Below, piece after piece: positions 1 to 47,064 of a DNA stretch of 47,064 nucleotides. A model generated the notes under the pieces. The model saw only the letters and a list, made by a program, of their open reading frames with translations. It searched no databases and was not told where the DNA came from. Numbering within the stretch: the stretch's first letter is position 1; every line of letters starts with the position of its first letter. This stretch comes from Candidatus Martarchaeota archaeon (lineage in GTDB: Archaea > Micrarchaeota > Micrarchaeia > Micrarchaeales > Micrarchaeaceae), in assembly GCA_023485545.1 (NCBI GenBank), contig JAMCZI010000030.1, positions 1 through 47,064 on the forward strand, given 5' to 3'. The translations under genes were made by a program, and so were the position numbers.

Positions 1-492
1 AGATGAGATAAGAAGGCGCGATGGCACCGAAAGCGCAGTCACCTTCTCGTTTACAGAGGATATCAAAACTATAGCCCCGGTCGCAGAGCTGGTGTAGCTG
101 AGATTTGAAACCGTGAGCTTTATTGGGTATGTTCCAGATGCAGGAAAGATTGAAGAATTTACTGCGACGTAGTATTTTGCAGGGGTGGTGTTGATTGTTT
201 TGAGCGTTGCGACGTACTCGTGTAGAAGTGTCGAGTTGGGGTAGTATATGTCCAGCTTGCGGTTGAGGTTGTTGAGCGAGCATGGCTCCGATGTTGCAAT
301 CGTGTAGTTGACAGTAAAATTGCCGTAGTCTATATAACCGGATGACACATTTAAGGAAACGCTGAATGGGCAGTATACGGCAACGCTGGCGTTGAGTGAG
401 ACGGTACCGGTATAGGCGTTTGCATTCCCTGCGATGAGAATTGCCGCAAGAGCAGCAAACAGGAAAACGCCAATCTTATACAAAAATATCAC
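1..492 (-). CDS. Secreted Ig-like protein, partial (3' end outside window)
   Basis: Reading leftwards from a GTG at 492 the frame is open to the window edge (164 codons), so the C-terminus is missing. It opens with V-I-F-L-Y-K followed by a hydrophobic stretch (GVFLFAALAAILIAG) ending in ANA, a clear Sec signal peptide. The mature part is rich in Asn-X-Ser/Thr sequons (NAS, NVS, NFT, NYT, NST, NTT, NSS, NLS) and alternating beta-strand-like segments with two cysteines, as in archaeal surface proteins with Ig-like folds. A TATA box at 529-535 on this strand places transcription start near 506, so the in-frame GTG at 519 is too far upstream and 492 is preferred. No specific family is recognised. 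Confidence 0.7.
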   Translation of the reverse strand, partial: MIFLYKIGVFLFAALAAILIAGNANAYTGTVSLNASVAVYCPFSVSLNVSSGYIDYGNFTVNYTIATSEPCSLNNLNRKLDIYYPNSTLLHEYVATLKTINTTPAKYYVAVNSSIFPASGTYPIKLTVSNLSYTSSATGAIVLISSVNEKVTALSVPSRLLISS

Positions 493-528
493 TACTGCGG
501 CATTGAAAGGTTTGCACACAAACCTCGG

Positions 529-535
529 ATTTATA
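529..535 (-). promoter_or_regulatory. TATA box of the secreted protein
   Basis: TATAAAT read on the minus strand, centred near 532. The expected start is about 26 nt downstream, near 506, which gives a leader of about 14 nt before the GTG at 492. Confidence 0.5.
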
Positions 536-557
536 GTCAAATGAGTTAATAAAAAGC

Positions 558-565
558 TTTATATT
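558..565 (+). promoter_or_regulatory. TATA box of the YchF-like GTPase
   Basis: TTTATATT centred near 561 predicts a transcript start near 588. The ATG at 575 would then lie upstream of the RNA 5' end, which supports the downstream TTG start at 635. Confidence 0.5.
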
Positions 566-634
566 GCAGAAGCAATGGGTGCGCAGCACATACATTTATT
601 ATTCCGCTGCAGGACATATTTACCAGGAGATTAT

Positions 635-1801
635 TTGCTGGTAGGAATCATAGGCGCGCCGAACAAGGGAAAGAGCACGCTATTTTCTGCGCTTACGCTC
701 AACATGGTTGAGATAGCAGATTACCCGTTCACTACGATAAAGCCGAATTCAGGCGTGGCTTACGCCAGGAAGGAATGCCCGGAGGTTGAGCTCGGGACGA
801 AATGCAACCCGAGGAACGCACCGTGCGACAACGGGACGCGCATGCTGCCAGTTAACGTGATAGATGTTGCCGGGCTTGTCAGGGACGCGCATTCAGGCAA
901 GGGGATGGGAAACCAGTTCCTCAACGACCTTGCCGCGGCAGACGCTTTCATAATAGTGGTCGACGGGAGCGGAATGACGGATTCCAACGGCAATCCAGGA
1001 GAAGGAAACCCTGTCGACGATGTGGACATGGTGATCAACGAGCTTACAATGTGGCTCACCGACATAATCGGGCGCCACATGCCCGCGCTATCCAAGGCGA
1101 AGGACGGAGTTGAGGCGCTGAAGGGCGTGCTTACCGGGCTAAAGGTCTCAGGTGAGCAGATAGCCGATGCGATAGGCAAGTCGCACCTGACGAGCAGCAA
1201 CATCGGGTGGAGTGCAGCGGATATCGAGAAATTCGCCTCTGAGCTGCTTCATATCGCCAAGCCGTTCATTATAGCGTCCAACAAGACAGATGCGGCAAAA
1301 GACAAAGCGAAAACAGGCGCACTCGAGGCGAAATTCGGAGCTGACAGGATAGTGAGGACTTCTGCAGAGATGGAGCTCGCACTCAGGAAGGCCTCGAAGG
1401 CAGGGCTTGCAAGCTATGTTCCAGGGGCCAGGGACTTTTCGATCAGCGAATCCGCAAGCGGGGAGCAGAGGAAGGCGCTTGAATACATGCGCAGCTATGT
1501 TTCGCACGGCGGCACTGGCGTGCAGGAGCTCATAGACAAGGTTGTATTCGGGCTACTCGACAACGTCGTAGCGTATCCTGTTGAGGACGAGAACAAATAC
1601 TCGGACCATTTTGGCAACGTGCTGCCTGACGCCTATCTCATGAAGAAAGGCTCAACCGCGCTGGACCTTGCGGGAAGGATACACACGGACATAGCGAAAA
1701 GCATGCTGTACGCAATAGACGCGAAAAGGAAGATGCGCCTCGCCAAGGACTACGAGCTCAAGGGGAACGACGTAATAAAGATAGTGAGCGCGGCACGGTA
1801 G
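635..1801 (+). CDS. ychF: YchF/Obg-family redox-regulated GTPase/ATPase (archaeal type)
   Basis: Ribosome-associated P-loop NTPase of the Obg/YchF group (COG0012). Seen: Walker A GAPNKGKST at about residues 7-15, switch region with Y-P-F-T-T, G3 box DVAGLV, the G4 box NKTD around residue 214, and a C-terminal TGS-like domain containing the G-S-T-A-L-D-L-A segment. The frame is open from an ATG at 575, but homologues begin just before the L-V-G-I-I-G strand. A TTG at 635 has a GGAG at 626-629 five bases upstream, and the TATA box at 558-565 places the 5' end of the RNA after 575; hence the start chosen. The gene stands alone between the divergent secreted protein and Sec61-beta. Family is near certain; nucleotide preference is not visible. 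Confidence 0.9.
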   Translation: MLVGIIGAPNKGKSTLFSALTLNMVEIADYPFTTIKPNSGVAYARKECPEVELGTKCNPRNAPCDNGTRMLPVNVIDVAGLVRDAHSGKGMGNQFLNDLAAADAFIIVVDGSGMTDSNGNPGEGNPVDDVDMVINELTMWLTDIIGRHMPALSKAKDGVEALKGVLTGLKVSGEQIADAIGKSHLTSSNIGWSAADIEKFASELLHIAKPFIIASNKTDAAKDKAKTGALEAKFGADRIVRTSAEMELALRKASKAGLASYVPGARDFSISESASGEQRKALEYMRSYVSHGGTGVQELIDKVVFGLLDNVVAYPVEDENKYSDHFGNVLPDAYLMKKGSTALDLAGRIHTDIAKSMLYAIDAKRKMRLAKDYELKGNDVIKIVSAAR

Positions 1802-1815
1802 GGCTTCCAGAAACC

Positions 1816-1822
1816 TATAAAA
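1816..1822 (+). promoter_or_regulatory. TATA box, leaderless Sec61-beta promoter
   Basis: TATAAAA centred at 1819 lies 26 nt before the ATG at 1845, the geometry of a leaderless archaeal transcript. Confidence 0.55.
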
Positions 1823-1844
1823 GGTTTTTAGTCAAAACTCAAGC

Positions 1845-1997
1845 ATGGCGCTTTTCAGTCCACAGTCACAGGCAGGGGTAATGAGCTTCTACGACGCACC
1901 TTCAAAGGGCCCGAAGATCAACCCGAAAATACTGCTCATAGCGATATTCGCTTTCGCGGTAGTCATAGTGATAATAGACCACTTCATATACGTGTGA
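1845..1997 (+). CDS. Preprotein translocase subunit Sec61-beta (SecG)
   Basis: A 50-residue protein. Its cytosolic N-terminus contains the family signature S-Q-A-G-V-M-S-F-Y-D and G-P-K-I-N-P-K, followed by one C-terminal membrane helix (ILLIAIFAFAVVIVII). Length and layout match archaeal Sec61-beta, the small third subunit of the SecYE translocon in the cytoplasmic membrane. A TATA box exactly 26 nt upstream makes this a probable leaderless gene with its own promoter. It ends 12 nt before the convergent regulator's stop codon. Confidence 0.92.
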   Translation: MALFSPQSQAGVMSFYDAPSKGPKINPKILLIAIFAFAVVIVIIDHFIYV

Positions 1998-2009
1998 GAG
2001 CAGCTCTGC

Positions 2010-2867
2010 TCATGCGGCTTTGAACGAATCCTTTCTCCGTTCTACCACTTCGCCGCTCTCAGAGAGTATGTAGAGTATTGTCCTCACTCCGTCCTCGTCA
2101 ATCCCTATTTCTCCTGCTATCTCAGACACAGGCTTAGCCTTATCGCTTATCAAGCCCAGTATCTTGGACGCGTACTTGTTTATGTAGGAGCGCAGCGCGA
2201 CGTAGAATTTCCTGTTGAACGCCCTCGTTCCCAGGACAAGGCCCATGCGAATGCTCGTCTCCAGCATCGAAGAGAGGCGCTCAGCGTCCGGAGTGTTTGC
2301 TATGACGAGATAGCCCTGCGATTCCAGGAGCTCGGTGAAAGCGTCGTGCTCTGTCAGCTTTAGTATCCATTTCTTCGGCTGCGCCTCCTTTTGGGCGATG
2401 GGCTTTTCAGGCTCGGAGGGGCGCGCCTTCTGCTGCTTATCGGCAGTGGAGCGCTTTCCGTATAGGTACTTGTCGTAGACCCACTTTGCTATCCCGTACC
2501 GGAGTACCCCATCATCCTTCTTGTAGGTGTTTACTATCTTCCTTTTCTGCAGTTCAGAAAGCGTCTGCGCCATCCCAGGCTTTAGCGCCTTGGAGATGTT
2601 CTCACTCGTCCTCTCCGCGTAGCGTATGCTGTCGAGCACCTTTAGCACATCGAGCTCCTTCTCTGTGACCACTTCCTCTGGCGCGGCTGCGGGCTGCGGG
2701 CTGCTGCGCTGTCCGGAAGGCTGCTCCGCCGAGGGCTTCCCCTCTATTGCACTGAGCAGGTCGCTCTTCTTCGCGAATAGGAAGGACTTGACGTTGTACC
2801 TTATGAAATCCACCTCATCGCCCTCCTTTATGCCGAGGGAATTGATGACGTCGAACGGAAGGTTCAC
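2010..2867 (-). CDS. AbrB-like plus winged-helix DNA-binding protein
   Basis: From a GTG at 2867 the product is 285 aa. The N-terminus (N-L-P-F-D-V-I-N-S-L-G-I-K-E-G-D-E-V) is the second half of an AbrB/SpoVT swapped-hairpin domain. A Ser/Pro/Ala-rich linker (about 42-65), a first winged-helix-like region (about 70-125), a charged linker, a helical part and a second HTH near the C-terminus (K-P-V-S-E-I-A-G-E-I-G-I) follow. The missing first AbrB strand (V-Y-K-L-K-S-G) is encoded in frame immediately upstream, but between the preceding TAA at 2904-2906 and the GTG there is no ATG, GTG or TTG, only ATA codons, one of which directly follows the stop. The start is therefore uncertain and may be non-canonical. 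A transcription regulator is likely; its targets are unknown. Confidence 0.75.
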   Translation of the reverse strand: MNLPFDVINSLGIKEGDEVDFIRYNVKSFLFAKKSDLLSAIEGKPSAEQPSGQRSSPQPAAAPEEVVTEKELDVLKVLDSIRYAERTSENISKALKPGMAQTLSELQKRKIVNTYKKDDGVLRYGIAKWVYDKYLYGKRSTADKQQKARPSEPEKPIAQKEAQPKKWILKLTEHDAFTELLESQGYLVIANTPDAERLSSMLETSIRMGLVLGTRAFNRKFYVALRSYINKYASKILGLISDKAKPVSEIAGEIGIDEDGVRTILYILSESGEVVERRKDSFKAA

Positions 2868-2922
2868 TATTAGGCCGCTCTTGAGCTTGTATACCTTTGA
2901 TATTTAACCACCACAAGAAGTG

Positions 2923-2930
2923 TTTTAAAA
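2923..2930. promoter_or_regulatory. Palindromic TATA element shared by divergent genes
   Basis: TTTTAAAA is its own reverse complement, centred at 2926.5. It lies 26.5 nt before the nnr ATG (2953) and 23.5 nt from the ATA codon at 2903 on the other strand. One element could therefore serve both directions with leaderless transcripts. Confidence 0.45.
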
Positions 2931-2952
2931 CAATTAATAGATATTTTATAAC

Positions 2953-4485
2953 ATGGAAAGCTTAAAAGAGTTTTCAGCTTACACGAGAAAGAGCATGAGC
3001 GTCAGGTACTCTTATGCAGTGAGAAGGAACGCCATTGCTCTCGGCATGACCAGCGAGCTGCTTGTTGAGAACGCAGGAGAGGCAGTGTCGGATTCCATAA
3101 AGAGGAGGATGAAGGGCGACAGGGTCCTGATCGTGTGCGGCACGGGGGAGAAGGGTGCGATAGGGCTCGCCACTGCAAGGCACCTGTCCAGTTTTTGCGA
3201 CGTCAGGGTTGTGCTGCTCGCCGCTCGCGAAGAGGTAAAAAACTCTGCGACGAGGTTCAACCTCAAGATGCTGGACGGGCTGATAGAGGTTGAGGAAGCA
3301 ACAGAGGACAGCCCCGGCAGGCTGGCTGCAGCCCTGAAGTGGGCTGATGTAGTGCTCGAGGCGATAATAGGCATAGGTGCGCACGGCAGGATAACTGGAA
3401 TCGTGCAAAGGGCAATTCAGGAGATATCAAAATCAAAGAAGAGGGTCATCTCGATAGACATCCCTGCAGGGGTGAACGGCGATACTGGCGAGACCAACAC
3501 CTCATACATAAAGGCGGACGAGCTGCTCGCCTTCCACAAGCTGAAGAAGGGGATGGTTAACAGCAAAGCGGTGGGGAGCATAGTCCAGCTTGACGTAGGC
3601 ATACCACTTCTAGCAGAGCTAGCCGCAGGGCCTGGAGACTTTGAATACCTTGGAGTGGGAAGGGCGCTCGATTCGAACAAGTACAGCAACGGCAGCCTTC
3701 TGATAGTCGGTGGCAGCAAAAGTTATCGCGGAGCGCCGCTGATGGCGGGATTCGGCGCCAACGCTGCATACTCCGCCTTGCGTTCCGGGTCAGGATATGT
3801 GACTGTGGCTGTGCCGCATGAGGTAGCATATGGTTCGCTGGCGTCATATCCCGAGCTCATAGTCAAGGAGCTGCCAGGTGATGGCAGGGAGATTGCTGCT
3901 ACGATAGAGGGGATAAAGCACAACACCATCGTCGTAGGCCCGGGAATAGAAAGGGGCAAGATCGAGTTTGGCATGATCAACGAAGTTGTCAGGAAGGAAG
4001 CTTCGAAGAAAAATACAATAGTACTTGACGCTGGAGCCATGGACGTCGTCAAGGAGTACAAGAACATGCTCAACAGAAGGATGATACTGACTCCGCACGA
4101 CGGCGAATTCAGGGAGATTACTGGAATAAGGATCGCGGGGAAGAGCATCAGGGAGAGGATACACGCGGCAATAAATTTCGCCAAGGGAAGCAACTGCACG
4201 GTCGTGCTGAAGGGCCATAGGACCATCATAACAAATGGCGAGCGGCTTAAGATAAACATTGCGAAAAGCGCAGCGCTCGCGACAATGGGAACTGGCGACG
4301 TGCTTGACGGAATCATTGGCAGCTTCGCTGCTGCTACTGGCAAGGTATTCGAGAGCGCGGTGGCTGGAGTCTACATACATTCGCTCGCGGGTGACAAGCT
4401 TGCCGAGAGCATGGGTGACGGGGCCACAGCGCGCGACTTGATAGACGAGATACCGAAAGTGATAAAGGAGTTCAGGACGCTTTAG
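2953..4485 (+). CDS. nnr: Bifunctional NAD(P)HX epimerase / ADP-dependent NAD(P)HX dehydratase
   Basis: Repairs hydrated nicotinamide cofactors (NAD(P)HX): the N-terminal YjeF_N domain epimerises R- to S-NAD(P)HX and the C-terminal ribokinase-like domain dehydrates S-NAD(P)HX using ADP. Seen: a YjeF_N motif S-I-D-I-P-A-G-V-N-G-D-T-G in the first 215 residues, then from about residue 240 the dehydratase fold with G-G-S-K-S-Y-R-G-A-P, the T-P-H-D-G-E-F-R segment and the anion-hole motif G-T-G-D-V-L-D-G-I-I-G. The 510-aa length matches fused bacterial/archaeal Nnr. The ATG at 2953 lies 26 nt after the palindromic TATA, so it is probably leaderless. argS follows after 8 nt, suggesting a two-gene operon. 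Confidence 0.93.
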   Translation: MESLKEFSAYTRKSMSVRYSYAVRRNAIALGMTSELLVENAGEAVSDSIKRRMKGDRVLIVCGTGEKGAIGLATARHLSSFCDVRVVLLAAREEVKNSATRFNLKMLDGLIEVEEATEDSPGRLAAALKWADVVLEAIIGIGAHGRITGIVQRAIQEISKSKKRVISIDIPAGVNGDTGETNTSYIKADELLAFHKLKKGMVNSKAVGSIVQLDVGIPLLAELAAGPGDFEYLGVGRALDSNKYSNGSLLIVGGSKSYRGAPLMAGFGANAAYSALRSGSGYVTVAVPHEVAYGSLASYPELIVKELPGDGREIAATIEGIKHNTIVVGPGIERGKIEFGMINEVVRKEASKKNTIVLDAGAMDVVKEYKNMLNRRMILTPHDGEFREITGIRIAGKSIRERIHAAINFAKGSNCTVVLKGHRTIITNGERLKINIAKSAALATMGTGDVLDGIIGSFAAATGKVFESAVAGVYIHSLAGDKLAESMGDGATARDLIDEIPKVIKEFRTL

Positions 4486-4493
4486 TTGATTCG

Positions 4494-6356
4494 ATGGACG
4501 GCAATGCATATTCAAGGCTCATTGAAGCCGCAGAGGAGGCTATTTCGGACAGCGCGAGGAAGCTTGGATACGGAGAGGACGCAAAACCCTCGCTCGAAAG
4601 GTCGAAGATGTACGGGGAGTTCAGCTCTGCAATCGCGCTGAAGCTGGCGAAGAGGCTGAAGAGGAATCCGATGGAGATAGCGGAAGCTATAGCTTCAGGC
4701 ATGAAGCTTCCTGAATGGATAAGCAAGGCCAGCACGGAGAACGGCTTCATAAACCTGCACGTCGACAGGAAGAGGTTCGCTTCATCAGTGCTTGAGGAGG
4801 CGCTGAAGAGTCGGGAAAGGATAGTATCGTCGGACGATGGCGACGGAAAGCACATAATAATAGAATACCCCAGCGTGAACCCAAACAAGCCGTGGCATGT
4901 TGGGCATCTCAGGAATGCGGTGCTTGGGGACTGCCTTGCGAACCTCTACGCCAACAGCGGATATTCTGTGAGCAGGCAGGATTACATAGACGATATGGGC
5001 CTTCAGATGGTGATATCGATATGGGGAGTGATGAACCTGGGGCACACCCCAGACAAGAGGTACGACTTCTGGCTCGGCGAGGAGTACGTCGAGGCTAACC
5101 GCATAGTCGAGGAGAAGGGCATGAAGGAGGAGATATCGAAGCTCACGGCGAAGATAGAGCAGGATGGCACCTATGAATCGAAGTTCGCCAGAGAGGTTGC
5201 TGCGAGATGCGTGATGGCGCAGTATGAAACCGCGTTCGACTACGGCATGTACCATGATGTCCTTGTTTGGGAGAGCGATATCATAAGGGAGAAGCTGCTC
5301 GAGAAGGCTGTGTCGCTGCTCAAAGAAAGGGGATTCGCAAAGGTCGAGGCCGAAGGCAAGTATGCAGGCTGCCTCGTAGTAAACTTCTCTGACATAAAGG
5401 ACCTGCCGCCTGAGCTCTCTGGCATGAAGGAGAACGTCAAGGTGCTCCTCAGGAGCGATGGCAGCCCGACTTACGTGGCGAAGGACATAGCATTCCACAT
5501 GTGGAAGTTTGGCCTTCTCGAGAACACCTTCAAGTTTTCCACTTTCATTGAAAAGCAGCCGAACGGGAAGAGGCTGATCACAACTGCTGAAGACGGAGAG
5601 AAGATCGAGTTCAGGGCCGCAGACAGGGCGATAAACGTGATTGCGACTGAGCAGAGCTTCCCGCAGCTACTCGTAAGGCTTGCGTTCAAAGGCATAGGCA
5701 GGCCGGAGATATACGACAGGCTGTACCATCTCAGCTACGGAAGGGTGACGCTTGAGGAGGGTAGCCTGGCAGGGAGAAAGGGCGGCGGAAAGGATTACAA
5801 CGCAAAGAAGCTGCTAGACATCGCAGAGGAGAGAGCAGCTGCGCTGATAGGCAGCAGGTTCGAGATCGGCGATGATGAGAAGAAAAGGATAGCCCACGAC
5901 ACTGCGCTCGCAGCGATAAAGTTTGAGTTCCTCAGGATATCCCCAGAAAAAGAGATAGTCTTTTCGTGGGATAGGGCGATGAACTTCGAGGGCGGCTCAG
6001 GCCCGTATTCGCAGTACATGCACGCCAGGGCCGCCAGGATACTCACTTCTGCAGGGGAGCGCGGCGCCACTCCTGATTATGGTGCGCTGGAAGGCGAGCA
6101 TGACTTCAGGATGGTGATGCTTGTCGCACAGGCAGGGCAGGTGGCGCAGAAGGCTTGCAGCGAGAACAGGCCTAACGTGGTGTGCGACTACCTGAACGAA
6201 CTCTCTTCGGAATTCTCAAGTTTCTACGAAGCCTCCCCAGTGCTGAAGGCGGAGGAGGGAACCAAGGAGGCGAGGCTCAGGCTGGTCCAGGCGTTCGCGA
6301 ATGTGCAGGAAGCCATGCTCGCGCTGCTCGGCATACCCTGCCCTGAGAGGATGTAA
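4494..6356 (+). CDS. argS: Arginyl-tRNA synthetase (class I)
   Basis: Charges tRNA-Arg in the cytosol. Seen in its 620 residues: an N-terminal Add1-type domain, the HIGH-type signature H-V-G-H-L-R-N in the segment N-K-P-W-H-V-G-H, the catalytic core through A-T-E-Q-S-F-P-Q-L, the degenerate KMSK position L-A-G-R-K-G-G-G-K typical of ArgRS forms without a canonical KMSK, and a C-terminal DALR anticodon-binding domain beginning with G-P-Y-S-Q-Y-M-H-A-R. It starts 8 nt after nnr. The gene is followed 72 nt later by a tRNA-Arg gene, so the enzyme and one of its substrates are neighbours. Confidence 0.95.
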   Translation: MDGNAYSRLIEAAEEAISDSARKLGYGEDAKPSLERSKMYGEFSSAIALKLAKRLKRNPMEIAEAIASGMKLPEWISKASTENGFINLHVDRKRFASSVLEEALKSRERIVSSDDGDGKHIIIEYPSVNPNKPWHVGHLRNAVLGDCLANLYANSGYSVSRQDYIDDMGLQMVISIWGVMNLGHTPDKRYDFWLGEEYVEANRIVEEKGMKEEISKLTAKIEQDGTYESKFAREVAARCVMAQYETAFDYGMYHDVLVWESDIIREKLLEKAVSLLKERGFAKVEAEGKYAGCLVVNFSDIKDLPPELSGMKENVKVLLRSDGSPTYVAKDIAFHMWKFGLLENTFKFSTFIEKQPNGKRLITTAEDGEKIEFRAADRAINVIATEQSFPQLLVRLAFKGIGRPEIYDRLYHLSYGRVTLEEGSLAGRKGGGKDYNAKKLLDIAEERAAALIGSRFEIGDDEKKRIAHDTALAAIKFEFLRISPEKEIVFSWDRAMNFEGGSGPYSQYMHARAARILTSAGERGATPDYGALEGEHDFRMVMLVAQAGQVAQKACSENRPNVVCDYLNELSSEFSSFYEASPVLKAEEGTKEARLRLVQAFANVQEAMLALLGIPCPERM

Positions 6357-6428
6357 ACTTCGCTGCCATTACATGGTAACTAATAAATTATTTGGTGTAA
6401 TAAGTGTCTGTTGACTTACTGGTATGGC

Positions 6429-6536
6429 GGGCCCGTAGCTCAGCTTGGATAGAGCGGTACCCTCCTAAGGTAAAGGTCGCGGGTTCAAATTATGCTTGCG
6501 GAAGTCCGCAAAGATATGGAAATCCCGCCGGGCCCG
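6429..6536 (+). tRNA. tRNA-Arg(CCU) with a 33-nt T-loop intron
   Basis: Acceptor stem GGGCCCG (6429-6435) pairs with CGGGCCC (6529-6535), discriminator G at 6536. The D-arm GCTC/GAGC is intact. The anticodon loop CTCCTAA gives anticodon CCT. The T-stem GCGGG (6479-6483) pairs with CCCGC (6524-6528), but the T-loop TTCAAAT is interrupted by 33 extra bases holding a TTGCGG/CCGCAA hairpin. The AAAT repeat at both borders (6487-6490 and 6520-6523) leaves the splice point ambiguous by up to four bases. Pair 27-43 is G-A, a mismatch. Removing the insert leaves a 75-nt tRNA. CCA is not encoded. Confidence 0.88.
6490..6523 (+). other. Probable tRNA intron in the T-loop (33 nt)
   Basis: The insertion lies at about tRNA position 59/60. 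It folds into a hairpin with a 6-bp stem (6496-6501 with 6506-6511), extendable by a U-A-U/A-U-A helix (6491-6493 with 6514-6516) across a small internal loop. This resembles a relaxed bulge-helix-bulge. T-loop introns are known in some archaea, and the ARMAN-type splicing endonuclease is reported to tolerate relaxed substrates. Confidence 0.7.
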
Positions 6537-6558
6537 TACCAGAAAGAAAGTGATGTGA

Positions 6559-7629
6559 ATGGCGAAGACCACAAGAACCAACGGATCTGCTAAGGCAAAG
6601 GAACACGGAGAGCCGGTGTTCGTGGTAAAACGGGCTACCAAGTTCGGCGGCCTGGACTACATACACATATCGCTGATAATCCTGGTTGTCATACTCATAG
6701 GGCTTGCATTCGCACTGTCCACATACAAGGACAACGTTATCATAAAGAACTGCGAATACGGGATAGCCAACGCCACCTGCCTGCAGCCGACATACAACCA
6801 GAGTGACGCGATAGGCAGTGCGGAGCGGATCCTTGCGTCGTACTCGTCATCGACAGGGAGCATATCAATAGTGCCCTACTATTCGCTGGTGAACGAGTCG
6901 AAGGCAAGCTACATACCCTCTTCAAACAGCTGGCTCGTGGAATTCCCGTACGTGGACCCGCTTGACAACAACACTGTGTTCAACGCGAGCATGCTGCTCA
7001 ACGGCAGCACGCTCCAGCTCGAGGGCTCGTTCCTGGGTATACCTAGGCCAAAATCACTGACGCAGAACAAGGTAGTTGCTGAAGGCGCGATTGCAATAGA
7101 CGGCAAGACTGCATGCAACACGACCGAGCCGATACCTGTCTACTCAATAACTGATCCGTATGCGACCGGCTCACTGGGCTCGCTCGCTGACGGAATCAAC
7201 GCAAGCAGTAAGTTCGGGAACAAGATAAACGTCTCATACTATTTCATATACACGGATCCATCAATAGCGCTATACGGCAAGTACGGCATAGGCAAGACTC
7301 AAGCTCTTGGCGAATACCTCTTCTGCGCATCGAAGCAGCCAGGCAAGTTCGGCAACTTCACCTCTATAGTGAGGGGCGAGTTCAGCGGGACTCCGCTGCT
7401 CAACATAACGCTGAACGACACAGCAATAGAGGCAGGAATGAACATGAGCGAGTTCGGCAGCTGCCTTTCCAATTCGCCGATAGCTCTAGATTACCAGAGC
7501 AGGCTGGCAGCGTACTACAACGTGACACAGACGCCAACTTACATAGTTAACTGCAGGTACCAGACGCTTCCCGAAACTCTCGGAAACGCGATAAACTATT
7601 CGCTGGAGCACAACATTGCAAGCAAGTAG
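6559..7629 (+). CDS. Membrane-anchored DsbA-like thioredoxin-fold protein lacking CXXC
   Basis: A 356-aa protein with a short cytosolic N-terminus, one membrane helix (about residues 35-54) and a large outer domain with many N-X-S/T sequons. The C-terminal half follows the DsbA/DSBA-like layout: a strand with S-I-T-D-P-Y-A-T-G-S (196-205) where active enzymes have D-x-x-C-x-x-C, a helix Y-L-F-C-A-S-K-Q-P-G-K-F-G (253-265), a G-M-N-M-S-E-F-G-S-C-L segment, and the cis-proline loop T-P-T-Y-I-V-N-C (325-332). The redox cysteines are replaced by A202 and S205, so oxidoreductase activity is doubtful. It starts 22 nt after tRNA-Arg and is followed 8 nt later by the DUF460-like gene. It may act as a surface chaperone or scaffold. 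Confidence 0.72.
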   Translation: MAKTTRTNGSAKAKEHGEPVFVVKRATKFGGLDYIHISLIILVVILIGLAFALSTYKDNVIIKNCEYGIANATCLQPTYNQSDAIGSAERILASYSSSTGSISIVPYYSLVNESKASYIPSSNSWLVEFPYVDPLDNNTVFNASMLLNGSTLQLEGSFLGIPRPKSLTQNKVVAEGAIAIDGKTACNTTEPIPVYSITDPYATGSLGSLADGINASSKFGNKINVSYYFIYTDPSIALYGKYGIGKTQALGEYLFCASKQPGKFGNFTSIVRGEFSGTPLLNITLNDTAIEAGMNMSEFGSCLSNSPIALDYQSRLAAYYNVTQTPTYIVNCRYQTLPETLGNAINYSLEHNIASK

Positions 7630-7637
7630 GTGAAGCA

Positions 7638-8126
7638 TTGGATTCGCGCCATCTGATAGTGGGACTGGACGTGGGCAAAAACTCCGCGATAGCGTGCCTT
7701 GATCTTCACGGCAACATAGTTCTCTTGATGCACGGTGTCTCGATGGGCTTCGATGGCATGGTTGAGGCCATAAGGGAGGCTGGAGTCCCATCGATTATCG
7801 CAGGCGACAAGAAGAACACCAATGCGCTCATAAGAAGGATAAATGCAGCGTTCAACGCCAGGCTGTTCGAGCCGCAGTCGGACATATCGCTCGAGGAGAA
7901 GAGGAATGCGGTTAAAGGCACAGGGATAAAGAACGAGCATGAGCGGGATGCTTACGCAGCTGCTTTCAAGGCGTACAATAATTACGTCAGCAAGCTGAAG
8001 CACGTCGAGCGGGTTGCTTCGAAGAGAAGTTTCCACCAGAAAGAAGCGGACATGATAATGTCAAAAGTGATATCAAGGTATTCGGTCAGCGAGGCGCTAG
8101 AGGGGAAGAAAGCAAACAGGCGCTGA
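7638..8126 (+). CDS. DUF460-like RNase H-fold protein (short form)
   Basis: A 162-aa product starting with TTG; a GGTGA at 7628-7632 is the likely ribosome binding site. The N-terminus L-I-V-G-L-D-V-G-K-N-S-A-I-A-C-L-D is the first strand pair of the RuvC/RNase H fold, with the acidic D where catalytic members have one, followed by the I-A-G-D-K-K-N strand and the N-E-H-E-R-D-A-Y-A-A segment that resembles the last acidic helix of this fold. Archaeal DUF460 proteins have this domain plus a long C-terminal region; here only the domain and a short basic tail are present. The function is unknown in the family. It lies in line with its neighbours with gaps of 8 and 9 nt, so it is probably co-transcribed. 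Confidence 0.65.
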   Translation: MDSRHLIVGLDVGKNSAIACLDLHGNIVLLMHGVSMGFDGMVEAIREAGVPSIIAGDKKNTNALIRRINAAFNARLFEPQSDISLEEKRNAVKGTGIKNEHERDAYAAAFKAYNNYVSKLKHVERVASKRSFHQKEADMIMSKVISRYSVSEALEGKKANRR

Positions 8127-8135
8127 GGTGTATTC

Positions 8136-8903
8136 ATGCTTGCAGAAAAATCCCATAGGACAAAGCAGAGGGCGCCGCGCGGCAGGACTGAAACGCGCAT
8201 TCTTGCAAAAGCAAACCTTATACCGATAAAGTCTATGGTATACACAATCATGTTCGCAGAAAAAGTACTGAGCGAGGTAGCTTCGGAAAAGGAGATACCA
8301 AAGCTTAGCGCAGCGGATGCGTCGCTCTACAGGCTAAGAAAGCTCTACAAAGAGTTGGACTCAGGGAAACAGCAGGATATGCAAAGGGTGCATTCCGAGC
8401 TCAACTCCGCAGTCAACAATTATGTCAGGCTCATCTACTCCCTGAATTTCGAATCAAGGACGCGGGTCTCATATGAGTGCGAAAGGCTCAGGCTGCCAAA
8501 GAACAGCATAGTAAGCTTCCCGATTGAGAACCCGTACGGGAAGCACGACTGCGCCGCGCTCATGTGCGCACACCTGTACGTCCAGCCGCTCAGGTCGATG
8601 CACGCAGCTTTCAGCGAGGCGGAGAAGATGCTGTCACTGCAGAAGGCCTTCGGCATGAGAGGCATGCATTCGGAAGCAATAAATTCATTGGCTCTTAATA
8701 ATAAGAGGCTGAAGTCCTATATAGCAAAAGCGGAAGGGGGCGGCCTGAACGTGCTGGAACTGGAGCAGAAAAAGGAGGAATTCGCATCCAAGTTCGCCAA
8801 GATATCTGCCGAGAATGACCTTGGGATCACGGATCTTGCGCTGCACAGGCTTGACCCCGGCACGCTATCGGAAATGAATGCCAAAAGGCTGTCGCGCAGG
8901 TAG
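8136..8903 (+). CDS. Uncharacterised helical protein
   Basis: A 255-aa protein with no signal peptide and no membrane helix. The N-terminus is strongly basic (K-S-H-R-T-K-Q-R-A-P-R-G-R-T), followed by mostly helical charged sequence and a coiled-coil-like region near 215-235 (L-E-Q-K-K-E-E-F-A-S-K-F-A-K). Only two cysteines are visible, in the middle of the protein. I do not recognise the family. It follows the DUF460-like gene after 9 nt. Its stop codon is only 2 nt before the first base of tRNA-Glu, so the tRNA is probably carried on the same transcript. The basic tail suggests nucleic-acid binding, but this is weak inference. Confidence 0.6.
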   Translation: MLAEKSHRTKQRAPRGRTETRILAKANLIPIKSMVYTIMFAEKVLSEVASEKEIPKLSAADASLYRLRKLYKELDSGKQQDMQRVHSELNSAVNNYVRLIYSLNFESRTRVSYECERLRLPKNSIVSFPIENPYGKHDCAALMCAHLYVQPLRSMHAAFSEAEKMLSLQKAFGMRGMHSEAINSLALNNKRLKSYIAKAEGGGLNVLELEQKKEEFASKFAKISAENDLGITDLALHRLDPGTLSEMNAKRLSRR

Positions 8904-8905
8904 GT

Positions 8906-8980
8906 GCTCAGATCGTCTAGTCCGGTCAAGGACGCGGCCCTCTCAAGGCCGAAACCCGGGTTCAAATCCCGGTCCGAGCA
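8906..8980 (+). tRNA. tRNA-Glu(CUC)
   Basis: Acceptor GCTCAGA (8906-8912) with TCCGAGC (8973-8979), discriminator A at 8980. D-stem GTCT/GGAC. Anticodon stem CGGCC/GGCCG with loop CTCTCAA, anticodon CTC. T-stem CCGGG/CCCGG with loop TTCAAAT. The fifth acceptor pair is A5-C68, the only mismatch in that stem. There is no intron. It begins 2 nt after the stop codon of the preceding gene. Confidence 0.9.
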
Positions 8981-9063
8981 ATTGTGCATTCGCATTGTTG
9001 CGAGAAGTACATGCGCATGCTTCTGCTCCTGACTTATTGAAGCTGCCCAAGAATGCTGCGCCG

Positions 9064-9543
9064 TCACTGCGTATTGGATATGTATACGCATGAGAGGCTT
9101 GAATCTGAGGGGCAGCTGTTCTCAGCCGCAACGCTTACGAGGTAGGTGCCCTGCGATTCTGTGAGCGAGCCGCTCACGTTTGACGGAGTATATGCCGCCA
9201 CGTCGCTTGGCCCGGCATCTGTGCTGACGACAAATACGACCTCGTGGCCTATTCCTCCAGAAGGAGTGCCTATGTATATGTTTGATACGCTCTGCGGCAC
9301 CTGTATCAGGACAAGCTGCTTGGCGGGGGAGCCCTCGGAGCCGACCACCTGCGCTATGGACGCGAGCTTTGATGCGGTCTGCTGTGCCTCTGTCGTTGAA
9401 AGAGTGGAGCTCGACGCAGCAATCTGGACGAATGCGAGCACAACTATTGGCAGGAGTATTATCAAGCCGAACGAGAGCGTTATAAGAAGCTCAAGGCTGG
9501 ACTGGCCTTTCCTGCCCTTTGCGCTGTGCCGCTTTGCTCCCAT
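9064..9543 (-). CDS. Type IV pilin-like protein with class III signal peptide
   Basis: A 159-aa protein. A basic N-terminus (M-G-A-K-R-H-S-A-K-G-R-K) precedes the motif G-Q-S-S-L-E-L-L and a hydrophobic helix (about residues 20-43). The K-G-Q-S-S-L-E pattern is the class III signal peptide of euryarchaeal/DPANN pilins, cut before the Q and assembled by archaeal type IV pilus machinery. The outer part is Ser/Thr/Val-rich with two cysteines near the C-terminus that could form a disulfide. It starts 4 nt after the CBS gene's stop and is probably co-transcribed with it. No prepilin peptidase or pilus ATPase is in this window. Confidence 0.78.
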   Translation of the reverse strand: MGAKRHSAKGRKGQSSLELLITLSFGLIILLPIVVLAFVQIAASSSTLSTTEAQQTASKLASIAQVVGSEGSPAKQLVLIQVPQSVSNIYIGTPSGGIGHEVVFVVSTDAGPSDVAAYTPSNVSGSLTESQGTYLVSVAAENSCPSDSSLSCVYISNTQ

Positions 9544-9547
9544 TTGA

Positions 9548-10684
9548 TTACTCCACCCCCTGCGTGCTCTCCTGCCTATACATGTCTATCTTCCGTTCCT
9601 TGAGTTTTATAAACTTCTCGCGCGCACGCTTCAGGAGCTCAGAGAACGTCTTCTCGAACAGGAAGTCGGATGCGTCAGCCTTTATCGTACCCTGATTCGC
9701 AGTTGCTATCCTGAGCTCCATCTCGTACCTTTTGCCCTTGCCGCCTTTCACGTTTAGATGCATGTAGTTTATCTGTATGCCCCTCGAATCGCCCAGCTTC
9801 TCCATCAAGGATTTGAGCTCAGCGCGCATCTCGTTCTCGTACTCGGCAGTTTTCCTGTCTATTCCTGAAATGATGAAGCGGCTCTCCTCTATGCGGCGCC
9901 TGGAGACGACGTTCTGCAGCAGGTCGTGCACAGTGAGGATACCTACCGGCTTCTGGCCGTTCAGTATTATCAGCGAGGATATCTTATTTTCTACGAGCTC
10001 CCTCGCCGCGTCGTAAAGTGTCTTGGTGTGCTGCAGCACTCTCGGATTCTTCTCCAGCACCGTCTTTATCGGGACGTTCGAAGGATAATATGCCTTTGTC
10101 TGCATCTCTGGCAGCCTTGAGCTCACGTTGGAGTATTTGCTAACAAGGTCGAAGTTTGTCAGCAGGCCGTCGAACTTCCCGTTGGTCAGCACTACGAGCC
10201 TGTTCACGTTGTTGTCCTGCATCGCCCTTCTCGCCTGAGCTATGTTGGCGTCGCCATCTATCGCAATCACTGGTGAGGTCATGGCCTCTGATACCTTCGA
10301 TTCCTCAAGCATATGCAGCGACAGCATCATCTTTAGCATTGTGGTCCTGTCTATAACGCCCTCTATCTTCCCTCCCTTGATGTACGGTATCGCCTTCGAC
10401 TTGGTAAGCAGGAAACGCTCTGCGAGCATGTCCACAGTCATGCTGTCATCCGCAGACTTGATGCGCCTGACAAAACCTTCCACCTTCTGCCCCTTGGAGA
10501 GGTACAGCACGCCCTTAGACCTGTATATGGAGCGCATGTCAACTATGCCGTAATACTTGCCAGCCTTGGTCACTATGACCGCGGGATTCTTCGCGAGTTT
10601 TGGTATTACGGATGTGACAGGCTCAGACGAGTCTATTATCGGTACCTTCGAAATAAGATTTGACGGTATGCTTCTATGTTCCAT
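9548..10684 (-). CDS. CBS-domain protein with C-terminal alpha/beta domain
   Basis: A 378-aa cytosolic protein. About 280 residues form CBS repeats, probably four in two Bateman pairs: A-V-I-V-T-K-A-G-K-Y-Y-G-I-V-D near 35, A-I-P-Y-I-K-G-G-K-I-E-G-V-I-D near 100, N-R-L-V-V-L-T-N-G-K-F-D-G-L near 160, and S-S-L-I-I-L-N-G-Q-K-P-V-G-I-L near 240. CBS pairs bind adenine nucleotides and regulate partner domains. The C-terminal 100 residues (helix, I-Q-I-N-Y-M-H-L-N-V strand, basic helix) have a beta-alpha-beta pattern like ribosome-hibernation (HPF-type) domains; this is a suggestion only. A TATA at 10706-10714 lies 26 nt upstream, indicating a leaderless start. The pilin follows after 4 nt. Confidence 0.82.
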   Translation of the reverse strand: MEHRSIPSNLISKVPIIDSSEPVTSVIPKLAKNPAVIVTKAGKYYGIVDMRSIYRSKGVLYLSKGQKVEGFVRRIKSADDSMTVDMLAERFLLTKSKAIPYIKGGKIEGVIDRTTMLKMMLSLHMLEESKVSEAMTSPVIAIDGDANIAQARRAMQDNNVNRLVVLTNGKFDGLLTNFDLVSKYSNVSSRLPEMQTKAYYPSNVPIKTVLEKNPRVLQHTKTLYDAARELVENKISSLIILNGQKPVGILTVHDLLQNVVSRRRIEESRFIISGIDRKTAEYENEMRAELKSLMEKLGDSRGIQINYMHLNVKGGKGKRYEMELRIATANQGTIKADASDFLFEKTFSELLKRAREKFIKLKERKIDMYRQESTQGVE

Positions 10685-10705
10685 TCTTTCACCCTGTTTT
10701 TCACC

Positions 10706-10714
10706 TTATAAATA
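10706..10714 (-). promoter_or_regulatory. TATA box of the CBS-pilin operon
   Basis: TATTTATAA on the minus strand, centre 10710, 26 nt from the ATG at 10684: a leaderless geometry. Confidence 0.5.
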
Positions 10715-10739
10715 CAGATAATATATCGTGCAGGAGAAC

Positions 10740-10748
10740 TTATAAATA
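10740..10748 (+). promoter_or_regulatory. TATA box of tRNA-Cys
   Basis: TTATAAATA centred at 10744 predicts a start near 10770, about 5 nt before the mature tRNA-Cys 5' end. Confidence 0.5.
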
Positions 10749-10774
10749 GCATTATACAGGAAAATATATGCTTC

Positions 10775-10845
10775 GCCAGGATGGCAGATCGGCTATGCGG
10801 CCGCCTGCAGAGCGGCATAGGAGGGTCCAACTCCCTCTCCTGGCT
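10775..10845 (+). tRNA. tRNA-Cys(GCA)
   Basis: Acceptor GCCAGGA (10775-10781) pairs fully with TCCTGGC (10838-10844), discriminator T at 10845 as expected for tRNA-Cys. A three-pair D-stem GCA/TGC has the loop GATCGGCTA. Anticodon stem GCCGC/GCGGC has loop CTGCAGA, anticodon GCA. T-stem GAGGG/CCCTC has the T-loop TCCAACT, in which position 55 is C instead of the almost universal U (pseudouridine). There is no intron and CCA is not encoded. Confidence 0.87.
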
Positions 10846-10911
10846 TTATCCAACTAGCGTGGCTGCACTGCGTCAGCTTATTTTCTATTGGTGCAGCAGC
10901 GCCGCAATACC

Positions 10912-10920
10912 ATTAAATAT
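10912..10920 (+). promoter_or_regulatory. TATA-like element before the ThyX-like gene
   Basis: ATTAAATAT predicts initiation near 10942, just before the ATG at 10948. This argues against the longer frame opening at 10888. Confidence 0.4.
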
Positions 10921-10947
10921 CTGGTTCAGTTACAGTATTCCGATTGC

Positions 10948-12729
10948 ATGCCAGGGGTTGAAAAATACGTCGAACGCTTCAGCGAAGATGAGAGGAGGAT
11001 ACTCGGCCACTTCTTCACAAATATGGACAGCCCAGTATACGGGCTAACCAACATGTCTAACGAGGTTCAGGCGGGGCTGATAACGAGGTACTCACGCTCC
11101 TCAAAGAGCGTGAGGCGCATGATGCTTGATGAATTTCTGAAGGACAAGGACGGCTACTACGAAGGCCTTGAAAGCTATCTCGGTGCGCTGGATTCGATGA
11201 AAGAATTCAAGGTTGGGGGTCCGCGCGCTTCCGAGCTGTTCGGCAAGGTTCTGGCGCAGTACGGCGACGATTCCGTTGCTGATCTGGCGTCTGACAGCGT
11301 AATATTCGACGGGGTGGATCAGATACAGGCCAAGCTTCTGGAGGATTCCAGATTGGCAGGCTATATAGAGAAGTCGACGAGGTACGTTGACTTTACCAAG
11401 AAGGTGGTGATAGACAACGAGGGTTTTATCATAGGCACTTCCGATACGGAAGGAAGCTACCTGTACAAGATTTATCCCACGGTACTTGATTCGAGCGTGG
11501 CCAACCAGTACGTTAGCACGATGGACTCTCTCTTCGATTCGATGAAGCAGATGCTGAAGGAGGTAAGGAAAATTCTCAGGGAGAGAAGCCCGCTGGAGGA
11601 ACAGGTACTTGAGATAACTGTCGGAGGGAAGCGCATGCCCGTGAAATATGCGGACATAGATGCGCTTCCAGGCATAAAGGATGCGGAGGCGGAAAAGGAG
11701 AAGTACAGAAAGGCGTACAACGAATCGGTTAGAGCGCAGTCCTTCGACATCGCGAGGGGGCTTCTTCCAGCTGCTACGATAACAAACCTGGGGTGGCATT
11801 CTACATACAGGACGTTCAGGCATTCGATAATCAAGATGCTCGGTGACCAGTATCTGCCGATAAACGATACAGCCAGGCTAGCATACAAGCAGCTTGAGGC
11901 GATGGGAAAGCCGCTGATAGAGGACATATCCGGAAGGCATGGAGAGGAGGAGATGGAGCATGTCAGGGGCAGGGACAGCGCACTGCACAACATCGCAGAA
12001 GGACTGCGGGGAAAGGGCGGCACGGATGGAAGGAGCGTAAGGCTCCTCAGGAGCGAGGATGATGCGGAGGCATCGCTTTTTGTAGCGGCTGCCGCGCTCT
12101 ACCCTCACCTTGACATGCCGTTCAATGAAGTGGCCGAAGCGCTCAGATCGCGAGGGGCAGAAGGCGTGTCAGAGGTGATAAAGGCGGCAAACTCCGGAAG
12201 GCTGAACAGGAGGCATAAGGCGCCGAGGGCGTTCGAGCTTTCACATTCAGTGTTTGAAATAGAGGGGAATTTCGGGATATACCGCGACCTGCAGAGGAAC
12301 CGCTTTGCGCTCCAGATAAGGCAGCAGTTCGGGATAGGCAACGGATTCGACATACCCACCATAATAAGCGGCACACAGCTGGAGAGCATGTTCGTAGACA
12401 GGATAGAGGCGGCGGAATCGCTGTACAAGGAAATGGCAGAAGTGCTGCCGGTATACGCGCCGCTCGCAGTGACGTTTGCGCACAGGACCAGATGGCTGAT
12501 GGGGCTTGATGCAAGGGAAGCACAGTGGATGATAGAGCTCAGGACAGGAAGGCAGGGCCACCCAGACTACAGAAGGGTAATGCAGAACGTGTATAACGAA
12601 CTCAATTCCGCGAACCCGTCAATAGCCAACAGTGCAACGATGCAGTTCACTGACATGGGACAGTATGACCTCGCGAGGCTGACCGCAGTTTATACGAGGA
12701 TCAAGAAGCTGGAGAGGAAGGAAGGCTAG
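10948..12729 (+). CDS. Tandem ThyX-superfamily protein (FAD-dependent thymidylate synthase-like)
   Basis: A 593-aa protein built of two ThyX-like halves. The first half shows G-D-D-S-V-A-D-L-A-S (ThyX has G-H-x-S-x-x-E-H), then L-L-E-D-S-R-L-A-G-Y and E-K-S-T-R-Y-V-D-F, where ThyX has R-H-R-x-x-S-x-N-E-x-S-x-R-Y. The second half has I-Y-R-D-L-Q-R-N-R-F-A-L-Q, resembling the R-D-L-Q-R-H-R form of long ThyX-like proteins. The key R-H-R is E-D-S in one half and R-N-R in the other, so true dUMP methylation is uncertain. The frame opens at 10888, but an A/T element at 10912-10920 and the natural N-terminus (M-P-G-V-E-K-Y) favour ATG 10948. Its stop overlaps the archease stop in CTAG. Confidence 0.78.
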   Translation: MPGVEKYVERFSEDERRILGHFFTNMDSPVYGLTNMSNEVQAGLITRYSRSSKSVRRMMLDEFLKDKDGYYEGLESYLGALDSMKEFKVGGPRASELFGKVLAQYGDDSVADLASDSVIFDGVDQIQAKLLEDSRLAGYIEKSTRYVDFTKKVVIDNEGFIIGTSDTEGSYLYKIYPTVLDSSVANQYVSTMDSLFDSMKQMLKEVRKILRERSPLEEQVLEITVGGKRMPVKYADIDALPGIKDAEAEKEKYRKAYNESVRAQSFDIARGLLPAATITNLGWHSTYRTFRHSIIKMLGDQYLPINDTARLAYKQLEAMGKPLIEDISGRHGEEEMEHVRGRDSALHNIAEGLRGKGGTDGRSVRLLRSEDDAEASLFVAAAALYPHLDMPFNEVAEALRSRGAEGVSEVIKAANSGRLNRRHKAPRAFELSHSVFEIEGNFGIYRDLQRNRFALQIRQQFGIGNGFDIPTIISGTQLESMFVDRIEAAESLYKEMAEVLPVYAPLAVTFAHRTRWLMGLDAREAQWMIELRTGRQGHPDYRRVMQNVYNELNSANPSIANSATMQFTDMGQYDLARLTAVYTRIKKLERKEG

Positions 12730-13169
12730 ACGTCCAGCACTACTTTCGAGGATAGAACGCCGTTGGACTCGGTTATCTTCAGCGAATACCTAGAAACCCC
12801 CTTAACCTCGAACAGCGCGGCAGCCTCTGATTTTTCGACGGCATCCATTACCGCCCTGAACGAGATCTTTTTGCCGCGGCGGGATGAGGTTGATGACACC
12901 ACCCTGTAAGGGAAGAGGAATCTGGCAGCGGAGAGCGAGAGCGCTTTCTGGAGGGACGCCCAGAGCAGCTCTTCCATGTCGTTTGCTGATACGGAGAGCC
13001 TTATGCTCCTGCGCGGCGACATTGACGTGTCGAGCTTCTTTGCGTCATACATTATCCCGAACATCGCGTACAGCGAATTTGATATCAGCTCAGCAGGAGT
13101 GACGCCGTACGCTATGAATGCAACATCTGCAGTATGCGAAACGTACCTAAAGCCCTTCTTGTCCGGCAT
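12726..13169 (-). CDS. Archease (RtcB ligase cofactor)
   Basis: Small protein that helps the RtcB tRNA ligase turn over by promoting guanylylation. Seen: the N-terminal G-F-R-Y-V-S-H-T-A-D-V-A-F strand with the metal-binding H-T-A-D, the N-S-L-Y-A-M-F helix, the E-E-L-L-W-A-S-L segment, and a C-terminal A-A-A-L-F-E-V-K-G-V-S-R-Y-S-L-K-I strand. The frame opens at 13181 with TTG, but a TATA at 13198-13207 on this strand puts transcription start near 13176, so the ATG at 13169 (147 aa) is preferred. Archease fits a genome with intron-containing tRNAs, one of which is in this window. It is convergent with the ThyX-like gene, the stops overlapping by 4 nt. Confidence 0.9.
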   Translation of the reverse strand: MPDKKGFRYVSHTADVAFIAYGVTPAELISNSLYAMFGIMYDAKKLDTSMSPRRSIRLSVSANDMEELLWASLQKALSLSAARFLFPYRVVSSTSSRRGKKISFRAVMDAVEKSEAAALFEVKGVSRYSLKITESNGVLSSKVVLDV

Positions 13170-13197
13170 GGCAACCAACAACTATTATTAATACTAA

Positions 13198-13207
13198 TTT
13201 TATAATA
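13198..13207. promoter_or_regulatory. Shared A/T promoter element, archease/archaeosortase
   Basis: TTTTATAATA is centred near 13202. Reading right, a start near 13229 serves the archaeosortase; reading left, a start near 13176 serves archease. Both genes then have leaders of 7 to 20 nt. Confidence 0.45.
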
Positions 13208-13244
13208 CTCTATGTCCTGTGAAGAAAAGAGTAACTACTGAAAT

Positions 13245-14792
13245 GTGATGAAGCCCATTTCGGCTGAGGACAATGGTGCTTGCATGAGGTTCAACAACCG
13301 GTTTTTTGGCATTATAGTTGCCCTTGCAGCGCTCATCCTGGCGTACTACAATTCGCTCTCGATAAGCAGTTTCGTGATATCAGACTCTGATCCGTACACG
13401 TATGGCGTAGTAGTAATGCTGATGGGGCTCGTCTTCCTTTTCCTCGGAGTCAGGGATAAACATCTGGAACCTTCACCCACAGCCGTGTGGATTGGTGCTG
13501 GAAGCGCGCTCGTGGTAGCGTACGCGCTTCTGCTTGCATATGCGAGAGTGGCGCTCTCTTTTTGGTTTATCTCCTACAGGATAGATGTCCTGCTCATACC
13601 GGTATTCCTTGCAGGAATAGTGCTGGGCGTGTTCGGGCCGCGCGGGCTGCTTAGGCTGAAATACCAGATAATATACCTGTTTTTTGCATCAGGAGTCGTG
13701 CTCAGTCCGCTCATAGCGCTGAATGCTTCTTTTACCGGATTGAATGCAGGGCTGGTCTACACGTTGATAAAGGCGCTAGGCATTCCAGTTGTGAGGAGCG
13801 GGCTGGTGATAAGTGCCGCTTCATCAGGATCGATTTCGATCGCGTCGACATGCGCTGACATAGCGGCGTTCATTGCAATCGCGCTTTTCATGGTGCCGCT
13901 CGCGTATTTCTATGAAGGAAAGCCAACCAAGAAATTCGAATGGGTGGTATCTGGGGTTGCTCTGCTGTTCGTTTTCAACATATTCAGGATGTCGCTGATA
14001 GCAGTGCTTTGGGCGTACTACGGAATAGGGGAAGCGGTAGCAACATTCCACCTGTTTGTAGGCAGCGTGCTCTTCTACGCGAGCATAATAATAATGATAC
14101 TGATTGCAGGAAAGTTTAGGCTGAGACTCCCGTACCTGAGGGATTACATAATTGGGAGCAGAAAGAGCGGGAAGCTCAGCCCCAATATGCGTTACGCCGC
14201 GGTATGGGCAGTAGCTGCGGGATTGATTGCACTCGTACTGACAGCGCCATACTCATCCGCGCTGAACTTCGGATACTACGGTTTCTCCAAGTCGCTATCT
14301 GCAGAACAGAGTGCGTCGATAGGAGGCTTCCTTGAATCATCAATCAGAAACGCAGGATACTCCGAGGCTTACATTGGCAACGAAAGCGGATACTACGCGT
14401 TCGCCTTGACTAACGCGACGTCAGGAAGCAGGTATGTGCTGCTGTTCAATTACGGCGCAGGAAGCAGGACGGAAGTGCCTGCCTTCCCAAGGGCGGGAAA
14501 CAGGACGTACACTTATGAGACGCAGCACGGAGTTGCATTGACCGCTTTCTTAGGCACAGTTAACGGCACTATGGTCGCAGTGGACCAATTCAGCATGCCG
14601 TATAACGCTAGCGGGAAGTTTGTGGAGCTCAACTATTATTTCGTATCCAGCCCAGCCAATGCAAGCTACTGCGGGTACGAAGGAGGTTATGTTGACGGGA
14701 TATATACTGCGCTTTACAACGCGATGCTGCTCAGGACAGTGGCGGTGCAGCCAATGTGCGTGGCGTATAGCTATCTGAACTCGGTGGGATGA
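13245..14792 (+). CDS. Archaeosortase/exosortase-family membrane transpeptidase
   Basis: A polytopic membrane protein with about eight helices in the first 310 residues and a C-terminal outer domain of about 200 aa. The exosortase/archaeosortase catalytic set is visible: Cys in I-A-S-T-C-A-D-I-A-A-F (about residue 204), Arg in F-N-I-F-R-M-S-L (about 248) and His in T-F-H-L-F-V-G-S (about 268). These enzymes cleave C-terminal sorting signals of surface proteins and attach the product to a lipid. The C-terminal domain with NAT, NRT, NGT and NAS sequons sits where EpsI-like domains are found in some exosortases. Start: GTG 13245, next to ATG 13248; a later ATG at 13284 is possible. It overlaps the next gene by 4 nt. 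Confidence 0.85.
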   Translation: MMKPISAEDNGACMRFNNRFFGIIVALAALILAYYNSLSISSFVISDSDPYTYGVVVMLMGLVFLFLGVRDKHLEPSPTAVWIGAGSALVVAYALLLAYARVALSFWFISYRIDVLLIPVFLAGIVLGVFGPRGLLRLKYQIIYLFFASGVVLSPLIALNASFTGLNAGLVYTLIKALGIPVVRSGLVISAASSGSISIASTCADIAAFIAIALFMVPLAYFYEGKPTKKFEWVVSGVALLFVFNIFRMSLIAVLWAYYGIGEAVATFHLFVGSVLFYASIIIMILIAGKFRLRLPYLRDYIIGSRKSGKLSPNMRYAAVWAVAAGLIALVLTAPYSSALNFGYYGFSKSLSAEQSASIGGFLESSIRNAGYSEAYIGNESGYYAFALTNATSGSRYVLLFNYGAGSRTEVPAFPRAGNRTYTYETQHGVALTAFLGTVNGTMVAVDQFSMPYNASGKFVELNYYFVSSPANASYCGYEGGYVDGIYTALYNAMLLRTVAVQPMCVAYSYLNSVG

Positions 14793-15751
14793 TGGATAAT
14801 GACTTCAGCTACGGATTTATAGCGTTCAGGATTAAAGGCACGAAAACTGAGTTGCTCTTCCTTAGGAGGAAGGAAGGCTTCCTGGACGTACCAAAAGGCC
14901 ACCAGGAAAAAGGAGAAAGCCAAATGCAGGCCGCGCTCAGGGAGATGAGGGAGGAGACTGGACTAGTCCCAGAGCGAATCATCAAAGGTTTCAGGATGAA
15001 TGCGGAGTACTCGCTGGGAAGGGACAAAGGAAAAAGGGTGAAGCACATACTGCTTTACCTGTGCAGGATCTCTGGAGAGCCCACCGTATCAAGCGAGCAT
15101 TCCGGATTTGAATGGCTTTCCGAAGATGAGATGCGCAGATCGAACGAGAGCTTTATAGGAAATGCGAAGGCTGGGCTCATGGAAGCGTTCGATTACATAC
15201 GTAGAAATGAAGCGATCGAGAAGCTCAACAGCGAGTATTCGAGGTTGCCGGATTTGCATAAGGGCTGGTCGCTCAGCCGCAATTTCGTTCCTGGAACTGG
15301 AAATCTTCTAGCTGGAGTTATGCTTGTAGGGCAAGCGCCAGGAGCGGAGGAGGACAGGAGCGGTGTGCCGTTCGTCGGCAGGTCAGGAAAGCTTCTTGAC
15401 AGGCTGATATCGATCGCAGGATTAGTTAGGGAAGAGCTTTACATAACGAGCGTTGTACAGTTCTTTCCGCCGAAGAACAGGCTCCCGTCCAGGGAGGAGA
15501 CTGCACTCTGCCTTCCCTTTTTGCGCAGGCAGATTGAGATAATAAAGCCTCGCGTGATAGTAACACTAGGCGCCCTGTCGTCGTATTCGCTGGCTGGAGT
15601 AGAGAGGATAGCGCTGAACCACGGCGTACCCGTAATCCAAGATGAGGTAACATATTTTCCAAGCCTCCACCCCGCTGCTGGAATACGCTTCAAGAAGAAC
15701 GTGGCGCTGCTGGAGAAGGACTTCAAGGAGCTGGGAAAGCTCATTGGCTAG
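14789..15751 (+). CDS. Nudix hydrolase - family 4-like uracil-DNA glycosylase fusion
   Basis: A 320-aa two-domain protein. Residues 1-140 are a Nudix domain resembling diadenosine tetraphosphate hydrolases, with a complete Nudix box (G37 to L59: G-x5-E-x7-R-E-x2-E-E-T-G-L). Residues 150-320 match family 4 uracil-DNA glycosylase: G-Q-A-P-G (181-185; usually G-E-A-P-G), G-V-P-F-V-G-R-S-G, Y-I-T-S-V-V, P-P-K-N-R-L-P-S-R-E-E and the catalytic S-L-H-P-A-A. Family 4 enzymes carry a 4Fe-4S cluster on four Cys. Here the N-terminal pair is absent and the third position is F, leaving only C241. The ATG overlaps the archaeosortase stop. The combination suggests nucleotide-pool cleaning coupled to uracil repair. 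Confidence 0.85.
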   Translation: MMDNDFSYGFIAFRIKGTKTELLFLRRKEGFLDVPKGHQEKGESQMQAALREMREETGLVPERIIKGFRMNAEYSLGRDKGKRVKHILLYLCRISGEPTVSSEHSGFEWLSEDEMRRSNESFIGNAKAGLMEAFDYIRRNEAIEKLNSEYSRLPDLHKGWSLSRNFVPGTGNLLAGVMLVGQAPGAEEDRSGVPFVGRSGKLLDRLISIAGLVREELYITSVVQFFPPKNRLPSREETALCLPFLRRQIEIIKPRVIVTLGALSSYSLAGVERIALNHGVPVIQDEVTYFPSLHPAAGIRFKKNVALLEKDFKELGKLIG

Positions 15752-17192
15752 GCTGTGCCGGCTTCTTTATGCGCTTCTCCATAGGGAACAGTATGACTCC
15801 CTTTATCGATGGCTGGTTGGTGAGCAGCATCACAAGCCTGTCTATCCCTATGCCTATCCCGCCAGTCGGCGGCATCCCGTATTCCATCGCCTCGACGAAA
15901 TCATGGTCTAGTGGTTCAGCTTCCTTGTCGCCGGACCTTGCCTTCTCCTCTTCGGCCTCGAAGTTCTTGCGCTGTATTATCGGGTTGTTGAGCTCTGAGT
16001 AGGAGTTGGCGATCTCTATTCCGCACACATAGAGCTCAAACCGCTCGACGACCTTTGGGTTGCCCCTCTTCGGCCTTGTGAGAGGCGACGTTTCTATAGG
16101 GAAATCCATGTTGAAAGTGGGCTGCACTATTTCAGGCTGCACTAGCGTGTCGAACAGCTTCTCATACGCGTGCGCCCTGTAGCGCTTGCCCTGCTCGAAC
16201 CTTATGCCGTTCTTCTCAGCGATAGAGAAGAGCTCGTTGTCAGATAGCGAAAGTATGTCAGTGCCAAGCTTCTCGTTTATGCTCCCAACGAAATCGAGCC
16301 TCTTGAAAGGAGGCTTGAAGCTGATCTTCTTCCCCTGATACTCGAATTCCGTAGTGCCAAACAGCTTCTTGGCTATGTAGGAGAAAAGGCCCTCTGTGAG
16401 CTTCATCATCTTCTTGTAGTCGGCATAAGCCTCGTAGAACTCGACCATCGTGAATTCAGGGCTGTGCGTAGTGTCGAGATCCTCGTTCCTGAACGCCTTG
16501 TATACCTCGTAAACCTTCTCGTAGCCCCCTATTATGAGCCTCTTCAGGTACAGCTCGTTGGCTATGCGCAGGTAGTGCTCCTCGTCAAGCGTGTTGACGT
16601 AGGTCTTGAATGGCTCGGCATCTGCCCCGCCGTAAAGAGGCTGTATTACCGGGGTCTCGAACTCCATGTAACCCTTTGAATCCATAAACTTCCTGAGCAG
16701 GCTTATGATGCGCGAGCGCTTGAGGAAGACCTCCCTTGTCTCAGAGCTCATTATGAGGTCGAGATACCTCTTCCTGTAGCGAGTCTCAATGTCTTGGAGG
16801 CCCTTCCACTTGTCTGGAAGGTTACGCAGCGCCTTAGACAAGAGCTTGAACTCGGATGCGTTGACGCTTATCTCTCCAGGATTGGTCTTGAAGACCGTTC
16901 CCTTGACACCTATGATGTCTCCGGCGTTGAGCGGCTTGAGGCCCTCAAAAGCCTCGCCCATGGTTGAGAAATCGAAATAGCACTGTATCTTCCCGGACTG
17001 GTCAAGAAGGTCTATGAATATGAGCTTGCCCGATTTGCGTATCGCTATTACCCTTCCCGCGACTGATACTTCCTTGCCCTCGTAGGATGGATAGTCGCTC
17101 TTGATCTGCGAGGCGTGCGCATCCTGCTTGTATGAATAGGGAAGCGAAGATAGCATCTTCGAAAGAGATTCCTCATCCTCACGATTTTCCAT
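15741..17192 (-). CDS. lysS: Lysyl-tRNA synthetase, class II
   Basis: A 483-aa enzyme. The N-terminal OB-fold anticodon domain (about 40-140) contains V-S-V-A-G-R-V-I-A-I-R. The class II catalytic core shows motif 1 around G-Y-M-E-F-E-T-P-V, motif 2 F-R-N-E-D-L-D-T-T-H-S-P-E-F and motif 3 G-I-G-I-G-I-D-R-L-V-M-L-L. Many archaea instead use class I LysRS, so this is the bacterial/eukaryal form, likely acquired by transfer in the lineage. A TATA at 17221-17229 predicts a 7-nt leader. It is convergent with the Nudix-UDG gene, overlapping by 11 nt. Confidence 0.96.
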   Translation of the reverse strand: MENREDEESLSKMLSSLPYSYKQDAHASQIKSDYPSYEGKEVSVAGRVIAIRKSGKLIFIDLLDQSGKIQCYFDFSTMGEAFEGLKPLNAGDIIGVKGTVFKTNPGEISVNASEFKLLSKALRNLPDKWKGLQDIETRYRKRYLDLIMSSETREVFLKRSRIISLLRKFMDSKGYMEFETPVIQPLYGGADAEPFKTYVNTLDEEHYLRIANELYLKRLIIGGYEKVYEVYKAFRNEDLDTTHSPEFTMVEFYEAYADYKKMMKLTEGLFSYIAKKLFGTTEFEYQGKKISFKPPFKRLDFVGSINEKLGTDILSLSDNELFSIAEKNGIRFEQGKRYRAHAYEKLFDTLVQPEIVQPTFNMDFPIETSPLTRPKRGNPKVVERFELYVCGIEIANSYSELNNPIIQRKNFEAEEEKARSGDKEAEPLDHDFVEAMEYGMPPTGGIGIGIDRLVMLLTNQPSIKGVILFPMEKRIKKPAQPSQ

Positions 17193-17220
17193 AGAAATCG
17201 GTATATTATCCTGTATCAGG

Positions 17221-17229
17221 TATTTATAG
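17221..17229 (-). promoter_or_regulatory. TATA box of lysS
   Basis: CTATAAATA on the minus strand, centre 17225, predicts a start near 17199 and a 7-nt leader. Confidence 0.5.
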
Positions 17230-17240
17230 GGTTTGTGTAG

Positions 17241-17273
17241 AAAAACGGGTGGAGAGCCCCACTGGCATGGGGC
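17241..17273 (-). terminator. Hairpin plus T-run after the winged-helix regulator
   Basis: Downstream of the stop at 17282, GCCCCA/TGGGGC (17256-17261 with 17268-17273) forms a six-pair stem with a six-base loop. It is extendable by an outer ACGGG/CCCGT pairing and is followed on the minus strand by TTTTT at 17241-17245. It lies just upstream of the lysS TATA and could insulate the two genes. Confidence 0.45.
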
Positions 17274-17281
17274 CCGTCCAT

Positions 17282-17812
17282 CTATTGTGGGGGTGAAACA
17301 ATTAGTGTATCGGTCGCCTTGCCAGCATCATATTTGTAATAAACCTTGTGACCTATCTGATACCTCTTCAGTATTCCAAGCCTGTAGAGGTTATTGAGCC
17401 TTGCCGAGGCGGCATTCCTGCCCCTGTAACCAAGGCGCGACTTTATATCGTCAGCGCACGCCATTCCCTTCACCTGTATCAGCTGTATTATGCCGGTGTC
17501 TATCTCGCTCAGCGGGACCTCCTTGAGCATGCGCTCTTCCTGCTTCGGCTGCGGCTCGCTCTCCTCATAGCCCTCCTGCCTCAGCTCGGATGAAAGATTT
17601 TCAAGATTTGAAAATATGCCCTTCAGGAGTATGGTGGTCTTCCTGTTCTCGTCTATCATGTACTTGAGCAGCGCAAACATGTTCGAATTTGTGTCGCCGG
17701 ACTTGGACCCCTCTGCGAGCGCCGCCTTGGTCTGCTCGCTCTTCTCGGCAATCGTCTCAAGCTGCTTCCTTATGCTTATGAGCTCGTCATCAATTGATTT
17801 TTTTGATGCCAA
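17282..17812 (-). CDS. Coiled-coil winged-helix regulator
   Basis: The frame is open from 17887, but GGAGTGG at 17818-17824 lies 5 nt before a TTG at 17812 that gives M-A-S-K-K-S-I-D-D-E, so this start (176 aa) is preferred. The N-terminal third is a charged heptad-like helix (E-L-I-S-I-R-K-Q-L-E-T-I), followed by a glutamate-rich linker. The C-terminal 75 residues form a winged helix (I-I-Q-L-I-Q-V-K-G-M-A-C-A-D-D-I, then L-Y-R-L-G-I-L-K-R-Y, wing K-V-Y-Y-K-Y). It is a probable dimeric transcription regulator. Its promoter region carries a tandem 11-bp repeat and a 16-bp palindrome, which suggests autoregulation. Confidence 0.7.
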   Translation of the reverse strand: MASKKSIDDELISIRKQLETIAEKSEQTKAALAEGSKSGDTNSNMFALLKYMIDENRKTTILLKGIFSNLENLSSELRQEGYEESEPQPKQEERMLKEVPLSEIDTGIIQLIQVKGMACADDIKSRLGYRGRNAASARLNNLYRLGILKRYQIGHKVYYKYDAGKATDTLIVSPPQ

Positions 17813-17873
17813 CCGTACCACTCCTGATATCCGCATGATCCTTGCATGACGCGCACCAAGCACATTCACGCAA

Positions 17874-17895
17874 CAATCATGAATCAATCATGAAT
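17874..17895. repeat. Tandem 11-bp direct repeat in regulator promoter
   Basis: CAATCATGAAT occurs twice in perfect tandem (17874-17884 and 17885-17895), lying over the predicted transcription start of the winged-helix regulator. The 11-bp period is one helical turn, as in a repressor operator. Confidence 0.6.
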
Positions 17896-17910
17896 TATTC
17901 TGAAGAATAA
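17895..17910. promoter_or_regulatory. 16-bp palindromic operator candidate
   Basis: TTATTCTGAAGAATAA is a perfect inverted repeat (7-bp arms, 2-bp centre) directly beside the TTTAAA box at 17914-17919 and abutting the tandem repeat. A bound dimer would block TATA access or initiation. Confidence 0.5.
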
Positions 17911-17913
17911 CAT

Positions 17914-17919
17914 ATTTAA
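17914..17919 (-). promoter_or_regulatory. TATA box of the winged-helix regulator
   Basis: TTTAAA (GTTTAAATATG on the minus strand) centred near 17916 predicts a start near 17890 and a leader of about 78 nt to the TTG at 17812. The 344 nt between the TTG at 17812 and the KH gene at 18157 hold this promoter, the repeats and the KH leader described separately; I see no RNA gene there. Confidence 0.45.
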
Positions 17920-18063
17920 ACCTTGCTTTGCGACGAGATCGCAGATAGAATAGCGGAATTAAAGCGCCGCCGCAACTCTGACGACGGAAAATTCGTGCAG
18001 AAGAAACGCGGATGATGTTGCACATGATCTGCTATGCACGATGGACCGCATTCGCGCTGCAAC

Positions 18064-18073
18064 AAATATATAA
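18064..18073 (+). promoter_or_regulatory. TATA box upstream of the KH-top6B operon
   Basis: AAATATATAA centred at 18068.5 predicts initiation at about 18095, exactly at the ATG of a 20-codon leader ORF. Confidence 0.5.
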
Positions 18074-18094
18074 GCATTGTCTATCTAAATAGCT

Positions 18095-18157
18095 ATGCCG
18101 TGCAAGCCCGCGACTTCGAGAATAAAGCTGCTCGCGCATGGCTTTGGAGGATTTTGA
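18095..18157 (+). CDS. Possible leaderless 20-aa leader peptide coupled to the KH gene
   Basis: An ATG at 18095, at the predicted transcript 5' end, opens a 20-codon frame (M-P-C-K-P-A-T-S-R-I-K-L-L...). Its TGA shares one base with the ATG of the KH gene (TGATG at 18155-18159). The KH gene's GGAGG (18146-18150) lies inside this frame. The arrangement suits translational coupling. With only 20 codons, coding use cannot be judged, so it may be only a 5' leader. Confidence 0.35.
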   Translation: MPCKPATSRIKLLAHGFGGF

Positions 18158-18675
18158 TGCAGTACGTCTACATAGACAAGGAGAGAGCCGGCAAGCTGAA
18201 GGGCGACGCCAAGGCAGTATCGAGGATGGAGAAGCTCTGCGGCTGCAGGATAGCTTTCGAGGAGAACGGCAGCATATCGGTAAGCGGGGACGCTTACGGA
18301 GAATTCAACGCGCGCAACATAATATACGCCTATGGCTGCGGCTTCAGCGAGAAACATGCCGAGCTTCTGGCAAAGGACGACTACTATTCCGATTACATCG
18401 ACATAAAGGGGCTTGGCAACCCCAAAAGGATAAGGGACGTGAAAGCTAGGGTCATAGGCACAAACGGGAAGAGCAAGAAATATATAGAGGGAGTAAGCGG
18501 CGCGCTGGTCAGCGTCAGGGAGGATATTATAGGCATAATAGGCAGCGTCGAAAGCATAGGCGAAGCCAAAGCCGCAATAATGACGCTTGTTGAGGGAGGC
18601 ACGCACAAGCTCGCGTACCTCAGGATGGAGGCGGCGCACAGGAAGCACAAGGCCGAAAGGCTTGTCATGAGGTGA
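18157..18675 (+). CDS. KH-domain rRNA-processing protein (Krr1/Pno1/Dim2-like)
   Basis: A 172-aa protein starting M-Q-Y-V-Y-I, chosen because GGAGG at 18146-18150 lies 6 nt upstream; the open frame extends to 18034 without support. The first half is a KH-like domain with V-S-R-M-E-K-L-C-G-C-R-I. The second is a KH domain with A-R-V-I-G-T-N-G-K-S-K-K-Y-I-E, which carries the G-x-x-G RNA-binding loop, followed by I-G-S-V-E-S-I-G-E-A-K-A-A. This matches archaeal Krr1/Pno1 homologues (COG1094), which act in small-subunit maturation. A C-terminal basic helix follows. top6B starts 4 nt after the stop, so the two are co-transcribed. Confidence 0.85.
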   Translation: MQYVYIDKERAGKLKGDAKAVSRMEKLCGCRIAFEENGSISVSGDAYGEFNARNIIYAYGCGFSEKHAELLAKDDYYSDYIDIKGLGNPKRIRDVKARVIGTNGKSKKYIEGVSGALVSVREDIIGIIGSVESIGEAKAAIMTLVEGGTHKLAYLRMEAAHRKHKAERLVMR

Positions 18676-18679
18676 TTTT

Positions 18680-20263
18680 ATGGCGGAAAGGAAAGCTGAC
18701 GAGATGTTCAAGGAGTTCAGGGAGCATTCTGTAGCTGATTTCTTCAAGAAGAACAAGCAGATGCTGGGCTATTCCAGCTTGGGCAGGGCCCTTGTCACTG
18801 TGGTGCACGAGTATGTGACAAACTCGCTTGACGCTTGTGAGGAAGCGGGGATACTGCCCGACATTGCCATAACGATATCAAAGGTGAACGAGAGCAGGTA
18901 TTACGTGAAGGTGGCTGACAACGGACCGGGAATACCTAAGAACTACGTAGGCAGGGTCTTCGGGAAGATACTTGCAGGAACGAAATTCCACAGGAACATG
19001 CAGCAGCGAGGCCAGCAAGGCATAGGCGCCGCAGGGTGCACGCTCTTCTCACAGGTGACCACAGGAAGGCCAGTGGCAGTCACAAGCGTCACGGCAAACT
19101 CCGCTTACAAGTGCAGCGTGGGCATAGACACTGTGAACAACAAGCCGATAGTTACAAACGTCGAGGACATTCCTGGAAGCGAGCAGCACGGCACTGTTGT
19201 CGAAGGGGAATTCGCCGAAGTGAAATATGACACTGGGGAGCACAGCGCTTATGAGTACATAAGAAGGACTGCGCTCTCCAATCCGCACGTCAAGGTCACA
19301 TTCACAGACCCCTCTGGGAAGGAGACTGTTTTCCTGAGGGCTGTAGAATCCATACCAGTGAAACCGAAGGTCTCAAAGCTGCACCCGCTCGGGCTGACGG
19401 TGAACGACCTTATCGAGATGGCGCATATCAGCGCCGAGAGGAAGCTCTCCTCATTCATGACCGAGAATTTCGCAAGGTTCAGCCCTGCAAAGGTGAAGGA
19501 GGTCGCGGAAATTGCGAAGGACGTTGATATGGACATGCAGCCTTCCAAGCTCGCATGGGATGATGCCGAGAAGCTGATAGCGGCGTTCAGGGCTGTCAAG
19601 TGGATCGCTCCTGAGTCGGACAACGTCGTGCCGATAGGGAAGGAGAGGATAGAGTACGCAGTGAAAAACATACTGGATCCGGAGTACATGAGCGTCGTGG
19701 AGAGGAAGCCCAAGGTGTTCCGAGGTGGCATACCATTCATAGTGGAAGCGGCAGTGAGCTTTGGGGGCGGATCCGGGCGCAAGGTTTCTGGAGACGAATA
19801 CACAGGGAACATACTGCGTTTCGCAAACAGGGTCCCCCTGCTCTTCGACACGGGCAATTGCGCCATCACTACAGCAGTCAGGGACGTGCAGTGGAAAAGG
19901 TATGGTATAGACATGGACAACCAGCCGGTAAGCGTGCTTGTCAACGTGTCATCAGTTTACATACCCTATTCAGGCGTTGGAAAGGAGGCAATAGCGCAGG
20001 AGGAGGAGATAATAGAGGAGATAAAGCTGGCGGTCATGGACGCAGCGAGGGGCGTCCAAAGATACATAAGCGGCAAGCAGCAGATAAACTACGACAAGTC
20101 GAGGTACAGGACAGTTATGAAGTACACGTCGCAGCTGGCAAAGGACCTGAGTGCACTGACCGGAGTGCCGCAGGAAAGAATACAGGAGGACCTTGAGAGG
20201 ATAGTAGCAAAGCACTACCCCAAGGTTAAGGCCAACGGCTCTGAGGAGGAGCAGGAAGGTTAG
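18680..20263 (+). CDS. top6B: DNA topoisomerase VI subunit B
   Basis: ATPase subunit of the A2B2 type IIB topoisomerase. Seen: an N-terminal GHKL ATPase domain with E-Y-V-T-N-S-L-D-A-C (N-box), V-A-D-N-G-P-G-I-P (G1 box) and Q-R-G-Q-Q-G-I-G-A-A-G (ATP lid/G2), an H2TH-like segment in the middle (M-A-H-I-S-A-E-R-K-L-S-S-F-M), and a transducer domain after about residue 330. The 527-aa length is normal. It follows the KH gene by 4 nt. The catalytic A subunit, often adjacent to B in archaea, is not in this window. Its stop overlaps the convergent stop of the 789-aa membrane protein by 4 nt. Confidence 0.95.
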   Translation: MAERKADEMFKEFREHSVADFFKKNKQMLGYSSLGRALVTVVHEYVTNSLDACEEAGILPDIAITISKVNESRYYVKVADNGPGIPKNYVGRVFGKILAGTKFHRNMQQRGQQGIGAAGCTLFSQVTTGRPVAVTSVTANSAYKCSVGIDTVNNKPIVTNVEDIPGSEQHGTVVEGEFAEVKYDTGEHSAYEYIRRTALSNPHVKVTFTDPSGKETVFLRAVESIPVKPKVSKLHPLGLTVNDLIEMAHISAERKLSSFMTENFARFSPAKVKEVAEIAKDVDMDMQPSKLAWDDAEKLIAAFRAVKWIAPESDNVVPIGKERIEYAVKNILDPEYMSVVERKPKVFRGGIPFIVEAAVSFGGGSGRKVSGDEYTGNILRFANRVPLLFDTGNCAITTAVRDVQWKRYGIDMDNQPVSVLVNVSSVYIPYSGVGKEAIAQEEEIIEEIKLAVMDAARGVQRYISGKQQINYDKSRYRTVMKYTSQLAKDLSALTGVPQERIQEDLERIVAKHYPKVKANGSEEEQEG

Positions 20264-22629
20264 AGAACTATCTCGGAGGGGTTGTCCGCACTTATCGGTA
20301 TGATCATGCCGGAATCTATGTACATGCGCAACTTATCCGCCTCCGGCGTGTAAAGCCTTGAAAGCTTGTCCCTGAACTCTTCCAGCTTTTCTGCATTCAG
20401 GAATGCTATGAATGTCTTTGAGCCAGTGACTGGCTGTATTGAAGTGAACTTGCTTGTTTTGGAGTATATCACAACTCTGCCGCGCTCGCCGTGCATAGTA
20501 ATGACCATGTCGGCGCTGTCGCTTGCGTCAAGGTCGGTGAACAGGTACCCGTGAGTCACGAGGTAAACTCTAAGCTTCTTGAATGTTGCAAGGTACTCTA
20601 TGTCGTGGCCGCTCTTCTCCATCCACTGTTTTGGGGCATACAGGTCGTCTGCGGACTCTATCATCTTTGCATTTGAGAGCTGGTCTATCAGTATGTTAAC
20701 GTTGTTGAACGTCAGGCTTACGGGAAGGCTTCCGTACCTGATTGAAGAGGCAATGGCAGAGCGCACCTCCTCCCTCGAGAGTGGCATGTATCTCCACTTG
20801 TACTTTAGGTTGAGCTTGTCGAAGGATGATATGACATCAGTGGGATTCAGCTTTATCGGAGTCTTCTCTGTTTTCTGGAGCCCGGGTACATCTATGTAGA
20901 ACTCGTCCCTGTCTGGGGCCTTGACCACAGTGACCAGCACAAGCACCATCACTGCGACTATAGCCAGCACCACGTACTTGCTGCTTATCGTTATGCTTAT
21001 CGGCTTGTTGACCACGACATAGTGGAAGTTTGACGAGAGCATTGATATGTTGAAGCCGAGGTTGCCGTAAATCTCTGGAGCGCCCTTCGGCAGCGTGTAG
21101 TAAAGCGTGCCGTTTGTTATAGTCCCGTTCTGAGGATAGAGCGAATTAACCCTTATGGTATATGGTATGCCGTTGAGCGGCACCCCCGCAGAGTAGAGTC
21201 GCAGCTTGTATTCTCCTGTGGAGAAATTGGCCGAAACTACCGATATCGATACTGGGGGTATGTAGAACAGCCCTGAAGCGTATACAGCGTTTGAGAAGCT
21301 CTCAAGCGAGAGTACGTATCCGCCAGGAGGAAGGCTGAAGGTTACGTGCTTGTAGAACGTGAAATTTCCGCTTTGAGAGGAGAACGGCAGGGTTATCGAC
21401 TCGACCTTAGACATGTTGAGCGTGTAGACTTCAAGGTGCGGCTCAAGCGGTATCGGAGCAGATGAATGCGTGAATATGGTGAATTCGCCTTCGGTCGTAT
21501 ACCCTGGAGCCATGGATGTGGGCACTGATACAGTGCCATTTATCGAGTAATCCGGCCTGAAATACTGGTATACGTATATGCTGCCAGGAGATTTTGTGTA
21601 ATTGTAGTTGTTGTAGGCAACAACGCGGCCATACCCGGAATCAAGCCTTGATATCGAGCTCTCGCCCGAATATGGATATGTGTAGTTGTCCATAACCATG
21701 CCAATGCTGCCCGAAGACCGATTTGTCGGTATGCTGGCGTTGGAAAACCCGTATGCAAACTTCGGCATCCAGAAGAGTGATGAGGAGGCGCGCGCTACGT
21801 CGGAAGCCTCGGAGGAGACGTTCTTCCACGAATCAGGATAATTGGAGAATGCAACTATCGAGCCGTTTGAGACGTTTTCGTAGCTTATGGGGCCGTACAT
21901 TGCGCCGTTGTCGAATGAGAATGTTGGGCTGTCGAAATAGTAGCCGCTTTTCGCAGATGTGCTTATTGGGGATGTCAGGAGATATGAGGGCAGGTTGCTG
22001 CTCGGCGTCTCTATCGAGCCGGCTATGAGCGAGTTTGAGAAGTTCTTGCCTACGTATATTATTGAGGTTCCCTTGTTAAGCAGCGCCTGTATCACGCTCA
22101 GGTTTGAGCCAGGTATGTCCTGCAGCAGCTGCGAAGGGATAAGCCCGCTCGGCACTATGAGTATGGAGTTGCCTTGTATCGAGAGCACGGATCCTATGGA
22201 GACGTTGCCGAAGTTTGTCGAGTTTATTAGGCCGTAGCTGGAGAGCGATGCCTCCAGGTCCTGCACGAAAGTGTAGACGTTGCCGCAGTTTATGCACTCA
22301 TTCTGGACCTCAAGGACGTAGAAATTCCTTGGCGGGGGCCTCGAATACAGGCTTGCGTTCAGGTATATGCGCGAGAGGTTAGTCTGCGTATACCCTATGC
22401 CAACGTACGGCGCGATCGAGCTTCCGGACGAATAGAACAGCGCCTGCTGCGATACGACGCTGTAGAGCAATGTTGTTGGAAGAGGGGGTACGGCGTGGCT
22501 GGTTACCGATTTTATCGAGCTAAGGTCGCTCTTCAGCGTTATCGACAGGTACGCTATGCCCAATACCGCGATAATGAAAACTGCGAGCGCGGCGGCGATG
22601 TAAAACTTGTACTTTTTCTTTATCGACAC
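20260..22629 (-). CDS. Large two-TM surface protein of the T4SS-like cluster
   Basis: A 789-aa protein starting with GTG. There is a membrane helix at about residues 9-30 and a second at about 558-576 (Y-V-V-L-A-I-V-A-V-M-V-L-V). Between them lies a large outer domain of about 525 aa rich in Ser, Tyr and N-X-S/T sequons, with a Cys pair in N-E-C-I-N-C-G-N near residue 110. The last 210 residues are cytosolic and hydrophilic. I do not recognise a family. It is the last gene of the minus-strand operon, starting 5 nt after the true end of the frameshifted coiled-coil gene. It could be a surface receptor or the outer part of the transfer machine, passing signals inside. Confidence 0.72.
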   Translation of the reverse strand: MSIKKKYKFYIAAALAVFIIAVLGIAYLSITLKSDLSSIKSVTSHAVPPLPTTLLYSVVSQQALFYSSGSSIAPYVGIGYTQTNLSRIYLNASLYSRPPPRNFYVLEVQNECINCGNVYTFVQDLEASLSSYGLINSTNFGNVSIGSVLSIQGNSILIVPSGLIPSQLLQDIPGSNLSVIQALLNKGTSIIYVGKNFSNSLIAGSIETPSSNLPSYLLTSPISTSAKSGYYFDSPTFSFDNGAMYGPISYENVSNGSIVAFSNYPDSWKNVSSEASDVARASSSLFWMPKFAYGFSNASIPTNRSSGSIGMVMDNYTYPYSGESSISRLDSGYGRVVAYNNYNYTKSPGSIYVYQYFRPDYSINGTVSVPTSMAPGYTTEGEFTIFTHSSAPIPLEPHLEVYTLNMSKVESITLPFSSQSGNFTFYKHVTFSLPPGGYVLSLESFSNAVYASGLFYIPPVSISVVSANFSTGEYKLRLYSAGVPLNGIPYTIRVNSLYPQNGTITNGTLYYTLPKGAPEIYGNLGFNISMLSSNFHYVVVNKPISITISSKYVVLAIVAVMVLVLVTVVKAPDRDEFYIDVPGLQKTEKTPIKLNPTDVISSFDKLNLKYKWRYMPLSREEVRSAIASSIRYGSLPVSLTFNNVNILIDQLSNAKMIESADDLYAPKQWMEKSGHDIEYLATFKKLRVYLVTHGYLFTDLDASDSADMVITMHGERGRVVIYSKTSKFTSIQPVTGSKTFIAFLNAEKLEEFRDKLSRLYTPEADKLRMYIDSGMIIPISADNPSEIVL

Positions 22630-22634
22630 GCTAC

Positions 22635-22795
22635 CTACCCGTTTTCACGCTGCTTCTTGCCGCTGAATATTTTTATGAACATCTTTGTCAGGAAGTTGCT
22701 GTCCTTCCGCCCTATCTTCTGCTTTATGTCGTATACGCGTATGTAACGGAGGCGCTTGTTTATCCTGACGTAGTATTTTCCTGTTGCCGTGCTAT
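22635..22795 (-). other. 3' continuation of the coiled-coil/winged-helix gene in a shifted frame
   Basis: Past the TAG at 22792-22794 the +1 frame encodes about 53 more residues (G-K-Y-Y-V-R-I-N-K-R-L-R-Y-I-R-V...) ending in TAG at 22635-22637, just 5 nt before the next gene. This frame has no ATG, GTG or TTG before its first two thirds are over. Removing one base from the GGGG run (CCCC at 22796-22799) joins it in frame to the upstream gene as E-L-R-D-S-T-A-T-G-K-Y-Y, completing the wing of its winged helix. Confidence 0.65.
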
Positions 22796-23559
22796 CCCCT
22801 CAGCTCTATGTACCCGAGCGAGACCATCTTGTTGAGCATCTGCTCTATTCTCGTGGGGCTCGCCTTGTAGGATTTTGCGAATTCGTTTATGTCTATTGCA
22901 CTGTCATGCGACTCTATCCACTCCTCAAGCATAACCATCAGCGACTCGTCAGAATAGCTCTCGAGCTGTGAAAGCCTCGACTTGAGCTCCTGGTTCTCTG
23001 AGCTGAGCTGCGCAGCCTGCACCGTCAGGTTCCTGTTCGAAGCGGTAAGCTCTATGTTCAGGCGCTTGATTTCGCGCTGCTCGTTCAGCAGGGCGCTGTA
23101 ATTGTTGAAAAGCGTGCTGTAGCTCTGTGAGAGCGACCCGAGCACGTCTTCTATAGACGACTCAATGAGCTGGAAGATGCCGGAGCCTTCGGGCTGGTAC
23201 TGGTCCGATATGAGAGAAAGCACGCTTGCCAGGCTCTTCACGACGTAGAGCTTGCGCATCTTCGGGCTCGAGTCCTTTGCTATAGAATACTGGACGTCTA
23301 TTCCATCGCGCGCAAGCGTTATTATGAAGAAAAGGAATGGGCGCTTCTGTATGTCGCGGCTTTCAACCCGTGCTATTGACAGGCTGGAAGCGGACTCCTT
23401 TATGTAGAATATCTGCAGCGATGAGAGACGCGTGGCTATGCTATCGAACGTCCCTGTAAGCGTGCCGTTAACGTGGAAACCGTCTACGTCCGGTTCTATG
23501 AAGCCGGTAGTTTCTTCAGCCATTTCTAAGTTCACCGATTTGATATCCAATGGGCCCAT
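22792..23559 (-). CDS. Coiled-coil winged-helix protein (apparently frameshifted near the 3' end)
   Basis: 255 aa as read. The N-terminal half (to about 135) is a mixed alpha/beta domain. A long coiled coil covers about 160-215 (L-N-E-Q-R-E-I-K-R-L-N-I-E-L), then comes an HTH with D-I-N-E-F-A-K-S-Y-K-A-S-P-T-R-I-E-Q-M-L-N near the end. Translation stops at Y-I-E-L-R-G, in the middle of what should be the wing. A coding stretch in another frame completes it (see 22635-22795), so a one-base indel, sequencing error or programmed shift is likely. A TATA at 23621-23630 gives it a possible own promoter. Starts ATG 23559 or ATG 23523. It may be a cytosolic regulator or adaptor of the apparatus. Confidence 0.68.
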   Translation of the reverse strand: MGPLDIKSVNLEMAEETTGFIEPDVDGFHVNGTLTGTFDSIATRLSSLQIFYIKESASSLSIARVESRDIQKRPFLFFIITLARDGIDVQYSIAKDSSPKMRKLYVVKSLASVLSLISDQYQPEGSGIFQLIESSIEDVLGSLSQSYSTLFNNYSALLNEQREIKRLNIELTASNRNLTVQAAQLSSENQELKSRLSQLESYSDESLMVMLEEWIESHDSAIDINEFAKSYKASPTRIEQMLNKMVSLGYIELRG

Positions 23560-23620
23560 TGCTTGTCTTTCTCGGCTTAAGTTTGCAGAATTCAGGCCGT
23601 CGCTCTCGTGCCAAGCCCAT

Positions 23621-23630
23621 GTTATTTATC
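23621..23630 (-). promoter_or_regulatory. TATA-like element before the coiled-coil gene
   Basis: GATAAATAAC on the minus strand predicts a start near 23599. It lies just beyond the stop of the zinc-finger gene (23634), so the last two genes of the cluster may have a separate promoter. Confidence 0.35.
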
Positions 23631-23633
23631 CCT

Positions 23634-24092
23634 TCATTCATGTTTATATCCCTTTGTTTTTGTAATTCCACCGGCGGGGCGCATGCCGCTTGTATGCATG
23701 CTTGCTGCAGAGCCGCCAGCTGCAGAATCACGCTTCTGCTTCCCTGCAGCGTGCACTGCTTCAAGAGCAGGCATATAGCTGACCAGCGACAGGAGGTACA
23801 GGAAGACCACTATGCCAAACCCGTAAAACAGCGAATACAGGTTGAAGCTGGACAGAACGAAGAGAGCTATGGCAAAGACTGCCCCGAGGCCCACGTATAG
23901 GGAGCGCTTCCTCTCGAACGACTTCCTCTGCTTGTAGTACTTCGGGAAGTCCTCCCTGCACACCACCAGCCGGAAGCCCTTCTCGTTCTTTGTGACGTTG
24001 CGCTTGAACCACCTTATTGAGGAGAGGATGTAGTCGTTCCTGACCTCAAGGCCTGCAATCCTTTTTCCGCAAATTATGCAAGCGTCCTCCAT
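23634..24092 (-). CDS. Zinc-finger two-TM membrane protein
   Basis: From the ATG at 24092 the product is 152 aa, starting M-E-D-A-C-I-I-C-G-K-R-I. Together with a later V-V-C-R-E-D this resembles a small zinc ribbon (C-x-x-C ... C). Two adjacent membrane helices follow at about 65-105 (Y-V-G-L-G-A-V-F-A-I-A-L and F-G-I-V-V-F-L-Y-L-L). The tail is short, Gly/Ala/Ser-rich and basic. The preceding gene's stop at 24094-24096 lies directly before this ATG (TGAGATG), so translation is probably coupled; the frame also opens further upstream at 24113. The family is not recognised. The position suggests a membrane component of the ATPase complex. Confidence 0.62.
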   Translation of the reverse strand: MEDACIICGKRIAGLEVRNDYILSSIRWFKRNVTKNEKGFRLVVCREDFPKYYKQRKSFERKRSLYVGLGAVFAIALFVLSSFNLYSLFYGFGIVVFLYLLSLVSYMPALEAVHAAGKQKRDSAAGGSAASMHTSGMRPAGGITKTKGYKHE

Positions 24093-24093
24093 C

Positions 24094-24408
24094 TCAAGCC
24101 CCGCCGAAATCAAGTATGGCGTCGTACACTCTGCCTATCTCGCTGGCCACCCTCTGCTCGTCTATCGCGTTGAGGGCCTGCTCTATCGCGAGATCGCTCA
24201 GCCCTATCCTGCGCAGCACGTTGGAGACTGCGTCGCGCTCCAGGCCGGACTTCTCGAGCATCGATATGAACGAAAGAAGGTTTATGTGCCTGTGGCTCTT
24301 CTCCATGCTCGATATTATAGATGTAATGCTCTTCTCGCCTACGCCAAAGGCTATCAGTATCCTGCGCAGCTCCTGCCTGCTCAGCGTGAACGTGTCTTGG
24401 TTAGGCAT
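24094..24408 (-). CDS. Helical-domain protein paralogous to the ATPase C-terminus
   Basis: A 104-aa all-helical protein. Its first 75 residues (R-Q-E-L-R-R-I-L-I-A-F-G-V, S-I-I-S-S-M-E-K-S, L-S-F-I-S-M-L-E-K-S-G) align without gaps to the last 75 residues of the adjacent ATPase (R-E-E-L-R-N-K-L-I-E-Y-N-V, S-I-F-S-S-M-D-E-S, L-D-F-I-N-V-L-F-Q-N-G). The two therefore share a helical module and probably arose by partial duplication. The gene overlaps the ATPase stop by 8 nt. It may bind the same partner as the ATPase tail, or compete with it. No outside family is recognised. Confidence 0.68.
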   Translation of the reverse strand: MPNQDTFTLSRQELRRILIAFGVGEKSITSIISSMEKSHRHINLLSFISMLEKSGLERDAVSNVLRRIGLSDLAIEQALNAIDEQRVASEIGRVYDAILDFGGA

Positions 24409-25918
24409 TCCTCACACCAGCCTTCGCTATTATCCTTGTTATTATCGAGTCCTCTATGCTCATGCTCTTCAGGAGCAGGACTATGTCCGACGCTTCTACG
24501 CCGTTCTGGAAGAGCACGTTTATGAAGTCAAGCATCTTGGGGTTTCTCCCGCTCTCGTCCATGCTAGAGAATATGCTGTCTATCCCTTCTGCAGAGACGT
24601 TGTACTCTATGAGCTTGTTCCTGAGCTCCTCCCTCTCGAACTGGTAATCACGCTGTATCACGTTTGACGAGAGCTCTGACTCGCTTATCGCGCCCTCCAT
24701 GTTGACCGTGTATACGTAAAGCGGCGTCTCGCCCTGTATCTTCTCGAGTATGAACGTCTGCGGGAACCTGAGCGCGGTCTGGAACGCCATCTCGACTGCT
24801 GCCTGACCCACACCGAAGTTGCTTATCTCCTCGCGTATGAAATTGGAGAAGTTTATCGTTCCCTGTATGTAGTTGAGGAACTTCTCGAACTTTATCCGCA
24901 GTATGAATGTGGTGCCGACGTTTGAGAATATTGCCTCGTTTATGTCAGTAGGGTTCTGCGACGCGACTATGAGGCCGAACTGGTATTTCCTGCCCTCCCT
25001 TACAATGGTTATTGCGTCACTTCTGTCATCACTGGCTATCTTCCATGCTTCATCAAGCACCACTAGGGTCTTGAGGCCCTTGCTCTCGCTCCAGCCCTCG
25101 AAGCGCATCTTCTCCTTCAATGTCTGGAGTATGAACAGCGATGCGAGGCCCCTGAACTTCTCGTCGGGAAGCCCTGATAGGTCTATGTCCACCAGCCCTG
25201 ATTCGGAGAGCTTGCCAAGGTCTATGGTGCTCTTCCGCGCGAAGAAGTCCTCGCCTTCCCTGGCAAACTGCCTCAGCCTGTATATTGTGTTCTCCAGCTC
25301 TGCTGGATACTCATACGTGCCATCCTGCAGCTTTTCTTCAAGAAGCGCTATCACATCCTTTAGCGTAGGGGATTCCTTTCCTTTCTCAGGCGGCTCAGAC
25401 ACTACGAACCCTAGGTTGGTGTACGCCTGCTCTATCGCCTCGCTCGTAAGTCGCCTCTGCTCAGCGAACTGCGATATGTCTGTCAGTATCTCGAAAGAGG
25501 TCATTATCTGCTTGACCCTGTCAAGCGGCTTCATTCCAGAGAGATCCATTATGTTGAGGTAGTCGCCCTTGCCGAGAGCTATCACTTTCCCGCCGCTCTG
25601 CTTTACCCAAGCCTTGTACTCTCCAGCCCAGTCTATTATAACCGCGTTGGAATTCCATACATAGCTTGCGCGTATGAGGAATGTCTTGACGAAGTAGCTC
25701 TTTCCTGAACCGGTTATGCCAACTATTGCTATGTGCGGGTTGGTGAGGTTTGTGAAAGACCACGAGAACGGCACCTGGAACACCTTTGTGGTGCCTATGT
25801 ATATCGACTTCAGCACGTCGCCGACCAGTATGCTCGCCGGAGGCTCCGGCGGCCTTGAGAGGAATGACCTCTTCGCTATGTCGTTGCTCATCAGGTTCTG
25901 AAGCTTCAGTATGCTCAT
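24401..25918 (-). CDS. VirB4/HerA-like type IV secretion ATPase
   Basis: A 505-aa motor ATPase. Seen: Walker A G-I-T-G-S-G-K-S (about 76-83) after a strand N-P-H-I-A-I-V, I-I-D-W-A-G-E-Y downstream, Walker B T-L-V-V-L-D-E-A-W-K (about 289-298) with the catalytic E, the sensor-like V-A-S-Q-N-P-T-D-I segment, and an arginine-containing C-terminal region. The usual VirB4 N-terminal domain is almost absent; only about 60 residues precede the P-loop. Two upstream membrane proteins may supply it. The last 75 residues form a helical module repeated in the next gene. CedB and VirB4 power DNA or pilin movement in related machines. No VirD4 or relaxase is found nearby. Confidence 0.85.
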   Translation of the reverse strand: MSILKLQNLMSNDIAKRSFLSRPPEPPASILVGDVLKSIYIGTTKVFQVPFSWSFTNLTNPHIAIVGITGSGKSYFVKTFLIRASYVWNSNAVIIDWAGEYKAWVKQSGGKVIALGKGDYLNIMDLSGMKPLDRVKQIMTSFEILTDISQFAEQRRLTSEAIEQAYTNLGFVVSEPPEKGKESPTLKDVIALLEEKLQDGTYEYPAELENTIYRLRQFAREGEDFFARKSTIDLGKLSESGLVDIDLSGLPDEKFRGLASLFILQTLKEKMRFEGWSESKGLKTLVVLDEAWKIASDDRSDAITIVREGRKYQFGLIVASQNPTDINEAIFSNVGTTFILRIKFEKFLNYIQGTINFSNFIREEISNFGVGQAAVEMAFQTALRFPQTFILEKIQGETPLYVYTVNMEGAISESELSSNVIQRDYQFEREELRNKLIEYNVSAEGIDSIFSSMDESGRNPKMLDFINVLFQNGVEASDIVLLLKSMSIEDSIITRIIAKAGVRNA

Positions 25919-25927
25919 TCTATCAAC

Positions 25928-26761
25928 TCATCCCTGCCTGTCGAATTCCGAGGCTATCGACGACTCGGTCAGCGGCACGGCAAAATTAAACCTGAATATC
26001 GTGTAGAGCTCGCGGCCCACTATCCTCGACATCTGTAGGTCGAGCACGCTCAGCGACACCTGCAGCTCGCGAAGCTGCTCGGAGAGCAGGTCCACCGCGG
26101 CCTTCTCGCTCACTCCCACCGCTGATGTCTCGACGTACATTAGCGATGCTATTGGCTTCTCTCCCTGGGCTATCCTGTCTATCTGGGTCTGCAGCGTCCT
26201 TATCTTCCTTTGTATGTCTGTAACAGCCATCTCGTTGCTCGAATTGCTTTGCATCAGCCTCGAGAGCTGGTACTCCTGATATGAGCGCTTGCCCTCCAGC
26301 TCATCCCTGACCTTCTGCACCTCCCTCCCTGCGGATATGATGTGAAACTTGAAAGGGAATTTTATGTTCATGACTGTGCGCTCCCACCTCTCGGGAGCAT
26401 CTGCCATCTGCTGGTCCTCGTCCTCGCCTATCGACTCCTGCTTGAACCTGTATGCAAATACGTTGCCGGTAAGGTAGCCGGTTGCGTAGAATAGCCCGTT
26501 GACGTTCTTCACTATCGCATCCTGCGATTTTGGGACATGGTATCCCTTTGCAGGCTCTACAGATATTCCGAGCAGCTTCATCGCTGCCGGATAAAGTATC
26601 GAATCCGCCCAGTTCATCCCAGCCACAAGTGCCAGGGCGATTATGGCGAATATTATTGCGAGAAGGTAGAGGATGCCGTGGCCGACCGTGTTTGCTGTCG
26701 CTATGACTACGAATATTATAAGCAGCGAGAACATCAGATATCCTATGCCAAGCTCATCCAC
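25928..26761 (-). CDS. Two-TM protein resembling a VirB3/VirB4 N-terminal domain
   Basis: A 277-aa protein starting with GTG after a perfect ribosome binding site. Two N-terminal membrane helices (about 8-28 and 30-50) are followed by a cytosolic domain of about 220 aa with a long helical hairpin (V-T-D-I-Q-R-K-I-R-T-L-Q-T-Q-I) and the Y-V-E-T-S-A strand. This 2-TM plus soluble layout is shared with the next gene upstream. Because the ATPase downstream lacks a VirB4 N-terminal domain, I suggest these proteins are the detached VirB3-like/VirB4-N parts. This is structural analogy, not a recognised match. The ATPase gene follows after 9 nt. Confidence 0.62.
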   Translation of the reverse strand: MDELGIGYLMFSLLIIFVVIATANTVGHGILYLLAIIFAIIALALVAGMNWADSILYPAAMKLLGISVEPAKGYHVPKSQDAIVKNVNGLFYATGYLTGNVFAYRFKQESIGEDEDQQMADAPERWERTVMNIKFPFKFHIISAGREVQKVRDELEGKRSYQEYQLSRLMQSNSSNEMAVTDIQRKIRTLQTQIDRIAQGEKPIASLMYVETSAVGVSEKAAVDLLSEQLRELQVSLSVLDLQMSRIVGRELYTIFRFNFAVPLTESSIASEFDRQG

Positions 26762-27595
26762 TCATATCACCTCCTCCCTCATCTCGGCGTTCATGTGCTC
26801 GCTCACGGTGGTTGCAGGCATGACGTATTCAGGGTCTATGAAGCTCTTCAGCTGGTCCCCAGTTATGAATGTTGGCGATATCCCGAAGATTGTGCCAACC
26901 CCGGCTATTATCTCGCGTGCGCGCTGCTGCGCTGCGCTCACCGCCTCGAACTCCTTTGAGCCCATTGCGGATATGCTGGCGTAGGTTATCAGCTCCATCG
27001 ACTGTGTCTTTGATGCGTTGTCGAGCATGCGCTTCCACATCGCAGTGCCGCCCTTCGAGCGCTCTATGGCTGCAGGGTCAGAATTGGCTTCCATTGCCTG
27101 AGCCTCCGAAGCCTCGCTCTTGTTTATCATGTCGCGCACCTGCTGAAGGTAGGCGTCCTTGTTCATCAGCGAGAGCTGCACCGAGTACCTTATCGGATCC
27201 TTGTTGAGCCCGACCATTGAGCTCACTTGTTTCGAGAATTGGAGTGCCTCTTCCGGGCTCATCTCCGTAGCTGATTTGTAAAGCGGTATGCGCACGTACA
27301 CCGTGGCTATGAAATCCTCGCCCTCCCTCCTTAGTATTGAATCAGCGGATGGCGATATCCAGTATGGCTCCTCCTTGCTCAGCACAACATGCTTTCCGGG
27401 ATGCTTGAGCATGTGCCCTATTATCTGGGAGTAGTGCCTTGATGAAAATGCGAGGACGTCGAAACCTAGTGAAAGTATGAGCAGCACGAGCTTGCCATAG
27501 ACAGTGACTAAGCTTGCAGGCAGGGCTTCGGCAAGCACCAGCAAGACGACGGAAACCAATATGAGCCCCAAAAAGAGGGGCATGCTCTTGTCCAT
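26762..27595 (-). CDS. Two-TM protein, second VirB3/VirB4-N-like component
   Basis: From the ATG at 27595 the product is 277 aa (the frame also opens with TTG at 27604). Two membrane helices lie at about 5-25 and 30-50, then a soluble domain with V-Y-V-R-I-P-L-Y-K-S-A-T-E-M-S and a long charged helix (D-M-I-N-K-S-E-A-S-E-A-Q-A-M-E). The same architecture as the following protein suggests distant paralogy. The end abuts the next start (TGA then GTG). A TATA at 27658-27667 begins this operon, giving a leader of about 40 nt. The role is inferred to be membrane anchoring of the ATPase. Confidence 0.62.
   Translation of the reverse strand: MDKSMPLFLGLILVSVVLLVLAEALPASLVTVYGKLVLLILSLGFDVLAFSSRHYSQIIGHMLKHPGKHVVLSKEEPYWISPSADSILRREGEDFIATVYVRIPLYKSATEMSPEEALQFSKQVSSMVGLNKDPIRYSVQLSLMNKDAYLQQVRDMINKSEASEAQAMEANSDPAAIERSKGGTAMWKRMLDNASKTQSMELITYASISAMGSKEFEAVSAAQQRAREIIAGVGTIFGISPTFITGDQLKSFIDPEYVMPATTVSEHMNAEMREEVI
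26766..26775 (-). promoter_or_regulatory. Perfect ribosome binding site
   Basis: AGGAGGTGAT lies 4 nt before the GTG at 26761, inside the end of the preceding gene. It is fully complementary to the 16S rRNA 3' end. It supports the GTG start and suggests strong translation of this component. Confidence 0.7.
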
Positions 27596-27657
27596 TGCGA
27601 TCAACCATGCGCGCAGATTACCTTATCCTGAAGCCTCAACCTCATTTTGTCTTGAAA

Positions 27658-27667
27658 GTTTATATAC
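27658..27667 (-). promoter_or_regulatory. TATA box of the ATPase operon
   Basis: GTATATAAAC on the minus strand, centred near 27663, predicts a start near 27637. It separates the ATPase operon from the six membrane-protein genes upstream. Confidence 0.5.
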
Positions 27668-27686
27668 TTATTCAAAATCCAAGCGC

Positions 27687-28859
27687 TCATATGAAACCGC
27701 GCACCTTTCCCATGCTCTTCGTCGCACCGCCTATGAACGCTGAAAACTGCTGTATGAATACGTAGGCCAGGGCGGATATCAGCGAGGGATAGAATAGTAT
27801 CATGAGCCAGAATGAGCTCATCGCGCTCTCGATGCTGCTTACATCCGTAACGATTGGGGAGGCGGGGCTGAGCGCGTTGTTTATCGCACTGCTGCCAGAG
27901 CCGAAGCGATTGAGCTGCTGCGTGGCGTAACTGAACTGCTGCTGCACTGTAGGCGAGGTAAAGTAGAACGCCACCGCGAAAAGTGTCGGGACGACAAGGT
28001 AGAACGCCACGCCTATGGCTATGAGCATCCCGCCTAGCGCTCGCGTAGGGAAGAGGGCCCTGAATATCACGCCGGGTATTATGAATGCGGGTATGGATGC
28101 CACTGCGAAAAATACTATCAGATAGTACTCCGCGTATAGTATGGTTATCCCGTCAACTATCAGCGACGCAAGCTTGTTTGCCGGCTCTATGAAGTACACG
28201 ACGAGAGGGAAGGTCCTCAGCGTATTCGTGATGTTTATCAGCCCGGTCGCACTGAAGTAGCTGCTCGAGAGGGTCTCCTTCACTGATATGTAGAAGCTGT
28301 CAACCATGTACACGTTGAACAGCGATGTGTACAGCGACTCCCCGGACGAGATGGTTGAAGTTATTAGATGCAATGATGTGGCATAGGGATTTATCGTGCC
28401 TACGAAGGCCCCTGGCGTAAGGCCAAACAGCACCGCAGAAACGTACATGAACATCACAACTATTACCATTGTGGCAGACACTTCGTAGAGCTCCGCTATG
28501 CCGAAGTTCCTTATCTTGCTGTTCTTCATCGCGGAGCCGAACATGAATATTGTTCCGGCTATGGCGAGCGAAAGGAGTATCACAGCGAGCGCTATTGGTA
28601 TGTCGTTAGACCATGAATTGTAAATCTGCTGGCTTATCGGGCAGTACCATGGCTCATAGGTTTCTATCTGCTGCGCCAGGGTTGAAGGCAGCAGCGCGCA
28701 TCCTGCAGTTGGTGATGCAGATCCGCCTAGCCCTGGAATTCGCAGCAGTACTGCTGTCGTCGCCGCATGCGATGTGTATGGCAGCAGGATCAGTGCCATC
28801 GCTATCACGAGCCCGAGGAGGGCGCCTTTCCACACGTTGTTGCGATGCATGGTCAACAC
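27687..28859 (-). CDS. VirB6/CedA-like polytopic membrane protein (paralog 1)
   Basis: A 390-aa protein with a signal-peptide-like N-terminus (W-K-G-A-L-L-G-L-V-I-A-M-A-L ... S-H-A-A), outer segments with C-x14-C spacing, and about six membrane helices. It carries both cluster signatures: I-A-E-L-Y-E-V-S-A-T-M before a helix, and V-I-F-R-A-L-F-P-T-R-A-L-G-G-M-L-I-A-I-G followed by V-V-P. The C-terminus (F-I-G-G-A-T-K-S-M-G-K-V-R-G-F-I) matches the tail pattern of its paralogs. Start GTG 28859, sharing one base with the preceding stop, or ATG 28850. It is the last gene of the six-paralog operon. The function is inferred: inner-membrane channel of a type IV-like machine. Confidence 0.7.
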   Translation of the reverse strand: MLTMHRNNVWKGALLGLVIAMALILLPYTSHAATTAVLLRIPGLGGSASPTAGCALLPSTLAQQIETYEPWYCPISQQIYNSWSNDIPIALAVILLSLAIAGTIFMFGSAMKNSKIRNFGIAELYEVSATMVIVVMFMYVSAVLFGLTPGAFVGTINPYATSLHLITSTISSGESLYTSLFNVYMVDSFYISVKETLSSSYFSATGLINITNTLRTFPLVVYFIEPANKLASLIVDGITILYAEYYLIVFFAVASIPAFIIPGVIFRALFPTRALGGMLIAIGVAFYLVVPTLFAVAFYFTSPTVQQQFSYATQQLNRFGSGSSAINNALSPASPIVTDVSSIESAMSSFWLMILFYPSLISALAYVFIQQFSAFIGGATKSMGKVRGFI

Positions 28860-30352
28860 TATACGAGCCCGTTCAGCAGCGTCATGAAGCTTATCCTTAC
28901 GCCTATGGCGCTTGACATGTCTATCACGAATACATCAAGAATCACTATGTTTATAAAAGGTATGAATGTAAGCCCTGCGACAAGGTAGCCCAGCTCAAGG
29001 AAGAACGGAGCGGTGTAAGGGAGGGCACCAACGCCGAATATCACAGGGATTGCGCTTGCGCCGAAAGTTGCAAACTGTGTGGTGAAAATAGCGTCCATTC
29101 CTGCCAGCGTAAGCGTTGACACCACAGGGCCGGATGCGCCCGATGAGCTTAACAGGAACAGGTGTATGAGCTGCACGTCCATGAAGCCGTACGTTAGCGA
29201 AGTCAGTATTGGATAAATCAGCCCTATTCCAAGGCCTAGCGCTATCATTGCACCACCGAAGCGGCGCGAGAAGCCGAATATCCATGCCACTATCCCTATG
29301 GACAGCAAGAATGGCAGGAAGAAAAGCGAACCAGAAAGCAGTATTAGCTGCACCTGGTTTATCAGCAGCATAGTCACTATCAAGCTTGACGCAACTGCCA
29401 GCAAGTCCTCGATGTCTTTCGGGAATATTGAATCAAGGGAGGTGCTGATGCTGACACCTGAAACCAATGGGACAGAAAGCTTCGCCGTTGCGCCTGGCGA
29501 GAGCGCACCCACGTATGACACGTAATACAGTTCATCGTAGAGCGCCTGCGACGCAAAATTGAACGTTGATATGTCACATACGCTGATTCCGAATATGCTG
29601 TTCACAACGTTTGAGTTGCAGGTTGCGGGAAGCAGCCCTGCGGCGTTAAAGTTGGAGAGCGGGTTGAGGAACATCAGGTACGAGAACGCTGCGACGATGA
29701 GTATCAGGAGTATTGCGAACAGGGCTTCGTATATCTGCATCTTTGCCCAGTTCTTCGCAGCCTGGCTGGCTATTACGCCGCTGAGCTGGTACACTATCGC
29801 GGCTATGGCGATGACGAGCAGTGCAGCGGCAGCAGCGAGGGGCAGCCAGGACAGTATGCTGTCCTTGAAGCCCGCCGCAGAGGTAAGGGGAGGTATTGTC
29901 GACGTGCTTGTCGAGCTCGTGGTTGACGTTGTCGTTGAAGTCGAAGTGGAGGAGGTAGACGTTGTGGTTGAGGTTGTCGTGCTGGTGCTTGAAGTAGAGG
30001 TTGATGACGTCGAGGTTGATGTGGTAGAAGTTGTGGTTGACGTTGTTGTAGAAGTGGTTGTTGACGTTGTGGTTGACGTTGTGGTTGATGTGCTTGTGCT
30101 GTAGCAATTGTACAGATCACCTGTGCCAAAGTCGCACCCGAACTCGTTTGTTGTATAATCAGGGCAGGATGATGGGCAGGGATTTCCTCCAAGCCCGAAG
30201 ACCGAGCTGCACAGGCTCTCCGGGCACGAAGAGGAGAATGACAGCGATTGGCTTGCTGCATTGGAATGGTAGGAGGCGCCTGACAGGATTATGGGCAACG
30301 CTACCGCGATCGCGAGCGCGAACATCAGTGCAGTCTTTGTTGCATTCATCAT
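28859..30352 (-). CDS. VirB6/CedA-like membrane protein with Ser/Thr stalk (paralog 2)
   Basis: A 497-aa protein. After a signal peptide (about 1-33) comes a Cys-rich outer segment (seven Cys at about 43-83), a 68-residue Ser/Thr-only stalk (85-152) and about six helices. Cluster signatures: M-Q-I-Y-E-A-L-F-A-I and I-F-G-F-S-R-R-F-G-G-A-M-I-A-L-G, then I-Y-P. It ends L-L-N-G-L-V. The stalk would lift the Cys-rich head from the membrane and is a likely O-glycosylation target. This is the only paralog with such a stalk, so it may be the outward-facing or adhesive component. The start overlaps the preceding stop by 4 nt. Confidence 0.7.
   Translation of the reverse strand: MMNATKTALMFALAIAVALPIILSGASYHSNAASQSLSFSSSCPESLCSSVFGLGGNPCPSSCPDYTTNEFGCDFGTGDLYNCYSTSTSTTTSTTTSTTTSTTTSTTTSTTSTSTSSTSTSSTSTTTSTTTSTSSTSTSTTTSTTSSTSTSTIPPLTSAAGFKDSILSWLPLAAAAALLVIAIAAIVYQLSGVIASQAAKNWAKMQIYEALFAILLILIVAAFSYLMFLNPLSNFNAAGLLPATCNSNVVNSIFGISVCDISTFNFASQALYDELYYVSYVGALSPGATAKLSVPLVSGVSISTSLDSIFPKDIEDLLAVASSLIVTMLLINQVQLILLSGSLFFLPFLLSIGIVAWIFGFSRRFGGAMIALGLGIGLIYPILTSLTYGFMDVQLIHLFLLSSSGASGPVVSTLTLAGMDAIFTTQFATFGASAIPVIFGVGALPYTAPFFLELGYLVAGLTFIPFINIVILDVFVIDMSSAIGVRISFMTLLNGLV
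29897..30100. repeat. Imperfect 12-bp repeat tract encoding the Ser/Thr stalk
   Basis: About 204 bp of variants of GTTGTGGTTGAC, plus shorter triplet variants, read on the minus strand as Thr and Ser codons only. The units are multiples of three, so gain or loss keeps the frame and would change stalk length. Confidence 0.75.
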
Positions 30353-31473
30353 ATCAGCTTGTTAAGCACCTTGCCTCTTGACAGGCTCGGCGCACCCAGC
30401 ATGTCTGCGAGCGTCTCCATCATGTCGAACGATATTATGAAAGTGAAGCCTATCGCTATCAGGGTGTAGCCCATTGGCACGAGCACTCCTGAGATGAACG
30501 CGAAAAGCGCATCCAGCGATAGGAGGTTGCCAAGAGATGCAAATATTCCTGTGGGAGCGGATACGCTGAAAGAGCTAAACGTGGATGACAGGCTGCTCAC
30601 CGTGCTCGGCGGCAGCTGAGGCGGCACTATAGATACGTTTATTGAGAGCAGGAAGTGCAGGAGGAGCGGGAATATCAGGTAGAATGCGAAGAAAAGCGCA
30701 AGCATCGCGCCTCCCGCTGCCCTGGTCCATGGAAAACTCCTGAGCACTATCCCTACATACAGGAATATCGGAAAGAGCGAGAAGAATATCGCAAGAAGGG
30801 CTATTGTCGCGATGAAAAGCCCGGCTATCCCGCCTGCAATCTCGACAACCTCATCCAGCACCGACCGGTATATTGCAAATCCTGAGAATGGCTTGAAAGC
30901 GACGCCGAAGCCGTTTGGCTGTAGCTGCACGTTCACATTCTTTGCCGCGTCGACTAGGTTTCCAAGTATGGAATATGCTATTATCTGCTGCGGCATCTCT
31001 GTGACTCCGTAATACGCAAGGTAGGAGCAGTCGGAGGAGAATATCTGTGCGTTTGCTGATGGAGCAGTAGGCGTGTTCAGCCCGGGTATGCCTGCTATGC
31101 TTGTGCTCCCGTACGTGCTGTTGAACACCGAGAAGGTGCCGACAAATACCGCTATTATAAGCACAGTGACTATTATCTCCCCAAATTCGGTCTTTGCGAA
31201 ATTTGTAAGCCTGTTTATCTTGAATGAATAGCCAAGGGAGTAGACTATGCCCAGAACTGTCGCGACAGTGAGCAGCAGTATCATCGATATCTCTATCAAG
31301 TACGATAGCGACTGCGGATGGTTGAGGACCGAATTGGATGGTGATATTATCGTCGAACAGAATGCTGCGTCGGGGTTAGGCACATTGGACGTGGCGGCGT
31401 GCGATTCGGGGACCACGAGCGCCATAAGCAGTGCTAGCATGACGAACGAAACCGCAATTTTTCTCCTGTTCAT
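30349..31473 (-). CDS. VirB6/CedA-like polytopic membrane protein (paralog 3)
   Basis: A 374-aa protein with a signal peptide (M-N-R-R-K-I-A-V-S-F ... S-H-A-A, about 1-26), a pair of outer Cys and about seven membrane helices. Signatures: T-E-F-G-E-I-I-V-T-V before a helix and I-V-L-R-S-F-P-W-T-R-A-A-G-G-A-M-L-A, then I-F-P. The C-terminal tail (M-L-G-A-P-S-L-S-R-G-K-V-L-N-K-L-I) follows the family pattern. It starts 3 nt after the preceding stop and overlaps the next start by 4 nt. It is inferred to be a channel component. Confidence 0.68.
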   Translation of the reverse strand: MNRRKIAVSFVMLALLMALVVPESHAATSNVPNPDAAFCSTIISPSNSVLNHPQSLSYLIEISMILLLTVATVLGIVYSLGYSFKINRLTNFAKTEFGEIIVTVLIIAVFVGTFSVFNSTYGSTSIAGIPGLNTPTAPSANAQIFSSDCSYLAYYGVTEMPQQIIAYSILGNLVDAAKNVNVQLQPNGFGVAFKPFSGFAIYRSVLDEVVEIAGGIAGLFIATIALLAIFFSLFPIFLYVGIVLRSFPWTRAAGGAMLALFFAFYLIFPLLLHFLLSINVSIVPPQLPPSTVSSLSSTFSSFSVSAPTGIFASLGNLLSLDALFAFISGVLVPMGYTLIAIGFTFIISFDMMETLADMLGAPSLSRGKVLNKLI

Positions 31474-31476
31474 TTA

Positions 31477-32907
31477 TTACACCAGCTTTGACAGCCCTGC
31501 CATCGAAGTGTCGCCACCCATAAGGCCGGATATCCCCATTATGGCGGAGAGCGTTATTATCAGGTTCAATATAGGGAGGAAGTATGATGATACGCCTATT
31601 ATCGCCGATGCGTTGAGTATCGGGAACACCAATGATACCGCATCTCCAGGGGAGCACGAGTCCGGGAAGCTGAGCACGGGTATCGAGCTGAACGATGGCG
31701 CTCCGGATATAAGCGTCTGGATAAGGGAGACCACACCTCCGGAAAACCCTATGAATGGTATCTCAAGGTACGCTATGTCAACAGCTTCCGCTCCTCCGAA
31801 GCCTCCGCTTGGCCAGCAGCTGTACTGCTCGGCTATGTATTTTATCTTTGGCTCGTTGAAGAAATTCACAGCGTAAGTGCCGCCATTCGGCCCTGGAAGG
31901 GCGGTCAGCGCACTCGTGTATATAGAGTTGAAGCCGTATGTCGATGTTATGCCCTGGCTTGATTGGGATATGAGCGCGTTGTTTATTCCAGCGCCCATGG
32001 AGAGGTACTCTATCGTGTATATTGCAGGGAATATGAGCACCGCCCCAATGCCTATGGCTATCAGCAGGCCGCCTATCTTGCGCGTGAACGGAGTAGCGCG
32101 AAGCACTATGCCGCCGAATATCAGGTATGGCCACGCAAGAAGGAAGGCGGTGAGCAGAAGCATCTGCAGCGTGAACGACTCGAACGCGAACGACAGTATG
32201 TCGCCAATGCTCCTCATTGACCCTAGTATCATGGCATAGCCGGCATACGGCGTATAGGAGATTCCGGTGCTGATTATCGGCCTGAGAGGAACAACAGGGA
32301 CCACGCACGGGCCCAGAAGGTTTGGCACCTGGGTGCAGAACTTGAATGTAGGCGTCGCTTTTGCGAAGAACCCTATGTAGGCATCGACCTCGAAGAACTG
32401 GTCGAGGTTGGTCACCGTCTGGTTTGTCATGTTTGCCAGTATCAGGCCGCTCACTGCAAGAGGATAGTCTGATATCTGTGTCACGTCTGTTGTAGTGGGC
32501 GCGCCGTCTATTATGTTACATATTCCGGGGGTGCTGCCGGGAGTTGTGCCTGCATATAGCAGCGACGGGCTTACGCCTATGAGGTTCAGGTTTGTCGTGC
32601 TGGATAGCGATGAGCACAAGCCGCTCATTGCGTTGTAGCTCATGAGGCTTGTCCCAGAGAGCGCGGTCTCGAAAAATTTGCCGAATGTGGTCACCGCCCA
32701 TATCACTATAAGCGCTATCAGTATAGTCCCTGCTATCTGGTAGAACTCGTTTATCGCCGAGGACTTGACTGTAGAATTGTTCAGGACTGAGCCTATCATG
32801 TACCATACTGCTATTATCGCCGAGTCAAGCAGTATCGCGGCTATCGCCAGGGGTATTATGCCGGAACCCAGCCCGAACGTCAGCATCAAAGAAGGATCGA
32901 AAAGCAT
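31477..32907 (-). CDS. VirB6/CedA-like polytopic membrane protein (paralog 4)
   Basis: A 476-aa protein with a hydrophobic N-terminus but no clear signal cleavage site, about seven helices and two large outer loops rich in Thr/Pro with several Cys. Signatures: I-N-E-F-Y-Q-I-A-G-T-I before a helix, and I-V-L-R-A-T-P-F-T-R-K-I-G-G-L-L-I-A-I-G followed by I-F-P. The tail G-L-M-G-G-D-T-S-M-A-G-L-S-K-L-V fits the family. It is 10 nt after the preceding gene. Loops differ strongly from the paralogs while the core motifs are kept, suggesting a shared membrane core with specialised outer parts. Confidence 0.68.
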   Translation of the reverse strand: MLFDPSLMLTFGLGSGIIPLAIAAILLDSAIIAVWYMIGSVLNNSTVKSSAINEFYQIAGTILIALIVIWAVTTFGKFFETALSGTSLMSYNAMSGLCSSLSSTTNLNLIGVSPSLLYAGTTPGSTPGICNIIDGAPTTTDVTQISDYPLAVSGLILANMTNQTVTNLDQFFEVDAYIGFFAKATPTFKFCTQVPNLLGPCVVPVVPLRPIISTGISYTPYAGYAMILGSMRSIGDILSFAFESFTLQMLLLTAFLLAWPYLIFGGIVLRATPFTRKIGGLLIAIGIGAVLIFPAIYTIEYLSMGAGINNALISQSSQGITSTYGFNSIYTSALTALPGPNGGTYAVNFFNEPKIKYIAEQYSCWPSGGFGGAEAVDIAYLEIPFIGFSGGVVSLIQTLISGAPSFSSIPVLSFPDSCSPGDAVSLVFPILNASAIIGVSSYFLPILNLIITLSAIMGISGLMGGDTSMAGLSKLV

Positions 32908-32917
32908 GAAAGCACCA

Positions 32918-34087
32918 CTATATATTGCCCCAGAAGGAGGCAGCCCCCTCTATGCCTGCATCAAGCGAGGACGCAAGGCTCTGCGCGAAGCCGAGCGTCA
33001 CTGCTACGTCAAGGCCAAACAGGAAAATCCCCACGAATATGAACTGCGCCATTTCATCTATTGTAGTCAGGATCTGTGATGTGACCGCAAACGGGTCGAA
33101 GAGCGGCAGCACCCCGGTAGATGCATAATTGCCAAGCAGTGAGTTTAGCGACGGAGTCGTGATGCCGAGGAAGCTTCCCGAGACACTTGATGAGAGCGAG
33201 CTGAAGAACGTGGATGGAAGCGAATCTAGGGTAAACGATGTGTGCAGATACTGGAAGTAGGGGTTCTGCACAGAGAATATCCAGTTCACTATGTATGAGT
33301 TGTACGATATCATCAGCGGGTATATCAGGTAAACAGCTATGGCTATGGCGAGCACAGCGTTGGAGGCGCTGCGCAGGCCGCCTGAACCTGAAGCCGAATA
33401 TGCTATCGAGCGCATTATGAGCGCAACGGGCAGCACTACGGTAAATGCAGTGTATTCAAATATGGGTATGGACAGGTACTGCACGAAAAGCGACCCTATC
33501 ACAAGCGTTATTATAGGGCCGAACACAGCCAGGTAGAGGTCTGAAAGTATTCCGAAGTTAGCGCCGAGGTCCGCGCCGAAGCTGAATCCGACAGAGAAGA
33601 TTTCGACCCCCTTGTTTGCAGTAGACTTCGAGACAATTTTCGCCGTATGGCTGAGGAATCCTGGCCCTTCGTAATTGATCAGCGCCGGATACACCCTCGA
33701 GTCTATGCCGTAGTCTATCGAGGTCAGATAAATGTTGGTGAGCAGCCTCAGCCCTGTGTTGAGCGTGAGGTTACCTATGTAGTAGTCGGAGTAGGCGAAG
33801 GGGCTCTCGGTTGTATGGGTCACGTGCTGGCTTATAGCCGTAGATGCGGTGCATGCGGTCGAAGCCGCGCCTATCAGCACTATGATTATTATGACGCTTA
33901 TGAAGAGCTGCGTGAGCTCGACGCGCATGACTGATGTTATCTTCCCCTTCATCGAAGACGGAAGGAACCTCGAGAGCATGTAGACAAGCGTCACTACGAA
34001 TATACCTGCGAGTATTACGGCGAAGTTTATGCCTAGCCAGCTGTTGACGTACGAAGCGCCGCCGTAAAGTGCACAAGTCTGCAACAT
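32918..34087 (-). CDS. VirB6/CedA-like polytopic membrane protein (paralog 5)
   Basis: A 389-aa protein, N-terminal helix at about 18-40, about seven helices in all. Signature one is R-V-E-L-T-Q-L-F-I-S-V before a helix. Signature two is the most diverged of the set (I-M-R-S-I-A-Y-S-A-S-G-S-G-G, then A-V-L-A-I-A-I-A and I-Y-P). The tail L-A-S-S-L-D-A-G-I-E-G-A-A-S-F-W-G-N-I lacks the usual LGG. There are two adjacent Cys near residue 80 (T-A-C-T-A-S). It starts 8 nt after the preceding gene. Divergence at the conserved loop may mean a different job within the complex. Confidence 0.66.
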   Translation of the reverse strand: MLQTCALYGGASYVNSWLGINFAVILAGIFVVTLVYMLSRFLPSSMKGKITSVMRVELTQLFISVIIIIVLIGAASTACTASTAISQHVTHTTESPFAYSDYYIGNLTLNTGLRLLTNIYLTSIDYGIDSRVYPALINYEGPGFLSHTAKIVSKSTANKGVEIFSVGFSFGADLGANFGILSDLYLAVFGPIITLVIGSLFVQYLSIPIFEYTAFTVVLPVALIMRSIAYSASGSGGLRSASNAVLAIAIAVYLIYPLMISYNSYIVNWIFSVQNPYFQYLHTSFTLDSLPSTFFSSLSSSVSGSFLGITTPSLNSLLGNYASTGVLPLFDPFAVTSQILTTIDEMAQFIFVGIFLFGLDVAVTLGFAQSLASSLDAGIEGAASFWGNI

Positions 34088-34095
34088 TTATACCA

Positions 34096-35655
34096 CTATG
34101 CTATGCTGAATTTGCCGAAGCTGAGGTTCAGCTCACCTCCCAGTGTCCTCGCTATGCTCTGCGTTATCACTACGACTATTACCAGGTCGAATATGAACAG
34201 GACGAACTGGAGCAGCACGTCTATGAATGCCTTTGAGGTTATGATGTTCATCGCAGGATATATTGAGCCGAAGCTGTCGAACCCTGCAGTAAAGCCGGTA
34301 GCCATGTCCGAGCTGAAAATGCTTGATATGTCGGCCCCGAACGATGCAACGCTGCAGAGAAGACCGCTGCAGCTCTGCGAAACGGATGTGGATAATGTGG
34401 AGCCGATCATGCTGCTTATCGGCAGGTTGAACAGCACAAGCACCGACGGGTATATTATTGCGGTTGCTATGCCAACTGCGATCATGTTGCCGCCTATTCC
34501 TCTCATGAATGGGAACGCGCGCAGCACTATGCCTATGGGTATGAATATCCCTATGCCTATTATCGCCCCGGTATATAGGAACTCAGATTGGAACTGGAGT
34601 ATCACAACCACAGGCACAAGCACAACAGCTATGAACGCTTTGAGGAACGAGTAGGATGTGGGGTCAAAGCTCTCCAGCACGTTTGTGTTGTATATGCTTC
34701 CGGTGAAGCCGAACTGGAGCGAAGCTGGTATGGCAGGGTAGGGAGGCAGGGGAATCGGGAACCATACCGCGAGGTTGAGGCTCTTCAGGAACTGTATGCC
34801 GTCAGCCAGGCCCAGCGCGGTGTCGTATGCGTTCTCCGAAACCTGGACCTGCGCCTGCGTGAATGTGGCGGCAGCCGCATAGAGGGACTGGAGGTTGCTT
34901 GCTAGCCTGTTTCCGCCTCCTGGAGTCCCTATCTGCAGGTTTGGCGCGGATGCCCCGGCTACGAAATTGACGGCTATGCCGCTGAGTATGATCAGCGTAG
35001 AGAATATCACGATTAGAAGCATTATTGTCTTTGCCGCCTCCCACAGCTCACCCTTGTACCATTTCTTAAGGCCGTCAATCTGCACGACCTCGCCGAGCAT
35101 GTACGCCAGCGCTATCATTGCGAACGTTACAAGCAACCCTATTGCAGAGAGGGGTATTGAAGCCTCGAGGCAGCCGCCGAGCGATATGTAAGTGCCCGTG
35201 ACAACGCAGTACGGCTCGCTGATAGCAGGAGCGACATCCACTGAAAGGCTGGAGGACTTGAGCACCGTGCCTGAGTTTATAGCGTTTACTGTCATCGTCT
35301 GGATCCCTGCAGGAAGCGGAGCTGCCGCGCCGTCGCTGTAGTAGCATGCAGTCTGCCCGCCAAAATTTCCGGAGAGGTCGCAGCTTATGTAGGATAGGCC
35401 GCTAAGCTGCTCGACGCCATTAACGTAGAGCGTCAGCGTGGTGCCGGAAGGCATGCTAACCGGCGTCGCTTGAAACGTGTCGTTGTAGCCGAATGGGACA
35501 GGGTTCTCCTGCAGTGTCAGGTATATGTTCTGCGGCGGCGGTGGCGCAGCTGCAAATGAATAGTTGGAAATAGCAGCTATCAGGAGCACAGCGACAAAAA
35601 GGGCGAGAGCGTTCCGTGCAGGCGCTGTAAGGCTTTTGGCATATTGCTCAGCCAT
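34096..35655 (-). CDS. VirB6/CedA-like membrane protein with N-terminal outer domain (paralog 6)
   Basis: A 519-aa protein, first gene of the operon. A signal peptide (about 15-36) is followed by an Ig-like outer domain of about 120 aa (L-T-L-Y-V-N-G-V-E-Q-L-S-G, two Cys, then V-N-A-I-N-S-G) and about seven helices. Signatures: G-E-L-W-E-A-A-K-T-I before a helix, and I-V-L-R-A-F-P-F-M-R-G-I-G-G-N-M-I-A-V-G followed by I-Y-P. The tail L-G-G-E-L-N-L-S-F-G-K-F-S-I-A is the fullest version. A TATA at 35677-35686 lies 26 nt before the ATG, so it is probably leaderless. Confidence 0.7.
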   Translation of the reverse strand: MAEQYAKSLTAPARNALALFVAVLLIAAISNYSFAAAPPPPQNIYLTLQENPVPFGYNDTFQATPVSMPSGTTLTLYVNGVEQLSGLSYISCDLSGNFGGQTACYYSDGAAAPLPAGIQTMTVNAINSGTVLKSSSLSVDVAPAISEPYCVVTGTYISLGGCLEASIPLSAIGLLVTFAMIALAYMLGEVVQIDGLKKWYKGELWEAAKTIMLLIVIFSTLIILSGIAVNFVAGASAPNLQIGTPGGGNRLASNLQSLYAAAATFTQAQVQVSENAYDTALGLADGIQFLKSLNLAVWFPIPLPPYPAIPASLQFGFTGSIYNTNVLESFDPTSYSFLKAFIAVVLVPVVVILQFQSEFLYTGAIIGIGIFIPIGIVLRAFPFMRGIGGNMIAVGIATAIIYPSVLVLFNLPISSMIGSTLSTSVSQSCSGLLCSVASFGADISSIFSSDMATGFTAGFDSFGSIYPAMNIITSKAFIDVLLQFVLFIFDLVIVVVITQSIARTLGGELNLSFGKFSIA

Positions 35656-35676
35656 ATTAGGATTCCTCTCAAAAAC

Positions 35677-35686
35677 TATTTATACA
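35677..35686 (-). promoter_or_regulatory. TATA box of the six-paralog operon
   Basis: TGTATAAATA on the minus strand, centred near 35681, is 26 nt from the ATG at 35655: a leaderless start for the long operon 35655 to 27687. Confidence 0.55.
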
Positions 35687-35704
35687 TGTGAGCGGACGGC
35701 CGCC

Positions 35705-36424
35705 TTACCTCCTCATCATCGGGAATTTCTTCAGGTATGCCTCGCTCTGGAACACTATCAGGAATGGCATCACAAGCAATGAGTTAATTATGATTGATAG
35801 GTATTCTGAGAACTGCGGCACGGCTGCTATGAAGAGGAGGTCTATCAGAGTAATAGAGACGGCCGCAATGGCGAGCCAGACAAGAAAATAGGAAAAGCCA
35901 GATGCGAAAAACTTCGCGCTGCGTTTCATCGCCTTTGGTATGCGGCTATCCTCCATCACTATGGAAGCAGGAGCGTAGAACACGAACGGCGTTAGGGCAA
36001 GCCCTACGACTGCTGTTATCAGCCCCACGGGCCGTATGCCGTAGGTAAGTATCTCTGAAGCGAATATTGCAAGGGTGAAAAGGCCCAGCACCGCGAATAT
36101 CCTGGCGGTGTACTTCTCTATGCCCTTAAGCACCTCTGCGCTCACACGCACATGCATCCTGCTGTGCTTCACTATTACGTTTATCGAGACTATGGCGAAG
36201 CTTAGGAATAGCAGGGAGAATATAGAAGCGATTATTATCACTGATGCGCTAAGCGGCGTGATGTTGAAGTAAAAGAGGCTCGAAGTCCTTATCAGTATCG
36301 CTCCCGCATCGTTGAAAGTCGGGAACGCAGCGAGGACCGGTATGGCAAAAGCTATCAGGAAGGAGAGCGAGAACAGCAGTATAAGTCTCGCGTTCTTCCT
36401 GTACGTCTCAAGCGAATAATGCAT
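35705..36424 (-). CDS. Six-TM membrane protein (YciC/DUF4013-like)
   Basis: From the ATG at 36424 the product is 239 aa; a TTG at 36436 in the same frame is possible. There are about six membrane helices with short loops and no signal peptide. The segment I-V-M-E-D-S-R-I-P-K-A-M-K-R-S-A-K-F-F resembles the conserved helix-loop of YciC/DUF4013-type proteins (E-x-x-x-x-x-A-h-x-x-S). A TATA at 36474-36483 gives a leader of about 28 nt. It sits between the pilin and the six paralogs, in the same orientation but with its own promoter, so membership in the apparatus is uncertain. Confidence 0.62.
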   Translation of the reverse strand: MHYSLETYRKNARLILLFSLSFLIAFAIPVLAAFPTFNDAGAILIRTSSLFYFNITPLSASVIIIASIFSLLFLSFAIVSINVIVKHSRMHVRVSAEVLKGIEKYTARIFAVLGLFTLAIFASEILTYGIRPVGLITAVVGLALTPFVFYAPASIVMEDSRIPKAMKRSAKFFASGFSYFLVWLAIAAVSITLIDLLFIAAVPQFSEYLSIIINSLLVMPFLIVFQSEAYLKKFPMMRR

Positions 36425-36473
36425 TACTCCAGGCAATTCAACACCGATGCGCTGTTAGTAATGAAAAAAGAAG

Positions 36474-36483
36474 CTATTTATAG
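36474..36483 (-). promoter_or_regulatory. TATA box of the six-TM gene
   Basis: CTATAAATAG on the minus strand predicts a start near 36452. Confidence 0.45.
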
Positions 36484-36538
36484 GTTATAAATGCGGCTGG
36501 CAGCCGCATTGCGCCTGAAAGTTATTGGCATGCTGCAA

Positions 36539-36919
36539 TCAGGTGCTGCTGCATGCCGACGCTATCGCAGTGTTGCCGGAGATCACCTGAAGCAGGTAAG
36601 GCGCTATTATCACGATTATGACGCCTATTATGCCGCCCACTATGAAGCCCATTCCGTAGCCCTGAAGGCTTCCCTTGAGGCTTGATGGTGCGACGTGCGC
36701 TCCAGCATATATTGCTCCGCCCAGTATCATGAGCGTCAGGCCGAGTATGAATATTATTGTTGTGACGCTTGAATAGACTCCGCATATTGCGTTGAGCGCG
36801 TTGGCGGTAGTGGTAGTCGCAGAGCTCACTGATAGGAGATATGACCCAAAGATAAGCACTGAAATGAGCAGCCTCAGATACCCCATCTTTCCGTTAAGCA
36901 GTGTGTTAATGTTTTTCAT
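36539..36919 (-). CDS. VirB2/CedA1-like conjugative-type pilin
   Basis: A 126-aa protein. The N-terminal helix (L-L-I-S-V-L-I-F-G-S-Y-L-L-S-V-S-S-A) is a signal peptide. After cleavage the protein has two hydrophobic helices (about 53-75 and 90-113) joined by a short loop with H-V-A-P-S-S-L-K-G-S-L-Q-G-Y. This matches VirB2/TrbC pilins and the archaeal CedA1/TedC pilins: small, two helices, a basic loop facing the pilus lumen. Two Cys (C46 and C123) flank the helices and could form a disulfide. It is monocistronic, as expected for a highly expressed pilin. The assignment rests on architecture and neighbourhood. Confidence 0.68.
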   Translation of the reverse strand: MKNINTLLNGKMGYLRLLISVLIFGSYLLSVSSATTTTANALNAICGVYSSVTTIIFILGLTLMILGGAIYAGAHVAPSSLKGSLQGYGMGFIVGGIIGVIIVIIAPYLLQVISGNTAIASACSST

Positions 36920-36966
36920 GCCAACGCCTATTTTATAAAAACAACTAGTAATTAGTTAAACGAACA

Positions 36967-36976
36967 CATATAAAAA
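36967..36976 (-). promoter_or_regulatory. TATA box of the pilin gene
   Basis: TTTTTATATG on the minus strand, centred near 36971, predicts a start near 36945 and a leader of about 26 nt. Confidence 0.4.
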
Positions 36977-36995
36977 GCTTTTTTTATGGCAGCCA

Positions 36996-37031
36996 GGCAT
37001 ACTTTGGCATACGGCAATTTGGCGCGTATGC
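36996..37031. promoter_or_regulatory. Direct and inverted repeats between pilin and carbamoyltransferase genes
   Basis: GGCATAC occurs at 36996-37002 and 37006-37012, spaced 10 bp. The second copy forms an inverted repeat GCATACG/CGTATGC (37007-37013 with 37025-37031). It lies between the divergent pilin and carbamoyltransferase promoters: an operator or a small structured RNA. Confidence 0.4.
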
Positions 37032-37044
37032 GCTACATTTAATT

Positions 37045-37054
37045 ATATTTATAC
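37045..37054 (+). promoter_or_regulatory. TATA box of the carbamoyltransferase operon
   Basis: ATATTTATAC centred near 37049 predicts a start near 37075 and a leader of about 33 nt ending in GGTG shortly before the ATG. Confidence 0.4.
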
Positions 37055-37107
37055 AAAAGTTTGATTGCATAATCCTTTGCGGATCTGTAAAAGTAAACGG
37101 TGTTATC

Positions 37108-38814
37108 ATGTACATACTTGGCTTGTGGGACGGCCACGACTCCGGAGCTGCGCTGCTCAGGGATGGCGAGATAGTGTTCGCTGCGAACGAGGAGCGTTTT
37201 ACAAAGAGGAAGCTGGAGGTGAACTTCCCGTACAACGCCATATACGCTGCGCTGAAGTATGAGGGAATAAAACCAACGGATGTCGAGGAGATAGCTTTCT
37301 CGACAACTGAATTCACGAAGACGCTTGAAAGGATATTCCCGCCGATGAAGGAGTATTATTATCAGTTCAGGAGGAGAAAGATCCCAAAGCCCAAGTTTGA
37401 GGATTTCAGGCACATGATAAAGTACAGGTTTACGAGCGTAGGGATACTGCCGCTCTGCAGCAGCATCAGTTCTTCCATAATATCGAAGAAGCTCAGGCAC
37501 ATGGGTTTCAAAAAGTTTAGGCTGCACATAGTTGAGCACCATACTGCACATGCGGCGACAGCCGCATTCACGTCGCCGTTTGACAGATCGATGGTGGTGA
37601 CGCTTGACGGGCTCGGCGATGGCCTGTCCGGCTCGGTAAGCTCGCTGGAGAATGGCAAGATGGAGCGCCTGATGGGCATAAAGGTGAAAGATTCCGCAGG
37701 CATATTCTTCGAGCAGGTAACCAACATACTCGGCTTTAGGGAGCTTGAGGACGAAGGCAAAGTCATGGCCATGGCCGACTACTCCTATCCATTCCCGTTC
37801 GAGGAGAACAAGTTCAAGGACTTCTTTGTGCTGGAAGGCACCAAGCTCACAGCGAGATACAGCCCGGCGAGGCAGTTCGGGCTCCTGCAGAGAATAGCAT
37901 GGCAGATGCCGAGGGAGCAGGTTGCCTATATGGCGCAGCAGATGATGGAAAAAGTGATGTCGAAGCTCGTCAGCAACCTAATAGACAAGTACGGCTTCAA
38001 GGACGTCGCCTTCGCAGGAGGGGTGATGTCAAACATAAAGGCGAACATGGAAATCAGGAACCTGGACGCGCTGGAGCACTGGTACATTTTCCCCCACATG
38101 GGCGACGGCGGAATAGCTCTTGGCGCCGCGCTCCAGACAAACTACCTGATGACAGGCAGATCCAAGTACAAGTTCGGCGCATACCTCGGCCCCGAATACG
38201 ACCACGAATCGATAGAGAAGGAGCTGAAGGGAACGAAGGGGATACTGTTCAGCGAGGACTCCGATCCAGAGGGCCACGCGGCAGAGCTCATAGGCTCGGA
38301 CAAGTATGTATTCTGGTTCCAGGGCAGGATGGAGTACGGGCCAAGGGCTCTCGGCAACAGGAGCATACTGGCGAGGAGCGACTCTGACGGCGTGAAGGAC
38401 AGGCTGAACCTGTACGTGAAGAAACGCGAGTGGTTCCAGCCTTTTGCGCCGTCGATGCTAGAGAGCGAAGCGTCACGGCTTCTAGAATACGACAGCAAGG
38501 GAGCAGACAAGTTCATGACAATGGCGTACAGGGTGAAGGACGATGCACGGGCGCTTACAAAATCTGTAGTGCAGATTGACGGCACGGCCAGGCCGCAGAT
38601 GGTTGCTGGAGAAAACCCCAGGTACATGAAACTTCTGGAGAGGCTCGCCAGGGGCAAGACAGGCGCCGGGCTTGTTCTGAACACCAGCTTCAACGTTCAC
38701 GGGAAACCGATAGTTATGTCTCCTGCTGACGCAATAGCCACGATGAGGGAGACGAAGACCAGGTACATGTTCGTCGGTGACTATTTCGTTGAGAACAGGA
38801 GTGGTCTTAAATGA
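37108..38814 (+). CDS. NodU/TobZ-family O-carbamoyltransferase
   Basis: Transfers a carbamoyl group from carbamoyl phosphate, via carbamoyl-adenylate, to a hydroxyl of a sugar or similar acceptor. Seen in 568 aa: an N-terminal Kae1-like ASKHA domain (L-G-L-W-D-G-H-D-S-G-A-A at 4-15), the metal-site H-H-T-A-H-A motif (about 143), T-L-D-G-L-G-D-G, the F-A-G-G-V-M-S-N segment, and the C-terminal carbamoyl phosphate domain with G-P-R-A-L-G-N-R-S-I-L and N-T-S-F-N-V-H-G-K-P-I-V. Length is normal. It overlaps the membrane glycosyltransferase by 4 nt, so the acceptor is likely a surface glycan or lipid-linked sugar. Confidence 0.92.
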   Translation: MYILGLWDGHDSGAALLRDGEIVFAANEERFTKRKLEVNFPYNAIYAALKYEGIKPTDVEEIAFSTTEFTKTLERIFPPMKEYYYQFRRRKIPKPKFEDFRHMIKYRFTSVGILPLCSSISSSIISKKLRHMGFKKFRLHIVEHHTAHAATAAFTSPFDRSMVVTLDGLGDGLSGSVSSLENGKMERLMGIKVKDSAGIFFEQVTNILGFRELEDEGKVMAMADYSYPFPFEENKFKDFFVLEGTKLTARYSPARQFGLLQRIAWQMPREQVAYMAQQMMEKVMSKLVSNLIDKYGFKDVAFAGGVMSNIKANMEIRNLDALEHWYIFPHMGDGGIALGAALQTNYLMTGRSKYKFGAYLGPEYDHESIEKELKGTKGILFSEDSDPEGHAAELIGSDKYVFWFQGRMEYGPRALGNRSILARSDSDGVKDRLNLYVKKREWFQPFAPSMLESEASRLLEYDSKGADKFMTMAYRVKDDARALTKSVVQIDGTARPQMVAGENPRYMKLLERLARGKTGAGLVLNTSFNVHGKPIVMSPADAIATMRETKTRYMFVGDYFVENRSGLK

Positions 38815-40103
38815 ACCTTGCGGGCCTTGAAGAATATCTCTTTACTGCGGGGCTGACGCTTGCGTTCGTGGCGACAATTGCCTCGATCGCGATAGGCAGG
38901 AGGCACTTCGCCGCAGCGCTTCGCGAGTCCGGGCTGAACGCGAGAAAGCTCGCAATTGCGATAGGGATACTTGCGATTTTCGTATTTGCGGAGGCGGCGT
39001 TTGTGGTTCCGACGCAGCAGCTTTTTTTCGACGACGCCATATACCAGGCAGGCGCGCTCGACCTGCTCCACACTGGGCAGGCGTGGATGTGCAACTACGG
39101 GTCGCCGTCCCTGTGCTATTCCGGGCAGATATACCACGAGCCGATAGGCACGTCGTTCAACATAGCGATCGCATTTGCCATAGGCGGGATAAACAGCGGC
39201 GCGGCATACAATGCCGAGTTCTTCCTTGGAGGCGTGGCAGTTTTCATGACGTTCCTCGTGGCGCTCGTAATGACAGGAGATTTCACAGCTTCTGCATTCG
39301 CTGAGCTGCTCATGGCGCTGTCCCCAGCGCTGCTGACATGGGCAAGACCGACCACGTCGGACATGCCAATGCTCGCCTACTCGCTGGTCGCGCTATTCTG
39401 CGTGCTGGTATTCATGAAGAAGAAGAAAGCGATAACGCTGTCAGCAGCCGTGTTCTCGCTCGCAGTGCTCACGTACATGAAGGTTGACGCGCTGGCGTAC
39501 ATTATAGTTATACCTGCGATGTTTTTGGTGCTGGATGAAAGCAGCATGGGCAAATCGCTGGCATTGAATTTCAAGAGGCTGAAGGACCATCTGATGGACA
39601 CAGAATTTCTCGTGATACTGCTCCTTTTAGTGCTGGCTGTTTCACCCGAAGCGGTTTACACTGTGCACGAGCTGGTGAGCGGCTCATACGGATACCAAGG
39701 GGCGTATCTGCAGAACAGCTGCGTCTCGCCAGGGTCGGCAAACAGCACAATCGTGGCTAACGGGAAGATAGGAATCCAGGAGTTCGACGCCAATATATGC
39801 TCCAACCTGGAGTTTTGGGCGGACGCATTCGACAAGGAATACATAGTGCAGCCGCTGGCATTCACTGCGCTCGGAATACTCGGGGCTGCGCTGATGGCGG
39901 TATACGACAGGCGCCTTCTTCTTGCGATTGGAGGGTGGTTCCTTGTGTTCTTCCTGATTTACACATCGTTCTATGCCGGAAGCGTCACGTATGGGGTGGA
40001 CTGGAGATTCATGCTAAGCCTCATTGCACAGGCAAGCATATTTGGAGGCTACGGCGCTTCAAAGGTGATTGAGACCATAAGGGAGGGTAACCATGGACAG
40101 TGA
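38811..40103 (+). CDS. GT-C fold membrane glycosyltransferase (PMT/ArnT-like)
   Basis: A 430-aa polytopic protein with about ten helices. The first outer loop carries F-F-D-D-A-I-Y-Q (about residue 72), the acidic pair that GT-C enzymes of the PMT/ArnT/GT39-GT83 type use to bind the acceptor or metal, and later R-P-T-T-S-D-M-P in the second loop pattern. These enzymes use polyprenyl-phosphate sugars outside the membrane. A DPM1-like enzyme that could make such donors lies at 40.8-41.5 kb. The gene overlaps its neighbours on both sides (4 and 11 nt). The sugar and acceptor are unknown. Confidence 0.78.
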   Translation: MNLAGLEEYLFTAGLTLAFVATIASIAIGRRHFAAALRESGLNARKLAIAIGILAIFVFAEAAFVVPTQQLFFDDAIYQAGALDLLHTGQAWMCNYGSPSLCYSGQIYHEPIGTSFNIAIAFAIGGINSGAAYNAEFFLGGVAVFMTFLVALVMTGDFTASAFAELLMALSPALLTWARPTTSDMPMLAYSLVALFCVLVFMKKKKAITLSAAVFSLAVLTYMKVDALAYIIVIPAMFLVLDESSMGKSLALNFKRLKDHLMDTEFLVILLLLVLAVSPEAVYTVHELVSGSYGYQGAYLQNSCVSPGSANSTIVANGKIGIQEFDANICSNLEFWADAFDKEYIVQPLAFTALGILGAALMAVYDRRLLLAIGGWFLVFFLIYTSFYAGSVTYGVDWRFMLSLIAQASIFGGYGASKVIETIREGNHGQ

Positions 40104-40797
40104 TGGCGTAGTTTTGGATGGGGGCACTGCAGCTGAAGATGGCAGTTCGGAGAAAGAAGCTGTGCCAAGCAACGCAGAAACTGTTCCAGAAGCGAAAAAG
40201 GATGAAGCCCCGCCAGCTTCACCTGAGATCAGTGTGACAAGTAGCGAGGATGCCGCAAAGGTTAATGCCACGGATGCAGGGAAGCCTCAGCCTGCAGAGG
40301 AGGAAATGCAGCCTGCCACAGACGCAGAAGTGCCTCACACGAAAAAGGCGCACAGCGGGCTTATCATGTACGCTGCTGCCGCGATCCTAGTGGCGATAAT
40401 ACTGTATGGTTTCTACAACCAGCTGCAATACGTGGCTGTATCACCCAACAACCTGCCGCAAGCGGGCAACGCGAGGTTCTATGAGGGTTTCGTGTACAAC
40501 GAATCGCATTTGATACCGAGCTCCTGCCTCGTCTTCAGCTACGACCCGACGCTGTTCAACATAAACAACAGGACAGCAGCGCAGCTCGGGTACCTTTATG
40601 ACAGGCAGCAGTATGCCACGTTCTCAAAAGAGTACAGCTGCTTGGTGGTTGATTACGGCTATTGGTGCTACACGCCCAACAACATATGCACCTATGCGAA
40701 AAGCGACTTCATCCTGAGCACGATAGCGAACGCGACATACAACCAGACTGGACAGACGTATTCCTTCTACAGGGTTGTGGGGCTTAACGCTAGCTGA
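40093..40797 (+). CDS. Single-pass surface protein with acidic cytosolic tail
   Basis: A 234-aa protein. Residues 1-90 are disordered-looking and acidic (many E, A, P, S), followed by one membrane helix (about 95-113) and an outer domain of about 115 aa with four Cys and several N-X-S/T sequons (N-N-R-T, N-A-T, N-Q-T). There is no recognised family. It overlaps the glycosyltransferase by 11 nt and is probably its partner or a product-associated factor. The outer C-terminal domain ends abruptly and is convergent with the GT2 gene, overlapping by 8 nt. Confidence 0.65.
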   Translation: MDSDGVVLDGGTAAEDGSSEKEAVPSNAETVPEAKKDEAPPASPEISVTSSEDAAKVNATDAGKPQPAEEEMQPATDAEVPHTKKAHSGLIMYAAAAILVAIILYGFYNQLQYVAVSPNNLPQAGNARFYEGFVYNESHLIPSSCLVFSYDPTLFNINNRTAAQLGYLYDRQQYATFSKEYSCLVVDYGYWCYTPNNICTYAKSDFILSTIANATYNQTGQTYSFYRVVGLNAS

Positions 40798-41473
40798 ACA
40801 GGTTCCCGAATATAGCCTTCAGTATCCTGTATCCGTCGGAGAACGACCTGAGCTTGCCCTCACCGAAGCCGCGCTTCTTCTCGTAGCTCGGCACCTCCAT
40901 CGCCCTGAGCCCCGTCTTCTGGGTCTTTATGTTTATTTCAGTCTCTATGCCGAAGCCTTTCTCTCGGAGGCCCAGCTTTCTGATAGCCCTGCGTGAGAAG
41001 CTCCTGTACCCGTAGCACATGTCCGTGTATTTCGAGCCGTATAGCAGGTTGACCAAGGACACAAAAATCTTGTTCCCGAACTTCCTGAATAGGGGCATGT
41101 CGTCAGATCCACCACCAGTAAGGAAGCGCGAGCCCATGCAGACGTCGTAGCCTATCTGTATACCGGATATCAGGAGCTTTAGCTCGGACGGATTGTTTGA
41201 CAGGTCTGCGTCCATCGACACTATGACCCTGCCCTTCGCGCTTTTCATGCCTTTAATCAGTGCAGAGCCCTTCCCCAGATCATCGTACATGACCTTTGCC
41301 CCAAGGCTGCGGGCTATTTCAGCCGTGCCGTCCGGCGAGTGCTTGTCCACTACTATTATTTCATATGTGTAGTCTTTCAGGACGGACTTTACGCTGTGAA
41401 GCAGCTCGGCTATATTGCGCTTTTCGTTGAACGTCGGTATTATGATGCTTACTTCGGGACGCTTTGAACGCAT
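40790..41473 (-). CDS. GT2 family polyprenyl-phosphate sugar transferase (DPM1-like)
   Basis: A 227-aa soluble glycosyltransferase of the GT-A fold. Seen: I-I-I-P-T-F-N-E-K-R-N-I (10-21), V-V-D-K-H-S-P-D-G-T, the D-x-D motif M-D-A-D-L-S-N-N-P (about 94), G-S-R-F-L-T-G-G and C-Y-G-Y-R-S-F-S. Matching family members load mannose or glucose onto dolichyl phosphate. No membrane helices are present, as in short DPM1 types. It directly follows the signal-peptide protein gene (stop and start adjacent) and is a plausible donor supplier for the GT-C enzyme. Confidence 0.88.
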   Translation of the reverse strand: MRSKRPEVSIIIPTFNEKRNIAELLHSVKSVLKDYTYEIIVVDKHSPDGTAEIARSLGAKVMYDDLGKGSALIKGMKSAKGRVIVSMDADLSNNPSELKLLISGIQIGYDVCMGSRFLTGGGSDDMPLFRKFGNKIFVSLVNLLYGSKYTDMCYGYRSFSRRAIRKLGLREKGFGIETEINIKTQKTGLRAMEVPSYEKKRGFGEGKLRSFSDGYRILKAIFGNLFS

Positions 41474-42295
41474 TCATACACCATTGCTGCCCTTCAGGCG
41501 CCTCCGCTTAGAAAGCACAGAATAGGCTATGAGCGCTACCAGTGCGGCTATTATCCCGCCACTCACGTACAGGACAAGAAGGTCCAGGTTAATCCCGTTG
41601 GCGCCTTTGTACAGGTTAATTGACATTGAGGAAAGCGCGGCATAGTGCTCGCCCCTGTATACATAGGAGGAGCCCAGTGCGAACGAGGTGTTTATGTCGC
41701 TCTCGTTGGGCTTTGAATATGTGAAGTTGAATGGTTTTTCGGAATCCGGCCCTATCGTGAAATTCTCCATGCTTGGCGAAACGCTGAACTCAGGGGGCAC
41801 GAACATGTACACGCTGACGTTGAGTGGCGTGCTGCCTATGTTGAAGGCCTCTCCGCTTATCCTGTTTCCCTTCTCCTTTGCGACAGTGCTTATCTGGGAA
41901 GATCCGTGGCTGCCAAAGCTTGCAAGGCATGGGAAAGATGCGAAGAACACCGAAGGCCCTTGCGTGTATCTTGCTATTATAGCGCCGGCATATGAGCCAG
42001 GCATTGCGGTACCGTTGACGTACAGCCTCACGGAATAGTTGTTGCCTGGCGCTACAAGGCTTATGCTGTTAGCCCCTGTCATGTTGAGCCCCACGAAATT
42101 GGGATCAAGCACCATGTTCGTGACGGACGCGTTGCCGGAGTCATAAACAGAGAAATTGACATACTGCGACTGCCCTGAAACGCCTGGGCTGCAAGAGCCG
42201 CTGAGCACAGCAGTGAGAGCGCCTGCCTGCCCTACAAGGAGGAGCATTGGGATTATCGCAGCGAGTACCATTAGCCTGATGTTTGGAGCTGGCAT
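41474..42295 (-). CDS. Secreted, C-terminally anchored surface protein
   Basis: A 273-aa protein with a signal peptide (about 7-26), an outer region of about 210 aa with many N-X-S/T sites and repeated Ig/NPCBM-like strands (V-L-S-G-S-C-S-P-G-V, S-V-R-L-Y-V-N-G, N-V-S-V-Y-M-F-V), two Cys and a C-terminal helix (L-L-V-L-Y-V-S-G-G-I-I-A-A-L) followed by the basic cluster K-R-R-R-L-K. This tripartite end resembles a plain anchor, or possibly a sorting signal; the known PGF motif is not present. The GT2 gene starts immediately after. A TATA near 42352-42359 gives a leader of about 30 nt. No specific family is recognised. Confidence 0.7.
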   Translation of the reverse strand: MPAPNIRLMVLAAIIPMLLLVGQAGALTAVLSGSCSPGVSGQSQYVNFSVYDSGNASVTNMVLDPNFVGLNMTGANSISLVAPGNNYSVRLYVNGTAMPGSYAGAIIARYTQGPSVFFASFPCLASFGSHGSSQISTVAKEKGNRISGEAFNIGSTPLNVSVYMFVPPEFSVSPSMENFTIGPDSEKPFNFTYSKPNESDINTSFALGSSYVYRGEHYAALSSMSINLYKGANGINLDLLVLYVSGGIIAALVALIAYSVLSKRRRLKGSNGV

Positions 42296-42437
42296 TGTAA
42301 CACAGCAAGTAGTTTGAAAACCTTTACAGAACCAATATCAGCTTTTGTATTTTATATAAGTTATGGTCATGTAGATTGCTAATTTTCCACGGCTCTGGAC
42401 AGAAATGGCAAAGTGCTTCAGCTCCCGCACAGTAGTG

Positions 42438-42446
42438 TATAAATAT
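42438..42446 (+). promoter_or_regulatory. TATA box of the radical SAM gene
   Basis: TATAAATAT centred at 42442 predicts initiation near 42468. The ATG at 42405 is therefore upstream of the RNA and ATG 42477 is the likely start. Confidence 0.5.
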
Positions 42447-42476
42447 CTGCAAAACACCTATTTCTTGAGAGATCAC

Positions 42477-43538
42477 ATGTCAGTAGCCAATATGCTTGGC
42501 CTCGCTTCGACAGCGCTCAAATCCAACTTCACGAAGCTTGACAGGCCATACAAGCTTAATTTCGCAATAACGTACTGGTGCAACTCCAGGTGCCTCACCT
42601 GCAACATATGGCAGATGAAGCCCAAGGGCGAGCTTGGCGCCGACGAGATAGCAAAGTTCGCCGCTGCAAACAACTACTTCAAGTGGATAGAGCTGACAGG
42701 CGGCGAGGTATTCATGAGAAGCGACCTTGTCGATATAGCGAAGGCGTTCAAGCAGAACTCGAAGAAACTTTACATACTTACGATGCCGACCAACTCGCTA
42801 TGCAACCATGCACTCATGGAGAAGAAGCTTAGGGAGATACTCGAGCTAGGCATACCGCGCGTCGCGATAACAGTGAGCCTGGACGGCTACAGGGAGCTGC
42901 ACGACAGGATACGCGGCATACAGGGAAACTTCGACAAGGCGATGGACACCTTCCGAATGCTGCAGCGCCTGAAGAAGGAATACGGCAACCTTTTCTTCGT
43001 ATTCGGCTACACTATGAGCAGGTTCAACCAGGGCAAGCTCAAGGACACGGTAGAAGCGGTTATGAGAGAGCTTCCAGGAGTAGGATACAACGACTTCCAC
43101 ATAAACCTCGGGCAGATATCAGACAACTACTATGGCAACTCGAACCTCGACATAAAGGCGAACGACACCCAAGTTGTCGAGGAGATAAACTGGCTCATAG
43201 GAAAGCGCAGCATACAGCCCAGCATAATACAGTCGATAGAGGGCGCATTCCTTAGGAACCTTGTCGACTATGCCGTAACTGGGAAGAGCCCTATGAGGAG
43301 CAGGAGCATGGAGGCTTCGGTCTTCATGGACAGCTATGGCAAGGTCTATCCATCCATAATGTGGAACAAGGAGATAGGCAATGTACGCGACACCGGATAC
43401 TCGCTCGAGCCGCTGCTCGACAGCGAGGCTGCGAAGTCTGTGAGGGATGACATACTCAATGGAAGGGAGCCAAACCAGTGGACCTCGTGCGAGGCGTATC
43501 AGAGCCTTGTAGGCAACATACCTAGGCTCATAAGGTAA
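42477..43538 (+). CDS. Radical SAM protein
   Basis: 353 aa from ATG 42477. The [4Fe-4S] motif C-N-S-R-C-L-T-C is at residues 35-42, followed by the glycine motif E-L-T-G-G-E-V-F-M-R and V-S-L-D-G-Y-R-E, as in PqqE/MoaA-like members that often modify peptides or assist heme/cofactor pathways. The C-terminal part has only one conserved-looking Cys, so the SPASM cluster set is absent. The substrate is unknown. It sits beside the surface-glycan genes but with its own promoter. The frame opens at 42405, but the TATA box argues against that start. Confidence 0.83.
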   Translation: MSVANMLGLASTALKSNFTKLDRPYKLNFAITYWCNSRCLTCNIWQMKPKGELGADEIAKFAAANNYFKWIELTGGEVFMRSDLVDIAKAFKQNSKKLYILTMPTNSLCNHALMEKKLREILELGIPRVAITVSLDGYRELHDRIRGIQGNFDKAMDTFRMLQRLKKEYGNLFFVFGYTMSRFNQGKLKDTVEAVMRELPGVGYNDFHINLGQISDNYYGNSNLDIKANDTQVVEEINWLIGKRSIQPSIIQSIEGAFLRNLVDYAVTGKSPMRSRSMEASVFMDSYGKVYPSIMWNKEIGNVRDTGYSLEPLLDSEAAKSVRDDILNGREPNQWTSCEAYQSLVGNIPRLIR

Positions 43539-43539
43539 G

Positions 43540-43872
43540 TCATCCTATCCTGTCGCCCAAGGACGCATTCTCCGGCTTATCAGGAGTAAGGAGCACAACG
43601 CCGTTTTTTGAGAGGGAACCGAGGACAAGCACTTCAGACATGAAGTTGGCAACCTGCTTCTTTGGGAAGTTGACTACCGCGACAACGTATTTGCCGGGAA
43701 GCTCCTGAAGTGCATAATTGGTTATGTGCGCAGAAGTCTTCTTGATGCCGAACGGCCCGAAGTCAACCTCAAGCCTGTAGGATGGGACTTTAGCCTCGGG
43801 AAAAAGCTCCGCCTTGATAATCCTGCCTAGCCTCATCTCGACCTTCTCAAAATCCGAATACGCTATCTCCAT
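43540..43872 (-). CDS. csaA: CsaA-like tRNA-binding (EMAP-II/OB-fold) protein
   Basis: A 110-aa OB-fold protein. Seen: the start F-E-K-V-E-M-R-L-G-R-I-I-K-A, the E-A-K-V-P-S-Y-R-L-E-V-D-F-G segment, S-A-H-I-T-N-Y, and V-V-A-V-V-N-F-P-K-K-Q-V-A-N-F-M-S-E-V-L-V-L-G, all as in CsaA. These proteins dimerise and bind the outer corner of tRNA; a chaperone role has been proposed in bacteria. Full length. It ends 1 nt from the convergent radical SAM stop and follows tRNA-Leu on the same strand. Confidence 0.9.
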   Translation of the reverse strand: MEIAYSDFEKVEMRLGRIIKAELFPEAKVPSYRLEVDFGPFGIKKTSAHITNYALQELPGKYVVAVVNFPKKQVANFMSEVLVLGSLSKNGVVLLTPDKPENASLGDRIG

Positions 43873-43922
43873 TTCGACACCAGGTTCACGTTATTGCCAT
43901 GTCGCAAGGTTAACGACTGAAA

Positions 43923-44007
43923 TGCAGGGGGTGAGATTCGAACTCACGCAGCCCTAAGGCACAAGGTCCTAAGCCTTGCGCGATTGACCAGACTCCGCCA
44001 CCCCTGC
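43923..44007 (-). tRNA. tRNA-Leu(UAG)
   Basis: On the minus strand GCAGGGG pairs with CCCCTGC, discriminator A (43923). D-stem GCG/CGC, anticodon stem CAAGG/CCTTG with loop CTTAGGA (anticodon TAG), a long class II variable arm with a GCC/GGC stem, and T-stem GTGAG/CTCAC with loop TTCGAAT. There is no intron. It begins 17 nt after the prs stop; a TTAAAG that overlaps the end of prs could serve as its TATA. Confidence 0.92.
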
Positions 44008-44024
44008 GCAGAGGAGATTCTGCA

Positions 44025-44921
44025 TCAAAGTTCTTTAACGTTTCCTATGACAGCCTTTGCTACTTCGCCGGATATGTCTATCGCAGCGTCCGAGTTGCTT
44101 ATCGTGTTGGTGAAGAACATCCTGCCTATCCCCGAAGATGAGAGTTTTTCGCGGGAATTGCCGACAAGGAGAGCGTGGGTGAAAGCCGCGCTGACGCTCC
44201 TGCAGCCGTGGCTATGGAGTATCGAGGACGCGTTGGCTATGCTTCCGCCAGTAGACACCATGTCGTCAACGATTATTGCGTCTTTTCCCTTCACGTCAAA
44301 GTTTATGTCTGCTGTTTTCACCTCGCCAGTGACGCGGTCGCGGCTCTTGTCCATCGCGAAGTTTTCCACCCCGAGCAGCGAGGAGAGCCCATTGGCCCTT
44401 GCTGCGGCGCCCTTGTCCGGCGATATCACGATGGCGTTCTTGGTGTCCATCGCCCCCTTCACCGCTTCTGCGAGGGCTGGGATTGCGCTTATGCTGTGCA
44501 TGCGAAGGCTCTTGTTTGACAGTGACTTCTCGCTGTGAACGTCTACGGTAAAAAGGTCTGTGACCCCGAAATGGGCGAACTGGGAGAGCACGGCCTCTAT
44601 CGAGACGCTTTCTCCTTCGAGGAACTCCCTGTCCTGGCGCGCGTACGCCATGTACGGGACGAACATCCTGATGCGCTTCCCGATAGAATTAAGGTAATGC
44701 AGAACGAACAGAGCCCTTACTATTGACCTATTAGGATTCGGATACAGCCTTGTTATGAAAAGGACTTCTGGCGATTCTGGCTTCTCCGCAAGCCTCACCT
44801 TCAGCTCGCCGTCCATGAAGGGGATTTCTGACACAGGCATTGGCCTCGATCCAAGCCTCCGGCCTATCCCGGTGGCAAGGTCCTGCGACTCGGCTGTATG
44901 CACTATGGATATTTCAGCCAC
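44025..44921 (-). CDS. prs: Ribose-phosphate pyrophosphokinase (PRPP synthetase)
   Basis: Makes 5-phosphoribosyl 1-diphosphate from ribose 5-phosphate and ATP. 298 aa. Seen: P-Y-M-A-Y-A-R-Q-D-R-E-F (ATP-binding), V-D-V-H-S-E (ribose-5-phosphate/metal histidine region), P-D-K-G-A-A-A-R-A, and the PRPP loop I-I-V-D-D-M-V-S-T-G-G-S-I. Length and motifs match archaeal class PRPP synthetases. The start is GTG 44921. A TTTTTAAC element (44945-44952) centred about 27 nt upstream suggests a leaderless transcript and is shared with serS on the other strand. Confidence 0.94.
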   Translation of the reverse strand: MAEISIVHTAESQDLATGIGRRLGSRPMPVSEIPFMDGELKVRLAEKPESPEVLFITRLYPNPNRSIVRALFVLHYLNSIGKRIRMFVPYMAYARQDREFLEGESVSIEAVLSQFAHFGVTDLFTVDVHSEKSLSNKSLRMHSISAIPALAEAVKGAMDTKNAIVISPDKGAAARANGLSSLLGVENFAMDKSRDRVTGEVKTADINFDVKGKDAIIVDDMVSTGGSIANASSILHSHGCRSVSAAFTHALLVGNSREKLSSSGIGRMFFTNTISNSDAAIDISGEVAKAVIGNVKEL

Positions 44922-44942
44922 ATTTATAGCTTAGCATAAAAG

Positions 44943-44953
44943 GGTTAAAAAGT
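44943..44953. promoter_or_regulatory. Shared A/T promoter element, prs/serS
   Basis: GGTTAAAAAGT (plus strand) is centred near 44948. It points to a start near 44922 for prs (GTG 44921) and near 44974 for serS (ATG 44991). Confidence 0.4.
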
Positions 44954-44990
44954 TGAGTGGCTAATAAGTACTGTTCTACCGAGTGTTTGC

Positions 44991-46292
44991 ATGATAACAA
45001 CCAAGTATGTGCGCGATAACATTGAACAGCTAAGGGACTCGCTCGCGAGAAGGAAGAGCGATTACCCCTTGGACGAGCTTGTCGGCTTTGACGAGAAAAT
45101 AAGAAAGCTTAAGACTGCAATGCAGGAGCTCCAGGCGAAGAGGAACAGGGAGAGCCTGGAGGTTTCAGCAATGAAGAAGGAAGGCAAGGATGCATCCGGC
45201 AAGATAGCGGAGCTTGGGAAGACCAAGGGTGAGATAGAATCTATGGAAAAGCAGCTCGCAGAGCTTGAGGAGAGGGCGGACTACCTGCTCTGGAACATGC
45301 CGAACATTCTTGACAAGAGCGTGCCGTACGGCAAGGACGATTCTGAGAACGTGGAGATCAAAAAATGGGGCGACACAGGCAAGAAGATAGGTATCGGCCA
45401 TGCCGAGATACTGGAGAAATTGGGGCTGCTCGACATAGAGCGCGCTGCCAAGATCTCAGGCTCGCGCTTCTATTACATGAAGGGCGACCTTGTGCTGCTT
45501 GAGCACTCGCTCATAAGGTTCGTGATGGACGAGCTTTATGGAAAGGGTTACATGCCGATATCCACCCCATACATGCTGAGGAAGCAGTACTACAAGGGTG
45601 TCACAGGGCTGGGTGACTTCGAGGATGCGCTGTACGCGGCGACAGACGCCAAGGAGGTTGCTGGCAAGGCTGGCTACGAGAGGATGGAGGACGAGATGTT
45701 CCTGATAGCAACTTCCGAGCACCCGATCGCAGCGATGTACGCAGGCGAGACCTTCTCGGAGAAGGAGCTTCCGATAAAATATGCAGGATTCAGCATGTGC
45801 TTCAGGAGGGAAGCGGGATCGCACGGCAAGGATTCGAAAGGAATATTCAGGGTGCACCAGTTCGAGAAAGTGGAGCAGTTCGTCTTCTCAAACAAGGAAG
45901 ATTCATGGAAGATATACGACGAGATGATAGCCAACGAAGAGTCGATATTCCAGAAGCTTGGCATACCCTACCACATGGTCAACATATGCACCGGCGACAT
46001 AGGAGTTGTAGCTGCGAAGAAGATAGACATAGAAGGCTGGTTCCCGGGCCAGCAGAGGTACAGGGAGCTTACTTCAGGCTCGAACTGCACTGACTGGCAG
46101 AGCAGAAGGCTTGACATAAAATACGACGGAAAGGATGGGCGCGACTATGTATACACGCTCAACGCCACTGGAGTTGCTGTGCAGAGGACGCTTGCAGCGA
46201 TAGCGGAGAACTACCTCAACCAGGATGGGAGCATAGGAGTGCCGGATGTGTTGGTCAAGTACATGGGCAAGGACAGGATAGCAGTGAAATGA
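44991..46292 (+). CDS. serS: Seryl-tRNA synthetase (class II, common type)
   Basis: 433 aa. An N-terminal long antiparallel coiled-coil arm (about 28-100: E-K-I-R-K-L-K-T-A-M-Q-E-L and E-S-M-E-K-Q-L-A-E-L-E-E) binds the tRNA-Ser variable arm. The class II core follows: motif 1 near Y-M-P-I-S-T-P-Y-M, motif 2 F-R-R-E-A-G-S-H-G and F-R-V-H-Q-F-E-K-V-E-Q, motif 3 A-T-G-V-A-V-Q-R-T-L-A-A-I. It is the usual bacterial/eukaryal/archaeal form, not the rare methanogen type. An independent promoter is likely (shared element at 44943-44953). Confidence 0.95.
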   Translation: MITTKYVRDNIEQLRDSLARRKSDYPLDELVGFDEKIRKLKTAMQELQAKRNRESLEVSAMKKEGKDASGKIAELGKTKGEIESMEKQLAELEERADYLLWNMPNILDKSVPYGKDDSENVEIKKWGDTGKKIGIGHAEILEKLGLLDIERAAKISGSRFYYMKGDLVLLEHSLIRFVMDELYGKGYMPISTPYMLRKQYYKGVTGLGDFEDALYAATDAKEVAGKAGYERMEDEMFLIATSEHPIAAMYAGETFSEKELPIKYAGFSMCFRREAGSHGKDSKGIFRVHQFEKVEQFVFSNKEDSWKIYDEMIANEESIFQKLGIPYHMVNICTGDIGVVAAKKIDIEGWFPGQQRYRELTSGSNCTDWQSRRLDIKYDGKDGRDYVYTLNATGVAVQRTLAAIAENYLNQDGSIGVPDVLVKYMGKDRIAVK

Positions 46293-46316
46293 TGCGCTCT
46301 GCCCTCAACGGAAACG

Positions 46317-46325
46317 CATATAACG
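46317..46325 (+). promoter_or_regulatory. TATA box of the aRF1 gene
   Basis: GCATATAAC centred near 46320 predicts a start near 46346, leaving a leader of about 54 nt with no obvious structure. Confidence 0.4.
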
Positions 46326-46399
46326 ATTAACGTAGTGAATATTAGCGCAGACGTTTCTCGCTTTTGTGCACTGGCCATTGGCCCATGCAGGTGATACTT

Positions 46400-47064
46400 A
46401 TGAAGCAGGAATACGACATAAAAAAGGAGCTCAAGAGGCTCGCCTCGATAAGAGGGGCAGGCACAGAGCTTATAAGCATATATGTGCCGCCGGATTTCCA
46501 GATATCGGAGGAGATAGCGAAGCTCAGGGATGAGCACAGCCAGTCCTCAAACATAAAGTCCAAGACCACAAAGCTTAACGTCCAAGGAGCAATAGAGAAG
46601 ATAATACAGTACCTCAAGCTCTACAACAAGCCGCCGAAGAACGGCATAGCTGTATTCTGCGGCAACATATCCAAGGAGCAGGCAAAGACGGATATAGAGC
46701 TTTTCTCCATAGAGCCGCCCCAGCCGATAAAGGCGAACATATACAGGTGCGACTCCTCCTTCCTGATAGAGCCGATAGAGTCGATGATGGAGGCGAAGGA
46801 CATGTACGTGTTCCTCGTGATGGATGGAAGGGACGCCACGATAGCGACGCTAAAGGGCACAGGCATGACCGTTGAGAAGACTCTCAGGTCGTTCGCGCAT
46901 GCAAAGGTGCACAAAGGCGGCCAATCAGCCGCAAGGTACACAAGAGCGATAGAGGAGAGCATAAGCGACTACTACAAGGAGATATCGGACTCTATAAACG
47001 ACGTGTTCAAGAAGTATGACTTCAAAATAAAAGGCCTTGTTGTAGAGCTTGAGGTACTGTATTA
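46400..47064 (+). CDS. prf1: Peptide chain release factor aRF1, partial (3' end outside window)
   Basis: 221 codons are present. Domain 1 has the stop-codon-reading N-I-K-S motif, and domain 2 has the catalytic G-G-Q in K-V-H-K-G-G-Q-S-A-A-R-Y at about residues 173-184. It recognises all three stop codons and triggers peptide release. AGGTGAT at 46389-46395 lies 4 nt before ATG 46400, favouring this start over the in-frame ATG at 46385. The remaining C-terminal domain lies beyond the window edge. Confidence 0.95.
   Translation, partial: MKQEYDIKKELKRLASIRGAGTELISIYVPPDFQISEEIAKLRDEHSQSSNIKSKTTKLNVQGAIEKIIQYLKLYNKPPKNGIAVFCGNISKEQAKTDIELFSIEPPQPIKANIYRCDSSFLIEPIESMMEAKDMYVFLVMDGRDATIATLKGTGMTVEKTLRSFAHAKVHKGGQSAARYTRAIEESISDYYKEISDSINDVFKKYDFKIKGLVVELEVLY

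Follow-up and report, generated by a model that had tools for sequence, protein, structure and literature searches.

A gene cluster on the minus strand of a micrarchaeal chromosome, at 20260-36919 of the window (the 47,064-nucleotide stretch of DNA analyzed here), may well encode a type IV secretion-type translocator, chromosomal and passed on by vertical descent, that would move nucleic acid or nucleoprotein at contact with kin or host cells, and this is the reading towards which we lean. In wider terms, we infer a domesticated type IV secretion-type translocator for nucleic acid or other macromolecules.

The cluster and its surroundings

The window is chromosomal DNA from a Micrarchaeota genome of 762 kb (G000; 32 contigs, 78% complete). 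Within the named collection it is most closely related to Candidatus Micrarchaeota MAGs and to Ca. Micrarchaeum A_DKE and ARM-1, both of them cultured. Gene calls were made by simple ORF picking with HMM labels, and the genomes compared were mostly drafts. Every gene named in the initial annotation, which had described a minus-strand run, has an open frame in this interval, and the genes are tightly packed: intergenic gaps range from -20 to +162 bp, most of those in the run from the polytopic genes to the ATPase being small spacings or overlaps of -8 to +10 bp. Read from 36919 to 20260, the genes are as follows.

36539..36919, minus strand: PIL, VirB2/CedA1-type pilin, 126 aa (Pfam family matches, PDB match)
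35705..36436, minus strand: MEM, six-TM membrane protein, 243 aa (conserved position)
34096..35655, minus strand: polytopic paralog, array position 1, 519 aa (BLAST, position clustering, motif)
32918..34087, minus strand: polytopic paralog, array position 2, 389 aa (position clustering, motif)
31477..32907, minus strand: polytopic paralog, array position 3, 476 aa (BLAST, position clustering, motif)
30349..31473, minus strand: polytopic paralog, array position 4, 374 aa (AlphaFold model, Foldseek)
28859..30352, minus strand: polytopic paralog, array position 5, 497 aa, with a Ser/Thr-rich outer stretch (position clustering, motif)
27687..28859, minus strand: polytopic paralog, array position 6, 390 aa (BLAST, position clustering, motif)
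26762..27604, minus strand: TMa, N-terminal 2-TM hairpin and soluble domain, 280 aa (paralogy with TMb)
25928..26761, minus strand: TMb, 2-TM hairpin and a fold like the VirB4 N-terminal domain, 277 aa (AlphaFold, Foldseek)
24401..25918, minus strand: ATPase, VirB4/CedB-type without N-terminal domain, 505 aa (Pfam, NCBIfam, motifs)
24094..24408, minus strand: HEL, helical paralog of the ATPase C-terminal domain, 104 aa (BLAST)
23634..24113, minus strand: ZN, Cys-rich N-terminus and 2 TM, 159 aa (sequence features, synteny)
22792..23559, minus strand: CCH, coiled coil and winged-helix-like, 255 aa (weak Pfam matches; kept phylum-wide)
20260..22629, minus strand: SURF, surface protein, 789 aa (sequence features, phyletic profile)

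Flanking genes on the opposite strand encode topoisomerase VI B and a carbamoyltransferase, and housekeeping genes (topoisomerase VI B, tRNA synthetases) border the cluster at both ends. Within the cluster we saw no DNA-processing gene and no effector-like genes, and NurA is not among the genes of the window. Elsewhere in the window, inspection by eye picked out a protein at 9064-9543 (minus strand) whose signal sequence, KGRKGQSSLELLITLSFGLIIL, resembles those of archaeal type IV pilins (class III), and a multi-TM protein at 13245-14792 (plus strand) with an archaeosortase/exosortase-like arrangement of Cys, Arg and His followed by an outer domain.

Pilin, polytopic array and ATPase

PIL has three hydrophobic segments, its signal among them. 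Pfam T4SS_pilin is matched by 16 of 21 PIL relatives (best 1.8e-6) and TrbC/VirB2 by 12 of the 21 (best 9.7e-8); taken alone, the window protein matches TrbC/VirB2 no more than weakly (E 0.057), and its top match among 177,635 PDB sequences is TrwL, the VirB2 of R388 (E 0.0067). These profile matches place PIL in the VirB2/T4SS pilin family and bear out the VirB2/CedA1-shaped pilin of the initial annotation. Tandem pilin copies occur at some loci, and in families f8, f9 and f14 the pilin genes directly adjoin the TMa/TMb-ATPase core. MEM, which had no entry of its own in the initial annotation and sits between the pilin and the polytopic array, is part of the conserved cluster both in the window-type gene order and in family f11; it has a weak, below-cut-off match to NCBIfam BPSS1780 (E 7.5e-4).

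The six consecutive polytopic proteins are true paralogs, as had been claimed, with BLAST matches among them down to about 5e-6 and a motif common to all six, GxxLRxFxxTRxxGGxxIA...P; the GxxLRxFxxTRxxGGxxIA portion is kept at all six array positions and in the copy at the compact locus described below. Exactly six polytopic genes were counted in 42 complete arrays, four further arrays being ambiguous (L035 has an ambiguous count). Micrarchaeales loci spanning MEM to TMa hold exactly six genes between the two in 27 of 30 cases and five in the other three, of which two have an unlabelled or antisense call at the sixth place. Six genes in the same order also make up all 12 arrays in ARM-1 and eight genomes from other families, where they are located apart from the ATPase core, and there are six-gene arrays at L036, L037 and L188 (families f11 and f8). 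The draft genomes G021 and G099 have no array beside the core, and none was found elsewhere in either. For 96 of 96 array proteins, the best match in any other array lay at the same position (chance, 1/6), and a FastTree tree of 114 polytopic proteins groups them by position: positions 2 and 5 unite Micrarchaeales with the other families, and positions 1, 3, 4 and 6 form position clades within Micrarchaeales and within the other families separately. Together, the same-position best matches and the tree therefore point to six subunit lineages that are distinct and old. Several genomes contain two arrays, and the best-match pattern fits an origin of these by duplication of the whole array.

The N-terminus of the polytopic proteins aligns with the pilin profile (hhalign 86.6%, E 4.5e-6), a relation reported for CedA/CedA1 and VirB6/VirB2 (PMC9905601). 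The family has no Pfam match, and at the sequence level neither VirB6 nor CedA was matched significantly; with an AlphaFold model of the position-4 protein (pLDDT 80), Foldseek placed VirB6/TrwI at rank 3, below significance (prob 0.63, E 0.17). Homology to VirB6/CedA is only suggestive, though as a polytopic set these proteins are of a type that would suit a CedA homolog. Matches to ABC transporters in the PDB profile search (E about 0.005) were set aside as hydrophobicity matches to generic TM helices. A hetero-oligomeric ring is the probable arrangement of the six paralogs, and a hexamer from six genes is to be read as hypothetical because VirB6 of bacteria is pentameric (PMC12857230) and as many as five VirB6 paralogs are retained in Rickettsiales (PMC2653234). 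With the VirB6 pentamer in mind we considered one divergent plus five canonical subunits; the motif is present at all six positions, which speaks neither for nor against such a 5+1 arrangement. In other families, the arrays include polytopic subunits with huge outer domains and lie beside very large secreted lipoprotein-like proteins; those directly downstream of six-gene arrays at L158 and L163 (1366-1640 aa, lipobox-like signals) have no Pfam match and are possible contact proteins.

The ATPase has a canonical Walker A motif, a VVLDEAWK Walker B motif and the motif REGRKYQFG; it matches the Pfam DUF87/HerA central domain (1e-19). Its family is highly conserved, at 37-76% identity. When 23 members of its family were scanned, all matched the CedB, VirB4 CD1110 and CedD models, with best E-values of 3.6e-30, 3.5e-26 and 3e-24, ahead of HerA at 5.8e-17. 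The matches are confined to the C-terminal halves of the CedB, CedD and VirB4 models (beginning at position 210 of 527 in CedD and 252 of 590 in CedB), and the nearest plasmid proteins are mostly annotated as TraC, the F-type VirB4. On these profile comparisons, the ATPase is closest to CedB, VirB4 and CedD rather than to HerA and comprises the C-terminal motor half only. The initial annotation, which had called it a VirB4/HerA ATPase, was right as to the VirB4 class; it had also named pilin and ATPase profiles matching unrelated families as grounds for abandoning its reading, and the searches, when run, did not refute it in this way.

TMa and TMb are paralogous (hhalign 100%, E 5e-63), each with a 2-TM hairpin at its N-terminus. 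A VirB4-like fold was proposed for TMb from its sequence pattern ahead of the Foldseek search. The AlphaFold model (pLDDT 83) consists of two TM helices, a beta-beta-alpha-beta unit, a long helical hairpin and a beta-alpha-beta unit, and the four best of its matches among 350,542 chains are VirB4/TrwK of R388 (prob 0.99-1.00); since E is 0.013-0.09 and TM-scores are 0.36-0.40, the likeness is remote and at the level of the fold. The link to VirB4 came from fold comparison, the profile search of TMb against PDB having returned coiled-coil noise alone. Because the ATPase has the C-terminal motor half alone and TMb folds like VirB4, VirB4 appears to be split into two chains here, its N-terminal half supplied in trans by a separate 2-TM protein, and a VirB4-class ATPase with its N-terminal domain is thus found in split form only. 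Splitting of VirB4 would be a recurrent theme, because in Sulfolobales CedB is reported to account for one part of the N-terminal domain of VirB4 and CedD for another (PMC11868833); the micrarchaeal form would be one of separate chains with a 2-TM hairpin that may resemble VirB3.

Among the accessory proteins, HEL matches the C-terminal domain of the ATPase (BLAST 2e-10), and CCH, which is conserved phylum-wide, has weak Pfam matches to ZapB (1.2e-4) and FeoC/EAP30. SURF consists of an N-terminal signal/TM, an outer domain, a second TM near residues 553-571 and an inner domain of ~200 aa; its search against PDB gave nothing above chance, and an OST48-like glutamine-amidotransferase fold was thought of from its sequence. 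Pfam matches of the zinc, helical and 2-TM proteins (fatty acid desaturase, END3, SPAM and others) fell far under the cut-offs and were discarded.

Distribution in the Micrarchaeota

Eighty contigs of Micrarchaeota, each fetched independently, show the gene order of the window, and the core is found again in families throughout the class, where TMb-ATPase-(HEL)-ZN-CCH-SURF is syntenic; the order in 80 contigs and this recurrence exclude chance. We drew up a phyletic profile of 116 genomes, evenly drawn from the phylum, among which relatives are not independent. The ATPase and SURF are each present in 106 of these genomes, and TMb, PIL and polytopic proteins each in 107. All five are absent from the same nine genomes (G037, G059, G062, G069, G070, G077, G097, G108 and G111; families f10, f13, f15 and part of f17), which belong to the carriers' class, and the one exception to the pattern, the draft G072, lacks the ATPase and SURF only. 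This co-occurrence covers about 19 families. The genes are accordingly conserved together across the phylum and not scattered in relatives, the other outcome that the initial annotation had said would count against it. Because the array lies apart from the ATPase core in most other families, we assign the two to one machine on the strength of their co-occurrence and of their adjacency in the window order and in f11. The carriers include the cultured Ca. Micrarchaeum harzensis A_DKE and Microcaldus ARM-1, the latter with both core and six-gene array. Pfam Relaxase (PF03432) is absent from all 116 genomes and VirD4-type PF02534 has five marginal matches in the 116, none in the window's genome, so the lack of relaxase and VirD4 first noted for the cluster extends to the phylum; VirB5 and VirB7-11 were not seen.

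A compact locus consisting of PIL, a single polytopic gene, TMb and a second ATPase occurs in families f7, f11, f17 and f18 and, on contig 27, in G000 itself; in the f17 members G073 and G075 its polytopic gene is their sole one. Of the loci described here it is closest in form to Ced, with a pilin, one channel protein and a motor. At two such loci (L151, on contig 27 of G000, and L152), the genes downstream of PIL-POLY-TMb-ATPase encode a short protein resembling CCH, a 2-TM protein resembling SURF and a second, HerA-like ATPase of 751-785 aa, the last of these a possible motor for coupling or loading. The best CedB-model match in the genome (1.2e-20) belongs to an unrelated locus on contig 6 of G000 (L175:6583-8664, plus strand), a 693-aa HerA/VirD4-like ATPase whose C-terminal stretch resembles a PD-(D/E)XK nuclease by eye. 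Giant ORFs of at least 3271 and 4596 aa at L181 (G003 contig 6) and L182 (G044 contig 15), loci other than the cluster, each contain one cytoplasm-side VirB4/HerA-class ATPase domain after a TM helix, with a second SURF paralog nearby. Their architecture would be that of the SPEARE-type giants of nanohaloarchaea (PMC10266531), apparently unreported in Micrarchaeota. Like the present cluster, those giants come from DPANN archaea and link cell-contact proteins to a VirB4-class ATPase, but there the ATPase is fused to a giant adhesin.

Proposed machine, its cargo and its relatives

In the translocator we propose, the ATPase would form a hexamer beneath the membrane, docked through TMa and TMb, which would stand in for VirB3 and the VirB4 N-terminal domain. 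A hetero-oligomeric ring of the six polytopic proteins (one copy of each being the simplest reading) would serve as channel and pilus platform; PIL would polymerize into a filament on it, and SURF and the large outer domains would touch the partner cell. DNA is favored as cargo because of the kinship with CedB and because VirD4 is lacking, as in Ced. The main rival reading keeps the machine and changes the cargo to protein, nucleotides or metabolites exchanged with the host, as in effector delivery or a feeding conduit; it is prompted by the near-universal presence of the machine in a phylum whose cultured members depend on hosts, and we regard it as possible, though rather unlikely. T4SS genes are essential to epibiotic growth in the analogous Patescibacteria (PMC12102498), the arrays with huge outer domains and their very large secreted neighbors would suit such traffic, and the envelope of ARM-1 shows a 21-nm barrel where host nanotubes dock (PMC11329633). 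However, the cluster shows no effector-like genes, the motor is nearest to DNA-import ATPases, and the authors of the ARM-1 study ascribe the tubes to the host. A related and more tentative idea, which we rather doubt, is that the six ordered paralogs form an obligate hetero-hexameric (or 5+1) ring derived from a one-gene homo-oligomer and constitute the micrarchaeal side of a cytoplasm-to-cytoplasm host contact; that this ring is the barrel seen by cryo-ET in ARM-1 is speculation.

The remaining alternatives fare worse. If the ATPase only powered assembly of an adhesive surface filament and nothing were translocated, the tandem pilin copies, SURF and the absence of substrate-processing genes would be accounted for, but six channel-type subunits and a VirB4/CedB motor exceed the needs of an adhesive pilus, which makes this reading improbable. 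An integrated conjugative element would explain the VirB2- and VirB4-family parts; it is largely refuted, and we give it very little credence, by the lack of Pfam Relaxase and, essentially, of VirD4, by the housekeeping neighbors on either side and by a vertical gradient of ATPase identity, which falls from 65-76% within the family to 37-61% within the class. Scarcely any weight attaches to a HerA-type DNA repair motor that happens to adjoin unrelated membrane genes: the DUF87/HerA central domain match is in its favor, but the CedB, VirB4 and CedD models outscore HerA, Walker B is of the DEAW type as opposed to EEAH in solved HerA, the window contains no NurA, and the strict co-occurrence of the ATPase with the pilin and polytopic genes refutes it.

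The nearest known relatives of the proposed translocator are instructive as to both its parts and its peculiarities. The crenarchaeal Ced and Ted systems (PMC9905601, PMC11868833) are likewise chromosomal and without relaxase, pair a VirB2-like pilin and a polytopic protein having a pilin-like N-terminus with a VirB4/HerA-class ATPase, and have the VirB4 N-terminal region taken by split or paralogous proteins. They differ in that the micrarchaeal N-terminal domain (TMa/TMb) and motor are separate chains, in having one or two polytopic proteins instead of six ordered paralogs, and in lacking HEL, ZN, CCH and SURF, which are extras of this DPANN phylum. The window ATPase scores 74.8 bits against the CedD equivalog (cut-off 600) and 67.5 bits against that of CedB (cut-off 700); because these cut-offs are widely missed, the system is a relative of Ced/Ted and T4SS and not a Ced member. 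Thus, of the Ced-like type IV secretion apparatus originally suggested, the relationship is supported but membership of the Ced family proper is not. The Ced system is induced by DNA damage together with Ups pili and has a DNA import phenotype.

The rvh T4SS of Rickettsiales (PMC2653234) is also ancestral and vertically kept in host-associated cells, with strongly diverged tandem channel-type paralogs and large extracytoplasmic domains; it has five VirB6 paralogs, not six, in a near-complete Gram-negative VirB/VirD4 system with a recognizable TrbL/VirB6 domain. With the conjugative T4SS of R388 and F type the cluster shares homologs of the VirB2 pilin (TrwL) and of VirB4 (TrwK, TraC), whereas it is without VirD4, a Pfam-Relaxase relaxase and VirB5/7-11, and its link to VirB6 is not significant. 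The T4SS of Patescibacteria (PMC12102498) is similarly chromosomal and near-universal in an ultrasmall epibiotic lineage, mostly without relaxase, but has an intact monoderm-class VirB4, and a six-gene array is not reported there. We found no earlier description of the system in Micrarchaeota in the open-access literature, to which the search extended, and the A_DKE paper (PMC8975820) does not mention pili, secretion or VirB.

We know of few named molecular parts by which DPANN archaea get host DNA, nucleotides or other material. A phylum-wide list of T4SS-type parts, present in cultured strains, is a concrete candidate for this acquisition, and T4SS-derived transfer would reach beyond the Crenarchaeota. 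The six-paralog array and the split VirB4, set beside the compact locus, offer a natural experiment on the passage from a homo- to a hetero-oligomeric channel, and comparing the lifestyle of the nine component-free lineages with that of the carriers could show what the machine is for. It may let tiny, probably host-dependent archaea swap DNA or other molecules with neighboring cells.

Follow-up and report, generated by a model that had tools for sequence, protein, structure and literature searches.

Six tandem genes for related membrane proteins occupy one segment of a micrarchaeal contig, raising the question of whether they encode the parts of a single hetero-oligomeric channel or a set of diversified surface ends. 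The segment lies within a window, by which we mean the whole stretch of 47,064 nucleotides analysed, from a Ca. Micrarchaeota MAG of 761,826 bp in 32 contigs (G000). We favour, with a probability of roughly 0.6, a chromosomal type IV secretion system (T4SS)-like machine in which six fixed VirB6/CedA-like subunits belong to one hetero-oligomer.

Six paralogous membrane proteins

Positions 27687-35655 are filled end to end on the minus strand by six genes, M1 to M6, numbered by array position and lying no more than 10 bp apart or overlapping slightly; across array genes in general the median intergenic gap is 1 bp. M1 (27687-28859) and M4 (31477-32907) are ORFs of 390 and 476 aa, respectively. 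M2 (28859-30352, 497 aa) carries a Cys-rich head and a Thr/Ser-rich stalk in its predicted outside part, M3 (30349-31473, 374 aa) lies where the NCBIfam CedA model finds its match, M5 (32918-34087, 389 aa) is the divergent subunit, and the VirB6/CedA-like M6 (34096-35655, 519 aa) has a long N-terminal ectodomain. Each protein has 6-8 predicted hydrophobic helices.

Taken individually, M1-M6 receive no usable name from Pfam, NCBIfam or PHROGs, but their homology to one another, claimed in an earlier note made from the sequence alone, is confirmed. BLASTP links M2-M6 (1e-18), M3-M6 (5e-14), M1-M4 (6e-13) and M3-M5 (3e-12), and in the pairwise profile comparison that the note had proposed, all 15 pairs, M5 included, align at 97.8-99.9% probability, with E-values of 1e-12 to 1e-32 spanning most of the protein lengths. 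Inspection of the motifs finds signature 1, [EQ]-[LIF]-x-[EQ], in all six proteins (AELYE, MQIYE, TEFGE, NEFYQ, VELTQ and GELWE), as the note had stated. Signature 2 (VLRAxPFxRxxGGxxIA) can be read clearly in M1, M3, M4 and M6 but only in degraded form in M2 (AWIFGFSRRFGGAMIALG), and M5 has almost lost it. The description of five near-identical copies was therefore slightly generous; the divergence of paralogue 5 and the dissimilarity of the outer regions, illustrated by M2 and M6, were correctly recognized. In M1, where this was examined, K/R-rich loops border both signatures, which would thus be expected on the cytosolic side with the variable domains outside, a topology inferred from sequence and consistent with the face on which R388 VirB6 meets VirB3/VirB4 (PMC9259494).

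M5, the most diverged of the six in the window, bears on an arrangement that is a variant of the favoured reading and not its opposite: a VirB6-type pentameric ring built from five of the paralogues, with the divergent position 5 serving as an accessory such as a cap, a gate or a VirB5/VirB8-like partner. The R388 VirB6 homo-pentamer has C5 symmetry (PMC9259494), with which a ring of six conflicts; position 5 also has a weaker signature 2, and in most arrays it lacks the C-terminal Gly of column 321 that the other five positions conserve. However, the signature-1 Glu and both Arg of signature 2 are retained at position 5 at 90-95%, and we regard a five-plus-one arrangement as possible but unlikely.

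The operon and its kinship with VirB6/CedA systems

In order of transcription, all on the minus strand, a VirB2-like pilin gene (36539..36919) and p10 (35705..36436) precede M6 to M1, which are followed by p3 (26762..27604), p2 (25928..26761) and a HerA/VirB4-type ATPase (24401..25918), and then by genes for a 104-aa homologue of the ATPase C-terminus (24094..24408), a 159-aa CxxC protein (23634..24113), a 255-aa protein (22792..23559) and a 789-aa membrane protein (20260..22629). The order M6-M5-M4-M3-M2-M1-p3-p2-ATPase is identical in nearly every sufficiently long Micrarchaeales locus; in a few genomes (L104, L105, L112) the six-gene block is intact and stands apart from the ATPase.

The pilin (126 aa) combines a signal peptide-like N-terminus with a two-helix hairpin. 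In its family profile, the TrbC/VirB2 Pfam matches 19/23 members (best E 3e-8) and the T4SS_pilin model 16/23, and the best PDB match is R388 TrwL/VirB2 (E 1.1e-4), although the window pilin taken singly gives only a weak TrbC match (E 0.057); a VirB2-like pilin, as in a Ced/Ted system, is accepted as present. The six-helix membrane protein p10, included on synteny and kept between the pilin and M6 in most Micrarchaeales, weakly matches BPSS1780_fam (E 7.5e-4). The p3 protein consists of a two-helix hairpin and a VirB4 N-terminal-like domain without an ATPase. For its structural model (pLDDT 82.9), the top 8 PDB matches, and 10 of the top 11, are R388 VirB4 (TrwK) or inner-membrane-complex chains; the first eight have probabilities of 0.89-1.00 and a best E of 1.9e-3. 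Its VirB4 N-terminal-like paralogue p2 matches it at 100% in profile comparison and at 6e-5 in BLASTP. Because of these R388 matches, p2 and p3 look like VirB4 N-terminal domains freed from the ATPase, and we accept this fold for both despite the low TM of about 0.3.

The ATPase itself (505 aa; Walker A GITGSGKS, Walker B LVVLDEAW) matches DUF87 at 1e-19 and, among NCBIfam models, CedD best (5.6e-21), followed by ICE VirB4 and CedB (9e-19), all far below their equivalog cut-offs; it is present in 56/60 relatives and in 39/39 of those of high quality. Conserved behind it, the 104-aa protein is matched by the ATPase HMM at about 40-63 bits in Micrarchaeales loci. The two-helix membrane CxxC protein and the 255-aa protein also keep their positions, the latter being cytosolic, with a coiled coil, a winged-helix-like C-terminus and weak FeoC/EAP30 matches; a protein of ~215 aa stands at the equivalent place in the simple locus described below. 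The 789-aa protein, the product of a conserved downstream gene, has a large outside part and no match in a Pfam search.

Several neighbouring features were recorded as well. A gene divergent to the pilin (37108-38814, plus strand), whose product may be a carbamoyltransferase, has similar ORFs (MYVLGLWDGHDAGAALL...) in the corresponding location in L115, L116, L117, L119, L120 and L123. The window also encodes an Exosortase_EpsH-family protein (13245-14792, plus strand; E 1e-23), possibly an archaeosortase. In other Micrarchaeota families, three tandem VirB2-like pilin genes lie directly before p2-ATPase (L095, L096, L097).

With at least five hydrophobic helices and VirB2/VirB4-type neighbours, the array proteins have the make-up of VirB6/CedA. 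An AlphaFold model of M1 (pLDDT 81.9, pTM 0.74) finds R388 TrwI/VirB6 as its best natural PDB matches in Foldseek (E 0.029, probability 0.98); the fit is modest, with TM about 0.3 and two designed helical proteins scoring higher, and searching PDB sequences with the profile of M1 gave no match. Of the 224 genomes of the phylum, 67 are matched by the CedA model NF041796, with E down to 2.7e-8 and none above the 330-bit cut-off, and every match that could be placed falls inside a six-gene array; in the window it lies in M3 (G000:C8:30589-30876, E 1.4e-4), also below the curated cut-off. An N-terminal part similar to the VirB2/CedA1 pilin is a criterion for the VirB6/CedA superfamily (PMC9905601); here, the pilin profile aligns with M3 at 89.9%, M5 at 86.7% and M2 at 56% probability, and poorly with the remaining positions. 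In the comparison with CedA and TrbL/VirB6 suggested at the outset, CedA is matched only below its cut-off and the fold match to VirB6 is modest; the TrbL/VirB6 Pfam (PF04610) has no match in the genome of the window or in 51 family members. These CedA and R388 TrwI/VirB6 matches, with the VirB2-, VirB4-N- and VirB4/Ced-like neighbours, support VirB6/CedA kinship of the array.

The fold match, the CedA matches and the operon components together indicate a chromosomal Ced/T4SS-like machine, for which no relaxase over the cut-off (PF03432, the only class searched) and no coupling protein (TraG-D C-terminal, PF12696; control genomes positive) were detected in six genomes. This lack, and the extra conserved genes of unknown role, would also suit an adhesion or pilus platform, or a chromosome-handling device, built from borrowed T4SS parts without transferring a substrate between cells. 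Ced, however, operates without a known relaxase too (PMC11868833), and the ATPase has CedD and CedB among its nearest NCBIfam models, leaving such a device doubtful.

One or six genes and positional orthology

Among 224 genomes searched with the superfamily profile A3, 208 gave a match; all matches were listed for 27 genomes, and 60 regions were annotated. Once duplicates and loci truncated at the end of a contig or region are excluded, 74 distinct untruncated loci from about 20 families remain, comprising 53 with six VirB6-like genes (50 counted directly and three after inspection) and 21 with one; none has any other number. This counting rule, a VirB6-like gene six-fold in a row or alone, is the new element, limited to the sampled genomes and dependent on HMM detection of array members. 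Candidate exceptions were rejected: the five-gene arrays L041 and L086 are products of ORF overlap in the filter and contain six genes, L139 (G132:C39) has one ORF broken by TAA, and arrays of two to four genes are located at locus or contig ends. The interrupted L139 member may reflect gene decay or a sequencing error. Separately, seven genomes (G014, G040, G058, G154, G158, G166, G198) yield one VirB6-like match only, through either array loss or incomplete assembly.

The single-gene loci mostly represent a second, minimal locus consisting of a pilin, one VirB6-like protein, one p2-like protein and an ATPase, which eight Micrarchaeales genomes examined carry in addition to the large locus and away from it. 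The genome of the window has its own copy (L106; G000:C27:9000-25000, 6661-9842), and the arrangement recurs in L107-L111, L113 and L122. Its components are homologous to those of the large locus, with profile probabilities of 99.7% for the VirB6-like protein to M3, 99.6% for the p2-like protein, 100% for the ATPase and 98.2% for the pilin. In other families the single VirB6-like gene lies beside p2 and ATPase (L164-L166, L168, L172) or stands alone (L167, L169-L171, L173), and the two genomes G216 and G217 of family f23 have the simple form only. Many genomes carry two six-gene arrays, and several families carry two arrays and one single gene.

A tree built from 43 arrays and 21 singles clusters the rows by array position and not by genome, with clades containing position 6 from 43/43 arrays, positions 2 and 4 from 42/43 and singles from 20/21 loci. 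Positions 1, 3 and 5 are each divided between two large clades, of which the smaller comprises Micrarchaeales, with one to two stray rows for positions 1 and 3. A more careful tree of 92 rows requires 7 changes of position label (minimum 6, shuffled mean 62), although position 3 is weakly supported as one clade and positions 1 and 4 are not single clades. Exchange between arrays was assessed by parsimony on 12 two-array genomes, three others without a clear array type being omitted; types were assigned from position 6, so this position is not independent. One or two changes suffice to separate the array types at each of the six positions, and exactly one at every position when a fast-evolving genome is left out, compared with about 7.4 on average under random within-genome swaps. 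Subunit swaps between arrays are thus absent at every position in 11 of the 12 genomes. The second array type, found in other families, has a very large position-4 protein (627-1143 aa); arrays of this type stand apart from the first in L125, L127, L129, L131, L145, L147, L149, L151, L177 and others.

A fixed number, positional orthology and the absence of exchange are the pattern expected if the genes encode obligate subunits of a single hetero-oligomer, as arises when a homo-oligomeric ancestor gains paralogous subunits. The alternative, a repertoire of six surface proteins that each sit in a separate complex or show a different outer domain to different hosts, draws on the strong differences among outer domains, on the faster divergence of array proteins than of the ATPase between genomes, and on the surface exposure of two tandem VirB6 paralogues in Anaplasma (PMC7648143). 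Under such a repertoire, however, number, order and members should vary, whereas every untruncated array sampled has six genes, positions are conserved and swaps are absent in 11 of 12 genomes, and we find this alternative improbable. Between the two possibilities of the earlier note, we favour the hetero-oligomer and not a mere diversification of surface ends, even if the outer domains have diversified too. That the six subunits are non-equivalent is supported, while neither a physical complex nor its stoichiometry has been proven. Chance similarity of unrelated membrane proteins, conceivable given that hydrophobic proteins can align spuriously and named in the earlier note as its refutation, is ruled out by the profile pairs, and functionless tandem duplication can likewise be set aside, with six positions conserved over about 20 families.

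The proposed machine and known systems

Under the favoured hetero-oligomer, the locus would encode a chromosomal, T4SS-like cell-envelope machine related to Ced/Ted. Its VirB4/CedB-type ATPase is proposed to dock via the two VirB4-N-terminal-like membrane adaptors, p2 and p3, which would join it to a membrane complex of six different VirB6/CedA-like subunits carrying or feeding a VirB2-like pilus or conduit. The conserved loops, probably cytosolic, may face the ATPase and adaptors, and the diversified outer domains may form an extracellular face that probably contacts a host or partner cell; both the substrate and this contact are inferred, DNA as the substrate only by analogy with Ced. A single VirB6-like gene, which most genomes still keep alone in the simple locus, is the presumed ancestor of the six paralogues, which would since have become non-interchangeable parts of a single hetero-oligomer, although the direction of descent is inferred. 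We tentatively suggest, at somewhat less than even odds, that this conversion of a single VirB6/CedA subunit into an obligate position-specific hetero-hexamer, or a pentamer plus one, took place early in the phylum, was kept in most families and was followed in some by duplication of the whole complex. Against the proposal, some genomes have the array and the ATPase in separate places, and one ATPase per array has not been shown in two-array families.

The VirB6 of T4SSs is structurally known as a homo-oligomer (PMC9259494), and the present data suggest a channel of six different subunits where a known relative uses copies of one. No earlier report of the six-gene array was found in the literature, most subscription papers and preprints lying outside the search. 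If correct, this would to our knowledge be the first T4SS-type channel of six different subunits, and the one-or-six number, together with the conservation of positions, opens subunit-specific roles to direct testing. Micrarchaeota are tiny archaea, probably host-dependent, and the machine is near-universal in Micrarchaeales. Where it touches its host, the cultured ARM-1 (Microcaldus) shows nanotubes and a barrel-like docking structure, as yet without molecular identity, the tubes being thought by the authors to originate in the host (PMC11329633); the machine would be a candidate for the apparatus, still to be identified, with which these symbionts make cell contact.

The closest precedent for the six-gene array is the tandem VirB6 of the Rickettsiales rvh/sodB-virB T4SS (PMC2653234, PMC7648143), in which reduced-genome symbionts likewise maintain a diverged VirB6 array with variable extra domains, there beside virB3-virB4; the purpose of the copies was raised as a question in 2009 (PMC2653234). 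The Rickettsiales have four or five copies in varying number (R. massiliae is without virB6e), whereas six is constant in our sample of Micrarchaeota; they also possess a TrbL/VirB6 domain, a full VirB4 and an outer-membrane core, and whole-array duplication is found in Micrarchaeota, unlike the tandem VirB6 of Rickettsiales. The R388 Trw system (7o3v, 7o41; PMC9259494) provides the best natural matches, to TrwI/VirB6, TrwK/VirB4 and TrwL/VirB2, and the cytosolic face of its VirB6 meets VirB3/VirB4 (PMC9259494), but its VirB6 is a homo-pentamer, its VirB4 is in one piece, and it has a relaxase, a coupling protein and an outer-membrane complex. Patescibacteria that live as reduced-genome epibionts have also retained T4SS components and carry arrays of a diversified one (PMC12102498), consisting of VirB2 pilins and not VirB6.

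In function, the micrarchaeal machine probably works most like its probable relative Ced/Ted of Thermoproteota (CedA, CedA1, CedB, CedD, CedE; PMC9905601, PMC11868833), which imports chromosomal DNA between cells upon DNA damage, although membership of the curated families is not met and sequence matches are only sub-threshold. Both are chromosomal without a known relaxase, and both combine a VirB2-like pilin, a CedA/VirB6-like channel, a HerA/VirB4 ATPase and a VirB4 N-terminal domain divided between two proteins. Ced/Ted has one or two CedA-like proteins where Micrarchaeota have six, and CedB and CedD bear the N-terminal domain on the ATPase, in contrast to two separate adaptors. CedA and CedE have been proposed to form a hetero-oligomer (PMC11868833), and the pairs CedA/CedE and CedB/CedD offer a two-part analogue of both micrarchaeal peculiarities.
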